NCBI RefSeq assembly: GCF_025642155.1
Contig: NZ_CP106798.1
Location: 8,990,001 to 9,054,000, forward strand
Direction of reading: 5' to 3'
DNA length: 64,000 nucleotides
DNA from: Streptomyces sp. HUAS 15-9
GTDB taxonomy: Bacteria > Actinomycetota > Actinomycetes > Streptomycetales > Streptomycetaceae
The notes below the pieces were generated by a model, which made no database searches, had not been told where the DNA came from, and saw only the letters and a list, made by a program, of their open reading frames with translations. The translations under genes and the position numbers were made by a program. Positions 1 to 64,000 of the stretch are shown here, one piece after another (positions within the stretch are counted from its first letter, which is position 1; each line of letters starts with the position of its first letter).

Positions 1-157
1 AACACGTTGATCCGGCCGGGCAGCCGATGCGAGGACGCCAACGTGACCGGCAGTCGGCCGGCAGGCAGCGCGGGGGATCCTGCCGCGTGCGGCGCCGAGG
101 GTCCGGCGCCTGCCACTGGCGGCGATCCGAGCCACCGGTGTTAGATCGATCCAATAG
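1..157. other. Window-edge non-coding stretch
   Basis: I see no convincing coding frame here. The stretch lies downstream of the minus-strand HAD gene. GGCGCC appears twice near positions 90-110 and could form a short hairpin behind that gene, but without a T tract I do not call it a terminator. Confidence 0.4.
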
Positions 158-859
158 CTAGCGCCGCGTGTCCCGGCGGCGGGCGGACCCACCGCAGATC
201 CACACGTAGGCCGTCTCGGCCACAAAGGCGCTCCGGCCCTCCGCGAAGACCAGGCCGGCGGTGGCGAACGACGCGACATCCGTCCCGCCGGCCGGGACGG
301 CGATGCAGCTCATCCCTGCCCGGTACGCCGCCTCCACCCCTGGTACGGCGTCCTCGATGACGACACAGCGGCCCGGCGCAGCCCCCAGCCGCTGCGCGGC
401 CTCCAGGAACACGTCTGGGGCGGGTTTACCGCGGCCGACCTCCTCGGCCGACACCACCACGGAGATCATGTCGTCCAGGCCGGCTGAGCGGAGCACGGAC
501 ATGATGGCGGCCCGGGAAGATCCCGATGCAATCGCCATCGGCAGCCCGGCTCCTCGCAGCAGACCGACCAACCTGCGCATCTGCGGAAAGACGTGCATCG
601 ACCGGCCGGCCAGCTCCAGGTAGCACCGGTTCTGCTGCCTCAGCAACTCCTCGACGGCGGTCACGATGCCGTACCGCTCCCGCAGCACCTCGAGCGTCTC
701 CTTGGTGCCGACGCCGACGAACTCCTCGTGGTCCGACCAGGTGTAGTCCCTGACGCCATGATCGATGAAGAGACGGCGCGCCGACTCGTAGTACAGCGGT
801 TCGCTGTCCACCAGAGTGCCGTCCAAGTCGAATATCACTGCTTGTGCAAGGTCGCTCAT
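158..859 (-). CDS. HAD-superfamily hydrolase (beta-phosphoglucomutase-like phosphatase)
   Basis: A soluble 233-residue phosphatase or phosphomutase of HAD subfamily IA. Motif I is DLDGT at residues 11-15, in a VIFDLDGTLVDSE context. It is followed by the helical cap typical of the beta-phosphoglucomutase group, motif II SGSS, the motif III lysine in GKPAPD and motif IV VIEDAVPGVEAA, so all catalytic elements are present. The frame extends 71 codons further upstream, but that part has no HAD homology, and ATG at 859 places motif I at the usual distance. The substrate cannot be read from sequence; small sugar phosphates are usual for the family. The gene is monocistronic and divergent from the exporter at 1290. 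Confidence 0.85.
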   Translation of the reverse strand: MSDLAQAVIFDLDGTLVDSEPLYYESARRLFIDHGVRDYTWSDHEEFVGVGTKETLEVLRERYGIVTAVEELLRQQNRCYLELAGRSMHVFPQMRRLVGLLRGAGLPMAIASGSSRAAIMSVLRSAGLDDMISVVVSAEEVGRGKPAPDVFLEAAQRLGAAPGRCVVIEDAVPGVEAAYRAGMSCIAVPAGGTDVASFATAGLVFAEGRSAFVAETAYVWICGGSARRRDTRR

Positions 860-1289
860 GCCTCGGATGATGTCACGCTCGTCAGCGACCAATCCGTCAG
901 AGCGCTGGAAGACACGATCGATCTGCCGGTGGTCAGGACGACCGACTCGGGTATGAGGACGGCTTCGGCGCATGGCGCCAAGTCCAGGAGCGGAGCTACG
1001 TCTTCCGGCACCGGGAGACGGGGCACACCACAGACGCGCGATCGGTGCGGGCGTACCACCGAGGGGATCCACTCACCGCGACGTAGGTGCGGCGCAGTCC
1101 GTCCGCCGGCTGGCAGCCCCGGCCGTGTTCGTGACCAGGCTGGTGACGAGCCTGGACGGCGTGCGCCGGGCCTCGGCTGACCCGAACGCTGGGCTCCCGC
1201 GCGTGTCGGCCCGTCAGAGCCCGGCGGGTGCGCGGTGGCACGGGTTAGCGTCGACCGACATGCGACGTGGGAGTACGGGAGGTATTGCG
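860..1289. other. Divergent intergenic region with an unassigned coding-like stretch
   Basis: This separates the HAD gene (minus) from the exporter (plus). On the plus strand, about 950-1086 holds an open frame with fairly high GC3 that reads like a protein C-terminus (GYEDGFGAWRQVQERSYVF, then a stop near 1086). It has no start codon with a ribosome site, and I do not recognise the family. It may be a gene remnant. Confidence 0.3.
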
Positions 1290-2825
1290 GTGCCGACGGT
1301 TCCGTCACGCACCAACGCGACAACCCTGCCCATCATCCTCGGCCTTTCCCTCGCTTTCACGGTCACGGTCGTCGACCCGTTGGTGCTCAGCCTGAATCTG
1401 CCGCAGGTGAGCCGGGCCCTTCATGTCCCGGCGCAGGCACTCGGACTGCTGGGCGGAGCGGCGACGCTGGTGATGGCCTCCGCCGTCCTCGCCGCGGGCG
1501 GTCTCGGGGACATCTTCGGGCTCAAGCGGCTGCTGATGCTGGGACTGGTCGTCGTCACGGTCGTCGACCTGCTCTCCATGTTTTCCCCCGGCTACGGCTT
1601 CCTGCTGGCGATGCGTTTTCTGGACGGGCTGGGGATGACCGCGCTGCTGGCAGTGCCGCTGGCCCTGCTGAAAGTGTCGGTACCGCCAGAGAAGCGGCCA
1701 CTGGGCATCGGCGTCCTGATGGCCGTCACAACGATCTTGTGCGGAGTGATCCCCACGTTCACGGGCTGGGCGGTGGTGGCCGTCGGCTGGCGGTTCCTGT
1801 TCCTGATCGCCCCCCTGCTGTGCCTGGTCTCGCTCTGGTTGACGGCCCGGTACGTCCCCGAGTCACCCGTCCAGCAGGGCCGTCGCCTCGACGTGGTGGG
1901 TGTGACCCTGATCGGCACCGCCCTGCTGGTCCTCGTCGTCGGCCTCGCGGCGGCGCAGAACGGCATCTCCCGGCCCGAGGCCTTGGTGCCGTTCGCGGTC
2001 AGCACAGTCGTCGCCGTGTTCTTCGTGCTCCACGAACGTCAGACTCCTGAACCTGCCCTCGACCTGGCGCTGTTCCGCAGCGCACCGTTCAACGTGGCCC
2101 TGGCGGCGACCCTCACGCTGAACTTCCTCGCCGCCGGACTCAGCATCGTCCTGGGGCAGTTCGGAAGCGTCGTGCTGTCGCTGTCCCCCGAGGCCATCGG
2201 CTTGCTGTACCTTCCCGGCACACTACTGATCGCCGGTGCCCTGATCCTGGCCGGGAGCCTGGTGGGCAAGTACACCCCGCGGCCGGTGATGGTCACCGGC
2301 CTGCTGGTGATGGCGGCAAGCGGGCTGGTGATGGCGGGCACGGCGGGCCCCACGATGGCTGTGTGGCTGCTCGTGCCGACCACATGGCTGTGCAACCTCG
2401 GGTCTCTGGTCACCTCCACATCAGTGTCCGAGACGGTGCTCTCCCAAGCACCGCCCGGGCATTCCGGCACGGTGGCCTCCGTTCAGATGGCTTTCGCGAT
2501 GACCGGCTCCGCGCTCGGACCCACCGTCTACCTTCTGCTCTTCAACTTCTTCTTCCAGCGGGAGTGGCTGGCGGACGCAAAGTCACGCGACCTGTCGGTG
2601 AGAAAGGCCGAACAGGCCGTGGATGCCGTGCGCAGCGGGATGGCGCAGAGCCCGGGTGGCGTCGGATACGACCCGAACTTGCTCCGACAGGCTTCAGGAC
2701 TGAAACTCGGACTGGACTTCGCCGACGGACTGCGGCTCACCATGCTGGCGGTCAGCATCCTGCCCCTCATGGTGGCGACGGTGGCCTTCTTGCTGATGCC
2801 TCGCCGCAAGGAGTCCCGGGCGTAG
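1290..2825 (+). CDS. MFS drug/metabolite exporter (DHA2, 14-TM type)
   Basis: An integral membrane proton-coupled exporter of 511 residues. About 14 hydrophobic segments run from LPIILGLSLAFTVTVV to a final helix just before the charged tail PRRKESRA. A motif A-like loop, GGLGDIFGLKRL, follows TM2, and there is a long extracytoplasmic loop before the last helix, as in DHA2 proteins. The start is GTG at 1290, because GGGAGG at 1277-1282 sits 7 nt upstream; the ATG at 1260 has no such site. No regulator of the TetR or MarR type adjoins, so the substrate is unknown. Family assignment is firm, specificity is not. Confidence 0.85.
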   Translation: MPTVPSRTNATTLPIILGLSLAFTVTVVDPLVLSLNLPQVSRALHVPAQALGLLGGAATLVMASAVLAAGGLGDIFGLKRLLMLGLVVVTVVDLLSMFSPGYGFLLAMRFLDGLGMTALLAVPLALLKVSVPPEKRPLGIGVLMAVTTILCGVIPTFTGWAVVAVGWRFLFLIAPLLCLVSLWLTARYVPESPVQQGRRLDVVGVTLIGTALLVLVVGLAAAQNGISRPEALVPFAVSTVVAVFFVLHERQTPEPALDLALFRSAPFNVALAATLTLNFLAAGLSIVLGQFGSVVLSLSPEAIGLLYLPGTLLIAGALILAGSLVGKYTPRPVMVTGLLVMAASGLVMAGTAGPTMAVWLLVPTTWLCNLGSLVTSTSVSETVLSQAPPGHSGTVASVQMAFAMTGSALGPTVYLLLFNFFFQREWLADAKSRDLSVRKAEQAVDAVRSGMAQSPGGVGYDPNLLRQASGLKLGLDFADGLRLTMLAVSILPLMVATVAFLLMPRRKESRA

Positions 2826-3043
2826 GGCTCAGCCCGGGCCGCGGTGAGCTGATGTCGGTCTTGGCGCAGAGCCGCTCAATGCCGGATTCGCGCGGGCGGG
2901 GCCGGCTCCGCAGACAGGCAAGCCGCTTGGAAACGTGGGGACTTCGGGGGCGGAGCACAGTAGACCGCACCCTTGCTCATCGAGTACGCCGACTCGGGCA
3001 CTGGGCAGCACTCAGGACGGCGCCATGGGATTCCGCGGTGTCG

Positions 3044-4579
3044 TCAGACGAGGTGGCGGATCGGCGGGCACTCCCATCGTGCGTCGATGACTTCGGGGCG
3101 TGGCAGGTACATACGCAAGGCGATGAACCAGATGCCCTGTTCCGGTGTGGGCAGCCAGTTGGGCTCCCGGGCGGGACCCGGGGACTCGGGCTGTAGATGG
3201 AGGGTCAGGCTTCCATCCGCGTCCGTGACCAGTCCCGGGGTACGGTCGCCGATCGAGTAGCGGCCGATCGGGTTGGGGACCAGGTTCCTGTCCTCCCCGT
3301 AGACGGTCAGGGACCAGAACGCGTCGACAGGAGGCAGATCCCCCGGTTCGAAGCGCAGTTCGTAGCGGCCCGTGGACAGCTTGCCGCCGTCGGAGTCGTG
3401 GAAGGCGGCAAGGTACACCGCTTCCTGGGGATCGTTGGCGGCGACACCGACCAGGGACTGTTCCGCGGCTCGCCTCAGGAAATCGTCCCCGAACCTTCCC
3501 AACTGGGGTGGCGGGTAGAGCCAGCCGTTGATGACATGGGCCCATTCGCCACTGAGCAGTTGCTGTTCGAGCATCGGTGCGGCGGTGGCCGCGGCCCGGA
3601 TCAGGCTCTGCTTGACGGATTCGGGCTGGGCTTCGACATCGAGACCGGGCCCGATGCCGATCTCGGCGAACTGCTTGAGCAGGACGTCGTGGTGCCGGGG
3701 TGGCGGATTCTCGGCCAGCATCGCGTTCAGGGTCTTCCACGGCCCGAGCCGATCCTGTGCGACGTCGATCGGTTCCAGCACGTCGCGGCGTTGCGGAAGG
3801 TGCGCTCCCTCCTTGCCGAAAAGGTGGAGCGGGGTCAGCCGGTACCGGCGCTGAAGCGCATGCACGTGCGAGAGGTCGCGCTCGCCTGCGACGAGGGTCC
3901 GGCCCACGATGACGATCCAGGGACTGGGTGCGGTCTCCGTGCGGTGGACCCCTTTGGGGAGGTCTCCCGTCCATCCTGGCCCGACGAGGGCGAAGTCTCC
4001 GGCATGCGGTCCGGTGGCACGCTGTCCCACGTAGCCGTAGTTGTCGGAGGTGACGCCGACCAGTTCGAAGGTGAAGTAGCGGTCGCCCATGTCCGGGTGC
4101 GAGAGGATGATGGGTTCCTCGCTCAGGTCGACCCAGGCGAACGAGTACAACGTGTCGTTGTTGGGGCTCAGGCCCTCCCGGTCGGAGGCGTCGAAGAGCC
4201 TGCCGGCGTGCCAGAAGTGGTTGACGGCGGCATACGGTGTCGCATCGGTGTCGGGTTTCTGGGTCACCCACCGGTGGCGGAGCCCGGCGTTGTAGATGTA
4301 CGGGAAGCCATAGACAAAGGCCTGTTCCCCGAGCGTGTAGGCGTATTCTCGGCGCCAGTCGCTGACGTGGCCGGTCAGCACCGGCTTCACCGACTCCCAC
4401 ATCAGAGGCAGCGCCTGCGATGCCTCGCGTGCGCGTCCGACCGTTGCTCGTGGGTGGCGCACGGCGTCCGCCGTGGCCCTGCCTGTCGCCATCGCCGCCT
4501 GGCCGATGCCCGACGCCACTTCCGTGAGTTGGTGGCTCAGTCGCTGCACGGGACGGGCGCTCGTGGATGCAGAGGCCAT
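3044..4579 (-). CDS. DUF1254/DUF1214 domain protein
   Basis: A 511-residue protein with an N-terminal DUF1254 region (EYAYTLGEQAFVYGFPYIYN, then VNHFWHAGRLFD and SPNNDTLYSFAWVDLS) and a C-terminal DUF1214 region (RYELRFEPGDLPPVDAFWSLTVY followed by RYSIGDRTPGL). Both domains are complete and in their usual order. Family members are of poorly defined function, and many are exported, but this one has no obvious signal peptide; residues 1-60 are an Ala-rich amphipathic stretch. ATG at 4579 follows a GAGAGGAG site. A weak copy of the island palindrome (GGGCCGACAGGCTG, 4664-4677) lies 85 bp upstream. Confidence 0.8.
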   Translation of the reverse strand: MASASTSARPVQRLSHQLTEVASGIGQAAMATGRATADAVRHPRATVGRAREASQALPLMWESVKPVLTGHVSDWRREYAYTLGEQAFVYGFPYIYNAGLRHRWVTQKPDTDATPYAAVNHFWHAGRLFDASDREGLSPNNDTLYSFAWVDLSEEPIILSHPDMGDRYFTFELVGVTSDNYGYVGQRATGPHAGDFALVGPGWTGDLPKGVHRTETAPSPWIVIVGRTLVAGERDLSHVHALQRRYRLTPLHLFGKEGAHLPQRRDVLEPIDVAQDRLGPWKTLNAMLAENPPPRHHDVLLKQFAEIGIGPGLDVEAQPESVKQSLIRAAATAAPMLEQQLLSGEWAHVINGWLYPPPQLGRFGDDFLRRAAEQSLVGVAANDPQEAVYLAAFHDSDGGKLSTGRYELRFEPGDLPPVDAFWSLTVYGEDRNLVPNPIGRYSIGDRTPGLVTDADGSLTLHLQPESPGPAREPNWLPTPEQGIWFIALRMYLPRPEVIDARWECPPIRHLV

Positions 4580-4796
4580 CACTGCGCTCCTCTCCAGCAC
4601 GGCCTGCCACAACAAAGGCTGGGCAACCGACCACCGTCGCAGACGATCCCGGCTCCTCGTTGTGGGCCGACAGGCTGCATCGTTCGCCGTGCCACGTCGA
4701 GTATCGGGCAAGTTGCTTCATGCGGCAGGACCTACCAACTCGAGTAGATCACCGCAGCCGGGGCCCGGCAACCGCGCTCGGCCTCACGGCTGCGTG

Positions 4797-5322
4797 CCGT
4801 CGTCAAGATCAAGGGCGAGGTGCTCGCCGAGGCCGCCGAGCCAAGGACGAAACCGTCCGGCCCAATGGGCGGACGAGGCCGCCTCAGTTCACGATCTCGG
4901 CGTCCAGTTCGCAGTGGTCGTCGGGGCGGCAATTTTCTCCGAGGACGGAGGCGGGGAACGGGGGCATCGGGCGGCCCGAGGCAGATGACATCGGCATGCT
5001 CGGGACGGTGATGAGTGCCTGATGCCGTGCGGTGCGCTCACCGCACGCAGTGAGCGGGACGTGCGGGTCATGAGAGCCATCGCGCTGGAGATCATCGTTG
5101 AGCTGTTGACTCGCCTGCGTGCGGACCGGCACCTTCGGCGACGCCGGATCGTCGTGCTGACCGGGGGCACGCAGCAGCCCCTGCGACCGATTACGCCGCG
5201 GTGCAGAGATCCCTCGAGCTGTCGGCCGACGTGCTTGTGGTCGCCAGGAGCCGTGTTGACGGCGTCTGCGACAATGACCTCAAGACCCATCCGGACGCGA
5301 AGCGTTTACACCACCCCAAATA
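4797..5322 (+). pseudogene. UMP kinase (pyrH paralogue) remnant
   Basis: Pieces of a UMP kinase occur in the right order but in different frames: VVKIKGEVLAE (the LSGE-like N-terminus), VQFAVVVGAAIFSEDGG (IAVVIGGGNFFRG), DDIGMLGTVMSA (DYMGMLGTVMN), LRADRHLRRRRIVVLTGGTQQP, and TDYAAVQRSLELSADVLVV continuing to RVDGVCDNDLKTHPDAKRL (the KVDGVYD region). At least four frame changes separate them, so no functional kinase can be made. The last quarter is missing; the remnant runs into the C-terminal codons of the convergent ATP-grasp gene. The true pyrH must be elsewhere, since the enzyme is essential. Confidence 0.75.
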
Positions 5323-6518
5323 CCGCCACTGCTGTTGACCGCCCCGCGGAAGGGGCCCGTGAACCGCTCGCTGCGGCGCCTCGCTTCGGGACCCCAGACG
5401 CCGCCGGTGAATCCGTCCGCGTCACGGACAGCGGTCCGGCCCCGGCGGGCAGGTGTGAGGACACCGGAACGGTGCCTGGTCAAGTCGCGGACGAATGCGA
5501 AGAGTTCGCGGCCGAGCGAGCGCCCCGCGGCAGCGAAGAGATCGGGGTAGAGCCCAGGGTAGGTGTTCTCGTCCACGATGATGGGTCGGCCCTCGTACAG
5601 AATCAGGTCGAAGCCGACCAGCGGCAGGCCCAGGGCCAGCTGGGCCCGCTGGACGAGCCCGGCGTGCGCCGGGGGGACGTGGCAGCCGTCGACATCGCCG
5701 CCGATCCCCTCAGGGTCGTACACCTTCCATGCATCGGCGGACAAACGGGTGAAGCGGTGGCCGCGCTTGCGATAGCCGTACATCAGGGTGCCGTTGATGA
5801 GGGTCGTACCGATCCAGTCGGCAGGGCTGTTGGGATAGAAGCGCTCAAGGAGGAAGGTGTGCTCCGTCGTCCGGGCGAGCGTGCTGTCCAGGTAGTCCGC
5901 CAGGTCCCGCAGGATCGCGAAGTCCTCGATCAGCAGGACCCCCTGTCCGAAGGAGCCGAGCCTGGGTTTCAGCAGGGCGCGGCCCCATTCCGCGAGTACG
6001 GATGCGGCGGCGGCCGTGTCGCGGCGATCGAGCAGGACCGTGTCGGGCACCGGGAGGCCGGCCCGGGACAGCCGCAGGTGAGCCCGGTACTTGTCGAGGC
6101 CGGTCGAGAAGCGTGCGGGGTCCGGGACAACGGGTATGTCCAGGCTGAGCGTGCGCAGGGCTTCCAGGGCGTAGCTGCCCGGGTCCCGGGGCAAGTTGGC
6201 ATGCCAGACGAAGAGGTCGAGGTCGTTGAGGCAGACCTCACCGCAGTGCACCTTGCCGTCGCGGACCCAGGTGCGACGGATGTCCAGGTCGTGCAGGAAC
6301 TCGACGTCGGTGAGATCCGCCAGCAGTCTCATCAGCAGCGCGTGGTCCTCGGGCGGAATCTTGCCGACCTCCGCCTGCGCGCGCACAGGCGGCGCAGGCG
6401 GAGTCGATTCGCAGGCGGCGGGCGGCAGGAAGGTCCCCACTGTCAGCGTGGGGCGGTGCTCTCCCGGCAAGGGGCTGATGGGTGCCCGCGACGGGCTCGA
6501 CCGAAAACTCTCGCTCAT
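5280..6518 (-). CDS. RimK-like ATP-grasp ligase
   Basis: A 412-residue ATP-grasp enzyme of the RimK/D-Ala-D-Ala-ligase type, which joins a carboxylate to an amine through an acyl phosphate. The N-terminal pre-ATP-grasp part covers roughly residues 25-150. The central fold includes ALLKPRLGSFGQGVLLIED (nucleotide lysine and glycine loop), LLERFYPN and the Mg-binding LPLVGFDLILYEGRPIIVDENTYPG. The last 30 residues are low-complexity and run over the pyrH remnant, so the original C-terminus may have been replaced. ATG at 6518 is preferred because homology begins after it, although no strong ribosome site precedes it. Substrate unknown. Confidence 0.7.
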   Translation of the reverse strand: MSESFRSSPSRAPISPLPGEHRPTLTVGTFLPPAACESTPPAPPVRAQAEVGKIPPEDHALLMRLLADLTDVEFLHDLDIRRTWVRDGKVHCGEVCLNDLDLFVWHANLPRDPGSYALEALRTLSLDIPVVPDPARFSTGLDKYRAHLRLSRAGLPVPDTVLLDRRDTAAAASVLAEWGRALLKPRLGSFGQGVLLIEDFAILRDLADYLDSTLARTTEHTFLLERFYPNSPADWIGTTLINGTLMYGYRKRGHRFTRLSADAWKVYDPEGIGGDVDGCHVPPAHAGLVQRAQLALGLPLVGFDLILYEGRPIIVDENTYPGLYPDLFAAAGRSLGRELFAFVRDLTRHRSGVLTPARRGRTAVRDADGFTGGVWGPEARRRSERFTGPFRGAVNSSGGIWGGVNASRPDGS

Positions 6519-6653
6519 GCGTGGTGTCGCTTCAGGAAAGGTGTCGCCTTCACGGAGAACGGCGCTCTCTCCAGCCCAGCACATCTCGTCGACGGGCGCA
6601 CTTCGGTGACACGGCCGACGATCGGCTCCGGACCGGCCTGACGCGCACTCGGA

Positions 6654-7400
6654 TCAGTAACGCCCGCCGTGCGGGGCCGGCAAGGCGTCGAGGTCGGCGA
6701 GGTCCGCCGCGCCGAGCCTGACGCCAGCCGCGTCGGCGTTGCCCCGCAGGTGCGCCGGGGTCCTGGTCCCCGGGTCGGGCACCACGTACTGGCCCTGGGT
6801 CGGCAGCCGGGCCAGTGCCACCTGTGCCGGCGTGGTCCCCACCCGTTCGGCGACCTCCCGTATCCGGCCGACGATGGCCAGGTCGGCACGCAGCGCGTCG
6901 CGCTGGAAGCGCGGCAGCCGACGCCGCAGGTCGTCCTCGGGCAGGTCGTCGAAGGACGAGAACCTCCCGGCGAGGAAACCTCGCCCGAGGGGCGCGAACG
7001 GCAGGAAGGCGATGCTTTGCTGCTCGCAGTACGGCACCATCTCGACGAGCTGGTCCTGCGTCCAAAACGACAGCTCGGACTGCACCGACGCCACCGGGGC
7101 AGTTGCCGGAACCGCGCTCGGGGCCGGTGAGGGCCAGGCCGACCGACCTTGGTGGCCAGCACCGCATGCCCGCGCCGGACGCCCGCCAGCCCCCTGCCCA
7201 CCGTCCCCTCGTCGGTGTACGGGCCGTACACATCCGCGGTGTCGATCAGCGCCGCGCCCAGGTCGAGTGCCTGGCGGAACACCATGATCGACGTTGCCTC
7301 GTCCCGTGGGCTCCTCCTGTCGTAACCGAAGCTCATGCCCGCGCTCAGGCCCATGCATCCCAGGCCGATGACGCCGGCATGGGCCCCTCTCTGGCGCTCG
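6654..7400 (-). pseudogene. Aldo/keto reductase, internally deleted and frameshifted
   Basis: The N-terminal part reads GVIGLGCMGLSAGMSFGYD, then the catalytic aspartate and tyrosine region ALIDTADVYGPYTDEG and VLATKVG. The C-terminal part, in another frame, reads VASVQSELSFWTQDQLVEM, FLPFAPLGRGFLAGRF and RIREVAERVGTTPAQVALA. About 70-80 residues that normally lie between them (with the catalytic histidine) are missing at about 7090-7150, and the two parts are out of frame. The gene therefore looks dead. Confidence 0.75.
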
Positions 7401-7625
7401 ATCGCCGGTCAGTCCCGGCTCGCGCCTCGGCGTTCCTTCCGATGATGTCCCCGGTCGTTGACCGCGCCCGGTGCAGTTGGGCCGTACGGGGGAGTTGTCC
7501 GCGAGGTGGAGTGGGAGCGGACGGCGGGCGCGCGTCCCGCGGGGCTGTGGTGTGCCGGACGGGCACTCTGGACCGTGGACCGGGACGGGGCCGACGGAAG
7601 AGCGATCGGGCGGCAGGACGGGACC

Positions 7626-9365
7626 GTGGAACGGCAACACAGAACATGGCGGATCAGAGGTCCGGTCAGGGACGCGCCCCAGGCCCTCAGAACCTTGTTC
7701 GTCCTTCTCTCCATCGAGAACGTCCTGATCAACTACACCTCCACCGCCATGAACGTGGCGCTGTCGGCGATCGTCAGGGACCTGCACACCTCGCTGACCG
7801 GCGTGCAGTCGGCGATCTCGCTGTACGCGCTGGTGGTTGCCGCATGTCTGATCACCGGAAGCAAACTCGGCGCACGCCGCGGGTACCCGCGGACCTTCGT
7901 CCTCGGCGGCGAGGTCTTCGGCGTGGGCGCACTGATCACCGCCCTCGGCCCGAGTCTGCCGTTCATGCTGGTCGGCTGGTCCGTGCTGCAGGGGGTCGGC
8001 GTGGCGCTGATGCTTCCGGCGGTGGTGGCCATGCTCACCGCGGCCTTCACCGGGGCCACCCGGACAAAGGTCTTGTCCGCGCTCGGAGTGACCGCGGGAA
8101 TCGGGGCGGCGGCCGGCCCCGTGGTGGGTGGCCTGATCACCCACTACCTCAGTTGGCGAGTGTCGTTCCTCCTGGAAACCGTCGTCACGTCGGCCGTGGT
8201 GCTGCTCATGTGGCGGACGGCCGATCCCGGGCGACCCCGTGTGCGCCCCGGACAGCGCTTCGATGTCCTCGGTGCGCTGCTGTCGGCCGCGGGATTCGGG
8301 CTGCTCGTCGTCGCGACCCTGCTGGCGGGGCGGTACGGCCTGCTCAGGGACCGGAAGGACTTCGAGGTCTTCGGCAATACCCTGCTCCACCGCGGCCAGG
8401 TGTCACCCGTGCCACTGCTCGCTGGCATCGGACTGGCGGTCCTGGGCGTGTTCGCCGGATGGGAGCGTCACCTGATCAGGCGCGGCAGGGACCCGTTGGT
8501 GCGTTTGTCGGTGCTGCGCAACCGCACGATCCGGGTCGGGACCCTGACCCTGGTGATGCAGATCCTGGTCCCCACCGGCATGCTCTTCCTGGTGCCGGTC
8601 TTCCTGCAGACGACTGTGGGCTTCGACGCGCTGCGGAGCGGAGTCACACTGATCGCGGTGCCGTTGGGGCTGACGGTGGCGGCCTCGACGGCCGCCAGGC
8701 TCATCGCAAGCGGGCGGATGACCCACCGCACAGCGCAGATGGGGGCGTTCCTCTGCATGGCCGCCGGCTGCGTCGCGATCGCCGTGATGTTCGACCCGCG
8801 TCAGCGGGAAGTGTCGGCCATAGGCCTGGCACTCGCACCGGGTCTCCTCCTCATCGGGCTCGGCCGGGGCCTGGCCACGACGGTCACCGACCTCATCCAG
8901 TCAGCGCCTCCGCCGGAGGAAGTGAGCGACGTGACGGGATTGTCCCGCACCGCCGGTTATCTCGGAAGTTCGTTCGGAGTCGCGCTCGCCGGCGCATTCA
9001 TGACCACGGCCCTGCTCTTCGCGTTCGAGGCAGCGGCGGATGCCAGCGACGTCTTGTCCTCCGACCAGAAGCAACTCGTCAAGCAGACACTCGACCACCA
9101 GATCCAGATCACCGCCGCGACCGACGGCGCCGTCCGCACAAAGCTGGCATCGCGGGGCATCACGGGCGCGGTGGCCGACGAGCTCGTGCGGATCAACGCC
9201 CGGGCCAGGGGCGAGGCGCTGACCGTCGCGGCCACCGGCATGGGCGCGCTGGCCCTGATCGGATTCGGGCTGGCACTGCGCATTCCCCGCGGTGGCCATC
9301 CGGGTGACAGTATGGCAAACGCACCACCGCCGCCGCCAACACCACCGCCACAACCGTGCGATTGA
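7626..9365 (+). CDS. MFS exporter (DHA2, EmrB/QacA-like)
   Basis: A membrane exporter of about 579 residues with 14 predicted helices. The first is LRTLFVLLSIENVLINY, followed by the motif ITGSKLGARRGYPRTF between TM2 and TM3. A long loop with LSSDQKQLVKQTLDHQIQI precedes the last helix, a feature of the QacA/EmrB group. The C-terminus is a polyproline tail. GTG at 7626 is chosen because it lies just before the first helix, with AGGACGG upstream; starts further 5' (for example GTG at 7509) would add an Arg-rich extension. No regulator is adjacent. Confidence 0.8.
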   Translation: MERQHRTWRIRGPVRDAPQALRTLFVLLSIENVLINYTSTAMNVALSAIVRDLHTSLTGVQSAISLYALVVAACLITGSKLGARRGYPRTFVLGGEVFGVGALITALGPSLPFMLVGWSVLQGVGVALMLPAVVAMLTAAFTGATRTKVLSALGVTAGIGAAAGPVVGGLITHYLSWRVSFLLETVVTSAVVLLMWRTADPGRPRVRPGQRFDVLGALLSAAGFGLLVVATLLAGRYGLLRDRKDFEVFGNTLLHRGQVSPVPLLAGIGLAVLGVFAGWERHLIRRGRDPLVRLSVLRNRTIRVGTLTLVMQILVPTGMLFLVPVFLQTTVGFDALRSGVTLIAVPLGLTVAASTAARLIASGRMTHRTAQMGAFLCMAAGCVAIAVMFDPRQREVSAIGLALAPGLLLIGLGRGLATTVTDLIQSAPPPEEVSDVTGLSRTAGYLGSSFGVALAGAFMTTALLFAFEAAADASDVLSSDQKQLVKQTLDHQIQITAATDGAVRTKLASRGITGAVADELVRINARARGEALTVAATGMGALALIGFGLALRIPRGGHPGDSMANAPPPPPTPPPQPCD

Positions 9366-9379
9366 TACGCCGTCAGTGA

Positions 9380-9408
9380 GCCCGTGTCGAGCCGTCGCCG
9401 AGACGGGC
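9380..9408. terminator. Stem-loop between convergent genes
   Basis: GCCCGTGTCG (9380-9389) pairs with CGAGACGGGC (9399-9408) with one mismatch around a 9-nt loop. It sits between the ends of the exporter (9365) and the hydrolase (9605). It has no T tract, which is common for actinobacterial terminators. Confidence 0.45.
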
Positions 9409-9604
9409 ATGGTGACGCCCTGCTGGAGTGTCCCCGCCTGACAGGGCGAGATGTGTGCGGTCGGCTCGCAGCCGGACACTGGCCGCCGGTCAGGGTCCGT
9501 CCCTGAGCGCATCCTGCTGCCGCCTCGGGGGAGTGGGGGGGGGCGCTGTCGCGCCTACGGCTCGGCGCGGAAGGCCCACTCGGTAACCCGGGGCGGAGGT
9601 CGTG

Positions 9605-10489
9605 CTACATCTGCTTCAGCTCCGCGTGCACCGCCTCCGCGATGGCTGCCGTCGCGTTCTCCGCAAACAGGATCGTGTAGTGGTTGGTGTCGTCGATCCG
9701 GCGGGTGGTGATCCGGTCCGGGTCGAGGTCGCCAGCGGCGAGACGTCCCTCGTCGTACAGGCCCTGGGGTTCGTTCATCACTCCGCGCCGTGCCCACAGC
9801 AGGGTGCCGCGCACCTGGGGCTGGTGGATGGCGGCCAGCGTCTCAGTGTCGCCCAGGGGGCCCGCGCCGTCGGCCCGGATCGCGTCCAGGACGCAGCTGC
9901 TGCGCATCTCGGGGGGCTCGCCGGTCAGGTCGCGGTCCACGTATGCCTGGACGTGCGGGCCCCAGTGGGCGGTGAGGGACGGGTGCTCGCGGAAGTGTGT
10001 GTGGTATGCCTCGCGGTTCGGGAAGGTCTCCTTGAGCCGGCGCATCGCGGGTCCGATGACGGACTCGATGACCTCGTCGATGTCCGCGCCTCCCGGGATG
10101 GGGAAGCCGAGGCCGCCGTCGACGAGGACCACGCGGGGGAAGCGGTCCGGGTGCCGCGCGGCGGCCACCGCGGCGATGAAGGCCCCGAGCGAGTGGCCGA
10201 CGAGCAGCGCCTGTCGCAGGCCCAGGTGGTCGAGCAGGGCGAGGATGTCCTCGACGTGGGCGGGAATGCCGTACGGCCCCGGCAGTCCGGCGCTGTGGGC
10301 CCGGCCGCGTAGGTCCGGGGCGTACAGGTCGACGTCGCCGAGCTGCTCGGCGGCGGCGACGAAGGCCAGGCCGTTGGCGGTGATGCCGTGCAGCGCGATG
10401 ACCGCGGGCCCCTCGCCGGGCCACCGGGTCACGGCGAGGTCGCCTCCTTGCACCGGGACGGCGAGTTCCTGCACAGTACGCGAGGTCAT
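9605..10489 (-). CDS. Alpha/beta-hydrolase
   Basis: A 294-residue soluble alpha/beta-hydrolase. It shows VIALHGITANG (oxyanion loop), the nucleophile elbow LLVGHSLGAFIA with Ser in GHSLG, DLRGRAHS before it, and late DDTNHYTILF carrying the catalytic His. The start is ATG at 10489, behind a strong AGGAGGA site. Its ATG overlaps the stop codon of the upstream livM remnant (ATGA), so it was once translationally coupled to a branched-chain amino-acid ABC transporter operon. That upstream gene is now broken, which may lower expression. Substrate not identifiable; an amide or ester hydrolase is likely. Confidence 0.8.
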   Translation of the reverse strand: MTSRTVQELAVPVQGGDLAVTRWPGEGPAVIALHGITANGLAFVAAAEQLGDVDLYAPDLRGRAHSAGLPGPYGIPAHVEDILALLDHLGLRQALLVGHSLGAFIAAVAAARHPDRFPRVVLVDGGLGFPIPGGADIDEVIESVIGPAMRRLKETFPNREAYHTHFREHPSLTAHWGPHVQAYVDRDLTGEPPEMRSSCVLDAIRADGAGPLGDTETLAAIHQPQVRGTLLWARRGVMNEPQGLYDEGRLAAGDLDPDRITTRRIDDTNHYTILFAENATAAIAEAVHAELKQM

Positions 10490-11451
10490 GCGGACTTCCT
10501 CCTTCTGTCCGGCGCGGCCAGGCCGCCCGGGGCCACGTAGACGGCCACCACGAACAGTGTGCCGAGAACGAGCATGGGTTGTAGGCCCAGGTTCCAGCCC
10601 GGCAGCCGTTGGTCGAGATAGGTGAAGAGCACACCGCCGACGACCGGCCCCCAGCGTGTGCCGCTGCCGCCGAGCACCACCATCACCAGGAGCGTGACGG
10701 TGAAGTCGGGTGTTCTGGCGCGGGGTGTGGCGCCCTCGGTGACGAGCAGGTGCAGGCACCGCCGGGCACGGCCGGTGCCCTGGCCAGGGTGAAGGCGGCG
10801 AGCTTGTACGCGAAGAGGCTGCGGCCGAGGACCGCGACCCGCTGCTCGTTGTCCCTGATGCCCTGCCAGGTCCGGCCGATCGGCCGCGCCGTGGCCGTCC
10901 ACGCGACGGCGGCGACCAGGGCGAGGCAGCTGAGGGCGAGCCAGTAGATGTTGACCCTGTTCTGCACGCCGACCAGCGCCGCGGGCACGCCCTCGGTGCT
11001 CGGCGTCAGGCCCTCCTCGCCGCCGGTCAGGCCGTCCGGGGTGCGCTCCACCCAGATCGCTCCAGCCTGCGCGAAGGCCGACGTGACCAGGCGAACCCGA
11101 TCGGTCCGAGGGCGACGGAGCGCGCGAGACGGCGCCGATGAGGACGGCGAGCGCGGTCCCAGCGGCCAGAGCGGCGGCGCGGCGGGCAGCAGCGCCAGAC
11201 CGAAGTGGGTCGGCCAGCTGGGTGCCGTACGCGCCGCCTGCCACGTAGAGGCCATGCCCGAAGGAGAGCAGTCCGGTACGGCCGAACATCAGGTCGTAGC
11301 TGAGCGCGAGCCCCGCGAAGAGCAGGCAGAGCGCGAACAGCTGAAGGGATCCTGGGGAGTTGACGGGTCCGTCCAGCAGCACGGGGGTGTTCAGCGCCGA
11401 GAACGGCAGCAGGAGCAGGACGAGCGGCACTGCGGCGCCCCACGCGGTCAC
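10486..11451 (-). pseudogene. LivM-type branched-chain amino-acid ABC permease, frameshifted
   Basis: The first third reads like LivM (LALSYDLMFGRTGLLSFGHGLYVAGGAYG). The frame then changes to SVALGPIGFA, then VTSAFAQAGAIWVERTPDGLTGGE through ATARPIGRTWQGIRDNEQRVAVLG, and returns to the first frame for TLLVMVVLGGSGTRWGPVVGG up to the stop. At least three indels are needed to explain this. The missing adenine in the GCC(A)TGGTCACG context near 11090 is one clear site. No intact partner permease, ATPase or binding protein is nearby. Confidence 0.75.
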
Positions 11452-11518
11452 GACACCAAGATCGAGATAGACCCAGCGGAGTCCTACTGCCGACTGCCGT
11501 GTCTTCTGATCTCGAGTA

Positions 11519-11950
11519 GTGGATCACGGTTGGGTGATGCGTCGCCATGAACGGTCCGATGCGGAATGGGAGTTCGTCCGGCCGCTGCTGCCGTCGTCCT
11601 TGCGGGGGCGGAAGCGGTTGGACGACCGAAGGATCCTCAACGGGATCGTGTGGAAGGTCCGCACCGGGACGGCCTGGTGGGATGTGCCCGATCGGTACGG
11701 GCCCTGGGTCACGCTGCACACCAGCTGGCAGCGCGGCATCGCCCACACGATCCCCGAGCGGGCCGATCAGGTCCGCAACAGGCTGAAGTGCGGCAGTCGT
11801 GGCGGGCGTCCGACGGCCTTCGACAAGCACCTCTACAAGTGACGCAACGCCGTGGAACGCTGCTTCAACCGCCTTGAGCAGCGCGGCATCGCCACCCGCC
11901 GAGTCCTACCAGACAGCCGTCACCCTCGCATCGCTCCTGATGTGGGCGTG
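11519..11950 (+). mobile_element. IS5-family transposase remnant 1
   Basis: The N-terminus MRRHERSDAEWEFVRPLLPS through WKVRTGTAWWDVPDRYGPW is typical of the IS5/ISL2-type transposases common in Streptomyces. It jumps directly to TIPERADQVRNRLKCGSRGG and NAVERCFNRLEQ, skipping the catalytic middle part, with a stop at about 11840 before the last block. It is an internally deleted, inactive copy that lies against the 5' end of the livM remnant. Confidence 0.75.
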
Positions 11951-11984
11951 ACACTTGACGACAACTCCCAGGAGTGAGAGCCGG

Positions 11985-12463
11985 GGTCGCTCGTGAGGCG
12001 GGTTCACCAGCAAGCTCCACCTGAGCGCGGTCGGCCGCTGCCGTCCGCTGTCCCCGGTCGTCACGCCGGGCCAGCGGGCGGACGGCACCCAGTTCACGGC
12101 GGTGCTGGAGAAGATCCGCGTGCCCAGACCCGGTCCGGGCAGACCCCGCAAGAAGCCCGGCAGTCTTGCCGCCGACAAGGCCTACGGCCACGGCCCGTGC
12201 CGCAAGTCCTGCGGCTCAGGGGTATCCGGAACACGATTCCGGAGAAGACAGCCGGCCAAGCCGCCCGCCTGCGCAAGGGCTCACGCGGCGGACGGCCACC
12301 TGGCTTCGACGAGGAGCGGTACGAGAAAACGCAAACCGTCGAGCGGGTGATCAACAAGCTGCAGTAGGTCCGGGCGGCGGTGGCCACCCGTTATGACAAG
12401 CTCGGCTATGTCTTCCTCGGCACTGCCACCGCGGCGGCCCTGGTCCTCCGGCTGCGCACATGA
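11985..12463 (+). mobile_element. IS5-family transposase remnant 2 (C-terminal half)
   Basis: This copy starts inside the transposase at GGFTSKLHLSAVGRCRPLS. It continues through TPGQRADGTQFT, PGRPRKKPGSLAADKAYG, a frameshift, then LRLRGIRNTIPEKTAGQ, GSRGGRPPGFDEERYEK and TVERVINKLQ, an in-frame TAG, and VATRYDKLGYVFLGTATAAA to a final stop at 12461-12463. It differs from remnant 1 in shared blocks, so the two are not duplicates of one insertion. Confidence 0.75.
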
Positions 12464-12482
12464 TCGCCCGGACAAGTCCTGG

Positions 12483-12519
12483 CCTACCCAGGTAAAAGGA
12501 ATATTTACCTCCGGGTAGG
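12483..12519. repeat. AT-rich inverted repeat
   Basis: The left arm CCTACCCAGGTAAA (12483-12496) and right arm TTTACCTCCGGGTAGG (12504-12519) pair over 13 bases with a small bulge around a 7-nt loop. It lies 20 bp after the IS5 remnant and 460 bp before the SpoIIE gene. It may be an operator, a terminator or an old IS end. The A/T-rich centre stands out in this GC-rich DNA. Confidence 0.55.
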
Positions 12520-12978
12520 TGCGAGTCAAGGTTTCGGCCGGTGGCCGAATCCCGTCCGTTATCAAGTCGTCCGGGCAGCACCAAGGGCCCGTACGCGATG
12601 TCTGGGCCCTTCTGACTGTTGCGGAGCGGCCGTCAGGACTGCTTGAGCGGGGCCCATGCGTGGTGCGCCGCCATTCCGCCTTGGCCTCCGCGAGCTCGAC
12701 GGCGACCGCGCTGGGTGCCGTGCCACCGCGGTGGTTGCGCGAGGTGAGGGAGCTGGAGACGATGAGGACGGAGCAGACCTCCGTGGTCAGGTGCGCGCGG
12801 GAGGGAAATTGCAGGTCAGGCACACTATGAGACCGGGTTGGGTGACCCCGTCGACTCCGGTGGTGCACCGCCGTGCTCGACCCGGCAGCCGCCTGGAACA
12901 GCGGAGACGTGTGTCAAAGTGGAGGGGCGGCAACACGTCGGCGCGTTCGGCGGGGGAGACAGGAGAAGGTGGCCTGTC
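12520..12978. other. Non-coding leader region of the SpoIIE gene
   Basis: I see no gene I can support. An open frame continues upstream of the chosen SpoIIE start but lacks family homology. The promoter of the phosphatase gene should lie here; I could not pick out a clear -35/-10 pair. Confidence 0.35.
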
Positions 12979-15147
12979 ATGTCCATATATTTCGATCCCC
13001 AGCGTTCGGCCACGGCGCACGTCCCCGTCGACAGGCGGGGCGAGGAGTACGCGGACCTGTTCGGGCAGGCCCCGGTGATCTTCGCAGCGCTCAGTGGCCC
13101 GAGGCACCTGCTGGAAGCGGCGAATTCAGTATTCTTCGAGACCCTCGGGTGCGACAGCGGGCACATCGGCGAGCCGGTCGGCGAAGTGATTGCGGAACTG
13201 GCTCCGCAGGGCGTCCTCGACCGGCTCGACGCGGTCTACCGCACCGGCGTGGCGTACCGGGCCCGAGACGGGCGACTTCTGTTGGGCGGGCCGGACAGGC
13301 AGCGGGAGAGGTTCTTCGACTTCACCTACGAGCCCCGCTGGGACGCGGTCGGCCGGATCGATGGGGTCGTGGTGATCGCCGTCGAGACCACCGCGTACCA
13401 CCACGCGCATCTCCTGGCCGCCGAGCAGCGCACACTGCTGGAGCAGATCGCACGCGACGCCCCGCTGGACGAGATCCTCTGCGGCATGGCCACGGCGATC
13501 CAGGATCTCTCCCCGGACATGATCGTCTCGGTACTGCTCGTCGATGGCGAAGGAGAGTGCCTGCGGCACGGCACCGGCCCACGCCTGCCCGACTTCTACA
13601 ACGAGGCGATCGACAGGATCCCCATTGGCGAGGGCATCGGCTCGTGCGGTACGGCCGCCTTCCGGCGCGAGCCGGTGATCGTCACGGACATCGCCACCGA
13701 CCCCCTGTGGAAGGACTACCGAGACGTGGCGCTGCGGGCCGGGCTCGCGGCGTGCTGGTCCACGCCGATCCAGGACGCGGAAGGTCTGCTGCTGGGCACC
13801 TTCGCGATGTACCACCGGACCCCCAGGGCTCCGGAGGACAAGGACGTGGCGCTCAGCGCCGCGTTCGCCCGCACAGCCGCGTTGGCCATCGAGCGCCACT
13901 CCGCGGTGGAGGCGAGACGTGCCGCCCAGGAGCGCGAAAAGGCAGCGCGTGAGGATCTGGCCTTCCTGCTGGAAGCCAGCACCGCCATCACGGGCGAGAC
14001 ACACTATTCCGACAGCCTTCAGCGCATGGCCCGACTGACTGTTCCGGCCCTGGCGCCGCTGTGTGCCGTCCATGTGCTCGAGCACGGTCAGACCCAGCGC
14101 ATCGCCGTCGCCGCAGAGACCCGTGCGGGAGAAATGCTCCTCACTTCTCCCGCACTGTGTGACGCGGTGGACGCCGCCGTCGCTCGCGTGCTGACTTCCG
14201 GCACCACCGAAACCGCCCACGCGGGCGGCCTCTGCGCGCAGCTCGGCGTCACGGGTTACGTGTGCGTGCCGCTGACCACCCGGAGCTGCACCTTCGGCGT
14301 GCTGACTCTCCTGGCCACCGACATGCCCCTGGACGGCCACACGATCGCCTTGGCCCAGGAGCTCGCCCGCCGGGCCGCTTCGAGTGCCGACAACGCCCAC
14401 CAGTTCACCGACCGCGTCCGGCTGGCGCGCGACCTACAAGCAGGGCTGCTGCCTCCCGAGTTGCCCAGGATTCCCGGTGCTGCTCTGGCGGCGTGGTACC
14501 AGCCGGCCGGTGAAGGACTCGACGTCGGCGGCGACTTCTACGACGTCTTCCCGCTGCCCGCCGATCACTGGGCGCTCATGATCGGTGATGTGTCCGGACG
14601 CGGCGCGCTGGCGGCCACCACCACCGGAATGGTCCGGCACACCGCACGCGCCGCCGCCCGCCTCCTGAACAACCCAGCGGCGGTGGTCGCCGCCATCAAC
14701 GACGCGTTGGCGGAGAGCACCGTCGGTGAAGACCAGTTCGTTTCACTCATTTACGGCGAGCTGCGGCACACCGCGTCCCACCTGACGCTCAACCTGATTC
14801 GCGCAGGGCATGTACCGCCTCTGGTGCGTCGCGCCGACGGCACGGTCGAAGAACTCACGCAACCCGGCCTGCTGTTGGGCATCGGTCCCGACCCCGGCTT
14901 CCGCCCGTGCGGCATCGACCTGTTCCCCGGCGACAGCCTGGTCCTGGTCACCGACGGCATCACCGAGGCTCGTTCCGCCAACGGCGAATTCTTCGGCGAG
15001 GACCGCTTGGCGGACGCACTCGCCGCTGTCCGGACCGCGCCGCCCACCGCCGCCGCCCTCATCGAGTCCATCACCGCCGCAGTCACCGCCTTCGCAGGCG
15101 ATGCCATCCTGGACGACCGGGCCGCACTGGTTGTCACCGCCACCTGA
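12979..15147 (+). CDS. PAS-GAF-SpoIIE (PP2C-type) serine phosphatase
   Basis: A 722-residue cytoplasmic regulator. Residues about 20-145 form a PAS-like sensor (DLFGQAPVIFAALSGPRHLLE through FFDFTYEPRWD). A GAF domain follows at about 160-310 (IPIGEGIGSCGTAAFRREPVI), a second weaker GAF at about 330-500, and a C-terminal SpoIIE/RsbU phosphatase from 510, with metal-binding aspartates in DVGGDFYDVFPL, IGDVSGRGALAA and LVTDGITEAR. Proteins of this build dephosphorylate anti-anti-sigma (STAS) factors in partner switching. The STAS gene at 52.9 kb and the tandem SpoIIAA-like gene at 33 kb are possible but unproven partners. ATG at 12979 follows AGGAGAAGGTGG. Confidence 0.85.
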   Translation: MSIYFDPQRSATAHVPVDRRGEEYADLFGQAPVIFAALSGPRHLLEAANSVFFETLGCDSGHIGEPVGEVIAELAPQGVLDRLDAVYRTGVAYRARDGRLLLGGPDRQRERFFDFTYEPRWDAVGRIDGVVVIAVETTAYHHAHLLAAEQRTLLEQIARDAPLDEILCGMATAIQDLSPDMIVSVLLVDGEGECLRHGTGPRLPDFYNEAIDRIPIGEGIGSCGTAAFRREPVIVTDIATDPLWKDYRDVALRAGLAACWSTPIQDAEGLLLGTFAMYHRTPRAPEDKDVALSAAFARTAALAIERHSAVEARRAAQEREKAAREDLAFLLEASTAITGETHYSDSLQRMARLTVPALAPLCAVHVLEHGQTQRIAVAAETRAGEMLLTSPALCDAVDAAVARVLTSGTTETAHAGGLCAQLGVTGYVCVPLTTRSCTFGVLTLLATDMPLDGHTIALAQELARRAASSADNAHQFTDRVRLARDLQAGLLPPELPRIPGAALAAWYQPAGEGLDVGGDFYDVFPLPADHWALMIGDVSGRGALAATTTGMVRHTARAAARLLNNPAAVVAAINDALAESTVGEDQFVSLIYGELRHTASHLTLNLIRAGHVPPLVRRADGTVEELTQPGLLLGIGPDPGFRPCGIDLFPGDSLVLVTDGITEARSANGEFFGEDRLADALAAVRTAPPTAAALIESITAAVTAFAGDAILDDRAALVVTAT

Positions 15148-15565
15148 TGGTCACGATGCCTACGGCAGGACCACCGCGACATGGGGGTTTCGCTTCTGTC
15201 CGTTGCCCGCCTCAGGCGCAGGCTCTCTACCGCGCCCTGCCGCATACATGAGTCCCCCACCAAGTGATGCTGCTCCCATGTTTCCGCACGCTGCGCTGCG
15301 TCTTTCGAGTAGCGTCCCAGCATGGAGATGCGGATCGACCCAGTTGAGGCATGGGAGCGATTGCGGGCCAGTTCGGGTTCGTTGCGGGGCCCCTTCTCCA
15401 GCGCCGCTCGCACCTGCTCTTGACGGTGAACGTCGGCCCGTCGTCCGGGCAGACGGCGCCGGGGTGGGGCGCAGCGCACTGCTCGGCGTGCCGGATCACG
15501 TCGGCGATGCGCCAGTGCGCGGGAAGCTGTCCCCCGCACCTGCTCAACCTGGGGATACGGGCGGG
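15148..15565. other. Degenerate stretch downstream of the SpoIIE gene
   Basis: The minus strand has coding-like patches in shifting frames, for example ALEKGPRNEPELARNRSHAS near 15340-15400 and RIADVIRHAEQCAAPHPGAV near 15480-15520. I cannot name the family or families. It is probably gene debris adjoining the SWIM remnant. Confidence 0.35.
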
Positions 15566-15965
15566 GTGAACCGGCTGCTTCACCAACGCCCAAAGCAGCC
15601 CCACATCTCAGAGTGCGCGGGGACGGAACCGACGCTGATGCCGAGGCTGCCGCCTGCGATGCCGCGCGGGCTGTGTTGCGGCGGGCGAGCTCGTCCAGCA
15701 GCTGCTGTTCGCCGCGGCCGCGCATCAGCAGCAGGACGAAGGGGTCTTCGTCCTGCAGGCGTGCGGCCTGCTAGCACAGCGCGGCGGCGTGCTTGCACGG
15801 GTAGCCCCAGCCGGGGCAGGAGCAGGACGGCTCCAGGTCGTTGGCAGACGGGAGCGGCCGTACACCGGCCTTCAGCGCGTCCTTGACCAGCTCGGTGGGC
15901 ATGTCGCCGTCCAGCAGTGCGGCGATGTGCCCGGCGCGCGCCGCCACCGCGTTGAGGAGCCGGTC
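15566..15965 (-). pseudogene. SWIM zinc-finger protein, C-terminal remnant with in-frame stop
   Basis: In one frame the minus strand reads RDRLLNAVAARAGHIAALLD, DALKAGVRPLPSANDLEPS and the zinc motif CSCPGWGYPCKH (CxC-x7-CxH), which defines the SWIM finger. It then reads HAAALC, a TAG stop at 15771-15773 where Tyr is normal, and QAARLQDEDPFVLLLMRGRG. The N-terminal part is missing: upstream it fuses directly to a transposase fragment at about 15966. The gene is therefore both truncated and interrupted. Confidence 0.75.
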
Positions 15966-16098
15966 CCGCGAGGTACTTCCGGACCGTCTTGCGATCCAGT
16001 CCCGTCTCCCGGGCGATCTCCGACAGGCTCATCGCTCCGGACTCCAGCAACACCCGAAAGCGTCGCAGTTCAGACCACCGGCGCGGATCCAGGACCAC
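15966..16098 (-). mobile_element. IS21-type IstA N-terminal fragment
   Basis: VLDPRRWSELRRFRVLLESG followed by AMSLSEIARETGLDRKTVRK is the N-terminal helix-turn-helix of an IS21-family transposase as seen in Streptomyces. It ends after KYL, where the SWIM sequence begins in another frame. Only about 45 residues remain. It may mark the insertion that destroyed the SWIM gene. Confidence 0.6.
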
Positions 16099-16398
16099 CG
16101 CCGACCACCCCCTGCCGCAGCACACCGACTACGCAGCAGAGTGCCGACCGGCCCTCCTCGACGCATCAGGAACTGGCCGCATTCGCCCGTACGTGGGTGG
16201 GGACGTCAGGTGTACGCCGACACCGCAGATGCCGGAGCTGACCGCACCGGCAGAGCCGGCCCTGACCGTCCCGCACATGGGGTCCTTGGCCATCAGGCGG
16301 CGGGGGTGCGCTCGGTGAGGGAGAAGGAGCCGGTCGAGGCGGCTTTTGAAGGCCAGGCAGACGCCCGTGGCGGCTCGGACACAGGGGTGTTCGGCGGA

Positions 16399-19128
16399 TC
16401 ACCGAGTTGGGGTCCGAGGGACTGATGACGTGCGGGACTCGGTGGCGTCCCCCGGGTGCGGTCTGTTCGCCAACGGACGGCGGGTGGCTCTCGGTCGCGG
16501 TAGTCGGGTGACGGTGCTGAACCGTGCCGCGCGGCGTCGCAAATGCCGGTGGCCGAAGGCCGGTTGGGGGCGAGCCGGTGCATACGCGGTTCGGTAGAAG
16601 ATCCGTTTCCCGGTCTCGACGAGGAGAAGGTAGACAACGACCATGGCGGCTACTGCGGCAAAGAAGCCGGGCGGCAGGAGTTGGAAGCCGAGGACGTGGG
16701 CCAGTGGGGTGGCCGGCAGGGCGGCGCCGAGGGCGACGACGCCCAGTGCTGTCAGTGTCAGGGGGAGGCTGGGGCGGCTGCGCCAGAACGGGGTGCGGCG
16801 GGTGCGGATGGCGAAGATCACCAGCGTCTGTGTGGCGAGGGACTCCACGAACCAGCCGGTGTGGAACTGGGCCGCGTCGGCGTGGAAGACCCACAGCATG
16901 ACCGCGAAGGTGACGAAGTCGAACAGCGAGCTGATCGGTCCGAAGCAGACCATGAAGCGCCGGATGAACGCGATGTCCCAGTGCGCGGGGCGGCGCACCT
17001 GCTCCTCGTCGACCTCGTCGGTGGGGATGGCGAGCTGGCTGCTGTCGTACAGAAGGTTGTTGAGCAGGATCTGGGAAGGCAGCATCGGCAGGAAGGGCAG
17101 GAACAGTGAGGCGCCGGCCGCGCTGAACATATTGCCGAAGTTGCTCGAGGTACCCATCAGTACGTACTTGATGGTGTTGGCGAAGATCCGCCGTCCTTCG
17201 GTGACCCCGTCGGCCAGGACACCGAGGTCCTTCTCCAGCAGGATCACGTCGGCTGCGTCCTTGGCCACGTCGGTGGCCGAATCGACCGAGATGCCCACGT
17301 CGGCGGCGTGCAGTGCGAGGGCGTCGTTGACGCCGTCGCCGAGGAAGGCGACATCGCCGCCGGTGCGTCGCTGAGTGCGGACGATACGGGCCTTGTGCTC
17401 GGGGCTGACCCGGGCGAAGACCGTGGTGTGCCGGATCGCGGCGGTGAGCCGTTCGTCGTCCAGGGCGTCCAGGTCGGTCCCGGTCAGCACGCCGACATCG
17501 GCCAGCCCGAGATCGTGGCAGATCTTGGCGGCCACCGCCGGGTTGTCCCCGGTGACGATCTTCACCGTGATGCCCAGCGCGTCCAGTCGCCCCAGTGCCT
17601 CGGCCACTTGGGGTTTCGGCGGATCGAGGAAGACCAGCAGACCCGCCAGGCGCAGGTCACGTTCGTCGGCGGCTGCGAGGGTGGTGTCCGCACGGGCGGG
17701 ACGGTTCGCCACGGCAACGACGCGGTTTCCGGCGGCGAACTCGGCCTCCAGCGCCCGGCGGACGGGCTCAGTCACCTCTGCGCAGCGTTCCAGTACCGTC
17801 TCGGGAGCGCCTTTCGTGATCAGCATGGTGACGCCGGCGGCATCGGTGACGGTGACGGAGACCATCCGCCGTTCATGGTCGAAGGGCAGGACTGCTACCC
17901 GTTTCCAGCCCCTGAGCGCCGGGCGCTGGGAAGCGGAGGCAGGGGAGTCCCACAGGGCCTCGTCGAGCGGGTTTCCGCCCACGGGCCGGCCCTGGTCGTC
18001 CACGTCCGTCTCGGTGCACAGCAGCCCGAGACGCAGCACCTCCTCCGCCGACGTACCGCCGACGGGTACGGCGCGCATGAAGTCGATGCGGCCCTGGGTC
18101 AGGGTTCCGGTCTTGTCGGTGAACAGCACATCGACGTCGCCGAGGTCCTCGATGCACACCAGCCGCTTGACCAGTACCTTGCGCCGGCTCATCCGCCGGG
18201 AGCCGGCGGCCAGGCTGGTGGAGACCACGGCGGGCAGCAGCTGCGGAGTGATGCCGACCGCGATGGCCAGTGAGAACAGCAGCGCGTCGATCAGCGGCTT
18301 GTGCAGGGCCACGTTGATGATGAGGATCGATGCGGTCAGTGCCCCGGCGACGTAGACCAGGAGCATCGAGAACCGGCGCAGCCCCACCTGGAACTCGGTC
18401 TCCAGCTGGTGCCCGTTCAGCCCGGCGGCGATCTTCCCGAACTCGGCCTCCGCGCCGGTGGCGACCACTACGCCCCGGCCGCTTCCCGAGTGCACCACGG
18501 TGCCCATCAGGGCACATGCGGCCAGGTCCGCCAGCGCTGTGCCGGCCGGCACGGGGGCGGTGTCCTTCGCGACCGGCAACGACTCACCGGTCAGCACGGA
18601 CTCGCTGCACTCCAGCCCGGTGGCCTGCAGCAGCCGCAGGTCCGCGGGCACGATGTCGCCCAGCCGCAGCTCCACCACATCGCCCGGCACCAGGCCGGTG
18701 ACCTCCACTTCCTGCGGCCGCCCGTCGCGCAGCACGACCGCACGGTGCCGGATCTTCGCGTGCAACGCCTGGGCGGTCCTCTCCGCCCGGTATTCATTGG
18801 CGAAGCCCAGACCGACGGAGAGCGCCACGATCACCCCGATGATCACCGCGTCGCTGTGCTGACCGACGAAGTACGAGACCACGGCTGCGGCCACCAGCAG
18901 ACCCAGCAGCGGGGACCGCAGCTGATGCCACAGGACGAGCCACGCCCGGGCGCGATGCGAGTGGACCGCGTTGGGGCCCCAGCGCTTCAGCCGTCGTTCC
19001 GCTTCCTCCGACGACAGGCCGCCGCCGTTCACCTCGAGATCGCCCAGCACCTCTGCGGTGGTTCGGGCGGCCGCAGAGGCGGCGCGGCCCGCGGCCACCG
19101 GCCTTGCCGGCACAATGGCCGTCACCAT
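16399..19128 (-). CDS. mgtA: MgtA-type magnesium-translocating P-type ATPase
   Basis: A 909-residue P3B-type membrane ATPase that imports Mg2+. It has the N-terminal cation-ATPase domain (LSSEEAERRLKRWGPNAV), the actuator motif LTGES, the phosphorylated Asp in LFTDKTGTLTQG (about residue 338), KGAPE in the nucleotide domain, and the hinge FLGDGVNDALAL. TM segments flank the catalytic loops, with the last near LPPGFFAAVAAMVVVYLLL. Length is normal for MgtA/MgtB. A 55-residue Arg/Pro-rich tail after IFYRTAYAPA is unusual. ATG at 19128 follows GGAAGGGGA. A palindrome resembling the island box lies 162 bp upstream. I saw no Mg riboswitch leader. Confidence 0.88.
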   Translation of the reverse strand: MVTAIVPARPVAAGRAASAAARTTAEVLGDLEVNGGGLSSEEAERRLKRWGPNAVHSHRARAWLVLWHQLRSPLLGLLVAAAVVSYFVGQHSDAVIIGVIVALSVGLGFANEYRAERTAQALHAKIRHRAVVLRDGRPQEVEVTGLVPGDVVELRLGDIVPADLRLLQATGLECSESVLTGESLPVAKDTAPVPAGTALADLAACALMGTVVHSGSGRGVVVATGAEAEFGKIAAGLNGHQLETEFQVGLRRFSMLLVYVAGALTASILIINVALHKPLIDALLFSLAIAVGITPQLLPAVVSTSLAAGSRRMSRRKVLVKRLVCIEDLGDVDVLFTDKTGTLTQGRIDFMRAVPVGGTSAEEVLRLGLLCTETDVDDQGRPVGGNPLDEALWDSPASASQRPALRGWKRVAVLPFDHERRMVSVTVTDAAGVTMLITKGAPETVLERCAEVTEPVRRALEAEFAAGNRVVAVANRPARADTTLAAADERDLRLAGLLVFLDPPKPQVAEALGRLDALGITVKIVTGDNPAVAAKICHDLGLADVGVLTGTDLDALDDERLTAAIRHTTVFARVSPEHKARIVRTQRRTGGDVAFLGDGVNDALALHAADVGISVDSATDVAKDAADVILLEKDLGVLADGVTEGRRIFANTIKYVLMGTSSNFGNMFSAAGASLFLPFLPMLPSQILLNNLLYDSSQLAIPTDEVDEEQVRRPAHWDIAFIRRFMVCFGPISSLFDFVTFAVMLWVFHADAAQFHTGWFVESLATQTLVIFAIRTRRTPFWRSRPSLPLTLTALGVVALGAALPATPLAHVLGFQLLPPGFFAAVAAMVVVYLLLVETGKRIFYRTAYAPARPQPAFGHRHLRRRAARFSTVTRLPRPRATRRPLANRPHPGDATESRTSSVPRTPTR

Positions 19129-20018
19129 CGCCGATCCCCTTCCGGGCGCCTGCCCACCCACACGGCGGATCGCGTCGGCGCAGAGCCGGAGAAGCACCTG
19201 ACCCTGACCACCGGGCGGGGGCACGGGCACGGCCGCGCATGAGCTGACGTCACAGTTCCACTTTCTGCCCTTGTCCGCTCACGCCCCAAGGGGCCATTCG
19301 GGCCCTGTCCCCGGGACCTGCTTCCCGGCTCGCCACCTCTGCCTCGGTCAACCAGTGTGACGACGGCCATGAGCAGCTCGTCCGGCGGGCACGACGCCCG
19401 GCCGATGGTGAGGAACCCGTACGCGTAGCGTCCCGGGGCCGGTCGAGCACCGCACGGGAGCCGGCAGGATGACGGCTTCGCCGTCAGCCTGACCGGGACG
19501 ACCGACGACTCACGTGAGGCCCCTGGGCGAGCCGCGACCGCCCGCGGATGGGGACCTCTTCAGGAGGTCTTCGTCGTCATGGAGCGGACGAGCGGTGGGC
19601 GCTGGTGCTGCTGGGTGCGCGCTCGTTCGGCAGGTGGCAGACGGCGTCACAGTGAAAGGTGAGGACGCCCGCGGCGATGGAAGCGCGCGACCTCCTGCCG
19701 TGCCCGGCCCCGTCCCCGCGGCATGCGTCCAGCCGCGTTGCGGCGGCGTGTGAAGGTCGCAGCACGCGACTCCCGCACACACTCCGCGGCGACCGGGACG
19801 CGGCTGCCGCCGTGCTGCCTCTCGATATGTCTCCGTGCCGGAACCTGCCGTCGGAGACCGGGGTTTCGGTACCGGGACGCGGAAAGTGGCTCAGAGTCGG
19901 CCGTGGCCCGTTCCCACTCCCGGCTGTGCAGGCTGAGTGGGCGCGTCGTCGGCCAGATTGTGACGGCGTCCATGAAATCGCTCAGTGACGGTCAATTGAA
20001 CGATCAGCCCATTTTGTA
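19129..20018. other. Long divergent intergenic region (890 bp)
   Basis: This separates mgtA (minus) from the GH81 gene (plus). It holds an island-type palindrome at 19290-19305 and the GH81 promoter at its right end. Frames within it are short and have poor codon use; I do not recognise any protein. Confidence 0.5.
19290..19305. promoter_or_regulatory. Possible DevR/OsdR-like box upstream of mgtA
   Basis: GGGGCCATTCGGGCCC is an imperfect version of the palindrome GGGCCGnnCGGCCC found upstream of the island's stress genes. It lies 162 bp before the mgtA start. Weaker than the other sites. Confidence 0.35.
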
Positions 20019-20047
20019 TTGACGGCTCGGTAGGGCAGTTCTAACCT
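20019..20047 (+). promoter_or_regulatory. Promoter of the GH81 glucanase gene
   Basis: TTGACG (20019-20024), a 17-bp spacer and TAACCT (20042-20047) form a good vegetative promoter pair. Initiation would fall on the operator palindrome at 20055-20070. Confidence 0.65.
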
Positions 20048-20054
20048 CCCCAGG

Positions 20055-20070
20055 TTGAGAGCGCTCTCAA
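20055..20070. promoter_or_regulatory. LacI/CebR-type operator
   Basis: TTGAGAGCGCTCTCAA is a perfect 16-bp palindrome placed directly after the -10 element. Its core closely matches the TGGGAGCGCTCCCA site of the cellobiose repressor CebR and other LacI-family sugar repressors. I infer repression of the glucanase until a beta-glucan oligosaccharide is present. No LacI gene is in the window. Confidence 0.8.
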
Positions 20071-20202
20071 TCAAAGGATTCACGGGTGTAATTCGCCGTG
20101 GCCTGGGATGTGCAAGTCGACATGCGTCATTCGCTCACGCGATCCAGCGAACCCGTTGGTGCGGTCGTTCGTACGCTTCGCCTCCCGCTGAAAGGTGTCC
20201 CC

Positions 20203-23118
20203 ATGCCAAGAGACGGTGTTCAGCCATTAAGAGCGGCGCTGTGGTCCGCGTTCTGGCGGCGGGTGGCGGTGTTCGCGGCCGTCGCTGCCCTGCTCGGCGC
20301 AGTCCTCACGGTGCTCAACTCCGCGTCGGCCGGTGCCGCCACGGTGGGTGCGGGCAGTTACACCACCACGGCACCCGGTGCGCTGCCCTCCGGGTGCGCG
20401 GACCTGGCCACCAACCCGCGTCACTGGGTGACGGCCAACGCTCCGTCGGGTGCCGTCCCCACCAATGACTGGTGGTCGTCGATCCTGTGGAAGCGCACCA
20501 ACTGTGCATACGGTGAGCCGCTGTTCGCTCAACCGCTCGGTTTCCGGGCCCAGTCGGGTGGACTGGGGGTCTCCTACAGCACCAGGCCGACGATCTCCGG
20601 CAGCGGCAAGGGCGTGGGCGAGTACCACTTCGACTACCGGGAGGACTTCGTCGCGGCCGTCTCCGGTCTGGCCGCTCCTGAGGTGAAGGTCGACGACTGG
20701 AGCGACTGGACCGTCAGCCCCTGCCTCAGCGACGGCACGCACACCCTGCGGGCGACCATCGGCTCCGGCCTGCCGTTCGTCTACTTCCGCGCAACGGGCG
20801 GCGACGCACAGATCAAGGCCGCCTCCGACGCAACCGTGGACGTATGGTCCAACTCCGGTTCGACGATCGGCTACACGGTCAACGGGCACGACTACGTCGC
20901 CTTCGCCCCCACCGGCGCCACCTGGTCGGTCAGCGGGTCCACCTTCAGCTCCTCGCTCGCGGGCAAGGACTACTTCTCCGTCGCCGTGCTGCCCACCACA
21001 CCGTCCACCTCGACCAACGACCGGGCCGCACTCGCGAGCGAGTACGCCAAGTACGCCTATAACCACGTCACCGGCACGGCCGTGTCCTACCGGTACGACG
21101 AGGCGGACAGCACCATCACGACCACGTACCGCTTCACCACCACGGCGCTCGAGGGGTCGGCAACTGGGACGGTCTCGGCTCTGCTGCCGCACCAGTGGCG
21201 CCACCTGGCCGACGGCAGCCCGCTGCCGCAGACGTACATCTCCTCGCGCGGCCCGCTGAAGGTGCTCACCGGCATCACGTCCTTCACGACGTCGATGGTC
21301 TTCCACGGGGTGCTGCCCGAGTTGCCGGCCGTCGCCGACAGTTCCGGCGCGGACGCCACGACACTGCAGGACTACCTCAACGCGGAGAAGGCCGACCCGA
21401 CCCGCCAGCGGAGCGACGACACCTACTGGACCGGCAAGGGCCTCGGGCGTGCCGCACGCCTGGTGGAAATCGCCGACCAGACCGGCAACACCGGCGTCCG
21501 CGATGCCGCCCTGTCCGCGATCAAGTCCAAGCTCACGGACTGGTTCACCGCGTCGCCGGGCAAGACGGGCCACTTGTTCTACTACGACAGCAACTGGGGC
21601 ACCCTGATCGGATATCCGGCCTCCTACGGTTCCGATCAGGAGCTGAACGACCATCACTTCCACTACGGCTACTACATCGCCGCGGCCGCGACACTGGCCA
21701 GGTTCGACCCCACCTGGGCCGACGCCGACCACTACGGGGGCATGGTCGACCTGCTCATCCGGGACGCCGACAACTACGACCGCGCCGACAAGCGCTTCCC
21801 CTACCTGCGGGACTTCGACGTCTACGCCGGCCACGACTGGGCCTCCGGCCACGGCTCGTTCGCCGCGGGCAACAACCAGGAGTCTTCCTCCGAGGGGATG
21901 AACTTCGACAACGCGCTCATTCAGTGGGGCATCGCCACCGGGAACAAGGCCGTCCGGGACGCCGGTATCTACATGTACACCACCCAGGCCGCCGCCATCG
22001 AGGACTACTGGTTCGACACCCACCACCAGATCTACCCGAGCGACTTCCCGCACAAGGAGGTGGGCATGGTCTGGAGCAACGGAGGCGCCTACTCCACCTG
22101 GTTCTCCAGCGCCCCCGAACAGATCCAGGGCATCAACCTGCTGCCGGTGACCGGTGGGCACCTCTACCTCGGCGACGACCCGGCCCACGTCAAGGCCAAT
22201 TACCAGGAGATGCTCGACCAGGCCGCCAAGACCCAGCCCGGCATCTGGCCCGATATTTGGTACGAATACCTGGCCCTCGGCGACGGCGAAGCAGCCCTGG
22301 CCGACTTCCGCGCCAACAACTCCTTCGCCTCCGAGGAAGGCGAAAGCAAGGCCCACACCTTCCACTGGATCCGCAACCTCGCCGCCCTCGGCACCGTGGA
22401 CACCACCGTCACCGCCGACAGCCCGCTGGCCGCGGTCTTCACCAAGAACGGCGAACGCACCTACGTCGCCTCCAACACCACCGCCACCGATACCACCGTG
22501 CACTTCTCCGACGGAACCACCATGCAGGGACCTGCCGGGAAGACGGTCACCGCCGGCGCTCACACCTGGAGCGGCGGCAGTGGGCCCGGCAGCACAGGAC
22601 CCACCCCGACCCCGACTCCGACGCCCACGCCGCCCGGCGGCACGGGTTCGTCGCCCACGCTGTACCTGAGCGGTGACGGAACGCTGTCGGCGAACGCCGG
22701 AACCGCGGACAGTGTGACGGTGACGTCGGCCGACGGCGTCAACCACGACGGCAGCCCGTACAAGCCGCTGATCTTCACCGCCTCCGGGCTCGACCTGAAG
22801 TTCGCCGGAGGGAGCACCCAGTTCGATCTGGCCGTCGACGCCGAGCAGTCCATCGGCAACGCAGTCCAGATGCAGGTGTCGTACGACTGCCTCGGCGACG
22901 GCACATGGGACCACGTCGAAACCTACCGGTACTTCGCCACCGACCCGCTGCCCGGCTGGGAGCACTACGCCGACGAGGCCGGACTGGCCTCCGCAACCGG
23001 CACGCCCTGCGACCTGAAGAACGGAACCGTACAGATCAAGGTCTGGAACGCCCTGGGCAACGCCCCCGGCGCGCTGGGCACGGGTGACCTGTCAACCCTC
23101 CGACTGCCCTACACCTGA
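20203..23118 (+). CDS. Secreted GH81 endo-1,3-beta-glucanase with C-terminal beta-sandwich domain
   Basis: A 971-residue exported laminarinase that cuts beta-1,3-glucan (fungal walls, callose, laminarin). The signal peptide has an Arg-containing n-region (SAFWRRVAVFAAVAALLGAV) and cleavage near SAGA-A. The GH81 catalytic region spans about 60-780, with the conserved LNDHHFHYGYY (about residue 480, general-acid Asp) and NNQESSSEGMNFDNA (catalytic Glu pair at about 560 and 564). A Gly-Ser-Pro-Thr linker at about 790-820 leads to a carbohydrate-binding-type module (TLYLSGDGTLS to STLRLPYT), resembling CBM56-like modules. ATG at 20203 follows AAAGGTG; the longer open frame upstream contains the operator. 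The gene is monocistronic. Confidence 0.9.
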   Translation: MPRDGVQPLRAALWSAFWRRVAVFAAVAALLGAVLTVLNSASAGAATVGAGSYTTTAPGALPSGCADLATNPRHWVTANAPSGAVPTNDWWSSILWKRTNCAYGEPLFAQPLGFRAQSGGLGVSYSTRPTISGSGKGVGEYHFDYREDFVAAVSGLAAPEVKVDDWSDWTVSPCLSDGTHTLRATIGSGLPFVYFRATGGDAQIKAASDATVDVWSNSGSTIGYTVNGHDYVAFAPTGATWSVSGSTFSSSLAGKDYFSVAVLPTTPSTSTNDRAALASEYAKYAYNHVTGTAVSYRYDEADSTITTTYRFTTTALEGSATGTVSALLPHQWRHLADGSPLPQTYISSRGPLKVLTGITSFTTSMVFHGVLPELPAVADSSGADATTLQDYLNAEKADPTRQRSDDTYWTGKGLGRAARLVEIADQTGNTGVRDAALSAIKSKLTDWFTASPGKTGHLFYYDSNWGTLIGYPASYGSDQELNDHHFHYGYYIAAAATLARFDPTWADADHYGGMVDLLIRDADNYDRADKRFPYLRDFDVYAGHDWASGHGSFAAGNNQESSSEGMNFDNALIQWGIATGNKAVRDAGIYMYTTQAAAIEDYWFDTHHQIYPSDFPHKEVGMVWSNGGAYSTWFSSAPEQIQGINLLPVTGGHLYLGDDPAHVKANYQEMLDQAAKTQPGIWPDIWYEYLALGDGEAALADFRANNSFASEEGESKAHTFHWIRNLAALGTVDTTVTADSPLAAVFTKNGERTYVASNTTATDTTVHFSDGTTMQGPAGKTVTAGAHTWSGGSGPGSTGPTPTPTPTPTPPGGTGSSPTLYLSGDGTLSANAGTADSVTVTSADGVNHDGSPYKPLIFTASGLDLKFAGGSTQFDLAVDAEQSIGNAVQMQVSYDCLGDGTWDHVETYRYFATDPLPGWEHYADEAGLASATGTPCDLKNGTVQIKVWNALGNAPGALGTGDLSTLRLPYT

Positions 23119-23452
23119 TCCGACGGCGTCGACGACCATCAGGCTGCCATCCGTGCACAGCGAGGTCCGCCGGTTGGTTCATCGACGCCGAGCCGGCCCG
23201 TTTGATGTCGCTCGAGTGCTGCGGGTACGCCCGTTTGGTCATGATCAGAGCTGGAACGTCCTGCCGTGGGTGCCTCCGGCGTCGTCTGCGGAGATGACGT
23301 CGGTCGGAAGCGGTCCGAACTCCGAACTCTGCGGTTCGGAGAGTGGCGCGACACCTGAGAACCTTCCCCTCGGGAGACCAGCTGGCCAAGCGGAGAGGGC
23401 AGTTGTCCACGTGGGCGGGCTGTTCATTCGGACTCGGCTGAGGTCGAGGCGC
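23119..23452. other. Intergenic region between convergent genes
   Basis: This separates the ends of the glucanase and the phosphatase at 23453. I see no supported gene and no strong hairpin with a T tract. Confidence 0.45.
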
Positions 23453-24676
23453 TCAGTCAAGAGCGGCGAGGTGGTCGGCAGGGCCTCCGTGCCACTCGAT
23501 CATGAAGAGGGTGGCGTCGTCGCTGGTGCGCCCCCCTCGTTGCCTCTTCAGTGCGTGAGATAGTCGGCGCAGGTCCGCTCGCACTCCCTCTGACGGCTCC
23601 TCACCCAGGCGGTTGACGCAGCGGATGAGGCGTTCCTCACCGAACGGCTCCCCGCCGGCGACATGCTCCTCGATGATGCCGTCGGTGTAGCACAGCACCC
23701 GGTCGCCCCGCTGGAGCATGTGCTGTCTGATTCGGGGCGCCTCACCGCCGAAGCCGACGGGCAGCGTCGTCGCGCTCTCCAGCTGCTTCACTACCCTGCC
23801 CTCGCGGATCAGCAGCGGCGCGGGGTGACCCGCGTTGACCAGCTCCATCTCACCGTCGGCGATGTTCAGGTGCATCAGCTGCGCTGTGACGAAGTGGTCG
23901 GGCCCGAACTGCCGGGAGATGGCGTTGTCCATGAACGCGTACTTCTCGGCCAGGCTGATGAACACGCGCCGGGCGTGGCGGTAGGCGCCGATGGCGATGG
24001 TCGCCATCGCGGCGGCGTCCAGGCCGTGGCCCATCGCGTCGATCACGGCCACATGCAGGATGTTGTCGTTGAGGGCGTAGTCGAAGCTGTCGCCGGCGAC
24101 GCGGTAGGCGGGCTCCAGGACGCCGGCCACCTCGACCTGCGGAACGGACATCGTCAGCGGCGGCAGCAGGCTCCACTGGATCTCCGCGGACACGCTCATC
24201 GGCTCCCGGCGCCGGGCCAGAAAGAACTGGTCCGTGTAGGCGTTCTTGGTGACCAGAACGTCGGCGACAAGGCTGGCGAGCCTGCCCAGCAGGCGCCGTT
24301 CGTCGTCGCTCACAACGTCCAGCGTCAGGGCCATCACCCCCACCTGGTCGCTCCCGTCCAGCAGAGGCAAGTACATCCGCACGCCGTGGGCCTTGGGCAC
24401 CTCGACGATCTCCACGCGCAGGAAGGCCCGGCCGGCGGGGGAGTTGGCCATCGGCTCGGGCTGGCCGACGTACAGCTTCCTGCCCGGCAGCGGCACCAGT
24501 AGCTCCTGCGCGTAGTCCTGGAGCAGGATGGAGACGTCACGACCGCCGATCCTGGCCACCTCCTGTGCGATCAGCGGGGCGATCAGCTGCGGCGGCATCA
24601 GCCGCGCCTGATCCAGCAGCGCGCCGAGCAGCCTCTCGCCGAAGCCCTCCGACCGGTTCACGCTCTCCTCGCCCAT
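23453..24676 (-). CDS. SpoIIE/RsbU-type (PP2C) serine phosphatase with GAF-like sensor
   Basis: A cytoplasmic phosphatase of about 407 residues. Residues 20-160 form a GAF-like sensor region (RIGGRDVSILLQDYAQELLV through VGVMALTLDVVSDDERRLL). The SpoIIE domain follows, with PAYRVAGDSFDYAL, AVIDAMGHGLDAAAMA, LVNAGHPAPLLI and VLCYTDGIIEEH giving the metal-binding aspartates. It ends in DDATLFMIEW. The family controls sigma factors by dephosphorylating STAS proteins, or acts in light/stress responses. ATG at 24676 is preferred (GAGGTGG about 10 nt upstream); a GTG at 24691 is possible. A palindrome like the island box lies at 24780-24797. Confidence 0.83.
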   Translation of the reverse strand: MGEESVNRSEGFGERLLGALLDQARLMPPQLIAPLIAQEVARIGGRDVSILLQDYAQELLVPLPGRKLYVGQPEPMANSPAGRAFLRVEIVEVPKAHGVRMYLPLLDGSDQVGVMALTLDVVSDDERRLLGRLASLVADVLVTKNAYTDQFFLARRREPMSVSAEIQWSLLPPLTMSVPQVEVAGVLEPAYRVAGDSFDYALNDNILHVAVIDAMGHGLDAAAMATIAIGAYRHARRVFISLAEKYAFMDNAISRQFGPDHFVTAQLMHLNIADGEMELVNAGHPAPLLIREGRVVKQLESATTLPVGFGGEAPRIRQHMLQRGDRVLCYTDGIIEEHVAGGEPFGEERLIRCVNRLGEEPSEGVRADLRRLSHALKRQRGGRTSDDATLFMIEWHGGPADHLAALD

Positions 24677-24779
24677 GGCCCGGTTCGCCACCTCTTTCTT
24701 CTACGACTCCGGTCGCCGCCTGTGCACAACGTGACCTGGGAAGCACGCCCGGGCGGATCATTACGCCATGCGCGGCATG

Positions 24780-24797
24780 TCGGCCCATCGGGCCCGA
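24780..24797. promoter_or_regulatory. Possible DevR/OsdR-like box upstream of the phosphatase
   Basis: TCGGCCCATCGGGCCCGA is a near-palindrome of the GGGCCG/CGGCCC type about 100 bp before the phosphatase start. It overlaps no gene. It is a divergent copy. Confidence 0.35.
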
Positions 24798-24833
24798 CGA
24801 CCGCTCATCGGGGGAAGTGTTCGTGCTGCTCGC

Positions 24834-25022
24834 CTGATTGGGCTCTCATGGCGCTGTCAGATCGGTACTGCGTTCGCCGCGCCCACAGAGCACGCCTCGC
24901 TGCGCTCCATCGGTGTGGTCAGCAACCCTCTGCTGCTGTGGGGCATCGGCTTTGAATTCGCCCTCGCCGCCGTCTTCGTCTACACCCCGCCCTGCAGGCC
25001 CTGCTGGGCACCGCCGCCCTCA
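24834..25022 (+). pseudogene. P-type cation ATPase, C-terminal fragment
   Basis: [20 protein letters not shown] followed by [20 protein letters not shown] matches the last membrane segments of calcium-type (P2) cation ATPases (typically [15 protein letters not shown]...[11 protein letters not shown]). No upstream domain exists: the DNA before it is the promoter region of the neighbouring phosphatase. About 60 codons remain. Confidence 0.7.
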
Positions 25023-25320
25023 CCCACGCACGCTACGCCGGCTGCTGCGTCGACGGGCCGTGCTTGCGAGGCAGCAGTCCAGGATGCCGCTGACGGTCGC
25101 CGGATTCGGCGTCGACGAGCACTCCCCAGACGCCCCTTCCTCGTCTACGAGCCGGACTGCCTCGCAGGCTCCGGCCCACCCGTGTCTGCTGCCCCGCATG
25201 GAGCCCGGTGCCGGGCACTGTGTTTGGTGATGGACGAGAACAAACTCCTCGGGATCCTGTCGCTGTCGGACGTCAGCCGCACGGTGACCTTGCTGATGAG
25301 TGTCGCCCCGGGCAGTGGCC
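25023..25320 (+). pseudogene. Site-2-protease/CBS protein, C-terminal fragment
   Basis: Pieces in shifting frames read [35 protein letters not shown] and [25 protein letters not shown]. The last is the typical end of the CBS-containing M50 metalloproteases (Rip3/Rv2625c-like) of dormancy regulons. The protease domain and first CBS motif are gone. The fragment is fused to the P-ATPase fragment, so a deletion joined the two. Confidence 0.65.
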
Positions 25321-25385
25321 CCTCGCCGACGGGCAGCGCGGGACGTGGTTGCCGGGCGTACTCGCGGGCACCGACGCACCGACCT

Positions 25386-25808
25386 TCAGGACGGCATCGG
25401 ATGCGAAACCGGTCGGCCGCTGCGAAGAGCGCGATCGACGTCCTCGCTGGTGGGCTTTTGTCGGGTGAACACATCCTGCCCGACCACAGTGGACTCCCAC
25501 GACTCCGCCATGGCTGAGGAGCGGGTGAGCAGCCAGGTGGTGAGGATGCGTTCCGGGTCTGTCATGAATTGGCCGCTCCAACTCGTGACGGAGCCCAGGT
25601 TGCCGTGCTCGTTGCGCCAGGCGATCGTCCAGCCCAGGGCGATGCCGCTCCCCGGGCTCGTCGGCCCGTCGTGCCTTCCGATGAGGAGATACGTCCCCGG
25701 CGCGTGTCCTACGGCGGTGACGTACTCTCCGCTGACGGTCCCTTCCTGATCCAACTCGAGGCGCACCTGTGAACCGAACTCGTTGTACCACTCTCCGTCA
25801 ATGGGCAT
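25386..25808 (-). CDS. Leaderless streptavidin/avidin-family biotin-binding protein
   Basis: A 140-residue protein aligning along its length with mature streptavidin. The biotin pocket is nearly complete: Asn9 (N23 of streptavidin), Ser13 (S27), Tyr29 (Y43), Thr31 (S45), Trp64 (W79), Ser73 (S88), Thr75 (T90), Trp77 (W92), Trp92 (W108), Leu94 (L110), the cross-subunit Trp104 (W120) and Asp112 (D128). Changes are N49 to His35 and A86 to Leu71. It begins [10 protein letters not shown] and has no signal peptide, whereas streptavidin is secreted. ATG at 25808 follows AGAGGGAA. It is a single gene in a stress island; a role in biotin sequestration is inference. A tetramer with tight binding is likely but untested. 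Confidence 0.9.
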
Positions 25809-25876
25809 GATCTTCCCTCTGCTGGTTCGCGCCTGCGGTAGCTCGGCGCGGGAACATCCGTTTCCCGCTTGCGGTT

Positions 25877-25897
25877 ATTTGAACCTTAATGTCAAAT
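25877..25897. promoter_or_regulatory. AT-rich palindrome upstream of the streptavidin-like gene
   Basis: ATTTGA (25877-25882) and TCAAAT (25892-25897) are perfect inverted repeats 9 bp apart, within an A/T-rich pocket that also holds TTGACA on the minus strand. It lies 69 bp before the gene's start codon and could be a repressor site or part of the promoter. Confidence 0.5.
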
Positions 25898-26039
25898 ATA
25901 TGGACGTATCCGGCAGGCGTGCCGAAGGCTGTGAAGCCGGGTGGGGTCGCCATCACGCCTGGAGACCTTGGAGCACGACAGCCGGGAGATCCGCCGCGGG
26001 GACGGCCCAACTGGCCGAGCCCTGCGCGCCAGACGCCTA

Positions 26040-26349
26040 CGGTGGCCCGTTGCCGTGGTGGGCAGGACCCGCTTGTCGGGTACGAGCGAGCAAACCGACG
26101 AACTCGGCCGAGGACGTCGTCGGACGGCCTGCGGCCATCGTGGACGACATGATCAGCACAGGCAGGACTGCGGAAGCGGCTGTACCGGTCCTGCTCGACC
26201 GCGGGGCTGCTCCCGACACACCGTGGCCGCAACCCACGGCCTCCTGGTGGGACCCGTGCAAGACAGACTCGGCCGCCGTCCCGTCCGGCGCCTGCTCATC
26301 ATGGACACCCTCATGGTCCAACGGCCGCACCGACTGCGGCTTCATATGA
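26040..26349 (+). pseudogene. Ribose-phosphate pyrophosphokinase-like C-terminal remnant
   Basis: RTRLSGTSEQT, then in a second frame VVGRPAAIVDDMISTGRTAE (the PRPP-binding loop, normally VDDMISTGGT), EAAVPVLLDRGA, then in a third frame VAATHGLLVGPVQDRLG and VRRLLIMDTL. These match the C-terminal half of PRPP synthetases found with stress islands. The N-terminal half is absent and two frame changes break the rest. Confidence 0.7.
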
Positions 26350-26360
26350 AGGGACCGCTT

Positions 26361-27788
26361 CTAGCCCTTGAGGACGCCCAGCGGTACCAGGCGGGCGACC
26401 AGGCGGCCCAGGTTGTTGTGTTCGCTTGCCCGGACGACGGCGTCGACGTCCTTGTACGCCTCGGGCGCCTCCTCGGTGACGCTGTGCCAGGAGGCGGGGC
26501 GCACCGCGACCCCGGCGCCGACCAGTTCTTGGCGCAACTGCGGGATGGACATTTCGCGGTGGGCGCGGTGCCGGCTCCAGACGCGGCCCGCGCCGTGGCA
26601 GCAGGAGTCGAAGGCGCGGTTCCCGGTACTGCCGGTCATGACGTACGAGGCGGTTCCCATCGTGCCGGGCACGAACACCGGCTGGCCGAACGGGCGCAGG
26701 GCGTCCGGCAGGTCGGGGTGGCCCGGCGGCAGGGCCCGGGTGGCGCCTTTGCGGTGGACGCACAGCAGCGGCCGGGCCGTGCCGTCGCCGGTGTGGCGTT
26801 CCAGTTTGGCGAGGTTGTGCGAGACGTCATAGAGCAGGTCCAGCCCCGCGCCGGTGGCCTCGAGGAAGACGCCACGGGCGGCGTCGGCCAGCAACTGGCG
26901 GTTCGCGCGGGCGTAGTTCGCGGCCGCGGCCATCGCCCCCAGGTAGGCGCGGCCGGCGGGCGAGTCGACGGGCGCGCATGCCAATTGCGGGTCGGGTACG
27001 TCGATGCCGTACCGGCGCATCACGGCGTCCATGGCCCGCACGTGGTCGGCGCAGATCTGGTGGCCCAGGCCGCGCGAGCCGCAGTGGATCATGACGCACA
27101 CCAGGCCGGGGCGCAGGCCGAACGCCCGTGCGCACGTCTCGTCGTAGACCGCGTCGACCGCCTGGACCTCCAGGAAGTGATTGGCCGACCCCAGGCTGCC
27201 GACCTGCCCGGCGCCGCGGTCCAGTGCGCGGTCGCCGACCTGGGTGACATCGGCGTCGCCGACAGCTCCGCCGTCCTCGCACCGCTCCAGGTCACGCGGC
27301 ATCCCGTGGCCCTGTTCGACCGCGTACCGGGCGCCGCCGCGCAGGATCTCGTGCAACTGTGCCCGGCCCCCGAGGTGCCACAGGCCCCCGCGCCCCAGCC
27401 CGCGCGGGATCAGCCCGTCCAGCCGGTCCATCAGCACGGGCAGCTTCTGCAGCAGGGCAGCGCGGTCCACATGCGCGGTGAGCAGGCGTACCCCGCACGA
27501 GATGTCGAAGCCCACCCCTCCGGGCGAGATGACCCCGCTTTGGTCGACATCGGTCGCGGCCACGCCGCCGATCGGGAAGCCATAGCCCCAGTGGATGTCG
27601 GGCATGGCATACGAGGCGCGCACGATGCCCGGGAGCGTTGCCACGTTGGCCACCTGTTGAAGGGCCTGGTCTCCGGGCTCGTCGGGCAGTAGCTCCCGTG
27701 GCGCGAGGACGACTCCGGGTACGCGCATGGCGCCGGTCCGTTCGATGCGGAACCGCCAGGGTCCCTCCGCCAGCAGCCGGATGTCCAT
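26361..27788 (-). CDS. rtcB: RtcB-family RNA ligase
   Basis: A 475-residue GTP- and Mn-dependent ligase that joins 2',3'-cyclic-phosphate or 3'-phosphate RNA ends to 5'-OH ends. It shows [27 protein letters not shown] (metal Cys), [10 protein letters not shown] (Asn-His pair), [24 protein letters not shown] and [14 protein letters not shown], with the guanylylated His in HGAGR. Length is normal for the family. ATG at 27788 follows GAGGAGG. The archease gene lies 53 bp upstream on the same strand, forming a two-gene operon for RNA repair. Nothing is missing, so it should be active. Confidence 0.93.
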
Positions 27789-27841
27789 GTCGATTCGGCC
27801 TCCTCGGCGAGCCGTCCCGGCGCGGAACGTCGGGACAGGCA

Positions 27842-28279
27842 TCACACATCCAGAGTCACCCGGCAGGCCCACCCCTGCGAATCCCGGGCCAGCCGCAGTC
27901 CATGCAATGCGACGGCCTTCGGCACGGCCCCGGTCTGCGTGGCGGTCGAGCTGTCGGCCATCGTGAATCGCACGCGCACCCCGCCCGGCTCCTGCATCAC
28001 CACGACGTCCACAGGGAGCTCGTCCCCGGCGTCCATGCGGTAGATGACTTCCTCGAGCACAGTGGCCAGGAGCCGGTCATCGTCCTCGGCTGACACCACG
28101 CACTCCCGGGTAGCGCCGAAAGCACACTCAGGCAGTTCGGCAAAACTGCCGACCATGCCCCGCACCGCCTCCACGATGCATTCCTCGCGCGTCGGTGCCC
28201 ACGCCTCGACACGCAGATCACCGGTGTGCGGAAGACTCCGATGACCGCGCGGCGACTGCTCGGGCCATTGATCGGTCAT
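27842..28279 (-). CDS. Archease (RtcB cofactor)
   Basis: A 145-residue archease. The fold is recognised by [47 protein letters not shown] and the final [28 protein letters not shown] near residue 18 replaces the usual HTAD. Archease helps RtcB turn over by promoting its guanylylation. It is the first gene of the archease-rtcB pair. ATG at 28279 is the only suitable start. I saw no clear island palindrome upstream. Confidence 0.88.
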
Positions 28280-28493
28280 GGTGCGAGACCTTGTCCCGAG
28301 AGCCGGCCACGAACACGCGCCTTGCCATGGCCGATCACGGTAGAGCGTCCTTGTCGCATTGGGCAGGAGTGTGCGGCAGGTGTCGTATCACGTCCTCGTG
28401 CCACCTTCCGCTGATGACCTCACGTGCTCGCCCGGGTGCGGATCGGCGTCAGCCGTCCGCACCCGTTGATCGTGCCGCTGTAGGAGCGGTGGT

Positions 28494-28961
28494 TCAGCCC
28501 TCGATCTCGACGTGGTGGGGCTTGGCTGCGTGAGCCTTGGGGACGGTGACGGTGAGGATGCCGTCGGCGAGGGCGGCGTGGACATCCTCGGCCTTCACGT
28601 CGGTGGGCAGCAGCGCCCGGTACTCGAAGTGGCCGGTACGGCGGGTGGTGCGGCGCAAAACTCCTTCGCGTTCGCGTTCCTTCAACTCCCCGGTGATGTG
28701 CAGTTCCCGTCCGCTGACCTCGACGTCGATGTCCTCGCGCTTGATGCCGGGCACTTCGCACTCGACCTTGTATACCTCGTCGGTCTCGCTCAGATCGGCC
28801 AGCGGCGCCCATGTCAGGGGCTCGGTCCAGGACGGTGCGGCGGACTCCAGGAACCGGTTCATCCGCTCGAAGAGTTCGTCGAACTCGGCGGCTATCGGCT
28901 CAGGCCAGGGGTAGGCCCGCTCCAGCAGGCGGCCGTGCCTGTGTCGTACGGGCAGAGTCAT
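28494..28961 (-). CDS. Hsp20 small heat-shock protein
   Basis: A 155-residue ATP-independent holdase. An N-terminal arm (residues 1-50, RMNRFLESAAPSW) leads to the alpha-crystallin domain at about 55-145: YKVECEVPGIKREDIDVEVS, GRELHITGELKERER, the FEYRALLPTDVKAEDV strand and ALADGILTVTVPKA. The C-terminal IxI-type tail is reduced to VEIEG. ATG at 28961 follows GGAGGTG with 8 nt spacing. The gene stands alone between archease and a phosphofructokinase remnant. A second, diverged Hsp20 is at 57662. Confidence 0.92.
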   Translation of the reverse strand: MTLPVRHRHGRLLERAYPWPEPIAAEFDELFERMNRFLESAAPSWTEPLTWAPLADLSETDEVYKVECEVPGIKREDIDVEVSGRELHITGELKEREREGVLRRTTRRTGHFEYRALLPTDVKAEDVHAALADGILTVTVPKAHAAKPHHVEIEG

Positions 28962-29539
28962 GCGGCTCACCTCCGCGGATGTGAACTCGAAGAGCCATGT
29001 GACTCCCTCCCTCTCCATCATGAGCGACGTCTGCCCGGTCGGCGACCTCGCACCGGCACGGCACCCAAGTACGGGAGCGCGCCTCAGCAGCCGAAGGCCA
29101 GTGCGACAGCGTTCAGGACGTCCATGGCGCAGGTCCTGACTCCGCCGACCAGCGCCGGCGTCGGAATGCCCGGATCGCCGTGTCGACGCACCCGGAGACC
29201 GCAGCGAAACGCGGTGATGCCCGGGAGGATCAGGACGTGCAGCGCGGTCCATGGGGTTCGGCTCCTCCTGTGAGGTCGAACGGTCCATCGGCATAGGGGG
29301 CCTTGAGTCGAAAGGGGATGTAGTGTCCTGCGGGCCTGTCGTGAGTGGGCGATGCGGCGCGCGAGGCCCCTCGGGCCGCATGCCACTGCGGGGTGCGTTC
29401 CACGAGCGTGACGCCGCGTGACATGCGGGGCCCGCGCCGTTGCCGTGGCCGCCAGGGTTCCTGGGCGTTGTCGCCGTGCCCGAGAAATGTCCGGCCCGCT
29501 CCTGATCCAACGCCTACTGACTACGAGCTGACCCAACTG
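28962..29539. other. Gene-free region upstream of Hsp20
   Basis: About 580 bp without a gene I can support. A minus-strand frame ending at 29084 (CAMDVLNAVALAFGC at its end) has some coding look but no recognisable family. The missing N-terminal part of the phosphofructokinase remnant would have been here, but I find no trace of its GGGDCPGLNA motif. Confidence 0.4.
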
Positions 29540-30390
29540 CCCGGGGGACTGCAGGCCGGTCCAGGGACGTCGTGCAGGCGCGCCGCAACGAAGGGCGTCC
29601 AACGGTTCAAGCACGGGGACGGCATGCGCCGCATCCAGGACACCCTCCCCGCGCACGGCATCGACGCCCTCGTCGTGAATCGGCGGACACGTTGGGCTTG
29701 CCAGCCGAGCTGTTCCGCCAGGTGAACTCGATCGTCGGTGTGCCGAAGACGATCGGAAACGACGTACCCGGCACCGACCACAACTTCGGCTTCGACACGG
29801 CTGTGGGCATCGCGACCGAGGCCATCGACCGCCTGCACATCATCGCCGAGTCGCACATGCGCACCCTGGTGGTGGAGGTGATGGGGCGGCACTTTGGATG
29901 GATCGCCCTGCAGCTGGGGTCGCGGGCGGTGCCAACCTGAACCTCATCTCGGAACGGCCGTTGGACATCGATCAGGTCTGTGCGTGGGTGAAGAACCGCT
30001 TCGAGTTCAACTACGCGCCGCTCGTCGTCACCGCCGAGGGAGCCGTGCACAAGGAGGGGCAGATGGTCCTCAATGACCAGTCCCTGGACGAGTACGGCCA
30101 TGTGCGGCTGTCCGGGATCGGCGAGTGGCCGGCCCGGGAGATTTCGCAGCGCACCGCCCCGGACGCCCGCACGACGGTGCTCGGTCACGTCCAGTGCGGT
30201 GCACACCGAGCCCCTTCGACCGGTGGCTGGCCACGCGCGGACCGCACGCCGTCGACGCGGTCAAGGACGGCGCCTTCGGGGCCGTGGTCGCCCTGAGCGG
30301 CACCCGGATCGTACGGGTCCCGATCCCCGACGCCGAGGCGAGGACCAAGGCGGTCGATCCGTCGTTACGACGAGTTCGAGGTGTTCCTCG
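29540..30390 (+). pseudogene. 6-phosphofructokinase, 5'-truncated and frameshifted
   Basis: Most of an ATP/PPi-type phosphofructokinase is readable in three frames. These are [20 protein letters not shown]; then [20 protein letters not shown] and [17 protein letters not shown]; then FNYAPLVVTAEGAVHKEGQM and QSLDEYGHVRLSGIGEW; then PFDRWLATRGPHAVDAVKDG and TRIVRVPIPDAEART. The first 60 or so residues, with the phosphate-binding GGGDCPG loop, are missing. Breaks occur near 29690, 29925 and 30210. The aldolase of the same pathway lies 1.2 kb downstream and is intact. Confidence 0.8.
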
Positions 30391-30408
30391 ACCGGTCCCT
30401 GCGTGGTG

Positions 30409-31303
30409 TCAGCCAGCGTGCGGTACGACCGTCACCGAGCAGTCGGCGTGTTGCAGGACGGCGTGCGTGACCGGTCCCAGCCGGCCCTCGATGCCGCCCC
30501 GGTCGGCGCGGCGGCCCACGACCAGCAGGTCGGCTCCCCGGGACGTGTGCAGGAGCGCCTCCGCCGGCTGGAGCAGGACGACATCCGCGCGGACCGTGAC
30601 CTCCGGTACTCTCCTGCCGGGTGCGCAGGGCGTCGGACAACCGCAGGACCTCCTGGTCCCCCAGGTGGCGCGGTCCTCCTCGGTCACGAACAGAGTCGAG
30701 GGCGACACGGCCTCGGCGGGAAAGCCATGCCTGCACCACTCGGAGCACCGCTTCGCGCGTACGGGCCGCCCCGAACGCGAAGTCCGCCATCTCGTCGACC
30801 GAGCGATGGGCGTCGAAACCGACCACGACCCGAGGGACGGTGCCCGCCGGGCGCGTGCCGTTGCCGAAACCCCCGGGTCACCGTCGGGGCACCACTACGA
30901 CAGGGCAGTCGGCCGCAGCCGCCGCCCGAAGGTCACCGAGCCGACCGCGAGGCCGTCGAAGCCGCCCGCCCGAGCCCCGTGCACCGTGCCCCGACCCCGA
31001 CCAAGAGCAGCCCGGCATCGCGCGCCGCGGACAGGAGGGTCTCGGCCGGGGCTTGGGCGCTCAGCTCGCCGCGCACCCGCAGATTCGGGTAGCGTGGCAC
31101 CGAGACGATCACCCCCTGGACGATGCGCTCCACGCGGCGCAGCGTTTCCCGGCCTGGTGAAGAACCGCATCGCCCGGAAGCGGTGGAGCGGCGTGCACGA
31201 CACGCAGAGGAACACGTCGCAGCATCGCCTCCCGTGCCGCCCACTCGGCCGCGGCGAGGCTGTGCTCGGATCCGTCGACGCCCGCCAGCACGGGGTGAAT
31301 CAT
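30409..31303 (-). pseudogene. Tandem-domain universal stress protein, frameshifted
   Basis: The start is clear: ATG at 31303 after GAGGAGG, then PVLAGVDGSEHSLAAAEWAA and REAMLRRVPLRVVHA. Later parts are in other frames: NLRVRGELSAQAPAETLLSA with ARDAGLLLVGVGA, then VVVGFDAHRSVDEMADFAFG for the second domain, then TSRGADLLVVGRRADRGGIE and the end HADCSVTVVPHAG. The overall span fits a two-domain USP (about 290 residues), so small indels rather than large deletions broke it. The island palindrome at 31387 sits 84 bp before its start. Confidence 0.75.
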
Positions 31304-31386
31304 CGTTTCCTCCTCGCCCGCCGGGCCCCCTCCCGCTGTTCCAGCGCGGGCTCGCGAAACGGCAGACGAGACGTTCGCCCGCTCGT

Positions 31387-31400
31387 GGGCCGTTCGGCCT
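31387..31400. promoter_or_regulatory. DevR/OsdR-like box between USP remnant and aldolase
   Basis: GGGCCGTTCGGCCT matches the palindrome GGGCCGnnCGGCCC at 13 of 14 positions. It is placed between the divergent USP remnant (start 31303) and the aldolase gene (start 31558). Confidence 0.6.
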
Positions 31401-31557
31401 CGACGAAGGACCCGACCGGCTCTGCAGGGTGGCAGCTCCACACGGATGATGGACAGGGAACCCGCGACGCGGCCGCACGGACTGTGGCACGTCCTGCCGC
31501 CCCGCATGTGTGCGGCCGCCTCCATCGGCATTCCACAGGACAGGAGAGGCGGAGACC

Positions 31558-32610
31558 ATGACCGACATCCAAGAGTTGCTGGGCGACGAGGCCAAGGACC
31601 TGCTGACGCACTCCGCCCAGGGGATCCCGGGGGAGGATCTGGTGCTACCCGGCCCCGACTTCGTCGACCGGGTCGTGGCCGGCACCGACCGCTCGCCCCG
31701 GGTGCTGCGCAACCTGCAGTCACTCTTCGACCACGGCCGACTGGCCGGCACCGGATACCTGTCGATCCTGCCGGTCGACCAGGGAATCGAGCACTCCGCG
31801 GCGTCGGCGTTCGCCCCGAACCCCCGCTACCTCGACCCCGCGAACATCGTCGAACTCGCCGTCGATGGCGGCTGCAACGCGGTGGCCAGCACACTCGGTG
31901 TGCTCGGCGCCGTGTCGCGGCGCTACGCGCACCGAATCCCCTTCATCGTCAAGCTCAACCACAACGAGCTGCTCACCTACCCGAACCACTACGACCAGAT
32001 CCTGTTCGGCGATGTCCAGCAGTGCTTCGACCTCGGCGCGGCAGGCGTCGGCGCCACGGTCTACTTCGGCTCGGAACAGTCGGACCGCCAACTGCGGGAG
32101 GCCAGCGAGGTCTTCGCCCGGGCCCATGAACTGGGCATGTTCACGGTGCTGTGGTGCTATCTGCGCAACTCGGCGTTCAAGAAGGACGGCGTGGACTACG
32201 CGGTGTCCGCCGACCTCACCGGCCAGGCCAATCATCTCGGCGTGACGATCGAGGCCGACATCGTCAAACAGAAACAGGCGGAGAACAACGGTGGCTACCG
32301 CGCGCTGGGCTTCGGCAAGACCCACCCGCTGCTGTACGACAGGCTCACCACCGACCACCCGATCGACCTCACGCGCTGGCAGGTCGCCAACTGCTACATG
32401 GGCCGCGTCGGCCTGATCAACAGCGGCGGCGCCTCGGCCGGCCAGGGAGACCTGGCCCAGGCGGTACGGACCGCGGTGATCAACAAGCGGGCCGGCGGCA
32501 CCGGCCTCATCACCGGCCGCAAAGCCTTCCAGCGCCCCACCGCCGAGGGCATCGAGCTCCTGCACGCCGTCCAGGACGTCTACCTCGACGAGAGTGTCAC
32601 CGTCGCCTGA
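31558..32610 (+). CDS. fbaB: Class I fructose-bisphosphate aldolase (FbaB/DhnA type)
   Basis: A 350-residue Schiff-base aldolase that splits fructose 1,6-bisphosphate into two triose phosphates without a metal. Diagnostic stretches are [93 protein letters not shown] and the phosphate-binding [14 protein letters not shown]. Length equals that of E. coli FbaB. ATG at 31558 follows GGAGAGGCGGAGACC. An island box lies 158 bp upstream and a strong terminator follows. Class I aldolases are often used in place of class II enzymes under stress or gluconeogenic conditions. Confidence 0.92.
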
Positions 32611-32635
32611 CGGGGGCGTGGCCGGACGCCCGGCA

Positions 32636-32669
32636 CCGGCGCCCAGGACACAATGCCCCTGGGCGCCGG
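32636..32669. terminator. Strong terminator after the aldolase gene
   Basis: CCGGCGCCCAGG (32636-32647) and CCTGGGCGCCGG (32658-32669) form a perfect 12-bp stem with a 10-nt loop. It sits between the convergent aldolase and SpoIIAA-like genes and probably serves both. Confidence 0.8.
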
Positions 32670-32780
32670 GCGCGGCCCGCCGATGCCGGCCCGGGCGTCT
32701 CGGTGTGTCTCAGACCGGCATCGCCTCACCGATGCGGACGGGGCATCCGGCGGGCCGTGCGGCCCAGGGTGGCTGCCACG

Positions 32781-33548
32781 TCAACCCGCGTCCGGAGGGT
32801 TACGGTCGGGCGGATTCGCGGCCCAGGCGACTGCGTCGTCGAGTTGGGCGTATGTGAACTGCCGTACTTCGGCCTGGACGAAGTGGTTCGCGAAATGAGG
32901 GACGAGTTCGGCGAGCTTGCTGTCGGCGGCCAGGGCGATCCTCCTGACCTTGCGATGGTGGTCGCGGACGAAACGTACATGCCGGAGCAGGCTTCCGATG
33001 TTCTCCCATCCCGGGAAGGCGCGAGCGTGTACCACGACACCGGCCAGTGCGTCGTGGGTTTCGAGCCAGCTGTCGGCGGTCTGTGCCAGTGCGTCGAAGT
33101 CCTGTGCGCGCAGGGGCTGTTCGACCTCGACCACGAGCACGTTGGACTCGGGCAGGAGCTCGTGGGACACGCCGGGCCCTTCGGGCAGTGAGGCGAGCCA
33201 GCGCAGCGCCTCTTCGCGATCCTGAAGGCCGAAGACGCGTACCGGACAAGGCATCAGGAAGCTTGCGAGGCGGGTCGACTCTTGGATCCAGCTGATGTCG
33301 CTGACGACCGCGCATCCCTCGAACAGGTGCATGGCGCCGATCCCGATCTTGAGGTCCTCCCATCCGGCCGCCGGGGTGAACGACCGGAATTCCGGGCCGA
33401 TCTCCGACAGGATCCGGATGCGGCGGCCTGCTCTGCGGGCTTCGTCGACGAGCGGCTCGATCACCGCTTTGTAATCGTTCTTCGACACCGTGCCGATCGC
33501 CTTGACCACGTCGACCCCCGAGGGCACGTCTCGGGCTCTCTCAAGCAT
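32781..33548 (-). CDS. Tandem SpoIIAA-like protein
   Basis: A 255-residue cytoplasmic protein made of two SpoIIAA-like (STAS-related) domains. Domain 1 spans about 12-125: SKNDYKAVIEPLVDEARRAG, RIRILSEIGPEFRSFTP, WEDLKIGIGAMHLFEGCAVV and the WIQESTRLASFLMPCPVRVF helix-strand. Domain 2 spans about 135-245: LPESNVLVVEVEQPLRAQDF, GVVVHARAFPGWENIGSLLR, KVRRIALAADSKLAELVPHF. Single-domain forms are common; the fused pair is unusual. ATG at 33548 follows AAAGGAT. It could bind a lipid or act in partner switching, but no phosphorylatable serine of the classical motif is evident. Confidence 0.78.
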   Translation of the reverse strand: MLERARDVPSGVDVVKAIGTVSKNDYKAVIEPLVDEARRAGRRIRILSEIGPEFRSFTPAAGWEDLKIGIGAMHLFEGCAVVSDISWIQESTRLASFLMPCPVRVFGLQDREEALRWLASLPEGPGVSHELLPESNVLVVEVEQPLRAQDFDALAQTADSWLETHDALAGVVVHARAFPGWENIGSLLRHVRFVRDHHRKVRRIALAADSKLAELVPHFANHFVQAEVRQFTYAQLDDAVAWAANPPDRNPPDAG

Positions 33549-33923
33549 GGGGATCCTTTCTCGACGTCGGTGCGATGTGGAGGCCGGCCGACTACGGAGA
33601 CGGGCGGAGAAGCCGACACACCCGCACATCCGGGGCCACCCCCGCCATCAGATTCGACTCATATAGGAGCTATCCCTGCCATCCCATGATGGCAAGATGC
33701 CAAGATCTCCGCGACCGCGTTCTCTTTGTTCACCCGGCCCGGCAGTTGTCAGCCAGTCCGAGGGCGTGAGGGCGCTGAGACCTCGTCGATGGTGAAGGGA
33801 GTGGAGATCTCAGCCGGGCTCGGTGGATGCTCGCCCGAGCCGCCTACAAAGGCCTTCGGCCCCGCAGCGGACGGGGATTCCCAATCCCGAGAACGAGCGC
33901 CGTGGGGCAGGTGCAGGGCGGGG
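33549..33923. other. Intergenic region with a short palindrome
   Basis: No gene is visible. It contains the inverted repeat at 33677-33694 and an A/T-rich patch (CTCATATAGGAGCTATCC) just before it. It serves as leader of the SpoIIAA-like gene and downstream region of the ATPase gene. Confidence 0.45.
33677..33694. repeat. Perfect inverted repeat TGCCATC-CCAT-GATGGCA
   Basis: Arms of 7 bp with a 4-nt centre, followed directly by another GATGCC half-site (AAGATGCCAAGATC). It lies 129 bp before the SpoIIAA-like start on the minus strand. An operator is possible; a transcribed hairpin is also possible. Confidence 0.5.
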
Positions 33924-35414
33924 TCAGGCCCGTCCATACAGCCGGTCGAGGTCAACGAGTACTACCTGCCCCTGCGCTTCGGCGGCGCGTAGGGCCGGGC
34001 TGAAGCCGGCGCCGCTGAAGCAAGCCGGCCGGGTGCGGGAGACGTCCTCGCCGCGGTCGGAGAGGAGGTCGAGGAGCCTCCGGAGGCGTTCCACATGGTC
34101 CAGGTCCATGACCTCGTCCCACCGGGCCAGGCCCACCGACAGCAGAGAGCCGTTGCGCATGCCGCCGTGGCCGCGAACGACCACTTCCGCCGCCAGGTCC
34201 GTGCCGCCGGGGTGCGCGGGGTCGGCCACGGACCCGTGGGCCACCGACCTGGGACGCGCGCTGAAGGCGTCCGGGTCGGCGAAGTGGAGGGCCCAGTCAC
34301 GGCAGATCTGAGCGAAGTGGGACCGGGCCACCATGGAATCGAAGCCCGGACGGGCGTGCTTCCAGACCGTGACGGCGTCCTGCTGTGCCAGGGCAGACCG
34401 ATGGGGTCGCACGGCCGCGTGTTCGAAGGCCAGCAGTGGCTCGGCGACGCGGAGCCTGACGAGGCTGGGCCGGAATGCGTCGGCGGCGCCGTGCAGCAGC
34501 CTGTGCTCCCGCAGCAGTCCGAGACAACGCGCGGTGTCGGTCAGAGGCGCGCCGAGGCAGTCCGCGACCTGCCCCTGGGTCGAGCACCCGGTGGCCACGG
34601 CGGAGAGGGCGGAGTGGCACAGGGCGCGGTCCTTGTGGTCGATCTCCTCCTGCAGCAGGTGGTACGCCTCGCGGAACAGGGGCTTTCCGGGGTTGAGCAC
34701 GCTCCTGCACACCCAGGCGTCGAAGTCCTCCCGCCCGGCGGGTGCGTCGTCCTGGACGTAGTCGCGCCGGTAGGCGGGGGTGCCGCCGACGACGGCGTGG
34801 ACGAGCACGGCGAGGCCGGGGTCGTCGGAGCCCCAGAACCGTGCCGCTTGCCGGTAGTCGAGCGGGCCCACGGTGAGGTGCAGATCGCTCAGTTCGTGCA
34901 GCGGGGACGCTGTGCTGAAGAGCCGGTGCATGAGGGGCAGGGAGCTGCCGCTGAGCAGGAGACGGGCCCGGCCGGGGCGTCCGCCGTCGTGGCGCCGGTA
35001 GGCGCTGTGCAGGATGGAGGGAAGCGAGGGGCTCTGCCGCACCAGGTCGGGGAATTCGTCGATGACGATGGGCGTCGGACGCTGGTCTCCGAGTGCCAGG
35101 AGGTCGTCGATGGCGTCCTCCCAGCCGTGCCAGTGAGGTGGGGGAGATGCGTTCGTGTAGCGGGCGAACTCGCCGGCGAGCTGGCTCAGTGACTCGCTCT
35201 GCGTGCCTTGCTGAGCCCCGAAGTAGAAGCCTCCCAGGGACCTGGTAAGGGCCTTCAGCAGGTAGGTCTTGCCTTGTCGAAGCCGCCCGCTGACGAGCCC
35301 GAGGCGAGCTTCGGGCCGGCTGTCACAGGCAAAAGTGACGAGTGCCTGCCACTCGGCGTCCCGGTCGAAGACCTTGGGTGGCTTGTCCGGGAGAGGGATG
35401 TCGGACGACGGCAC
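33924..35414 (-). CDS. AAA-type ATPase with DUF234-like C-terminal region
   Basis: A 496-residue protein of the archaeal-type ATPase family. Residues 15-210 form the P-loop part: FDRDAEWQALVTFACDSRPE, Walker A GRLRQGKTYLL, Walker B TPIVIDEFPDLV and the sensor strand ARLLLSGSSLPLMHRLFS. A helical lid and winged-helix region follow (ALSAVATGCSTQGQVADCLG). The last 150 residues are DUF234-like and end in a nuclease-like beta region (VVLVDLDRLYG). Function in bacteria is not established. GTG at 35414 is preferred because GAGGGGA stands 7 nt before it; the ATG two codons earlier would be too close. Confidence 0.78.
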   Translation of the reverse strand: MPSSDIPLPDKPPKVFDRDAEWQALVTFACDSRPEARLGLVSGRLRQGKTYLLKALTRSLGGFYFGAQQGTQSESLSQLAGEFARYTNASPPPHWHGWEDAIDDLLALGDQRPTPIVIDEFPDLVRQSPSLPSILHSAYRRHDGGRPGRARLLLSGSSLPLMHRLFSTASPLHELSDLHLTVGPLDYRQAARFWGSDDPGLAVLVHAVVGGTPAYRRDYVQDDAPAGREDFDAWVCRSVLNPGKPLFREAYHLLQEEIDHKDRALCHSALSAVATGCSTQGQVADCLGAPLTDTARCLGLLREHRLLHGAADAFRPSLVRLRVAEPLLAFEHAAVRPHRSALAQQDAVTVWKHARPGFDSMVARSHFAQICRDWALHFADPDAFSARPRSVAHGSVADPAHPGGTDLAAEVVVRGHGGMRNGSLLSVGLARWDEVMDLDHVERLRRLLDLLSDRGEDVSRTRPACFSGAGFSPALRAAEAQGQVVLVDLDRLYGRA

Positions 35415-35680
35415 GGCCATTCCCCTCGTTCGGCGGTGCTTCCGTCTCCAGTACAACGCCGGATGCCCGGCCTCGCGACACGCGATTGGTGCACCGGGGC
35501 ATGCCAGCCTCTTTCCCGAGGGTCGGCACGGGCCGTCCCGTTCCGGCTCGCCCCCTGCACCGGGGTCGTACAGATCAGGCCGTCACCCGGCGGTTTCGGC
35601 TGTGACGACCGGACTGCCATGATGAGGGTTGCACGTTCCACATGAGGCTGCCGTCGCGCACATGTCGGGAGGTGGCGGTC

Positions 35681-36319
35681 ATGTCACCTCGGCTCCGGCT
35701 CACGCTGCTGGGCATCGGCGCCATGGCGTCGCCGCGTTTCGCACCCGCCGGTCTGCTGCTGGCGTACGGCGGTCGACGCGTCGTGTTCGACGGGGGACCG
35801 GGGGCGGAGCCGCCGCCAGGTGTATCTCTGGAAGCCTGGCTGGTGACCGACGAGCATGCCGAGCTGCGCTCGGCCCTGCGACGGCTCGCAGCCGAGCGAG
35901 GGCTGGTGCCGCGCATGGCGGACGCGGACCTCAGGGACCTGCGTATCCGCGCGTTTCCGGTTGTGCACACCTCCCATCCGACCTGCGGATACAGGATCGA
36001 GGCAGGGGTGGTGGCGGTGTGGGCACCGGAGTTCTGGGCGTTCCCGATGTGGGCCGCGAATTCCGATCTGATGTTCGCGGAGGCATCCGGCTGGAACCGC
36101 CCCATCCGCTTCCGCGGCGGCGTGGGCGGCCACGCCCCGGTGCGGGAGATCGCCCGTGAGGCGGCCCAGCACCGGATCGGACGCCTGGTCTACGCGCACA
36201 TCGGCCGCCCGTCCCTACGGGCGATGGACGCCGGTCTCGGGCCCGTGTACGGCGAATGGGGGCGTGAGGGGCACACGTACATTCTGGTCGACGCCGTGGG
36301 TCGCCACCCGCGGACCTGA
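35681..36319 (+). CDS. Metallo-beta-lactamase-fold protein
   Basis: A 212-residue protein with the MBL-like opening LRLTLLGIGAMASPRFAPAG and VVFDGGPG, WLVTDEHAELRSALRRLA, VVHTSHPTCGYRIEAGVVAV, SDLMFAEASGWNRP, GGVGGHAPVREIAREAAQHR and RLVYAHIGRPS. The classical HxHxDH metal motif is missing, but later His and Asp positions of the fold are kept, so it may bind one metal or none. ATG at 35681 follows GGGAGG with 8 nt spacing. No operon partner. Activity unknown. Confidence 0.65.
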   Translation: MSPRLRLTLLGIGAMASPRFAPAGLLLAYGGRRVVFDGGPGAEPPPGVSLEAWLVTDEHAELRSALRRLAAERGLVPRMADADLRDLRIRAFPVVHTSHPTCGYRIEAGVVAVWAPEFWAFPMWAANSDLMFAEASGWNRPIRFRGGVGGHAPVREIAREAAQHRIGRLVYAHIGRPSLRAMDAGLGPVYGEWGREGHTYILVDAVGRHPRT

Positions 36320-36489
36320 CGGCGTCTGCGTGGAGGTGGCCCTGCCCCGGCGTGCGAGGCCGTGACCAGAAAGGCCGGTCCGTAGTTTGGCAAGTGCCGC
36401 CGATTCCTCGCCCGTGACCTGGCAGGACCGTCCCAGCGTCACCCCATGAGAGCGGAGATGCCTGCGCGGCCGTCGTTCGGCGTACGTCT

Positions 36490-36690
36490 TCCACCGCGGA
36501 CGTTGTCAGCCGTCGAGCAACGGCGACTGCTCCAATCCGTGCAATGTCTCGGGGGACCTTCCGGGCGGCATCGACCAGGGCCGCCAGGTCCGCCAGTTCT
36601 TGCGTGAGCTGCCGGAACGGGTCGTCGAAGGAGATCATGCCGATGAGGCGCTGCTCGGCCACCACCGGCAAGTTACGACGATGGCGACAC
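36490..36690 (-). pseudogene. CBS-domain fragment
   Basis: RHRRNLPVVAEQRLIGMISF followed by DDPFRQLTQELADLAALVDA resembles the second half of a CBS motif (RRLPVVDDGRLVGMVS). The frame ends in a stop at about 36490, and the first half and second CBS copy are lacking. It lies just upstream of an intact CBS-BON gene on the opposite strand. Confidence 0.5.
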
Positions 36691-36953
36691 TCTCACGCCG
36701 GCGCGGGTACCCGTTCCGGGAGATTCCTGGGTGAGGTCATTCACGGCGCGATTCGGGATGCGCACAATCAGGGCACTGCGGTTCATGGAGGCTGATGAGG
36801 ACGATGCGACTATATCGACATGCTCACCATCAGCGTGGGATCCGGACGGGAAAGAGCCGAGGCCAAGCACACCGAGATCAAGCATGGTGCGTGAGCTCGT
36901 ACCCGCAGGCGAAGCCTTGCGGCCCGGACAGTGATGTCGAGGAGGGCTGAGCG

Positions 36954-37568
36954 ATGAGACACCGCAGTGTGGGTGATCTGATGACGCCCACCGTCGTGTG
37001 CGCGCAGCTGGGCACGCCCTTCGAGGAGATTGCGCACCTTCTTGACGAGTACGGCATCACGGCCGTTCCGGTGGTCGACGACGAGGGCAGGCCGGTCGGG
37101 GTCGTGTCTGGGACGGACCTGCTCCGCAAGGAGACGTCCGCCGGTGTCGGGAGCACAGCCCGGGACCTGATGACGAGTCCCGCCGTGGTCGCGGAGCCGG
37201 GGTGGAACGCGGTGCGTGCCGCGCGAACGATGGACAGGCGCAAGGTCAAACGGCTGCCCGTGGTGGACGACGACGGCCGGCTCATCGGGGTGATCAGCCA
37301 AAGTGACCTGGTGCAGCTCTTCCTCCGCAGGGACCGTGCGATCGAGGAGGAGATCCTCGAGGACGTCGTCGTACGGACACTCGGGCTGACTCCCTCCGCG
37401 CTGGTGGTCGAGGTCACCGACGGCAGGGTCACGCTGAGCGGCAGCGTGGAGCGCAGGAGCCTGGTTCCGGTCACTGTGCGGCTGTGCGAAGGTGTCGACG
37501 GAGTGGTGGACGTGGTCAATCGGCTCGGCTTCGACCGGGACGACACGGTGCACGAGACTACTTCGTAG
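36954..37568 (+). CDS. CBS-pair/BON domain protein
   Basis: A 204-residue protein. The first CBS motif spans about 5-58 (SVGDLMTPTVVCAQLGTPFE to GVVSGTDLLRKE) and the second about 66-123 (STARDLMTSPAVVAEPGWNA to IGVISQSDLVQLFLRRD). A BON domain follows at about 130-196 (LTPSALVVEVTDGRVTLSGS to VDGVVDVVNRLGFDRDD). CBS pairs bind adenosyl ligands such as AMP; BON domains bind membranes or partners. It is the intact version of the pattern seen, damaged, at 40950 and 57223. ATG at 36954 follows GAGGAGG with 8 nt spacing. The upstream DNA has only half of the island palindrome (TGCGGCCCGG). Confidence 0.9.
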   Translation: MRHRSVGDLMTPTVVCAQLGTPFEEIAHLLDEYGITAVPVVDDEGRPVGVVSGTDLLRKETSAGVGSTARDLMTSPAVVAEPGWNAVRAARTMDRRKVKRLPVVDDDGRLIGVISQSDLVQLFLRRDRAIEEEILEDVVVRTLGLTPSALVVEVTDGRVTLSGSVERRSLVPVTVRLCEGVDGVVDVVNRLGFDRDDTVHETTS

Positions 37569-37731
37569 CGGCCCCGGAGCCCGCGCCGAGCAGGAGCTGG
37601 TTGCGGGCCTCGTCGAGATTCTGGGCGTCGATGACGCCGTCGGCCCGGACGGCGTCGATGGCCGTTTCGTTGACCACGGGCTGCTCTCGCTCCTGGTTGC
37701 CGGATTCGTCTCGATGCTCGGTTTCTCGCAT
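37558..37731 (-). CDS. Small hypothetical protein, convergent with CBS-BON
   Basis: A possible 57-residue protein. The last 38 codons (NETAIDAVRADGVIDAQNLD to GSGAATK) have very strong GC3 bias, as in real genes here. The first 20 codons, rich in Glu and Arg, do not. The start is uncertain: ATG at 37731 has no ribosome site, and a GTG inside is possible. The stop overlaps the end of the CBS-BON gene by 11 bp. The family is unknown. It may be a fragment. Confidence 0.35.
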   Translation of the reverse strand: MRETEHRDESGNQEREQPVVNETAIDAVRADGVIDAQNLDEARNQLLLGAGSGAATK

Positions 37732-38406
37732 GCGATCGTTATGGGCACCACCGCACTGGATGCGGCAGGTGCTTGGCGATCGGTGTGCCGACACGGACTC
37801 GCGCGCCCTCATCCACCAGGAGCCACAGGGCGGGACGTGTCACGGAGAACCAGTCGTAGCACAGCGCCCTCGGACCAGTGCACAGAAACGAAGGGGTCCG
37901 ACCACACAAGACGATCTCGCCACAGCCAGCGGGATTTCAGCCATCCGCGTGCTCCGCTGTCGCGCGGGTGGCGCCAGTATGAGGAGCAGTAGTGAAACCG
38001 GCCCGTACCGCAGGACGACCCGCGCGCTGCTCAGGCTGCGGACGCACGCGTCGATGGCGAACAACATCGCGAGGAACCCCGCCGAGCTGTGGCATGCCGA
38101 CCGCATGTCGTCGCGCCGACGTTCGTCGAGTGACTCCTCCTCGGCAGACCTGGTACCGCCCGCGGGGAGCCCAGGCCCTGCTTTCGCTCGTTCCCGCGTG
38201 GTGCGCCACGGCATGCGAACGAGCTCGGGGACGCCTCCGCACTGCTTTCTGCCGGTTGACGCCTTACGGACGCGGGCCCAGTACGTCCTCAACGCCAGGT
38301 GACGCGCAAGGCTGCCTCCCGCCGATCCAAGGCCAAGGCTGCCGATCACTGGCTCCGCCGAAGACCAAGCGCGCGAGATCGCCGGGGGCTACGCCTCAGG
38401 AAGGCG
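37732..38406. other. Region of gene debris before the IS3 fragment
   Basis: I cannot support a gene. A plus-strand stretch near 38085-38300 reads AELWHADRMSSRR in one place and ends DALRTRAQYVLNAR before a stop at 38300-38302. It looks like the end of a damaged gene of unknown type. Confidence 0.35.
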
Positions 38407-38690
38407 TCAACGTGCCGTGAACAAGCCATACTTGAATCTCGGGAGGCCCGGCGACGCCCTGGATGTCACGCTCGCGCATGATGCGGGCGACGCTTGCGGT
38501 TCACACACCGGCCCAGGTGCCGCAGTTCGGCGTGGACGCGCGGGACGCCGTAGGTTTTGCGGGAAGCGACGTGGATGACGGTGACCTCGTGGGCCAGGGC
38601 CTCGTCGGCGGCCTGCCGTGCGGCCCGGCTCTTCGCCGAGGCGAGCCCGGAGTAGAAGGAACAGCAGCCGTCCAAGGCGGCAGCCGAGCG
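38407..38690 (-). mobile_element. IS3-family OrfB fragment
   Basis: CCSFYSGLASAKSRAARQAA, then VIHVASRKTYGVPRVHAELR and HLGRCVNRKRRPHHARA. This matches the region just before the DDE domain of IS3 OrfB (typically SRGTYGAPRVHAELRRLG...NRKRVARLMR). The catalytic domain is missing. It marks the downstream edge of the hydrogenase operon. Confidence 0.7.
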
Positions 38691-38818
38691 GCTCGGTGAC
38701 CGTATCCACTCCTACACAGGAGCCGCCGGGGCGGTCGAGACCATGACGAAGACATGGGGCCTGTGAACCCGGCTCCCGTTGTGGTGCCGTGCCGCGAGGA
38801 GGTGACGTCCGTCGAGCC

Positions 38819-39853
38819 CTAGCAGATGCGTGGCAGTTGCTCTCCCAGAGGCATGTCCACGATGCGCCGGGCCCCGACCAGCGTCCGCAGAGTCACCCGT
38901 CCTTGCGGACCCTCTGGGAGCACCGCGCCGATCCGCGCCGCCTGCGCGCCCTCGGGCAGGGAGCGCAGCGCCGCGAGGGTCTCCTCGGCCGCGGCGGCGT
39001 CGACGAACGCGACCAGGCAGCCCTCGTTGGCGACCGCCAGCGGATCCAGTCCCAGCAGGTCGCACGCGGCGGACACCGCTCCAGGCACCGGGACCGCCCG
39101 CTCATCGATCTCGATGGCGACCGACGAGTCGCGGGCGATCTCGTTGAGAGAGGCGGCCAGCCCGCCCCGGGTCGGGTCGCGCAGCACGTGGACGGCACCG
39201 CCCAGCGGCACCAGCGCCCGCACCAGCCGATGCAGTGGCTTCGAGTCGGAGGCGATGTCAATGTCGAAGCCCAGGCCCTCCCGGGTGCTGAGCACGGTAG
39301 TGCCGTGCAGCCCGATCGGACCGGACAGCAGCACCGCGTCCCCGGGGCGAGCCGACGCGGCGGAGGGGGACAGCGACGCGTGCCGCTGCCCGATCCCCGT
39401 GGTGGTGATGAACAGCCGGTCGACCGCACCGCGCCCTACGACCTTGGTGTCCCCGGTGACCACGGGCACCCCCACGTCCTCGGCTGCCTTCCCCAACGAC
39501 TCCATCACGGTCCGCAGTTCGGCGAGCGGCAGCCCCTCCTCGACGATCAGGGACACCGACAGGGCCAGCGGCCACGCACCCCGCATCGCCAGATCGTTGA
39601 CCGTGCCGTGCACGGCGAGGGACCCGATGTCCCCGCCGGGGAAGAACAGCGGACTGACGACGAAGCCGTCGGTGCTCATCACCAGCTCCGGACGGCCCGG
39701 CAGCGTTGCCGCGTCCTCCAGCGGGCCCGGCGTGCCACCCAGGGCGGGCAGCACCAGCCCATCCAGCAGTTCCGCGGTGAGGCGGCCGCCGGCGCCGTGG
39801 CCGAGGAGCACGACCTCGTCCTCGTGGTTCGGGCTCGGGCAGTCGATGGTCAT
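38819..39853 (-). CDS. hypE: Hydrogenase maturation protein HypE
   Basis: A 344-residue PurM-like ATPase that dehydrates a thiocarboxamide on its own C-terminal Cys to the cyanide ligand of the [NiFe] centre. The protein ends in PRIC, the essential C-terminal cysteine motif. Other signatures are [36 protein letters not shown] and [15 protein letters not shown] (ATP site), [12 protein letters not shown] and [21 protein letters not shown] at 39853 overlaps the hypD stop (ATGA) and has GAGGAG 6 nt upstream. It is the last gene of the operon. Partner: HypF donates the carbamoyl group. Confidence 0.96.
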
Positions 39854-40953
39854 GCCGTGCTCCTCGTCGGGGTGCGTCCGGCCGCGTGGAAGGCGGCACA
39901 GGTCCCCTCGGACGACACCATGGGGGCGCCGAGGGGGTGGCGGGGCGTACAGCGGGTGCCGTAGGCGGCGCAGTCGGTGGGCAGTCTCGCCCCGGTGAGG
40001 ATCACCCCGGCGACGCACTCCGCATCCTCGGCGGGGGCCAGACCGCTCACGTCGAAGCGGCGGGCCGCGTCGAACCGGCGGTAGAGCGGGGCGAGTTCCA
40101 GACCGCTCCCCGGCAGCGCGCCGATGCCCCGCCAGGCGCGGTCGGTGACCCGGAAGACGCGGCGCACCGTCTCCTGGGCGTCGGTGTTGCCGACGCGGCG
40201 AACGGCGCGCACGTACTGGTTCGCCACCTCGTGCCGGCCGCTCTCCAGCTGCCGTACGGCCATCAGGATGCCCTCCAGCAGGTCCAGAGGCTCGAACCCG
40301 GTCACCACGATGGGCACCTGGTAGCGGGCGGCAATCGGCTCGTACTCCCGCCACCCCATCACCGCGCACACGTGCCCGGCCGCCAGGAACGCCTGCACCT
40401 CGCAGTCCGGGTCGTCGAGCAGCGCAGTCATGGCCGGCGGCACCAGGACATGGCTCACCAGCATCGAGAAGTTGGCCAGCCCGAGCCGCTCCGCGTGCAT
40501 CACGGCCATGGCGTTCGCCGGCGCGGTCGTCTCGAATCCGACGGCCAGGAAAACCACTTGGCGTTCTGGGTGCTCGGCGGCCAGGCGCACGGCGTCCATC
40601 GGGGCGTAGACGACACGCACGTCCGCGCCGCGTGCACGCAGCGACAGCAGGTCGGTGTCCGTGCCGGGCACCCGCAGCATGTCGCCGAAGCTGGTGAAGA
40701 TCACGCCGGGTCGGGCGGCGATGGCCATGGCCCGGTCCAGGGTCTCCAACGGGGTCACGCAGACCGGGCAGCCCGGGCCGTGGATCATCCGCATGCCGGC
40801 GGGCAGCAGCTCGTCGATGCCCTGGCGGACGAGCGTGTGGGTCTGCCCGCCGCACACCTCCATGATCCGCCAGGGGCGCGTGGCGGTCTGCTCCAGCTCG
40901 TCCAGCAGGCGACGGGCGAGCACGGGGTCGCGGTACTCGTCCAGGTATCTCAT
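39850..40953 (-). CDS. hypD: Hydrogenase maturation protein HypD
   Basis: A 367-residue iron-sulfur scaffold protein on which Fe(CN)2CO is assembled with HypC. Key cysteines are Cys34 in MEVCGGQTH and Cys62/Cys65 in [11 protein letters not shown]. The 4Fe-4S ligands near the C-terminus lie in [12 protein letters not shown] and [36 protein letters not shown] and [16 protein letters not shown] are also conserved. ATG at 40953 lies inside a 20-bp tandem duplication. It overlaps the shifted end of the CBS-BON gene by ATGA. Length is normal. Confidence 0.95.
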
Positions 40954-40980
40954 CGGCCTTCCAGGTATCTCATCGGCCGT
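40941..40980. repeat. 20-bp tandem duplication at the hypD start
   Basis: CCAGGTATCTCATCGGCCTT (40941-40960) is repeated at 40961-40980 with one change (CCGT at the end). The repeat contains the hypD start codon and first codons, so MRYLE is encoded twice, the second time as the tail of the frameshifted CBS-BON frame. It looks like a recent slippage duplication. Confidence 0.85.
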
Positions 40981-41636
40981 CCAAGTGGTTCATCGGCAGG
41001 GTCCTTCATCGGTGGGTGAGCTCGAGCCGGACGTCCACGACACCCTCTGTCGCCCGCACCGCCCGCGCGATCACGGGCACCAGGGTGCGGTCGGGCAGCG
41101 AGCTGCTCAGCGTGACCACACCCTCGGCCGCGGACACGGAGAGGGGCACGGTGACGGGCAGCTGGGTCAGGGACGTCCGCGGTGATCTCCCCGTCGGTGT
41201 GCAGGAAGCCCTTCAGTAGATCGCTGCGGCTGACCATCCCCTGCAGCAGGCCGACCGCGTCCACCACGGGAAGCCGCTTGACGTGGCGGCGGGCCATGAT
41301 GCGGGCCGTCTCGGCGAGCGAGGCGTCGGCGTGCACGGTCACGGCCGGCGAGCTCATCGGTCCGCCGACGGTGACCGCGCCCGCCTTGGCCCGGTCCGCC
41401 GGGTCCCGCGGATCGCCAGGGTCGCCGGGACCGCCGGTGTCGCGGAACTCTTCCTTGGGCAGCAGGTCCGCCTCGGATACCAGCCCGACGAGCAGTCCCT
41501 CGTCGGCCAGCACCGGCAGGGCGCTGACCTTCCACCGGTCGAGCAGCTCGACGATCTCCTTGAACGGCGCTTCGCTGTCGACGGCGACGACGTTCTGCGT
41601 CATCACGTCGCTGACCGTGTAGGGAGTTTCAGGCAT
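40950..41636 (-). pseudogene. CBS-pair/BON protein with a 1-bp insertion in the BON domain
   Basis: Two CBS motifs are intact: YTVSDVMTQNVVAVDSEAPF with LLVGLVSEADLL, and MSSPAVTVHADASLAETARI with LLQGMVSRSDLLKGF. After GEITADV the frame is lost. Skipping one base in the GGG at 41170-41172 restores a BON domain: SLTQLPVTVPLSVSAAEGVV, TLSSSLPDRTLVPVIARAVR and EGVVDVRLELTHR with a stop at 41006-41008. As it stands the frame runs on to 40950, overlapping hypD. The CBS part may still be made (228 residues). ATG at 41636 overlaps the large-subunit stop. In the operon it could sense adenylates for the hydrogenase. Confidence 0.8.
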
Positions 41637-42978
41637 CGCAACCCCCTGAGGTACGGACGACCGTCAGGTCGAGGAAGTGGGTGGAGCAGGAGATGCACGG
41701 GTCGTGGTTGCGGATCGCCCGTTCGCACAGCGCCGTCAACTCGCCGTCGTCCGGGTCGTGGTCATGGATGGCCTGCTGGGCCAGGCGCCGCAGATCGTCC
41801 TCGATCGCTCCCTGGTTCTGAGCGGTGGGCGGCACCAGCAGCGCGTCGGTGACCAGGCCCTCGGCGTCGAGCGCGTAGCGGTGGTAGAGCATCCCACGCG
41901 GCGCCTCGGTGGCACCGTGGCCCACTCCCGCGAGGGGCGGCACCTCGGAGTACGGGCGGGCGGGCGGCTCGTAGGAGCCGATGATCCGCAGCGCCTCGTC
42001 GACGGCGTACACCGTCTCCACCGCCCGCACCAGGATGGACCGGTACGGGTTGCGGCACACGGCACCGTCGCGGGGATCGCCCAGCCCGGCCTCGACGGCG
42101 GCCTGCCGGGCCACCGGCGTGAGCCGGCGCCCGCCGATCGCGAACCGGGCGAGGGAGCCGGTGAGGTGCAGCCGCCCGTCGAGCCGGGAGTGCAGCGCGG
42201 TCGAGTGAGCCACCTGGGTCTCGGTGACGTGGTGGGTGAAGTCCCGCACCGGGAAGGAGTCCGTGCTGCCGTCGGCGCGCAGCACAGTCGGGGTGCCGCT
42301 CTCGATCGCGTAGGAGTGCGGGGCGGCGAGCGCCAGCAGGTCGGCGTCGGTGCGGGCGTCGGGGAACTCGAAGCCGGCCACCCACCGTACGGTCGCCCAC
42401 GCATCGTCCAGCGCCCGCTTCAGCTCCTCCGCCAGCGGCCGTAGTTCCTCGCGCGTAGGCGCCCGGTGGAAGCCGCCCAGGCGCACGTTGACCGGGTGCA
42501 CGGCCCGTCCGCCGATCAGCTCCATCAGCGCATTGCCGGCCTTCTTCAGCCGTAGGCCGCGCTCGACCTCGTTCCGGTGCGTGCGCGCGAGGTCGATCGC
42601 GCTCGACCGGCCCAGGAAGTCCGGCGCGTGCAGCAGGTGGATGTGCAGGGTCTGGCTCTCGATCCACTCGCCGCAGTACAGCAGCCTGCGCAGGTCCCGG
42701 ATCACCGGATCGACCGTCACCCCGCAGGCGTCCTCGATCGCCGCGCAGGCGCTCATCTGGTATGCCACCGGGCAGATCCCGCACACCCGGGCCGTGATGT
42801 CCGGCGGCTCGGTGTACGAGCGGCCGCGCAGGAACGCCTCGAAGAAGCGCGGAGGCTCGTAGATCTCCAGCCGGGCCTCGGTGACCGTGCCGTCGTGCAC
42901 GTGCAGGCGCAGCGCGCCCTCGCCCTCGACCCGGGAGAGCGAGCCGACGTGCAGCACACGGGATCCACGGTGGGTCAC
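41629..42978 (-). CDS. hydA: [NiFe]-hydrogenase large (alpha) subunit, group 3b type
   Basis: A 449-residue catalytic subunit. The nickel ligands are Cys66/Cys69 in [11 protein letters not shown] and Cys428/Cys431 in [12 protein letters not shown]. The 15 residues after His434 are the C-terminal peptide that the HycI-type protease should remove once nickel is in place. [16 protein letters not shown] and the proton-path region [13 protein letters not shown] are also typical. The compact size and neighbouring FAD/Fe-S subunits place it with the bidirectional NADP-linked (sulfhydrogenase) group. GTG at 42978 overlaps the small-subunit stop (GTGA). It is cytoplasmic with no Tat signal in its partner. 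Confidence 0.95.
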
Positions 42979-43727
42979 GGGTGCAACTCCTCTTCGAAAG
43001 CGGCGGCGTTGAAGGTGTGCAGGAAGCGGCCGACGGCGTCCTCGTCGAGGCCGTCGCGGCGCAGCAGGGGGATCAACGCGGGCAGATTCGCCGACCCGGA
43101 CGGGCCGAAGCAGCCGAAGCAGCCGCGGCTGTAGGCCGGGCACAGCGCCCCGCACCCGGCATGCGTGACCGGACCCAGACAGGGCGTGCCGTGGGTGACG
43201 GTCACGCACACCGTGCCGCGCCGCTTGCACTCGAAGCAGACGCTGTGGTTCGGTACGTCCGGCTTGCGGCCCGCCAGGAACGCCGTGATCACTTCCAGCA
43301 GCTGCCGCCGGTCGATCGGGCAGCCGCGCAGCTCGAAGTCGACGTCCACATGCGTCGACACGGGTGTGGAGGCGGCGAGCGTCGAGATGTATTCGGGATG
43401 GGCGTAGACCGTGCGACGGTACTCGTCGATGTCCGCGAAGTTCCGCAGGGCCTGGATGCCGCCGGCGGTCGCACAGGCGCCGATCGTCACCAGGTGGCGG
43501 GAGGCGGCGCGGATCGCGCGGACGCGTTCGGCGTCCTCGGCCGTGGTGACCGAGCCCTCGACGAGCGTCAGGTCGTACGGGCCGGGCGCCACGTCGCTGG
43601 ATGCCTCCAGGAAGTGCGAGATCTCCACCCGGCCCGCCAGCGCCAGCAGCTCGTCCTCGCAGTCCAGCAGGGTCAGCTGGCAGCCGTCGCAAGAGGCCAG
43701 CTTGAACACCGCGAGCTTCGGTGTCAT
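42975..43727 (-). CDS. hydD: [NiFe]-hydrogenase small (delta) subunit
   Basis: A 250-residue electron-transfer subunit. Proximal cluster ligands are Cys13 and Cys16 in [11 protein letters not shown], Cys85 in [10 protein letters not shown] and Cys136 in LRGCPIDRR. Further cysteines at 164, 167, 174, 183, 192, 196, 203 and 206 ([31 protein letters not shown]) provide two more 4Fe-4S clusters. It lacks a twin-arginine leader, so the enzyme is cytoplasmic. ATG at 43727 follows GGGAG and starts 1 bp after the gamma subunit stop. It pairs directly with the large subunit. Confidence 0.95.
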
Positions 43728-43728
43728 A

Positions 43729-44535
43729 TCACAACTCCCTTACCGAGAGCAGGGGTTCGGCTGCGGCCCAGTCGATGACCGGCCCGGACCGGCACAGCAG
43801 TACCGGACCCAGCTGGCAGTGTCCGCAGCGCCCGGTCGCGCACCGCATGTTCCGTTCCAGCGAGACCCGGATCCGCTCCCGGGACACCCCGCGGAAGGCG
43901 AGGTCACGGGCCGTGGCCCGGATCATCGGCTCGGGCCCGCAGACGAACGCCCAGGTGTCCGGGGGGTCGAAGGACGCCCGGTCCAGCAGTTCGGTGACCA
44001 GACCCACGTCCCCCTGCCACTCCTCGTCGGGACGGTCGACGGTGACGCCGGTGAACGCCGTTGCCCAGCCCTGCGTCTCCTGGCGGGCGATCAGATCGTC
44101 CGGGGTGCGTGCCCCGACCAACACGTTGACCCTGCGGTACGCCGCCGGTTCGGCCAGCGCGCGCAGGATCAGCGGCCGCAGGGGCGCGAGCCCGATGCCG
44201 CCCGCGATCACCACCACGTCCTTCCCGCCCGCCCGCGGCAGCTCCCAGCCGGTGCCGTACGGTCCGCGCACCCCGAGCACGTCGCCGACCCGCGCCTCGC
44301 ACAGGCCGGCGGAGACGGCGCCCACCGCCCGGATCGTGTGCGCGACGCCTCCGGTGGACTGCACGGAACTGACCGACACGGGGATCTCGCCGCGGCCGAA
44401 GCAGTGCACCATCGCGAACTGCCCCGGTGCGAAGTCGCCCAGCGCCGCGCCGACCGGCTCGATGTGCAGCGTGACGGTGTCCGCGGTCTCGCGCCGGCGG
44501 GCGACGACCCGGTGCGGCACCGGGACGTCTGTCAT
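43729..44535 (-). CDS. hydG: Hydrogenase FAD/NAD(P)-binding (gamma) subunit
   Basis: A 268-residue diaphorase-like subunit that passes electrons between the hydrogenase and NAD(P). The ferredoxin-reductase fold has the FAD motif ([20 protein letters not shown]), the NAD(P) loop [18 protein letters not shown] and [14 protein letters not shown] 2Fe-2S cluster is bound by Cys232-x4-Cys237-x2-Cys240-x7-Cys248 ([21 protein letters not shown]). This matches HyhG/HydG of group 3b hydrogenases and dihydroorotate-dehydrogenase electron-transfer subunits. ATG at 44535 overlaps the stop of the cyclic-nucleotide-domain gene (ATGA). Confidence 0.94.
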
Positions 44536-44996
44536 CGCGCACCCCCGCCGCCGTGGGGCCCGTACAGGTCGAGCAGCCGGGTGCGCGAAGCGTGCAGCCG
44601 ATGGGCCAGGACCCGGCCGACCCAGTGACCGAGCGCGCGGCCGAGCTCGGCGTCGTCCTCCCACATCAGCCGCACGGCGACGGCGTCGAACTCGTAGGCG
44701 CGCACCGGCGTCAGGGCCCGTGCGCCGAACTGCCAGATGTACGGCTCGAACAGCCAGGACCATCCGACGAGGTCGCCGGTGCCCAGCGTCTCCACGATCG
44801 GGGCGCGGCGCCCGGGGACATGCAGGTCGAGGGCGACGGTGCCGTCCCGGACGATCCAGAAGCGGTCGGCCCGGCCGCCCTCCTCGAAGAGGCGGGTGTC
44901 TTGCGGGAGCGCGGCCTCTCGGCCGACATGCAGCAGGCGGTCGCGATGCTCGGCGGGCAGGGCGTGGTTGACGCGCAGGGCGATCGAGGGGGTCAT
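44532..44996 (-). CDS. Cyclic nucleotide-binding-fold protein in the hydrogenase operon
   Basis: A 154-residue protein consisting only of a Crp-like cNMP-binding fold: [57 protein letters not shown] and [18 protein letters not shown]. The DNA-binding helix-turn-helix of Crp/Fnr proteins is absent, so it is not a transcription factor. Its start and stop overlap both neighbours by 4 bp, so it is made at a fixed ratio with the Fe-S and FAD subunits and is likely an extra subunit or allosteric regulator. Whether it binds cAMP is unclear: the Arg of the phosphate-binding cassette is not obvious. Confidence 0.82.
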
Positions 44997-46144
44997 CGCT
45001 CCTCATCCGTTCCGTGGTGGGCGCGGTGTTCGTCGTTCAGCGCGGCCACTTCCTCGGTGATGTCGATGCCGGCCGGGCACCAGGCGATGCAGCGGCCGCA
45101 GCCGACGCACCCGGACGTGCCGAACTGGTCGTGCCAGGTGGAGAGTTTGTGGGTGAGCCACTGCCGGTAGCGGCTGCGGCCCGAGGTGCGGACCGGGCCG
45201 CCGTGCAGGTAGGAGAAGTCCAGGTCGAAGCAGGAGTCCCAGCGCTGCCAGCGCTCGGTGTGGTCACCGGTGAGATCGGTGACCTCCTCCGTGGTGGTGC
45301 AGAAGCAGGTGGGACACACCATGGTGCAGTTGCCGCAGGTCAGACATCGCTCGGCGACATCGTCCCAGCGGACCGCCTCCGGGCTTGCGCCCAGCAGCGT
45401 GCGCACGTCGACCGGCGGCAGCGAACGGCCCATGCGGTCGCGGGCGGCGTTCACCGAGGAGCGCGCGGCATCCTGTGTCACCGGGTCGGCCACGCGGTGC
45501 GGCACCTGCTGAAGCAGCCGGGCGCCCTCCTCGCTGCCGACCCGCACCAGGAAGCGGTGGCCGTCGGCGTCGATCACCTCGGTCAGCGCCAGGTCGTAGC
45601 CCGGGTCGGCGGCGGGCCCGCCCCCGGTGGACACGCAGAAGCAGGTCGCGCCCGGCTCGGTGCACTCCGCGGCGATCAGCAGCGCACGCTCGCGGCGCGC
45701 ACCGTAGCCGCCGTCCGTGTACCGTCCCGCGGTCAGGACGCGGTCCTGGATCGCGATGGCCCGCAAGTCGCAGGGGCGCACCCCGAGGAAAGCGTACGAC
45801 GGCGCCTCGCGGATGCCGGGGGTGAACTCGAGGCCGCCCTCCGAGGTTCGATCGGCGCTCCACAACCGTTCCCGCTGCGGGTGCAGCCAGGTCTTCCATG
45901 ACTGTGGGCCCGCACTGTGTGCGAAGGCGGCCCCGTCCTGTCGGCGCACCAGCCGGTAGCGTCCGGCGTCCAGCTCGGCACCCCAGCCGAAGGGCAGCAG
46001 ATCCGCCGAGTCCAGCTCGGCCAGCACGATCGCGCCGTCGCGTACGGTCGGTGCGACGACGGTCCGTCCCTGCGCCGCCAGGGCCGAGACCAGGGCGTCC
46101 AGGCCGTCCCGGTCGAGCACGGCCGGGGCTGCGGTGGCGGTCAT
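44993..46144 (-). CDS. hydB: Hydrogenase 4Fe-4S (beta) subunit
   Basis: A 383-residue electron-transfer subunit of the HyhB/HydB type, related to anaerobic sulfite reductase A. The N-terminal part ([53 protein letters not shown]) is family-typical. Two ferredoxin-like clusters follow, from Cys267 ([16 protein letters not shown]) and Cys346 ([16 protein letters not shown]). It relays electrons between the gamma and delta subunits. ATG at 46144 follows GAGGAGG; an in-frame ATG at 46213 would add 23 residues but has no ribosome site. A 119-bp gap separates it from hypC, the largest gap in the operon. Confidence 0.93.
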
Positions 46145-46263
46145 GACATCCTCCTCGTTCGGGGCGGCTGCGTACTCCTCCACCGCCAGGTTCGGTTGGT
46201 GCGGGGTGTGCATGGCAGGGGCTGAAGGACCCTGCCGCGAGGCCGGCGGGATCCGCGGCACCT

Positions 46264-46521
46264 TCAGGGCAGCGGTTCGCCCAGCTCGCCCTCGACCGCG
46301 TCCGCCATCGCCCGCAGCACCTGCAGGGTCCGCCCGGCCTCCTCCTCGTCGATCTGCGTGATCGCGAAGCCGACGTGCACGATGACGTACGACCCGACAT
46401 CCGCCTCGGGCGTGCAGCTCAGGCAGACCTCGCGCCGTACGCCGCCGAAGTCGGCAGTGGCCATCCGCAGCCCGGCGTCGTCGTGGATCTCCAGGATGCG
46501 TCCCGGGATGCCCAGGCACAT
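46264..46521 (-). CDS. hypC: Hydrogenase maturation chaperone HypC/HybG
   Basis: An 85-residue chaperone that carries the Fe(CN)2CO unit with HypD and hands it to the large-subunit precursor. It begins MCLGIPGRI, with the essential Cys2. VRREVCLSCTPEADVGSYVI and VHVGFAITQIDEEEAGRTL complete the small beta-barrel. A GTG two codons earlier is too near the GAGGAG site; ATG at 46521 has the right spacing and leaves Cys at position 2. It starts 6 bp after hypF ends. Confidence 0.94.
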   Translation of the reverse strand: MCLGIPGRILEIHDDAGLRMATADFGGVRREVCLSCTPEADVGSYVIVHVGFAITQIDEEEAGRTLQVLRAMADAVEGELGEPLP

Positions 46522-46527
46522 GTGCAC

Positions 46528-48813
46528 TCACTCCTCCCCGGCCAGACGTGCGGCGGCGACCGCCGCCTGCCCGTAGCTGATCCCGCCGTCCCCGACGGGT
46601 ACCTGACCGCCGACCAGCACCCTGAGACCCTGGGCCTGCAATCGCCGCTTCACCTCCGTCAGCAGCCGCCGGTTGACGAAGCAGCCGCCGCCCAGGCACA
46701 CCGTGCGCGGCGCGCCGTCGGTCACGGCCCGGGCGGCGAGATCGGCGGTGACGACCGCCAGCGTCAGATGAAAGGCCGCGGCCAGCCGGGCAACGGGCTC
46801 GCCGTCGAGCCGTCGGCGAAGCAGGTCCGTCAGGGTCGGCGCGGAGTCGTACACCCATACTCCGTCCACGCGCACCACGCGGTGGGCGAGTGGAACCGCG
46901 TGCTCGTCACCGGCCGCCGCCTCCAGCAGGACGGCCGCCTCACCCTCGTAACTCACCCGGTCCGTCAGGCCGAGCAGCGAGGCGGCAGCGTCGAAGAGCC
47001 GTCCGGCGCTGGAGGCGCGCGGGCAGTTGACGTTCCGGGCGACCATCGCGCGCACGGCGGCCGTCTCGCCCGGATCGAGCCGTTCCGTGAAGGCCCGGGC
47101 GAGGGACGGGGACGGGCGTGGTGAGCCGAGCGCCTCGGTGCCCAGCAGATGGCCGAGTGCCGTGCGGGAAGGATGGCGCACTGCTGCGTCGCCGCCGGGC
47201 AGGGGGGCGGTCGCGAACCTGCCCACGCGGCGGTACCCGGTCAGCGTGGCGACAAGGAGTTCCCCGCCCCACAGGGTGCCGTCGTCACCCAGCCCCAGCC
47301 CGTCGTAGGCGATGCCGAGGAAAGGGCCACGCACCCCGTGCTCGGCCGCGCAGGCGGCCACGTGCGCGTGGTGGTGCTGCACCGGGATGCGGGGCAGCGG
47401 CTGCGCGCGGGCCCACTGCGTCGACAGGTAGCCGGGATGCAGATCGTGGGCCAGGACCTGCGGTTCGATCCCGGTCAGGTGCCTGAGATGGTCGTACGAC
47501 GCCAGGAACGCATCGTGAGTCGCCAGGTCGGCCAGGTCGCCCGTGTGCGGTCCGAGGTGGGCGCGGCCGTCGGCGGCCAGGGTCACGGTGTGCTTGAGGT
47601 GGGCGCCGACGCCGGCGAGCGGCCGGTGGGCGGCGAGCGGCAGCGCGGCGGGGGCCAGCCCGCGGGCCCGGCGGACAGTGATGCGGATCCGGCCGGCGAA
47701 CTGCACCACCGAGTCGTCGTAGCGGGAGCGGATCGGACGGTCGTGGGTGAGGAAGCCGTCCGCGACACCGGCCAGAGTCGCGCGGGCGTCGGAGTCGTGC
47801 ACGGCGATCGGCTCGTCGCTGAGGTTGCCGCTGGTAACCACCAGCGGCCGGGCCAAGGCGTCGAGCAGGAGGTGATGCAGGCCCGTGGTGGGCAGGAACA
47901 GCCCGACGCGCCGCAGCCCGGGGTGCACCTCGGGAGCGAGTGGTGGGGCAGCCCGCGATGGCCGGCGCGCCAGCAGCACCACGGGCCGCTCGGGGGAGGC
48001 CAGGGCGTCCAGCTCCGTGGCCCCGACACGGGCCAGCCGCATCGCCGCCGCGACGTCGCGGACCATCACGGCGAACGGTTTCGCCAGACGGTGCTTGCGG
48101 AGCCGCAGCTCGGCCACCGCCCGCGCATCCGTGGCATCGCACACCAGTTGGTAGCCGCCGAGCCCTTTGACCGCGACGATCCGGCCCGCGCCGACTGCCT
48201 CGACCGCCGCTTGCAGTGCCTCCTCGCCGCGCAGGTCCTCCCAGGCGAGCCGCGGCCCACAGGCTGGACAGGCGACGGGCTCGGCGTGAAAGCGCCGGTT
48301 GCCGGGGTCGGCGTACTCGGCGGCGCAGGCGGTGCACAACGGGAAGCGGCGCATCGTCGTGCGGACCCGGTCGTACGGCAGGTCCTCGATGATCGTGGCG
48401 CGCGGGCCGCAGTCCGTGCAGTTGATGAACGGGTAGCGGTGCCGCCGGTCGCGTGGATCGTTCAGTTCGTGCAGGCAGGCGTCGCAGATCGCCGCGTCCG
48501 GCGGCACCTCGCGCACCGCCGTGCCCGCGTCGTCGGGTGCGCTGTGGCGGACCTCGAAACCGCGCCTGTACGCAGATCGGTTGCTCTCGGCCAGCAGCAC
48601 CCGGCGCACCCGGGCCAGCGTCGGGGCGTCGGTGCGCAGCCGGGCCGCGAACTCCTCGATCGCCCGGGGCGGTCCACACACCTCGCCCTCGACATGTCCG
48701 TTGACGTTGGCCACCCAGCCGTCCAGACCCAGCTCCGCCGCCGTGCGGTACACGAACGGCCGGAAGCCTACGCCTTGGACGACGCCGTCGACGTGGAAGT
48801 GCCGGGTGGTCAT
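46528..48813 (-). CDS. hypF: Carbamoyltransferase HypF
   Basis: A 761-residue enzyme that turns carbamoyl phosphate into the cyanide precursor and delivers it to HypE. Residues 1-90 are the acylphosphatase-like domain (DGVVQGVGFRPFVYRTA). Two zinc fingers have Cys110/113/132/135 and Cys160/163/182/185. The YrdC-like domain is at about 200-380 (RIVAVKGLGGYQLVCDATD, KHRLAKPFAVMVRD). The Kae1-like domain ends the protein (VQHHHAHVAACAAEHGV, FLGIAYDGLGLGDDGTLWGG, TVCLGGGCFVNRRLLTEV). All parts are intact. ATG at 48813 overlaps the protease stop by 4 bp. Confidence 0.96.
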   Translation of the reverse strand: MTTRHFHVDGVVQGVGFRPFVYRTAAELGLDGWVANVNGHVEGEVCGPPRAIEEFAARLRTDAPTLARVRRVLLAESNRSAYRRGFEVRHSAPDDAGTAVREVPPDAAICDACLHELNDPRDRRHRYPFINCTDCGPRATIIEDLPYDRVRTTMRRFPLCTACAAEYADPGNRRFHAEPVACPACGPRLAWEDLRGEEALQAAVEAVGAGRIVAVKGLGGYQLVCDATDARAVAELRLRKHRLAKPFAVMVRDVAAAMRLARVGATELDALASPERPVVLLARRPSRAAPPLAPEVHPGLRRVGLFLPTTGLHHLLLDALARPLVVTSGNLSDEPIAVHDSDARATLAGVADGFLTHDRPIRSRYDDSVVQFAGRIRITVRRARGLAPAALPLAAHRPLAGVGAHLKHTVTLAADGRAHLGPHTGDLADLATHDAFLASYDHLRHLTGIEPQVLAHDLHPGYLSTQWARAQPLPRIPVQHHHAHVAACAAEHGVRGPFLGIAYDGLGLGDDGTLWGGELLVATLTGYRRVGRFATAPLPGGDAAVRHPSRTALGHLLGTEALGSPRPSPSLARAFTERLDPGETAAVRAMVARNVNCPRASSAGRLFDAAASLLGLTDRVSYEGEAAVLLEAAAGDEHAVPLAHRVVRVDGVWVYDSAPTLTDLLRRRLDGEPVARLAAAFHLTLAVVTADLAARAVTDGAPRTVCLGGGCFVNRRLLTEVKRRLQAQGLRVLVGGQVPVGDGGISYGQAAVAAARLAGEE

Positions 48814-49316
48814 GCGGGCCTCCCGACCATGGTGTCCCAGTGCCGTGCGACCTCGGTCTCGACGGTGTCGGCGAGCGTGTCCACGGCCGCGGCGACTGCG
48901 GGGGAGAGACCGCGACCGAACGAGGTCTCGGCGCCTTCCACGGCGTACACGACGAGCTGATCGGGCAACAGGCCCAGTACACGGGCGAGTTCAACGGCCT
49001 CGCCCAGCCCCAGCCCGTGCGAACTGGTGCTTGACGGACGGGTGACGGTCCCGGCGTCGAGCGCGAGGCGGTGCACGCGCCCGGGGGTGCCGGGATGTGC
49101 GTGGGCGGCATCCACGACCACGGCGAGGGCGGCTCCCTCCCACAGGCCGATCAACCGCGCGGGGTCACCGTCGCAGGTCGCGAGCACGGTGCCGGGCGGC
49201 AGCGGCCGTTCACGGACCCGCTCCCGCAGCTGTGCCAGCACGGCCCAGCCCACGCCGTCGTCGTGCCGGAAGTCGTTGCCGACACCGATGACGACGATTC
49301 GTCCGTGGGTCCTCAT
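48810..49316 (-). CDS. hycI: Hydrogenase maturation endopeptidase (HycI/HoxW type)
   Basis: A 168-residue protease that removes the C-terminal peptide of the large subunit after nickel insertion. IVVIGVGNDFRHDDGVG carries the first acidic nickel-sensing residue (Asp20). Asp69 in VVVDAAHA and His100 in STSSHGLGL complete the metal site. It is the first gene of the 11-gene operon. ATG at 49316 lies 38 bp after a perfect copy of the island palindrome, so operon control by that box is likely. A fragment of a similar protease is at 58263. Confidence 0.93.
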   Translation of the reverse strand: MRTHGRIVVIGVGNDFRHDDGVGWAVLAQLRERVRERPLPPGTVLATCDGDPARLIGLWEGAALAVVVDAAHAHPGTPGRVHRLALDAGTVTRPSSTSSHGLGLGEAVELARVLGLLPDQLVVYAVEGAETSFGRGLSPAVAAAVDTLADTVETEVARHWDTMVGRPA

Positions 49317-49353
49317 ACCTCATACAGTGCACGGACGGCGGTGCGATCTGCAG

Positions 49354-49367
49354 GGGCCGAACGGCCC
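49354..49367. promoter_or_regulatory. DevR/OsdR-like box of the hydrogenase operon
   Basis: GGGCCGAACGGCCC, a 6-2-6 palindrome with perfect arms, lies 38 bp upstream of the first operon gene. Best copy of the motif together with those at 57048 and 60551. Confidence 0.7.
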
Positions 49368-49835
49368 ACGGATTCGCGCAAGACACCTGCCGTCACTCGT
49401 CCCTCGGCCGGCATCCTGTCCCCAACAGCCCAAGCATGATTGTCCTCTGAATCACCATCAATCTTGATTCCCGGGACAAAACGCACTCTGGTGCAAAAAG
49501 CACCGACTGCTGCTACATCCTCCGGGACAAGGTCTGGGTCCACGGTTCGACATGAACCCTGGGAGGCGTACGTCGTCACGACCCACGCCGACACACGACC
49601 AAGCGGCATGGCAGCACCTGCTGCGCCAGCCCCGCCGAGGCCGACACCGGCGCGAAGGAACCGGCTGCTGGTGACACGCCGATGACCGACCTCCACTCCA
49701 GCGGGGCCGTGACCGGGACGGGGGACTGGTTGCAGCCCACGCCGTTCTGACCGCCCTGTGCGCCACGCAGATCACCGTAGGGAATCGTCAACCACGCCTT
49801 CCCCGTGCTGAACCCCCAATCACCGCCGCCACCGG
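49368..49835. other. Region upstream of the hydrogenase operon, possible Tat-leader remnant
   Basis: A minus-strand frame from about 49696 reads SSRFLRAGVGLGGAGAAGAA and resembles the hydrophobic core of a Tat signal peptide with one arginine lost. Codon use decays after about 40 residues (many A/T third positions), and the frame runs through the operon promoter. I take it as a remnant rather than a gene. Confidence 0.35.
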
Positions 49836-50520
49836 GTGGCGTGCGGGGGCAACCACGGCATCGTTCTAGTCCAGTTCGCGCCGAAAGTCCTGGAGGCGGT
49901 GCGGTTCGCGGGCGGCACGGACGCGAAGCCGCTGACCGAGGTGTTGGGGATTCTGCGGGAGCTGGACGCCACCGGTGCCCGCAACGTCCCCGACGGTGCT
50001 CCCACCGTGTTCGTGCCGTCCCGGTGGCAGGGCTACCTCGATGAGGCCGCGGCGAGTGGGGATGCGACCGCGTACCGGCACTACTGGGAGCTGCGGACCC
50101 TGCTCGCCCTGCGCGACGGTTTGCGCAGCGGGGACGTGTTTGCGCCGGGCTCATGGCGCCACGACAACCCGGCCGCCTGCCTGTTCACTCCCGCCCGGTG
50201 GGAGCCGCACCGCGTGGAGTTCTGCCGTCTGGTAGGCAAGAGCCCCGACGCCTCGGAGGCGCTGCCGCTGGCCGGTCCGGCTGAACGATGACGGGGAGCC
50301 GGTCATCTCCCCGCTGACAACGGAGGACATCCCGTCCGGGGCCGAGGAGCTGCACGCCGAGCTGGAGCGGATGCTGCCGAACGTGCCGATCGCCTCGCTG
50401 CCGGTGGAGACGGAGCGGCACACCGGTTTTCTGGACTGCTTCGTCCACGCCGGCGGCAAACAGGCCCGGTCCTCGCAGCTCAAGAGCGACGAAGCCGCTC
50501 GCGCCTGGGCGGTGATTCCA
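49836..50520 (+). mobile_element. Tn3-family transposase fragment
   Basis: LRELDATGARNVPDGAPTVF, PSRWQGYLDEAAASGDATAY, RHYWELRTLLALRDGLRSGD, VFAPGSWRHDNPAACLFTPA and WEPHRVEFCRLVGK match the central part of Tn3-type transposases. After a frame change at about 50285 it continues DDGEPVISPLTTEDIPSGAE, NVPIASLPVETERHTGFLDC and FVHAGGK. The N-terminus and the C-terminal catalytic part are lacking. No terminal repeats seen. Confidence 0.75.
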
Positions 50521-50600
50521 TGCCACCGGCGCGGCGGGAGACACCCGCGTCCCGCAGGAGGAACGTGTGCGGCGGCGGTGAGCAGGGCTCCGCCGAGCCG

Positions 50601-51170
50601 TCAGCCCGTCTTGTGACCCCACTGCGGACCGACCAGATCCCACTCCTTGCCCCACTCGTCGATACGCCGCCGGTCCAGCCACAAGCGTGCGGCGCCCCCG
50701 GCACCGAACGCCACACCGGTAACAGCGAGCGCGGACGCGGCTCCCAGGAATCCCGCCTCGATGGCCGCATCCGTGCGGCTCGGCGGTCGGGTGGTGAGGT
50801 TCCCCTGCGTGTTCGTCCAGAGCACCACCGTGGATCCGGCCTTGCGCCCGCCGTCCACCAGGGTCCTGCCGGTGTGGGTGGACCCGCCCGCGCTGGTCCA
50901 GCGGACCTGCACCAGCGCCCGATAGCTCTCCACGTCGGCTCTCGGCGCGTCCGTGAGGAGTACGGCCCGTACGGGGGTGCGCTCGGCGCGTTGCTGCGCG
51001 AAGACGTCGTCCGCGGCCCGGGCTGTCAGCACACCGGCGAGGGTTCCGCCCACCGCGATGAGCGTCCAGACGGCCAGCACGAGCCACGCCTCGAGAACGT
51101 CGGCGCGCCTGCGCAGCCGGTTGGCCCGCCACCGCCAAAGCAACCTCTTCGTTCGCCTGCCTGTACCCAT
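50601..51170 (-). CDS. Rv1733c-like conserved membrane protein
   Basis: A 189-residue protein with two membrane helices: about 30-52 (EAWLVLAVWTLIAVGGTLAG) and about 142-165 (AAIEAGFLGAASALAVTGVA). Between them is an extracytoplasmic domain (VRAVLLTDAPRADVESYRAL, VQVRWTSAGGSTHTGRTLVD, GSTVVLWTNTQGNLTTRPPS). This layout and the sequence match the Rv1733c family, a DosR-regulon product in M. tuberculosis, common in Streptomyces. Function unknown. ATG at 51170 follows GAGGAGG with 9 nt spacing. It is divergent from the nitroreductase gene, with palindrome copies between them. Confidence 0.82.
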   Translation of the reverse strand: MGTGRRTKRLLWRWRANRLRRRADVLEAWLVLAVWTLIAVGGTLAGVLTARAADDVFAQQRAERTPVRAVLLTDAPRADVESYRALVQVRWTSAGGSTHTGRTLVDGGRKAGSTVVLWTNTQGNLTTRPPSRTDAAIEAGFLGAASALAVTGVAFGAGGAARLWLDRRRIDEWGKEWDLVGPQWGHKTG

Positions 51171-51257
51171 CGGGCCGCACCTCCTCGTCGTGGTCGTTTC
51201 GAGCAAGGTGACAGCCGCCCGCGCGTCGCGGCATGGGCCGGACAGGGGGAGCCGTGG

Positions 51258-51271
51258 GGGCCGACCGGAAC
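51258..51271. promoter_or_regulatory. Partial DevR/OsdR-like box upstream of the Rv1733c-like gene
   Basis: GGGCCGACCGGAAC matches 11 of 14 positions of GGGCCGnnCGGCCC. It lies 88 bp before the start at 51170. Confidence 0.4.
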
Positions 51272-51408
51272 CAAGTGCGGAAGTGGGATGGGCCGTTCAG
51301 CCCCGGCCGTCGCAGCCCGTGGGGCACCGCAGGTGTCCGCCCGCGGACCGGCGTGCTCTCCGTTCTCACCACTTCCGTCATCGACGGTCCCTGACCGGCC
51401 ACCCGCCA

Positions 51409-51422
51409 GGGACCATCGGCCC
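51409..51422. promoter_or_regulatory. DevR/OsdR-like box upstream of the Acg-type gene
   Basis: GGGACCATCGGCCC, followed by CT, resembles both the island motif and the mycobacterial DosR half-site GGGACC. It is 78 bp upstream of the nitroreductase start at 51501. A second half-site (GGTCCCTGACCGGCC) is just upstream at about 51386-51400. Confidence 0.6.
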
Positions 51423-51500
51423 CTCACCCGGACGCTGTCGTGCGCCCATTCTCGTAGGACGTCGGTACCTGTTCCGAAACCCGTGTGGGAGGAGGGCACC

Positions 51501-52502
51501 ATGCGATCCGTGCCTCTCGACGCCGAGACCCTGGAAGCCTGCATCGCGGCCGCCGTGGCTGCGCCCTCGTTCTTCAACACCCAGCCCTGGCGCTTCAGGC
51601 TGGACCCCGATATCCCCGCCTTCGAGGTGCGCGCGGCACCGCAGCGGAGCCTGCGTCATGCGGATCCGGTCGGACGGGCGCTCCATCTGTCGGTGGGCGC
51701 GTCCGTCTTCAATCTCCGCGTCGCGGTGTCCCACTTCGGCTGGTCGCCCGTCGTGCGGCTGCTGCCCCGCCCCGAAGAGCCCGGCCTGCTCGCCACCGTC
51801 CGGCCCGCGGGATCAAAGAGCCTGCACACCGCCGAATGCCGTGGCGATCTCTACTCGGCGATCTGGCGCAGGCACAGCAGTCGCTTCCCGTTCTCCGGCA
51901 CACCACTGCCGGCGCAGGCACGCGCCGAACTCGCCGACGCCGCCCACACGGAAGGCGCCTCACTGACCTTCCCCGAGGTCGCCGAGACGGTACGTCTGCT
52001 GCGCGTGACCGAGGAGGCCGAGCACCGCAATCGCGCCGACGCCGACCGCGGCACGGAGAGCCGCCGCTGGGTGCACCGGGAGTCGGACGATCCGTTCGAC
52101 GCCGGCCTCCCGCAGACGGCGCTCGGCCCGCAGGACGCGCGCGAACGCATTCCCATGCGGGACTTCACCGCCGCACGGCACCCCGGGCGGCTGTCGGCCC
52201 AGGACTTCGAGACCGCCCCGGCCGTCGCCCTGCTCAGGACCGAGCACGACCGTCGCACGGACTGGCTGCGCGCAGGAGAGGCACTCGAGCACGTCCTGCT
52301 GGTGGCCACGGCCCTCGGACTGCGTGCGTCCCTGCTGCACCAGCCGATGGAATGGCCCGACCTGCGCCGCTTCCTGAGCCCGGAACCCGACCACACCGGT
52401 CACGCGCAGATGCTGATCCGCCTCGGCTACGGCCGGGAGGGCCCCGCCACCCCGCGGCGCGCCCCGCAGGCGGTACTGGACGCGGAGAGGCCGAACCGAT
52501 AG
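51501..52502 (+). CDS. Acg-family nitroreductase-like protein
   Basis: A 333-residue protein of the Acg/Rv2032 group: a fused double nitroreductase fold in which one FMN site is covered by a lid. Diagnostic parts are LEACIAAAVAAPSFFNTQPW-RFRL, HADPVGRALHLSVGASVFNL, IWRRHSSRFPFSGTPLP, DWLRAGEALEHVLLVATALG and LHQPMEWPDLRRFL, ending AQMLIRLGYGREGPATPRRA. Members are typical hypoxia/dormancy proteins and may sequester FMN rather than reduce a substrate. ATG at 51501 follows GGGAGGAGG. The upstream palindrome supports control by the island regulator. Confidence 0.9.
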   Translation: MRSVPLDAETLEACIAAAVAAPSFFNTQPWRFRLDPDIPAFEVRAAPQRSLRHADPVGRALHLSVGASVFNLRVAVSHFGWSPVVRLLPRPEEPGLLATVRPAGSKSLHTAECRGDLYSAIWRRHSSRFPFSGTPLPAQARAELADAAHTEGASLTFPEVAETVRLLRVTEEAEHRNRADADRGTESRRWVHRESDDPFDAGLPQTALGPQDARERIPMRDFTAARHPGRLSAQDFETAPAVALLRTEHDRRTDWLRAGEALEHVLLVATALGLRASLLHQPMEWPDLRRFLSPEPDHTGHAQMLIRLGYGREGPATPRRAPQAVLDAERPNR

Positions 52503-52534
52503 CCCGTTCCCGTCGGGGGGGCGGGCGGCTCCGG

Positions 52535-52929
52535 TCAGTTCGTCCCCGTGCAGACGGCGTCCTCGTGGGGAGCAATGGAGAGAGCCGGGGCAGGCCGGGG
52601 TGGATCTCGAAGACGCCGGCCAGGCAGGTGCTCGGCAGTACGTGCAGGCTGCGGCTGGTGTCGGCGACCAGCCGCAGCCTGCCCTGCCGGGCCAGCACCC
52701 GGTTCCTCGCCCGGCACGGCAGCCGTAGTTTGCTGCAGTCGATGAAGGTCACGGGGCGCAGGTCGAGCACCAGGTCGGGGCACGGGCCGACGCTCAGGGT
52801 GTCGAGGCGCGCCGGAAGCGGCGACGCCGTGAGGATGTCGATCTCGCCGTGCACCTCGACCACCAAAGTCGTGCCGCCGACGACGTGTTCCGTGTGGCAG
52901 GTCGTGGGCCTGGTGTGGGTTTCGGCCAT
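52535..52929 (-). CDS. STAS-domain anti-sigma factor antagonist-like protein, probable frameshift near its end
   Basis: A single STAS domain of about 115-130 residues: LVVEVHGEIDILTASPLPAR, LVLDLRPVTFIDCSKLRLPC and GRLRLVADTSRSLHVLPSTC with LAGVFEIHPGL. The phosphorylatable serine is present in FIDCS, but the following residue is Lys where Gly is nearly invariant, and the next is Leu. The open frame continues 270 bp into the nitroreductase gene on the other strand. A shift near 52590 gives ALSIAPHEDAVCTGTN and a stop at 52535, a more normal end, so an indel is likely. ATG at 52929 has no good ribosome site. A box lies 35 bp upstream. Confidence 0.65.
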
Positions 52930-52963
52930 AGACAGAGCAGAGCGGGGTGTCGGGCGTGACGGA

Positions 52964-52980
52964 AGGGCCGGTCGGTCCCT
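52964..52980. promoter_or_regulatory. DevR/OsdR-like box upstream of the STAS gene
   Basis: AGGGCCGGTCGGTCCCT combines the GGGCCG and GGTCCC half-sites in inverted order. It is 35 bp upstream of the STAS start. Confidence 0.55.
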
Positions 52981-52990
52981 GTGCGGACGG

Positions 52991-53018
52991 GTGACGGGTG
53001 ACGGGTGACGGGTGACGG
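52991..53018. repeat. Four tandem copies of GTGACGG
   Basis: The heptamer GTGACGG is repeated four times without change at 52991-53018, next to a GGACGG partial unit. It lies between the STAS box and the USP fragment. Copy number may vary by slippage. Confidence 0.9.
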
Positions 53019-53116
53019 GCGGCCCCATGTGATCGCACACGGTGAGCCGGGGTCGCTCTCAGGCAGGGGCGTGACCGATGACCCCATTCCACCTTCAACT
53101 GCTCGCCAGAACATGA

Positions 53117-53425
53117 GTGGTGGGCCCCTGGCATGCCCACCCCGACCGGATCCGACCGCGGGAACTTGCCCGATGCGACGCCACCGAGGCGGCCGAGCCC
53201 CGCTTCACCCTGGCCGAGCTGCGGGAGAAGCACCCGGCGGTCGGCGTCGACACGCGCACGGTCCGCACGGGGCCGGCGCATGCGCTGCTGGAGGCCACCC
53301 GTGAAGCCGGAGTCGTCGTCGGTGCCCACCGCCGCGCGGACCGCCTCGGCTCGCGCCTGGGTCCCGTCGCACACACCCTGCTGCACCGTTCGCACTGCCC
53401 GGTGGTCGTCGTGCCGACCGGCTGA
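53117..53425 (+). pseudogene. Universal stress protein, C-terminal domain only
   Basis: The frame encodes the end of a USP domain: FTLAELREKHPAVGVDTRTV, GPAHALLEATREAGVVVGAH, RRADRLGSRLGPVAHTLLHR and SHCPVVVVPTG, including the ATP-binding G-x-G-x9-G-type segment. The N-terminal VVVGVDGS part is missing, and no ribosome site precedes the GTG/ATG candidates. It is probably a 5'-truncated gene; a small functional peptide cannot be excluded. Confidence 0.65.
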
Positions 53426-53463
53426 CCCGGATCACCACGGCAGCTGAACAGGCCTTCGCCGCA

Positions 53464-53477
53464 GGGACGTTCGGCCC
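53464..53477. promoter_or_regulatory. DevR/OsdR-like box upstream of the DoxX gene
   Basis: GGGACGTTCGGCCC followed by T, 112 bp before the DoxX start. One half-site differs from the perfect palindrome by an A. Confidence 0.55.
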
Positions 53478-53588
53478 TGGACCGTGGGCCGCGCAGCCCC
53501 TCCGACGCCGGCTGTCGAAGCGAGACATTGAAGAGGCAACGAGAGTCGTCAACAACCCCCGTGTCGCCCCTGGAAAGGGATGAGCACC

Positions 53589-54215
53589 ATGGCAGTCCAC
53601 GATCAACCGCACCGGCATGTGCGGTTCCACCTCCCGTCGATGCGCAGGCCGACGACAACTCAGCGGCCCGCCGACGAGACCAACGCCGTCGCACTCACGG
53701 CCACCAGCGCACACGTCCTCGCCGGGCTGCGTGTGCTGACCGGGTTCGTCTTCCTGTGGGCGTTCCTGGACAAGACGTTCGGCTTCGGTTACGCGACCCC
53801 GTCCGGTAAGGGCTGGATCGACGGCGGTTCGCCGACCAAGGGTTTCCTCAGTTCGGTCGCCGCCGGGCCGATGGAGTCGACGTTCCACGACTGGGCGGGT
53901 GCCGGCTGGGCGGACTGGCTGTTCATGCTCGGTCTGCTCGGCATCGGCCTGGCGCTGGTGAGCGGGATCGCGCTGCGGCTCGCGGCGGTGGCCGGTAGCG
54001 CCATGATGGCGTTGATGTGGATCGCCGAGTGGCCGCCCGCCAAGCACTTGTCCGATGGCTCGTTGAGCATGTCGACCAATCCGTTCGCCGACTACCACCT
54101 CGTCTACGCCGTCGTCCTGATCGCCCTGGCGGCCGTGGGCGCCGGTGCCACCTGGGGGCTGGGCAGGGCCTGGGCGCGGCTGCCGTTCGTCAGCCGCAAC
54201 CGCTGGCTTCTGTGA
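53589..54215 (+). CDS. DoxX-family membrane protein
   Basis: A 208-residue protein with four membrane helices: AGLRVLTGFVFLWAFLDKTF, DWLFMLGLLGIGLALVSGIA, LAAVAGSAMMALMWIAEW and YHLVYAVVLIALAAVGAGA. The loop YATPSGKGWIDGGSPTKGFL and the segment STNPFADYHLVYA are conserved in actinobacterial DoxX/TQO-small-like proteins, which are thought to act in thiol or quinone redox at the membrane. A cytoplasmic N-terminal tail of about 45 residues precedes TM1. ATG at 53589 has AAAGGG 9 nt upstream; the ATG three codons earlier abuts that site. A box lies upstream and a strong terminator follows. Confidence 0.85.
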   Translation: MAVHDQPHRHVRFHLPSMRRPTTTQRPADETNAVALTATSAHVLAGLRVLTGFVFLWAFLDKTFGFGYATPSGKGWIDGGSPTKGFLSSVAAGPMESTFHDWAGAGWADWLFMLGLLGIGLALVSGIALRLAAVAGSAMMALMWIAEWPPAKHLSDGSLSMSTNPFADYHLVYAVVLIALAAVGAGATWGLGRAWARLPFVSRNRWLL

Positions 54216-54230
54216 CCTCAGCGTCCCGGA

Positions 54231-54266
54231 CCGGGGCACCGCCGCAACGACGCGGCGGTGCCCCGG
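54231..54266 (+). terminator. Strong terminator after the DoxX gene
   Basis: CCGGGGCACCGCCGC (54231-54245) and GCGGCGGTGCCCCGG (54252-54266) form a perfect 15-bp stem with a 6-nt loop, followed by CTTTG. Confidence 0.9.
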
Positions 54267-54378
54267 CTTTGTGCGGCCTTCCGCGCCCGCGGACGGGCCG
54301 CCACCAGATATACCCCGCTACCGGATGGGGGATACCTGACCCCTGACCCCTCCTCGTCTCCCGTACGAGAGTGGGGTC

Positions 54379-54765
54379 ATGGGCAACCACATCGTGATTC
54401 TGGGAAGCGGCACCGATGGCACCCTGACGGCGAACAGGTCGCGCCAGACGTACGACGAGGCCGACTGCTGGATCACGGTCGTCGACCAGGACGACGACCA
54501 CGTCTATCAGCCCGGGCCGCTGTTCGTGCCCTTCGGGCCGGCTCAACCGCACGCACTGGTCCGGTCCCGGCCACGTCAGCTCCACGACGGGATCGAATAC
54601 CGGAGGGCAGGGATGGACCGGGTGGACCTGGACGAACGGACCGTGCACTTCGCCGTCGGCGGCCGGCTGGCGTACGACGTGCTCGTCGTGGCCATGGAGC
54701 CAGGCTCCTGCCGGAGGAGACCGAAGGGCTCACGGGCCCCGGCTCGGGCGAGAAGACCCGTACAC
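54379..54765 (+). pseudogene. Sulfide:quinone reductase-like FAD oxidoreductase, N-terminal fragment
   Basis: IVILGSGTDGTLTANRSRQT (FAD-binding GxGxxG), WITVVDQDDDHVYQPGPLFV, PFGPAQPHALVRSRPRQLHD and GRLAYDVLVVAM match NAD(P)/FAD oxidoreductases of the sulfide:quinone reductase type. GTDG replaces the usual GTGG or GAGG. After VVAM the frame shifts to LLPEETEGLTGPGSGE and then stops. The other two thirds are missing. ATG at 54379 is the original start. Confidence 0.7.
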
Positions 54766-55114
54766 CGACGTCGTGATCACCGCGGCCCAAGTTCCGGGCC
54801 GCAAGCCGCCGTTGCTGGACACCGCCGCCGTCGTCGAGGGGATGAAGCCCGGCTCGGTGGTCGTCGACCTCGCCGCGAGCGAACTCGGCGGCACCGTCGA
54901 GGGATCCGATCCTGACAAGACGACCGTCCTGGACAGGGGCGTCACCGTCATCGGCGCCGGACGCCTGCCGTCCGCGATGGCGACCGCGTCGTCGACGGCC
55001 TACGCCCGCAACCTCGTTGCGCTCCTGCGTCACCCCGTGCGGGACGGCGAACTCGTCCTCGACCCGGGCGACGAGATCACGGCCGCGCCACGGGAGCAGC
55101 CTCCTCATGAACAA
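54766..55114 (+). pseudogene. NAD(P) transhydrogenase subunit PntA, C-terminal fragment
   Basis: DVVITAAQVPGRKPPLLDTA, GMKPGSVVVDLAASELGGTV, GVTVIGAGRLPSAMATASST and AYARNLVALLRHPVRDGELV match the end of the soluble alpha subunit of Re/Si-specific NAD(P) transhydrogenase. It is fused directly to the oxidoreductase fragment before it, so a deletion joined two different genes. Confidence 0.75.
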
Positions 55115-55139
55115 CCTCGATCTCTCACCGCGATCACCG

Positions 55140-55348
55140 TCTCGTGCTGAGCGTCGAGGTCATCAGCAAGGTCCCCGCGACCCTGCACACACCCCTGATG
55201 TCCGGCTCGAACTCCGTGCCCGGCATCGTCGTCATCGGCGCGAAGCTGATCGCGGCCGAGCTGCACACCTGGCTCGGCCACATCCTCGCTTTCGCGGCCA
55301 TGGCGTTCGGCGCGATGAACGTCGTCTGCGGGTACGTCGTCACCGACC
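55140..55348 (+). pseudogene. NAD(P) transhydrogenase membrane subunit (PntAB), central fragment
   Basis: LSVEVISKVPATLHTPLMSG, SNSVPGIVVIGAKLIAAELH and LGHILAFAAMAFGAMNVVCG with YVVTDR match the four-helix alpha-2 subunit, complete except for its first 20 or so residues. It follows the PntA fragment in the natural gene order. After VVTDR the sequence changes to the reverse-strand pyruvate:ferredoxin oxidoreductase remnant. Confidence 0.75.
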
Positions 55349-55349
55349 G

Positions 55350-56011
55350 GACGCCACACCGTGGCGGCGATCCCGGCCACGGCGCCGGCGGAGAGCGTGT
55401 TGCCGCGGCGGGCCGTGCGCGGGTGGTTCATCAGGTGCGGCCGAGGCCGCGGCCGGGAACCCGGGCTGTGGAAGGTCAGCTCCCCGAGCCGCCCGGCGAT
55501 CGCGTCGTCGAACAGCCGGTGCAGCGACTCCTTCGAGATCGCCGGCCCGCCGAGCCCGGCGACCACGGTGTGCCCGTCGAGCAGCCGCGCGGCCAGGCCG
55601 CCCAGCAGGACGGCGTTCGGCACGGGTCGGCCGAAGTGGCGTATGGCGAGTGCGGTGGCCGGGACCGTGAGAGCATGGCTCGCGAGATCCGCGAGGCCCA
55701 GGTCGCCCACGGGGCGCGGCGAGTTGATCAGCACTGATCCGCCGCCGGGCCGCAACCCTTCGAAGAGTTCACCTGGTGTAGCAGCGTGGGATGCTGGACC
55801 AGCAGCGCATCGGGCCGGGTGACGGGCTCGCGCACCTGGATCGGCCAGTCGTCGATCCGGCAGAATGACACGACCGGTGCCCCCGTCCGTTCCGATCCGA
55901 AGCTCGGGAACGCCTGCGTGTGGCGGTCCTCCATGAACGCGCCACCGACAACAATTCCGTGGCCGTGACCGCGCCCTGGCCGCCACGGCCGTGGATGCGA
56001 ACCTGGAACAC
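55350..56011 (-). pseudogene. 2-oxoacid:ferredoxin oxidoreductase (gamma/alpha) remnant
   Basis: The gamma part begins at a GTG with QVRIHGRGGQGAVTATELL, then in another frame FMEDRHTQAFPSFGSERTGA and VREPVTRPDALLVQHPTLLH, then in a third SVLINSPRPVGDLGLADLAS and IRHFGRPVPNAVLLGGLAA. It then jumps to HTVVAGLGGPAISKESLHRL, the end of an alpha (PorA) subunit. So a gamma-alpha deletion fusion with two further frameshifts. Pyruvate oxidation by ferredoxin would suit a hypoxic island. Confidence 0.7.
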
Positions 56012-56047
56012 GGCACCATCCCTTCCCCCTGGGGTGTCTCCGGTGGG

Positions 56048-56938
56048 TCAGTCGTGCGGGACGATCACGACCGGGCAGCGGACGTGGTGCATCACCGCGT
56101 GCGCGACCGGCCCGGTGCGCGCGCCGAGCCTGGCAGGACGGCTCCTGCGGCCGACGACCAGCAGGCCGGCGTCCTGCGCGGCATGCAACAACTGCTGTGC
56201 CGGGCGCTCGTGCTCCACCAGCGTCCGGACCTCCACCGTCGGGTACTTCTGCCGCCATGGCTGGAGAGCGCGGGCCAACTCCTGTTCGGCGGTCCGCTGC
56301 GCGGCGAGGCTCATCGCGGCGGCCTCCGCGGCCGGAGCGTAGGGAACGTGCCATGCGTGCACGACCAGCAGCGGCGCGGAGCGCATCGACGCGCTCTCGA
56401 AGGCGAATGCGATGAGCTCCCCGCACGGATGGGCGGTGTCCACACCGACGACCACGTCGCGGTACGGAGTGTGCACCGACGGTCGCCCCTCGTCGTTCGG
56501 CAGATGGTCGTCCTCGGCGGTCCGGCCGGCCCGTACGAGCACGACGGGCCGGGTCACCCGAGCCACCGTCGCGAGCGCCACCGAGCCGGCCATGAAGCCG
56601 CCGAGCCCGCTGAACGCCCGGCTGCCCAGGACCAGAAGCTCGGCCTCCGCACCCGCCTCGACGAGTGCGTCCGCCGCGGGGCGGGCGATCTGCTCGGCAC
56701 TGAGATAGACCTGCGGGTGGCGCTCGTTGAGCTGGTCCATGGCCCCGCGCAGGATCCGCCGCGCCCAGTAGTGCGGCGCTTCGAGTTCGGGCAGCTGGGA
56801 CGCGTCGGAAGGCAGGCCCTCCCACGCGTGCACAAGACGCAGCGGCAGTCCGCGCAGCAATGCCTCCCCGGCCGCCCACTCGGCGGCAGCGAGGCTCTCA
56901 CGTGAACCGTCCAGACCTACGACAACGGGGCGAAGCAC
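56048..56938 (-). CDS. Tandem-domain universal stress protein
   Basis: A 296-residue protein with two UspA domains. Domain 1 (about 1-145) starts RPVVVGLDGSRESLAAAEWA and carries the ATP-loop GSRAFSGLGGFMAGSVALAT. Domain 2 (about 155-296) starts YRDVVVGVDTAHPCGELIAF and ends VGRRSRPARLGARTGPVAHA with VIVPHD. Tandem USPs bind ATP and are the hallmark of dormancy regulons. GTG at 56938 has GGGGAGG 8 nt upstream; a start further upstream would lack it. A perfect island box lies 110 bp before the start. This is the only intact USP in the window. Confidence 0.9.
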   Translation of the reverse strand: MLRPVVVGLDGSRESLAAAEWAAGEALLRGLPLRLVHAWEGLPSDASQLPELEAPHYWARRILRGAMDQLNERHPQVYLSAEQIARPAADALVEAGAEAELLVLGSRAFSGLGGFMAGSVALATVARVTRPVVLVRAGRTAEDDHLPNDEGRPSVHTPYRDVVVGVDTAHPCGELIAFAFESASMRSAPLLVVHAWHVPYAPAAEAAAMSLAAQRTAEQELARALQPWRQKYPTVEVRTLVEHERPAQQLLHAAQDAGLLVVGRRSRPARLGARTGPVAHAVMHHVRCPVVIVPHD

Positions 56939-57047
56939 GGCCACCACCTCCCCGGATCGATGTCCGCCCATCTCTCGGCGGACCTCTGCACCACCAGCGT
57001 CTCGGCGAAGACACCCGCCCGGGCAGGGGCTGCGTGGCCTGGGAAAC

Positions 57048-57061
57048 GGGCCGGACGGCCC
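57048..57061. promoter_or_regulatory. DevR/OsdR-like box upstream of the USP gene
   Basis: GGGCCGGACGGCCC, perfect 6-bp arms with a 2-bp centre, 110 bp before the USP start on the minus strand and 162 bp before the truncated CBS-BON gene on the plus strand. Confidence 0.65.
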
Positions 57062-57222
57062 CCTGTCGCTGCTCGCGCCGGGTCGGACCAGCAGCTCAAT
57101 GAGAGTCCACCGGAACCCTGTACCGGGCTGCTCGGCCTATGCCGACGGCGGGCGCGTGCCCGACGCTGAAGGTGTCGCGCCAGACGAGCACGCCGTGCGA
57201 CACGAGCACATGGGAGGACGCC

Positions 57223-57519
57223 ATGCACGGCACTCCGCACATCGTGAGCGATGTGACGACCCGCACCGTCGTCGCCCCCACCTGTTCCCCGCCCGGCCGA
57301 ACCGATCGGGGTCGAGGTGCGCGAAGGCGTCGTGAAGCTCACCGGAAGGGTCACCGCCCCCCCTCGTGCCCGTCGCCGCACGGCTGGTGCGTGCCGTCGA
57401 GGGCGTCGTGGACGTGGACTGCGCGCTCATGGGGTCGCGTCGGCGTCCGGACCCCGACCCGGACCTGCCGGAGGGCGAGACGACTGCGCCGCCATCGGCA
57501 GTCGGCGGCGCGGCATGAG
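57223..57519 (+). pseudogene. CBS-BON protein with internal deletion
   Basis: ATG at 57223 follows GGGAGGACGCC and encodes HGTPHIVSDVTTRTVVAPT, the first 20 residues of a CBS-BON protein. After about 57280 the frame changes and the sequence is the BON part: IGVEVREGVVKLTGRVTAPP, LVPVAARLVRAVEGVVDVDC and ALMGSRRRPDPDPDLPEGE. Both CBS motifs are otherwise deleted. Compare the intact gene at 36954. Confidence 0.7.
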
Positions 57520-57564
57520 ACGGAGCCCCAACCAGCAGGCACCGACGGGGCGTTGGGGTGCCAG

Positions 57565-57599
57565 GGGCCGACCGGGCCCGGTACGGGTCCGGTCGGCCC
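57565..57599. promoter_or_regulatory. Two DevR/OsdR-like boxes upstream of the second Hsp20 gene
   Basis: GGGCCGACCGGGCCC (57565-57579) and GGGTCCGGTCGGCCC (57585-57599) are two imperfect copies of the island palindrome, starting 20 bp apart (about two helical turns). They end 62 bp before the Hsp20 start. Confidence 0.5.
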
Positions 57600-57661
57600 A
57601 CGCGCGTCCCGCGTCGGCGGGGGACGCTGGAAGTGGCCAAGAAGAAGAGGAGGAGGGAGAC

Positions 57662-58084
57662 ATGACTGGCATGATCGAGCGGCTGCCGGGCTGGCCGACC
57701 CTGCCCGACCTGTTCGGCTGGGTCGAGTCCGGCTTCCCCGGGGCGCATACGGTCCCCGGACTGCACGGCATCCGCATCGAAGAGCACCTGGCGGACGAGA
57801 ACTACGTGCTGCGGGCGGAGCTCCCGGGCATCGACCCCGCCAAGGATGTCGAAATCACCGTCACGGAAAGCGTTCTGACCCTACGGGCGGAGCGCAGTGG
57901 GGAGACGACGCAGAAGCACCGCACGGAGTTCCACTACGGGACCTTCGCCCGCTCCGTCCGGCTGCCGGCCGGGGCCAAGGGCGACGAGGCCACTGCCGAG
58001 TACAGGGACGGTGTCCTGACCGTCACGATCCCGGTGCCCGAGACGAAGACGGGCACGAAGACCATCCCGGTGCGGTACGGCTGA
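57662..58084 (+). CDS. Hsp20 small heat-shock protein (second copy)
   Basis: A 140-residue chaperone with the alpha-crystallin domain at about 35-135: IRIEEHLADENYVLRAELPG, DVEITVTESVLTLRAERSGE, FHYGTFARSVRLPAGAKGDE and AEYRDGVLTVTIPVPE, ending in a KTIPVRYG tail, an IxV-type anchor (IPV). It is only distantly similar to the Hsp20 at 28494, so not a recent duplicate. It resembles the acr/HspX group of dormancy regulons. ATG at 57662 follows GAGGAGG. A strong terminator lies 27 bp after the stop. Confidence 0.92.
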   Translation: MTGMIERLPGWPTLPDLFGWVESGFPGAHTVPGLHGIRIEEHLADENYVLRAELPGIDPAKDVEITVTESVLTLRAERSGETTQKHRTEFHYGTFARSVRLPAGAKGDEATAEYRDGVLTVTIPVPETKTGTKTIPVRYG

Positions 58085-58110
58085 GTGCGGGTGGGCGCTC
58101 AGCCGCACCC

Positions 58111-58144
58111 CGTGTGCGCGGCCGGTACGCCGGCCGCGCACACG
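58111..58144 (+). terminator. Strong terminator after the second Hsp20 gene
   Basis: CGTGTGCGCGGCCGG (58111-58125) and CCGGCCGCGCACACG (58130-58144) form a perfect 15-bp stem with a 4-nt TACG loop. Confidence 0.9.
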
Positions 58145-58262
58145 TATGCCCGGGCCGGCCGGTTGCTGGGCCGGGGGGCTCTTTCCGAGTCCCTTCGGCC
58201 CAGCGACCGGAACGCTCGGTTCCGTCGAGGGTGGAGACGCACGCAGTGGAGGGAGAGGAGCC

Positions 58263-58421
58263 ATGACTCTCTCCACCCGTATCGCGATCATCGCGGTCGG
58301 CGATCCGGACCGGCACGACGACGGTGCGGCCCGAAAGTGCTCTCCCGGTTGCGGGCCTGTGGCTGCTGCTGCCGCTGCCGTGCGCGAACGCCACGACGGG
58401 CGGTGCCGCGTCGGGCAGTAG
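58263..58421 (+). pseudogene. Hydrogenase maturation protease, N-terminal fragment
   Basis: ATG at 58263 with GGAGAGGAG upstream is a real start. The product TRIAIIAVGDPDRHDDGA contains the nickel-sensing motif of HycI-type proteases (here GDPDRHDDG, in the operon copy GNDFRHDDG). After about 28 codons the sequence is lost into the end of the reverse-strand gene remnant. It suggests a second protease or hydrogenase-associated gene once existed here. Confidence 0.6.
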
Positions 58422-59154
58422 AACCGTGCGGCCAGCCGAACGCGCCCCGGGGGGGCACCTCGATCTCCCGGTTCGCGGGCGGGGGATCGGCGGCGGACGG
58501 TGACGCAGAGGGCCGTGCGGGGCGAGCGGCCCGAGCCAGCAGGTCGGTGACCTCTGCGGCGCCGACCTGCGCGAAGTCGTGGTACCAGGAGCCGACCGAG
58601 CCGAAGAAGCGTGGTGCTGCAGACAAACCAGCCGGTCGGCCGCCCGGTGCAGACGGATCAGCGTCCGCTCCGGTCCGACCGGCACGGCAAGCCCGGTCCG
58701 GACCACGCCCTGACCACGCACGACCCGGCACGCGGCCTCGGCGGTGGCGCCGGTGGCCAGCCCGTCGTCCACCACCACGACCGGTCCGCCTGGCCACGGG
58801 GACGGGTGAACGGTTGCGCCAGTAGCGGGCCACCAGGCGTTCCAAGGCGGCCCGCTGCGTCCGCTCCACCGTCCGCTGTCGGGCCGGGCCCAGCCGGGTC
58901 AGCTCGATCACGTCGTCTTTGAGCAGGCGCACCCCGTTCCCCCCGACGGCATCGAAAGCCGGCTCGGGCTGCCAGGGCACGCCCAGCTTGCGCACCACCA
59001 GGACGTGCAGCGGGGCGTGGAGCTCCCGCGCCACCTCGAAGGCCACGGGCACCCCGTCCCGCGGCTGTCCGAGCGCCACGACGTCCTGGCGGCGCAGGTA
59101 CTCCAGACGCCGGGCCGGCCGGCGCGCGGCATCCGTACGGTCCTCGAAACGCAC
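58390..59154 (-). pseudogene. Phosphoribosyltransferase/dienelactone hydrolase fusion, truncated and frameshifted
   Basis: GTG at 59154 (GAGGA site upstream) begins RFEDRTDAARRPARRLEYL, with VAFEVARELHAPLHVLVVRK and VGGNGVRLLKDDVIELTRLG. After a frame change comes the PRPP loop MVVDDGLATGATAEAACRVV with RTLIRLHRAADRLVCLQH, then another change to RFFGSVGSWYHDFAQVGAAE. The start of the hydrolase part is visible (VVAFAHGSGSSSHRP) and then stops. Such PRTase-hydrolase fusions are common in actinobacterial stress islands; this copy has at least two shifts and lacks most of the hydrolase. Confidence 0.7.
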
Positions 59155-59416
59155 GGGCAGTTTCCTCATGCGGACACCGCCCCGATACGGCGGTGAGACC
59201 GCCCAGCTCCCGTCCCATCGTCCTCCGGATCCGGGAGACAGGGACGCCGCACCCGGACGGGAACCCTGGCACGGCCGGACGGTGGACTCCGGAGAACGGG
59301 CGCTCGTCCGTTCAGCTTGTCCGTCTTCCGGCGTGACTCATCACAGTTCCGCCACGTGGTGACTCCGCCCAGGCCGACGCCGACCACGGCCCCTCCGCCC
59401 GGAGGAGAACAACCGC
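59155..59416. other. Intergenic spacer
   Basis: No gene is seen between the phosphoribosyltransferase remnant and the IS110 fragment. The last 20 bp include the GGAGGAG ribosome site of the transposase. Confidence 0.4.
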
Positions 59417-59600
59417 GTGACCATGCTCGCAGAACACATCGACGGCGTCTTAGGAGTCGACACCCACCGCGACGCACCCGCCACAGCCGCCGTCAGCCCC
59501 ATAGGCGCCGTCCTGGAGACCACCGACGCACCCGCTCTGGTGGGGCCGGCCCGAAGGCGTGCGCAGATCCCGGGGGGATCCGGCTGCCGCGGAGTCCTGG
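59417..59600 (+). mobile_element. IS110-family transposase, N-terminal fragment
   Basis: GTG at 59417 (GGAGGAG upstream) then TMLAEHIDGVLGVDTHRDAP followed by ATAAVSPIGAVLETTDAPA, the start of an IS110-type transposase with the first catalytic Asp in GVDTHRD. RRAQIPGG matches a piece further on, with the part between partly lost. Nothing of the C-terminal domain remains. Confidence 0.75.
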
Positions 59601-59977
59601 GGCGACGGGTTTCCCGTATCCGCCTCGTGATCGCCGCCTCCTGCCGGTTGATCCGCGGAATGCCGGTGATGTCCGGCACCCCGGATACCCATGAATCCCG
59701 GCCCGAGGCAGAACGCGCCGTCATGAGGACATCGACCCCGGACCACGAGCCGGGTCGCGCACGGTTCCGGGTCCGATCGGCCCACGCCGTGCGGGCGGGC
59801 GCGGAGCGGGCCGGACCGTGAGAAGCGGAGCATCATCCGAAGAGCTGGGGCCAGTCACCACGTTGAACGCCGGGTAGAGGGGCAACCGCGCTCATGGACC
59901 GACCACACCCGACTCGGGATGGGCCGGCCGGTGCTTCCGGTGGCCGACAGGATTCGGCGGGCCCGTCCGACGCGGTG
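59601..59977. other. Gene-free region
   Basis: No recognisable gene, repeat or promoter. It follows the IS110 fragment and ends at the stop of the secreted protein gene. Confidence 0.4.
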
Positions 59978-60475
59978 TCAACCGTCGGCGCGGATACCGG
60001 AGATCAGCTGCGACTCGAGGTCGGACTGGATCATCAGGTGGGTGCGCCGGACCCGGTCACCGGAGTCCTGCCAGGTGAGCGTGACCCTGGTCCAGCAGTG
60101 CCCCGTCCCGCTGTCGTTGTAGACGACCTCCCAGGCGATCGGCGCGCCCTTGGCGCGCAGTACGCCGTCCTTGTGGTGGGCGCTCTCCCACCGCGCCAGG
60201 TTCGCGCGCAGGCCGACGGTCAGGTAATGGGCGCGCAGAGCGTTGGCCAGCCCGTTGCGACCGGAGTCGTACAGGACGTCGACGTAGGCGCCGTAGAAAT
60301 CGGCGACCCGGTCGACGGCGGAGCGCGGACTGCCCTTGCGGGCCGGTGCGGTCGTCGCGGCGACGCTGGCCCCGGCGTCCGTACGGCCGCCGGTCGCGGC
60401 CGCAGGCGCCGACGCCGCGAGCGCCAGCACCACGCCGCCCAGCGCGACACGGCGGACGGCACGAGGTGTCATCAT
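59978..60475 (-). CDS. Secreted protein of unknown function
   Basis: A 165-residue protein with a signal peptide: MMTPRAVRRVALGGVVLALA followed by ASAPAAATGG with likely cleavage near APAAA-TG. The mature part (AVDRVADFYGAYVDVLYDSG, LANALRAHYLTVGLRANLAR, GTGHCWTRVTLTWQDSGDRV, THLMIQSDLESQLISGIRA) has alpha-then-beta character that could be a cone-shaped NTF2-like fold, but I do not recognise a family for certain. ATG at 60475 follows GAGGAG. A perfect island box lies 76 bp upstream, so it may be an exported part of the hypoxia response. Confidence 0.72.
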   Translation of the reverse strand: MMTPRAVRRVALGGVVLALAASAPAAATGGRTDAGASVAATTAPARKGSPRSAVDRVADFYGAYVDVLYDSGRNGLANALRAHYLTVGLRANLARWESAHHKDGVLRAKGAPIAWEVVYNDSGTGHCWTRVTLTWQDSGDRVRRTHLMIQSDLESQLISGIRADG

Positions 60476-60550
60476 GGTCGTTCTCCTCTCCTGCAGCAGC
60501 GCAGACTTGTCCTCAACTCCAGTACACCGCAGGCAAGTTGCCGTCATCAC

Positions 60551-60564
60551 GGGCCGACCGGCCC
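60551..60564. promoter_or_regulatory. DevR/OsdR-like box upstream of the secreted-protein gene
   Basis: GGGCCGACCGGCCC with perfect 6-bp arms, 76 bp before the start at 60475. A second partial copy (GGGGCCGGTCGGTC) follows at about 60570-60583. Confidence 0.65.
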
Positions 60565-60582
60565 GAGGCGGGGGCCGGTCGG

Positions 60583-61758
60583 TCACTCTCCGGGACTGGT
60601 GGTCAGGCGGTGCCGCAGGGCCAGCGACGCGCAGGTGAGGAGCACCACGGCGAAGCCTGCGAGGACGGCCAGGTCCCGCATGATCGAGGGCAGGTCCCCG
60701 TCCCGGGACAGCAGTGTCGTCCACGCGTCGACGGCCCAGGCGTGCGGCACTGCGTGACCTGCCGCACGCAGCCAGCCGGGAACGAGGGCCAGTGGCCACA
60801 TGCAGCCGCCCAGCATGCCCATCCCGATGCCGAGGGCCGGGCCGATCGCGTGCACCTGCTCCGGCGTGCGGAACACGGCCCCGGCCAGCACCCCGGCGCC
60901 GGTACCGACCAGCGCCCACACGGCGACCAGGACCCCGGCGGCGAGCGGATCGCCCCAGGAGACGTCGAAGGCCAACGCCCCGATGCCGATGATCAGCAGG
61001 GACTGCAGGACGGCCAGCGCCAGATAGGCGACCGTCTCCCCGAACACCAGGGTGCGGGCGGCGACCGGTGCCGCGAGCGCCCGCGTGTACACACCGGTCC
61101 GGCGGGTCTGCACGATTGCCGCACCGCCCGCCAGGGCGTTGATGAACACGAACAGCACCAGCATGGTCGGCGTGCTGTAGCCGTAGCCCAGCGGCAGGTA
61201 GTCGCTCCGGCCGTTGACGGTCTCGGCGCGTACGGCGACGGGGGACGAGGCTTGCTCCGCGTTGTGGGCGAGCGCGAGGGCGCCGTCGAAGGAGCCGCCG
61301 GTTTCGTCTCGGGCGAAGTGGGCGGCCTGCAGGCGTGCCGCGTGCTCGGCCACCACGGCCGACACCGAGGTCACGGCCGAGTGCCCGGCACTGCCCGACG
61401 GCTCCACCAGGATCCGCACGGTGACGGAGTGTCCGGCCCGTACGTCCGCGTCGAGCCCGGAAGGAACGAGGACGACCGCGTCCAGCTCGGCCCGGCGCAG
61501 CGCGGTGCGCGCGTCGGTCGCAGCGTCGTAGATGCGGGTCCGTAGCCCTGGCGCGTCCTGGATGTCCGCAGTCAACTCCCGTGCGATCGGGCCCGCTTGA
61601 GAGGCCGGGACGAGCCCGATCCGGAACTCGTCGAAGCCGCTGACGGTGACGCCGATGACGACGATGATGGCGACCGGGAGCAGCACCATGAAGAACAGCG
61701 CGGTGCGGTCGCGCAGCACACGCGCGAGGGTGGCCCGCGTCACGGCCAGCGCGGTCAT
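60583..61758 (-). CDS. ABC-2 type transporter permease (YhgE/DrrB-like), second copy
   Basis: A 391-residue membrane protein. TM1 is in TALFFMVLLPVAIIVVIGVT, followed by a large extracytoplasmic domain (about 45-190). Five further helices include MLVLFVFINALAGGAAIV, LALAVLQSLLIIGIGALAF and AGVLVAVWALVGTGAGVLAG. VQTRRTGVYTRALAAPV is the conserved cytoplasmic loop of ABC-2 permeases. ATG at 61758 overlaps the stop of the first permease (ATGA). It forms a heterodimer with that protein and the ATPase. Substrate unknown; drug, lipid or peptide export is usual. Confidence 0.88.
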   Translation of the reverse strand: MTALAVTRATLARVLRDRTALFFMVLLPVAIIVVIGVTVSGFDEFRIGLVPASQAGPIARELTADIQDAPGLRTRIYDAATDARTALRRAELDAVVLVPSGLDADVRAGHSVTVRILVEPSGSAGHSAVTSVSAVVAEHAARLQAAHFARDETGGSFDGALALAHNAEQASSPVAVRAETVNGRSDYLPLGYGYSTPTMLVLFVFINALAGGAAIVQTRRTGVYTRALAAPVAARTLVFGETVAYLALAVLQSLLIIGIGALAFDVSWGDPLAAGVLVAVWALVGTGAGVLAGAVFRTPEQVHAIGPALGIGMGMLGGCMWPLALVPGWLRAAGHAVPHAWAVDAWTTLLSRDGDLPSIMRDLAVLAGFAVVLLTCASLALRHRLTTSPGE

Positions 61759-62924
61759 GGCGTCCTCCTCAGCCGAAGGAGCAGAGCCGTCACCGCGATC
61801 ACGGCCGCCGAGAACGCGGCGATGCCGAGCAGCGGCGGGCCGACGGCGTCCCAGCCGCGTACGCCGGTGCCCAGGTCGGTGAACCCGCGCAGGGCCCAGC
61901 CGTTGGGCGTGAACAGGGCGAGGCGGCGGATCAGCGGCGTCGTACCGGAGGCGAAGACGAAGTTGCCGCCGAGCAGGACGAGCGCGAAGACCAGGATCGA
62001 GGAGAGCCCCTGGGCCTGCTGTTCGGTTCGCACGAGCGCGATGACCAGCGCGGTCAGGCTCACCACGCACACCGCCATGGCCACACTGAGCGCCGCGACC
62101 CCGAGCGGGTCGGCCCAGGTGGCGTCGAAGGCGAGCCACGACACCAGCGTCACGGTGGCGAGACCGGCCAGGCTGTAGACGAACGTCGAGACCGACTTGC
62201 CGATCAGTAGCGCACCCCGCCCCACGGGTGCCGCGGCGATCCGGTCGAGGGTGCCCTGTTGCTGTTCGATGAAGTAGCCGCGCGCTCCGAAACCGACCGT
62301 GAACAGCACGAAGAACATGCCCATGCTGGGCCCGAAGTAGCTGATCACCTTCAGCGGGTCGTCGGGCAGCCCTTGTGCCCGCACCTGTTCCGGCAGCCGC
62401 AACAGGGCCGCCTTGGCGGCCAGTCGAGGGATGCCGCTCTGCGGGGCGCCCGCGGACACGGCCGTGACGACCGACAGCCGGTCGGCGTTGACCTGGGCGA
62501 CGTACGACTCGCTGACGGCCCGGGCGAGCTGCGCCTGCAGGCCGTAGTCGACGCTGTCCAGGACCCGCACCGGCGCGGCGCTGCCGCCGTGCAGCGACTC
62601 GGTGAACCCCTTCGGCAGGACGATCGCGGCATGCACGTCGCCCGCGTCCACCGCCCGCCGGGCAGCGGCCTCGGCGTCGTACGACCGCACCTGGACCGTG
62701 CCTCGAAGCTCCCGGCTCTTCAGCACCTGGGTGAGCCCGGCGGCGGCCGGACCCCGGTCCAGGTCCACGATGCCGAGGCTCGCGCGGAACTCGTCGTTGT
62801 TGTTGAACGCCAGGGCCATCAGAGCGGAGATCAGCACCGGCGCCAGGAACACGATCACCCAGGCGGACCGGTCGCGCAGCCGCTGCCGCAAGTCCTTGGC
62901 GGCGATGGCGAGGACGACACGCAC
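61755..62924 (-). CDS. ABC-2 type transporter permease, first copy
   Basis: A 389-residue membrane protein with the same plan: TM1 WVIVFLAPVLISALMALAF, external domain about 45-200, then helices such as MGMFFVLFTVGFGARGYFI, FVYSLAGLATVTLVSWLAF and ILVFALVLLGGNFVFASG. The ABC-2 signature loop is EQQQGTLDRIAAAPVGRGAL. GTG at 62924 starts 6 bp after the ATPase stop, with GGGAG inside the end of that gene. The paired external domains suggest a shared substrate chamber. Confidence 0.88.
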   Translation of the reverse strand: MRVVLAIAAKDLRQRLRDRSAWVIVFLAPVLISALMALAFNNNDEFRASLGIVDLDRGPAAAGLTQVLKSRELRGTVQVRSYDAEAAARRAVDAGDVHAAIVLPKGFTESLHGGSAAPVRVLDSVDYGLQAQLARAVSESYVAQVNADRLSVVTAVSAGAPQSGIPRLAAKAALLRLPEQVRAQGLPDDPLKVISYFGPSMGMFFVLFTVGFGARGYFIEQQQGTLDRIAAAPVGRGALLIGKSVSTFVYSLAGLATVTLVSWLAFDATWADPLGVAALSVAMAVCVVSLTALVIALVRTEQQAQGLSSILVFALVLLGGNFVFASGTTPLIRRLALFTPNGWALRGFTDLGTGVRGWDAVGPPLLGIAAFSAAVIAVTALLLRLRRTP

Positions 62925-62930
62925 GACGGC

Positions 62931-63908
62931 TCACTCCCTCAGGGCGGTGCCGGTCAGGTGGAGGAAGACCGCCTCCAGGTCGGGCTCGTCGATCTCCACG
63001 CTGCGGATGTCGACGGCCTGCTGGTGGGCGAGGTCGAGCAGGTCCGGCAGCAGGCTCCGAGCGTCCTTGACGACCAGCTCGACCACGTCGCCGTGGTCAC
63101 CGCCGCGGGCGACACCCTCGACACGGGGGAGGCGACGGCAGGTCTCCGCGTACGCCGACAGGCCCCCGACGGCGGTGAGCCGGACCCGGTCGCGCTCGGC
63201 CACCAGCCGTACCAATTCGCGCGGGCTGCCCTCGGCGACCAGGCGGCCGCGGTCGATGATGCCGACCCGGTCGCACAGGCGCTCGGCCTCCTCCATGTAG
63301 TGCGTGGTGTAGAGAACGGCCATGCCCTCCTCGCCGAACCGGGTGATGCTCTCGAGGATCGCGTGCCGGCTCTGCGGGTCGACGCCCACTGTGGGCTCGT
63401 CCAACACCAGCAGGGTCGGTGAGTGCACCAGGCCGGCACCGATGTTGAGGCGTCGGCGCATGCCGCCCGACAGCGAGTCGACGCGGTCGCCCGCGCGGGC
63501 CACCAGGTCGATGAGGTCCAGCACCTCGTCGACGCGGCGCTCGAGCCGACGGCGCGGCAGCCGGTACAGCCGGCCGAAGAAGCGGAGGTTCTCGCGGACG
63601 CTCAGGTCCGGGTAGAGCGCCACGTCCTGCGGGACGAAGCCGATCAGCTGCTTGGCGGGCCCGGCCGCTGTGCCCACGGGACGGTCCGCCACGCACACGG
63701 TACCGGCGTCGGGGTGCAACAGCCCGCAGACCATCCGGATCGTGGTCGTCTTGCCGGCGCCGTTGGGGCCGAGTAGCCCGTACGTCTCGCCCGGCGCGAT
63801 CCGCAGGCTCACGTCGTCGACGGCGATGCGGTCGCCGAACCGCCGGACGAGGTGGGCGCAGTCGAGGACCGGCCGTGCGGTGTCCGGGTTTCGCGGGGGA
63901 TCGGTCAT
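62931..63908 (-). CDS. ABC transporter ATP-binding protein
   Basis: A 325-residue ATPase of the DrrA/CcmA type. It has Walker A LLGPNGAGKTTTIRM, the Q-loop VPQDVALYPDLSVREN, signature LSGGMRRRLNIGAGL, Walker B LLVLDEPTVGVDP and the H-loop YTTHYMEEAERL. A C-terminal domain of about 80 residues (DVVELVVKDARSLLPDLLDL, VEIDEPDLEAVFLHLTGTAL) is typical for this export group. It powers the two permeases. ATG at 63908 is the first gene of the three-gene operon in the window. Confidence 0.94.
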   Translation of the reverse strand: MTDPPRNPDTARPVLDCAHLVRRFGDRIAVDDVSLRIAPGETYGLLGPNGAGKTTTIRMVCGLLHPDAGTVCVADRPVGTAAGPAKQLIGFVPQDVALYPDLSVRENLRFFGRLYRLPRRRLERRVDEVLDLIDLVARAGDRVDSLSGGMRRRLNIGAGLVHSPTLLVLDEPTVGVDPQSRHAILESITRFGEEGMAVLYTTHYMEEAERLCDRVGIIDRGRLVAEGSPRELVRLVAERDRVRLTAVGGLSAYAETCRRLPRVEGVARGGDHGDVVELVVKDARSLLPDLLDLAHQQAVDIRSVEIDEPDLEAVFLHLTGTALRE

Positions 63909-63943
63909 GTCGTCTCCTCGATGAGCGTGGTCCGCAGGGGCCC

Positions 63944-64000
63944 TCAGGGTGCGAGGGAGAAGTGGCTCTCCTCCTCCTGCGTGAAGTGCAGGCGCAACAC
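63944..64000 (-). CDS. Unidentified protein, C-terminal end only
   Basis: The last 18 codons of a gene that begins beyond the window: LRLHFTQEEESHFSLAP then a stop at 63944-63946. The acidic EEE stretch with His and Phe resembles the end of hemerythrin-like proteins, but this is too short to decide. It is on the same strand as the ABC operon and 35 bp upstream of it, so it may be the operon's first gene. Confidence 0.35.
   Translation of the reverse strand: MLRLHFTQEEESHFSLAP

Follow-up and report, generated by a model that had tools for sequence, protein, structure and literature searches.

The window analysed here, 64,000 nucleotides of DNA from Streptomyces sp. HUAS 15-9, contains near-identical palindromes in front of stress genes and a hydrogenase operon, which raises the question of what reads these sites and whether they mark a common set of genes. 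A preliminary description proposed a local regulon under one DevR/OsdR-like regulator. Comparison with published sites and regulators indicates that the palindromes are very probably binding sites of OsdR/DevR-type response regulators and tag a group of genes for stress and low oxygen, here together with the hydrogenase operon. In Streptomyces, OsdR corresponds to the dormancy regulator of tuberculosis.

Probable binding sites in the window

The window was scanned with a weight matrix made from the 25 Streptomyces coelicolor OsdR sites given in the published study (PMC5069765; consensus AGGGCCGATCGGCCCT), in which the window sites were not used; sites of at least 12.5 bits were regarded as strict. 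The suggested resemblance of the palindrome to the DosR/OsdR site was borne out, as it equals the consensus printed in that source. All nine main palindromes described before are present, eight scoring at least 12.5 bits and the ninth, at 57585, 11.6 bits (Table 1). Three are exact copies of GGGCCGNNCGGCCC (49354, 57048, 60551) and five have one mismatch to it (31387, 52965, 53464, 57565, 57586), while the site at 51409, GGGACCATCGGCCC, has two mismatches and yet reaches 15.7 bits. The sites listed at 52964, 57585 and 19290 exist, with each coordinate one base early. Of four weaker copies, those at 19290 and 51258 are moderate sites, whereas a poor one at 24780 (5.8 bits) and a spurious one at 4664 (1.4 bits) are not credible. 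Three further boxes, at 16140, 51289 and 59769, had been missed. An exact 14-mer at 32752, located between converging genes and with a central G, scores merely 9.1 bits.

The reported distance of ~35-160 bp to the start codons holds with the starts chosen in our analysis, for the STAS-domain frame with a start at 52929 instead of the longest frame. The longest reading of that frame, 52234-53040, would enclose the box at 52964; the frame was not picked by our gene caller. A point against the OsdR reading is that no classical -10 hexamers with constant spacing were found. A degenerate second box follows 22 bp past the one at 53463 (14-mer at 53486, one mismatch), and the box at 60550 has a weak partner of 7.3 bits 21 bp away, at 60572.

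Table 1. Boxes and genes of the window; scores in bits refer to the OsdR matrix.
Feature	Position	Strand	Details
High-scoring box outside called genes, without clear target	16140..16155	.	16.7 bits
Moderate box before P-type ATPase gene 16399-19128 (Pfam)	19290..19305	.	10.8 bits
OsdR-type box	31386..31401	.	13.5 bits; 156 bp before aldolase gene
DeoC/LacD-family aldolase	31558..32610	+	PF01791 E 1.3e-58
hypE (name inferred from context)	38819..39853	-	AIRS/AIRS_C
hypD	39850..40953	-	PF01924 E 2.9e-144
CBS-domain protein, hydrogenase operon	40950..41636	-	PF00571
Hydrogenase alpha (large) subunit, group 3b-like	41629..42978	-	sulfhydrogenase 1 alpha structure, E 6.5e-65
Hydrogenase delta (small) subunit	42975..43727	-	PF01058; best NCBIfam sulfhyd_ShyD/HydD, under cut-off
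Hydrogenase gamma subunit, NAD(P)-binding	43729..44535	-	PF00175
Cyclic-nucleotide-binding-domain protein, 154 aa, hydrogenase operon	44532..44996	-	PF00027 E 3e-11
Hydrogenase beta subunit, 4Fe-4S	44993..46213	-	PF17179; best NCBIfam sulfhyd_HydB, under equivalog cut-off
hypC	46264..46527	-	PF01455
hypF	46528..48813	-	five HypF-type domains
Hydrogenase maturation protease, HycI-like	48810..49316	-	PF01750 E 2.2e-09
OsdR-type box	49353..49368	.	16.6 bits; 36 bp upstream of hycI, which opens the hydrogenase operon
Weaker box	51257..51272	.	9.4 bits; 32 bp from box at 51289
Box, promoter region 51080-51501	51289..51304	.	12.7 bits
Box	51408..51423	.	15.7 bits; ~78 bp before Acg-type nitroreductase (59 bp if start 51483)
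Acg-family FMN-binding nitroreductase	51501..52502	+	NF047509 299.8 bits, cut-off 199
STAS-domain frame, proposed start 52929	52234..52929	-	PF01740 E 8.7e-08; C-terminal part doubtful
Box before STAS frame (within longest, unlikely reading)	52964..52979	.	15.1 bits
Highest-scoring window box	53463..53478	.	20.5 bits; precedes DoxX-like gene
DoxX-family membrane protein	53580..54215	+	several of 120 homologues listed named DoxX family; no Pfam or NCBIfam match
Universal stress protein, two Usp domains	56048..56971	-	PF00582 E 1.7e-42
Box	57047..57062	.	15.3 bits; ~76 bp before universal stress protein gene (108 if start 56938)
Box, tandem pair member 1 before hsp20	57564..57579	.	13.65 bits; pair spacing 21 bp
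Box, tandem pair member 2 before hsp20	57585..57600	.	11.6 bits
Hsp20/alpha-crystallin	57662..58084	+	PF00011 E 7.9e-19
Box without clear target	59769..59784	.	13.3 bits
Protein termed secreted in the preliminary description	59978..60475	-	no Pfam match
Box	60550..60565	.	14.5 bits; ~75 bp before secreted-protein gene

Regulators and kinases

No OsdR-type regulator is encoded in the window at E <= 1e-20. Elsewhere in the genome three close DevR/OsdR paralogues were found (C1:8488508, 8310540 and 1453122; 100, 74 and 72% identity, next best 45%). The one compared with solved structures matched DevR best (E 7e-82, next 8.4e-42), and the recognition-helix stretch TVKN, identical to that of DevR, is common to all three. 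A regulator of this family encoded outside the window, as had been predicted, thus agrees with the genome, while three close paralogues that sequence does not distinguish would allow either a single regulator or several. In two of the three a box lies 90 to 117 bp ahead of the gene's own start. In the intergenic region between one paralogue and pflB (locus L011) the strongest box reaches merely 7.1 bits, hence this paralogue has no clear autoregulatory site.

A kinase adjoining one of the regulators matched the haem GAF domains of DosT and DevS (E 1.4e-55 and 2.7e-52); five of the eight listed chains were haem GAF domains, while the remaining three hit the C-terminal part of the kinase. A second DevS/DosT-like kinase (locus L004) is a paralogue that aligns lengthwise with the first. 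Both keep the residues aligned to His149 and Tyr171 of DevS, which we take to be the haem histidine and the distal tyrosine, with positions read from the alignment.

It is quite conceivable, though short of probable, that all three paralogues bind in varied mixtures, with the tandem spacing selecting the actor and several overlapping regulons as the result; this refines the OsdR explanation and is compatible with it. The presence of three paralogues alongside two or more DevS-like kinases is in line with such mixtures, as is the occurrence of both single boxes and box pairs. Pairs at 20-24 bp were seen 14 times against 1.4 expected. Because the 'hit' loci were picked for carrying the motif, the enrichment at these loci is not an independent statistic, nor is part of the pair count. 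The spacing fits the cooperative binding to adjacent sites described for DevR in the cited work (PMC3029386). The shared TVKN stretch, on the other hand, speaks against a division of labour between the paralogues, whose sites cannot be separated by sequence for this very reason.

That another NarL/LuxR-type response regulator, not of the OsdR/DevR type, reads the same palindrome is improbable. Related regulators may share similar half-sites, and of the 34 genome matches to the OsdR-type query at E <= 1e-20, 31 fall outside the close group. However, the OsdR types are set apart by their identity (72-100% vs 45%) and two of them carry the box in front of their own genes, and OsdR of S. coelicolor binds such a site in vitro, with point mutations weakening the binding, according to the published experiments (PMC5069765).

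Distribution of the boxes and comparison with chance

In DNA of 70% G+C, palindromes of this kind could also be chance matches, and simple counts go some way in this direction. In the window the consensus by itself shows marginal enrichment, since 51 matches with up to two mismatches compare with 38.2 +/- 5.4 in shuffled sequences, 1 of 100 of which reached 51. Across the 9.6-Mb genome, 32 exact copies compare with 26 of the reversed control; for the complete 16-mer palindrome AGGGMCSNNSGKCCCT the numbers are 8 and 6, and the looser GGGMCSNNSGKCCC shows no genome-wide excess (125 versus 150). Because all these counts lie near their controls, the assignment as OsdR boxes is founded on the matrix and on where the sites lie. 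Four of the 32 exact places lie within the 64-kb window against ~0.2 expected (Poisson ~7e-5, post hoc).

Chance sites should track gene density. According to our gene calls, which omit decayed stretches and the STAS frame and on which the term 'outside genes' depends, 19 kb of the window lie outside and 44 kb inside called genes, and all 11 strict boxes are outside, none inside. An equal frequency of the motif in genes and promoters, which would speak against a regulon, is therefore not what the window displays. The matrix scan covered the window and ~1.1 Mb of the remaining genome; at the strict threshold, 400 kb of randomly chosen core chromosome gave 0 sites outside and 7 inside genes (57 and 342 kb), and random stretches of the arms gave 2 and 5 (71 and 328 kb). 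At lower thresholds the matrix had no clear promoter preference in the random core or arm stretches. Sixty column-permuted palindromic matrices yielded a mean of 0.5 strict sites outside the window genes; their maximum of 10 presumably arises from permutations that nearly recreate the motif.

Conservation likewise argues against chance. In the relative G156 the box of the hydrogenase promoter is retained with 14 of 14 core bases, its centre likewise 45 bp upstream of the start, within an otherwise diverged promoter, and in G184 the core is identical, 44 bp before the start. An upstream box of at least 10.5 bits, the threshold used in relatives, precedes 27 of 30 fetched Acg homologues, the window gene included. 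Taken together, we consider chance very unlikely. The idea that the motif marks the membership of genes without known function holds unevenly, well for Acg but poorly for the secreted protein, of whose 30 homologues only two carry a box, the window gene and its sole close orthologue (70%, in G184).

Structural elements in RNA or DNA, for instance terminators or recombination sites, are suggested by the near-perfect inverted repeats but are the least likely explanation of all. With 6 bp of stem and only 2 bases of loop, a hairpin would be too tight, and terminators would favour converging gaps, whereas 45 of 47 sites of at least 11 bits in gaps lie in promoter-bearing gaps (~84% of that length) and 2 in converging ones, where ~7 were expected; for the window alone the numbers are 11 and 1 of 12, with promoter-bearing gaps making up 76% of the gap length.

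The OsdR-type boxes are not local to the window, as had been supposed; matches to GGGMCGWNCGKCCC lie mostly in the two chromosome arms, and boxes also extend to one 249-kb contig. Genome-wide, GGGMCGWNCGKCCC has 28 forward and 23 reverse matches, corresponding to 34 places, whereas its reversed control has 16 and 17. Twenty-seven of these 34 places lie towards the ends of the main contig, before 1.5 Mb or beyond 8.1 Mb (29% of its length, with the cut set after viewing the match list), six in the core and one on contig C2.

The hydrogenase operon

The genes for the alpha, beta, gamma and delta subunits and for maturation form one operon, as judged from their spacing. By its sequence, the enzyme is a group 3b-like [NiFe] hydrogenase, with sulfhydrogenase-type enzymes as nearest solved relatives ahead of groups 1, 3c and 3d. 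The alpha subunit matched sulfhydrogenase-type structures with E 6.5e-65, compared to 4.6e-45 for Mvh and 1.6e-35 for the NAD-reducing type. The alignment with the sulfhydrogenase/group 3b enzyme (PDB 9nez, 9e15) spans residues 11-436 of 449, and the four subunits are shared. An identity with sulfhydrogenase 1 or 2 was rejected with the NCBIfam equivalogs (254.6 against a cut-off of 700 and 233.9 against 880); as these scores are far below the cut-offs, the enzyme is a relative of the archaeal sulfhydrogenase and not that enzyme itself.

A box of at least 10.5 bits precedes 22 of 54 hydrogenase operons (both copies of this genome and 20 of 52 fetched from relatives). Among promoters of this genome, by comparison, 1 of 186 in the core and 7 of 206 in the arms carried such a box. 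With 32 of 54 operons lacking such a box, this control is not universal. The presence of OsdR does not predict the hydrogenase either, as OsdR also occurs in 19 of 20 genomes of the genus that lack the enzyme.

Comparison with known regulons

The OsdR/OsdK system of S. coelicolor, as described by Urem et al. 2016 (PMC5069765), shares with the present one the box, the types of target (universal stress protein, nitroreductase, pyridoxamine oxidase, hemerythrin and dehydrogenase), the joint location of regulator and kinase and the clustering of sites around osdR. In contrast to it, two copies of the hydrogenase operon are boxed here and three OsdR paralogues are present; the word 'hydrogenase' is absent from the main text of Urem et al. 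The group 3b-like hydrogenase operon thus lies beyond the published OsdR target list, and its control by OsdR is a prediction.

In mycobacteria such a link is already known. The DosR-dependent Hyh (Hyd3) hydrogenase of M. smegmatis belongs to a low-oxygen-induced DosR/DevR regulon that, in the accounts cited, comprises regulator, kinase, Acg, universal stress proteins and a beta-gamma-delta-alpha hydrogenase operon, as found here (PMC2799521, PMC8125079, PMC13098282). The table in these sources lists beta, gamma, delta, alpha and peptidase as MSMEG_3931-3927, and M. smegmatis is also reported there to have two DevR/DevS copies. Unlike in M. smegmatis, a cyclic-nucleotide-binding gene is inserted between beta and gamma here, and the maturation genes are in the same gene run.

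Proposed role of the regulon

Falling oxygen or a redox change would lead the haem GAF kinase to phosphorylate OsdR, which would then dock onto the boxes in dimeric form, in some cases on a pair of boxes separated by roughly two helical turns, and start a programme for stress and low oxygen. Within the window this programme may comprise the universal stress protein, Hsp20, the Acg nitroreductase, DoxX, the aldolase and the group 3b-like [NiFe] hydrogenase operon, whose product could shuttle reducing power between NAD(P)H and H2.

More tentatively, and with the odds somewhat against it, a subset of streptomycetes might possess an OsdR-controlled low-oxygen fermentation programme with a hydrogen-evolving 3b hydrogenase, aldolase, alcohol dehydrogenases, PPDK, GAPDH and pyruvate formate lyase, in which paralogues and tandem boxes grade the responses and the cyclic-nucleotide-binding protein adds a second signal. 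Both hydrogenase copies, the aldolase and the alcohol dehydrogenases carry boxes; pyruvate phosphate dikinase and GAPDH, named by eye from their N-termini, lie near osdR genes, and a true pyruvate formate lyase adjoins one OsdR paralogue, with a weak box there.

With the predicted control of the hydrogenase, hydrogen metabolism would join stress genes and nitrate respiration among the OsdR targets, and the boxed promoters are concrete test objects in harmless soil bacteria. Since M. smegmatis has the same regulator-hydrogenase link, a shared actinobacterial disposal of reducing power without oxygen is indicated. If the fermentation programme were true, supposedly strict aerobes would be facultative hydrogen producers in dormancy.

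Distribution and position of the OsdR-type boxes

All nine GGGCCGnnCGGCCC palindromes reported in the preliminary description of this DNA are present in the window, three exactly, five with one mismatch and one with two; counting the four weaker copies, three of the 13 coordinates given there were off by one. In the window (G+C content 70%), 51 matches to the consensus with at most two mismatches stand against 38.2 expected. Genome-wide, the exact consensus occurs 32 times and its reversed form 26 times; the degenerate GGGMCSNNSGKCCC gives 125 sites and the full 16-mer AGGGMCSNNSGKCCCT eight, compared with 150 and six for their reversed controls. As such counts are near chance in G+C-rich DNA, counting the bare consensus was rejected as a test.

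Instead, sites were scored with a symmetrised weight matrix built from the 25 sites in Table 1 of Urem et al. 2016 (PMC5069765), who report the OsdR consensus AGGGCCGATCGGCCCT, derived from 12 Streptomyces, and gel-shift tests of sites. The scan covered the window, randomly chosen 20-kb stretches (20 from the core and 20 from the arms), with arm/core boundaries set after the sites were seen, and 20 stretches of which most held motif matches; genes were called by our own script in place of a standard gene finder. At 12.5 bits or more, the window has 11 sites outside genes and none inside. The corresponding numbers are 0 and 7 for the random core, 2 and 5 for the random arms, and 30 and 5 for the motif stretches, which were picked for the motif. 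No preference was seen in the random core at 8 bits or more (nine sites in the 57 kb outside genes, 73 in the 342 kb within them). Eight of the nine main sites reach 12.5 bits, while 57585 scores 11.6, and three boxes not listed before were added in the window (see table). Among 47 sites of at least 11 bits in intergenic gaps (12 in the window, 35 in motif stretches), 45 fall in promoter-bearing gaps and two in converging gaps, where by our own arithmetic about seven are expected from gap length; four of the 39 motif-stretch sites outside genes were left unclassed, presumably because a called gene is missing on one side of them. We take the window sites to be promoter elements.

For the 51 boxes outside genes, a second box of at least 4 bits was observed at 20-24 bp in 14 cases against 1.4 expected from background, an expectation that is approximate because motif-rich stretches are over-represented among these boxes. 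DevR is reported to bind adjacent high- and low-affinity sites cooperatively (PMC3029386), which fits the pairs seen here, about two helical turns apart, a spacing not taken from that source. A fixed -10 hexamer past the box was not found: TAnnnT occurs in five of 57 oriented box rows (at 38, 39, 39, 61 and 62), two of which share one hexamer. Apart from weak pairing on either side, no directional second box or conserved downstream motif was detected at the 30 unidirectional ones among 41 sites.

Coordinates of the features discussed; positions without prefix refer to the window, C1 and C2 are contigs of the same genome and L numbers are fetched loci
Feature	Position	Details
Hydrogenase operon	49316 down to 38819, minus strand	protease, hypF, hypC, beta, cyclic-nucleotide-binding protein, gamma, delta, alpha, CBS protein, hypD, hypE
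Second hydrogenase copy	C1:155420	boxed
Additional boxes	16140, 51289, 59769	matrix scan
OsdR-type regulators	C1:8488508, C1:8310540, C1:1453122	
Phosphofructokinase remnant	29572-30296	two overlapping frames
STAS reading frame	52234-53040	
Transhydrogenase remnants	54773-55737	AlaDh_PNT_C and PNTB_4TM pieces
154-aa proteins	44532-44996, L008:7517-7981, L013:1050-1514	
Boxes between hypC and beta gene	L099:8668 (reverse complement), L104:8621	19.0 and 21.8 bits
Exact box on C2	G000:C2:26666	about 60 bp before FAD-linked oxidase gene
Pyruvate formate lyase	L011:3407-6399	TIGR01255, 1149 bits

Genes behind the boxes

In the window, boxes precede genes for an aldolase, an Acg nitroreductase, a STAS protein, DoxX, a universal stress protein and Hsp20, the hydrogenase operon, and a protein without Pfam match that had been described as secreted. 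Elsewhere, the 20 targets scanned include universal stress proteins, a flavohaemoglobin-like protein, a CBS/BON protein, a sulfate-permease-family transporter, an alcohol dehydrogenase, an acetyltransferase/CoA-ligase protein, a nitroreductase, VKOR, whose box has a hemerythrin gene at least 373 bp away on its opposite side, and others. These kinds of genes resemble the published spectrum of DevR/OsdR regulons.

Conservation was evaluated for two genes at 30 homologous loci each; matches to them occurred in 75 and 126 genomes. Of the 30 Acg nitroreductase homologues, own gene included, 27 carry a box of at least 10.5 bits (26 at 12.5 bits or more), and 15 of the 27 boxes are located at -84 to -91 of the inferred start. 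Only two of 30 were found for the secreted protein, at the own gene and a 70% orthologue, which is weak evidence either way because the other 28 homologues are distant (at most ~60% identity). The proposal that the motif defines membership thus holds unevenly, the box alone being insufficient to bring this family into the regulon.

Some reading frames of the window appear degraded. The STAS domain is followed in its frame by a long arginine/proline-rich tail, which suggests a frameshift or truncated gene. In the phosphofructokinase remnant the frames cover positions 116-179 and 178-257 of the profile, and neither matches its N-terminal part; hence it looks like a decayed gene. The pyridine nucleotide transhydrogenase pieces lie in different frames with stops around them, apparently a decayed gene amid the boxed cluster.

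Regulators and kinases

The window is C1:8990001-9054000 of a 9.6 Mb genome in three contigs, which the names of homologues suggest to be a Streptomyces. With the stricter pattern GGGMCGWNCGKCCC, 28 matches were obtained on the forward and 23 on the reverse strand of this genome, compared to 16 and 17 for the control. By our own count these are 34 places, of which 15 are located below 1.5 Mb, 12 (five of them in the window) above 8.1 Mb, six between and one on contig C2. The regulon had been proposed to be local and driven by one OsdR/DevR-like regulator. The regulator family agrees with our results; the places extend far past the window, mostly to below 1.5 or above 8.1 Mb, and the genome encodes three OsdR-type regulators, the next match having 45% identity. 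Since C2, a contig of its own with 249 kb, holds an exact box, the regulon may extend to an extrachromosomal element.

Two regulator genes are themselves preceded by a box, at -117 (L013, 11.4 bits) and -90 (L008, 18.4 bits) of the start, while the best box in the osdR-pflB divergent promoter of the third paralogue (L011) reaches only 7.1 bits. Compared with solved structures, the one regulator tested matched M. tuberculosis DevR best, with an identical TVKN stretch in the recognition helix, which is also present in the other two. A kinase adjoins one regulator, and its N-terminal GAF domain matches the haem domains of DosT and DevS. A second DosT/DevS-like kinase is encoded in L004; its gene and a divergent pyridoxamine-oxidase-like gene share a 21.8-bit box. 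Both kinases keep the positions aligned to the haem-ligand His and distal Tyr of DevS, which we take to be His149 and Tyr171.

Divergent to the weakly boxed OsdR paralogue, L011 encodes a full pyruvate formate lyase, scoring above the family cut-off, and its activating enzyme, unexpected in an aerobe. In the open-access literature searched, we found no work on Streptomyces that treats pyruvate formate lyase together with hypoxia and universal stress protein.

The hydrogenase operon

Among solved structures, the alpha subunit is closest to the alpha chains of sulfhydrogenase 1 (E 6.5e-65), with Mvh and NAD-reducing types well behind; we therefore place the predicted hydrogenase with group 3b, though the subunit falls below the NCBIfam equivalog cut-offs for sulfhydrogenase. 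The hydrogenase is encoded in 53 of 200 genomes of the family (E <= 1e-60, own genome included). We scored 54 operons: 52 loci from 51 further genomes and both own copies, one of them in the window. Two partial matches in G021 were left out, and L138 was omitted, the same operon being covered with its promoter by L001; L129 and L151 end at contig ends, and in L130 and L146 only two genes were called. As the box search began at the first gene of the unbroken run, an internal gap was scored for L099, whose hycI is preceded by a box.

A box of at least 10.5 bits within ~400 bp of the called operon start was found for 22 of the 54 operons (two own, 20 of 52 relatives), which are not independent events because the operons are related. 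In random own promoters such boxes occur in one of 186 (core) and seven of 206 (arms). The box of the window is identical in 14 of 14 positions in G156, at the same spacing in an otherwise diverged promoter; in G184 the core is likewise the same but one base closer. As most operons of the family lack a box, the predicted OsdR-type control of the hydrogenase is lineage-dependent. Co-occurrence is uninformative, the OsdR type (E <= 1e-58) being present in 51 of 52 hydrogenase-bearing genomes and in 19 of 20 listed out of 147 hydrogenase-less ones.

Two relatives carry another strong box between the hypC and beta genes, which suggests an internal promoter. In addition, 154-aa proteins with N-termini similar by eye are encoded within the hydrogenase operon and close to osdR genes, the one in the window having a cyclic-nucleotide-binding domain; judged by length only, a gene of about this size lies between beta and gamma in 42 of the 54 operons. 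The protein is a possible second input signal.

Proposed mechanism

Published work already covers the box, the type of regulator and most kinds of targets and, for mycobacteria, the hydrogenase link: Hyh of M. smegmatis is reported in the dos regulon, with genes induced as much as 67-fold at 0.6% oxygen saturation (PMC8125079, PMC13098282, PMC2799521). For Streptomyces, no hydrogenase under OsdR was found in the open-access literature searched. Phosphorylated OsdR is described to bind boxes of this kind (PMC5069765). The boxes, their position and conservation, the predicted regulators and the kinases are established here at the sequence level. Low oxygen would activate a kinase, leading to OsdR binding at the boxes and, in turn, to induction of the hydrogenase and stress genes. 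By analogy, the hydrogenase would then operate towards hydrogen evolution and serve the disposal of electrons.
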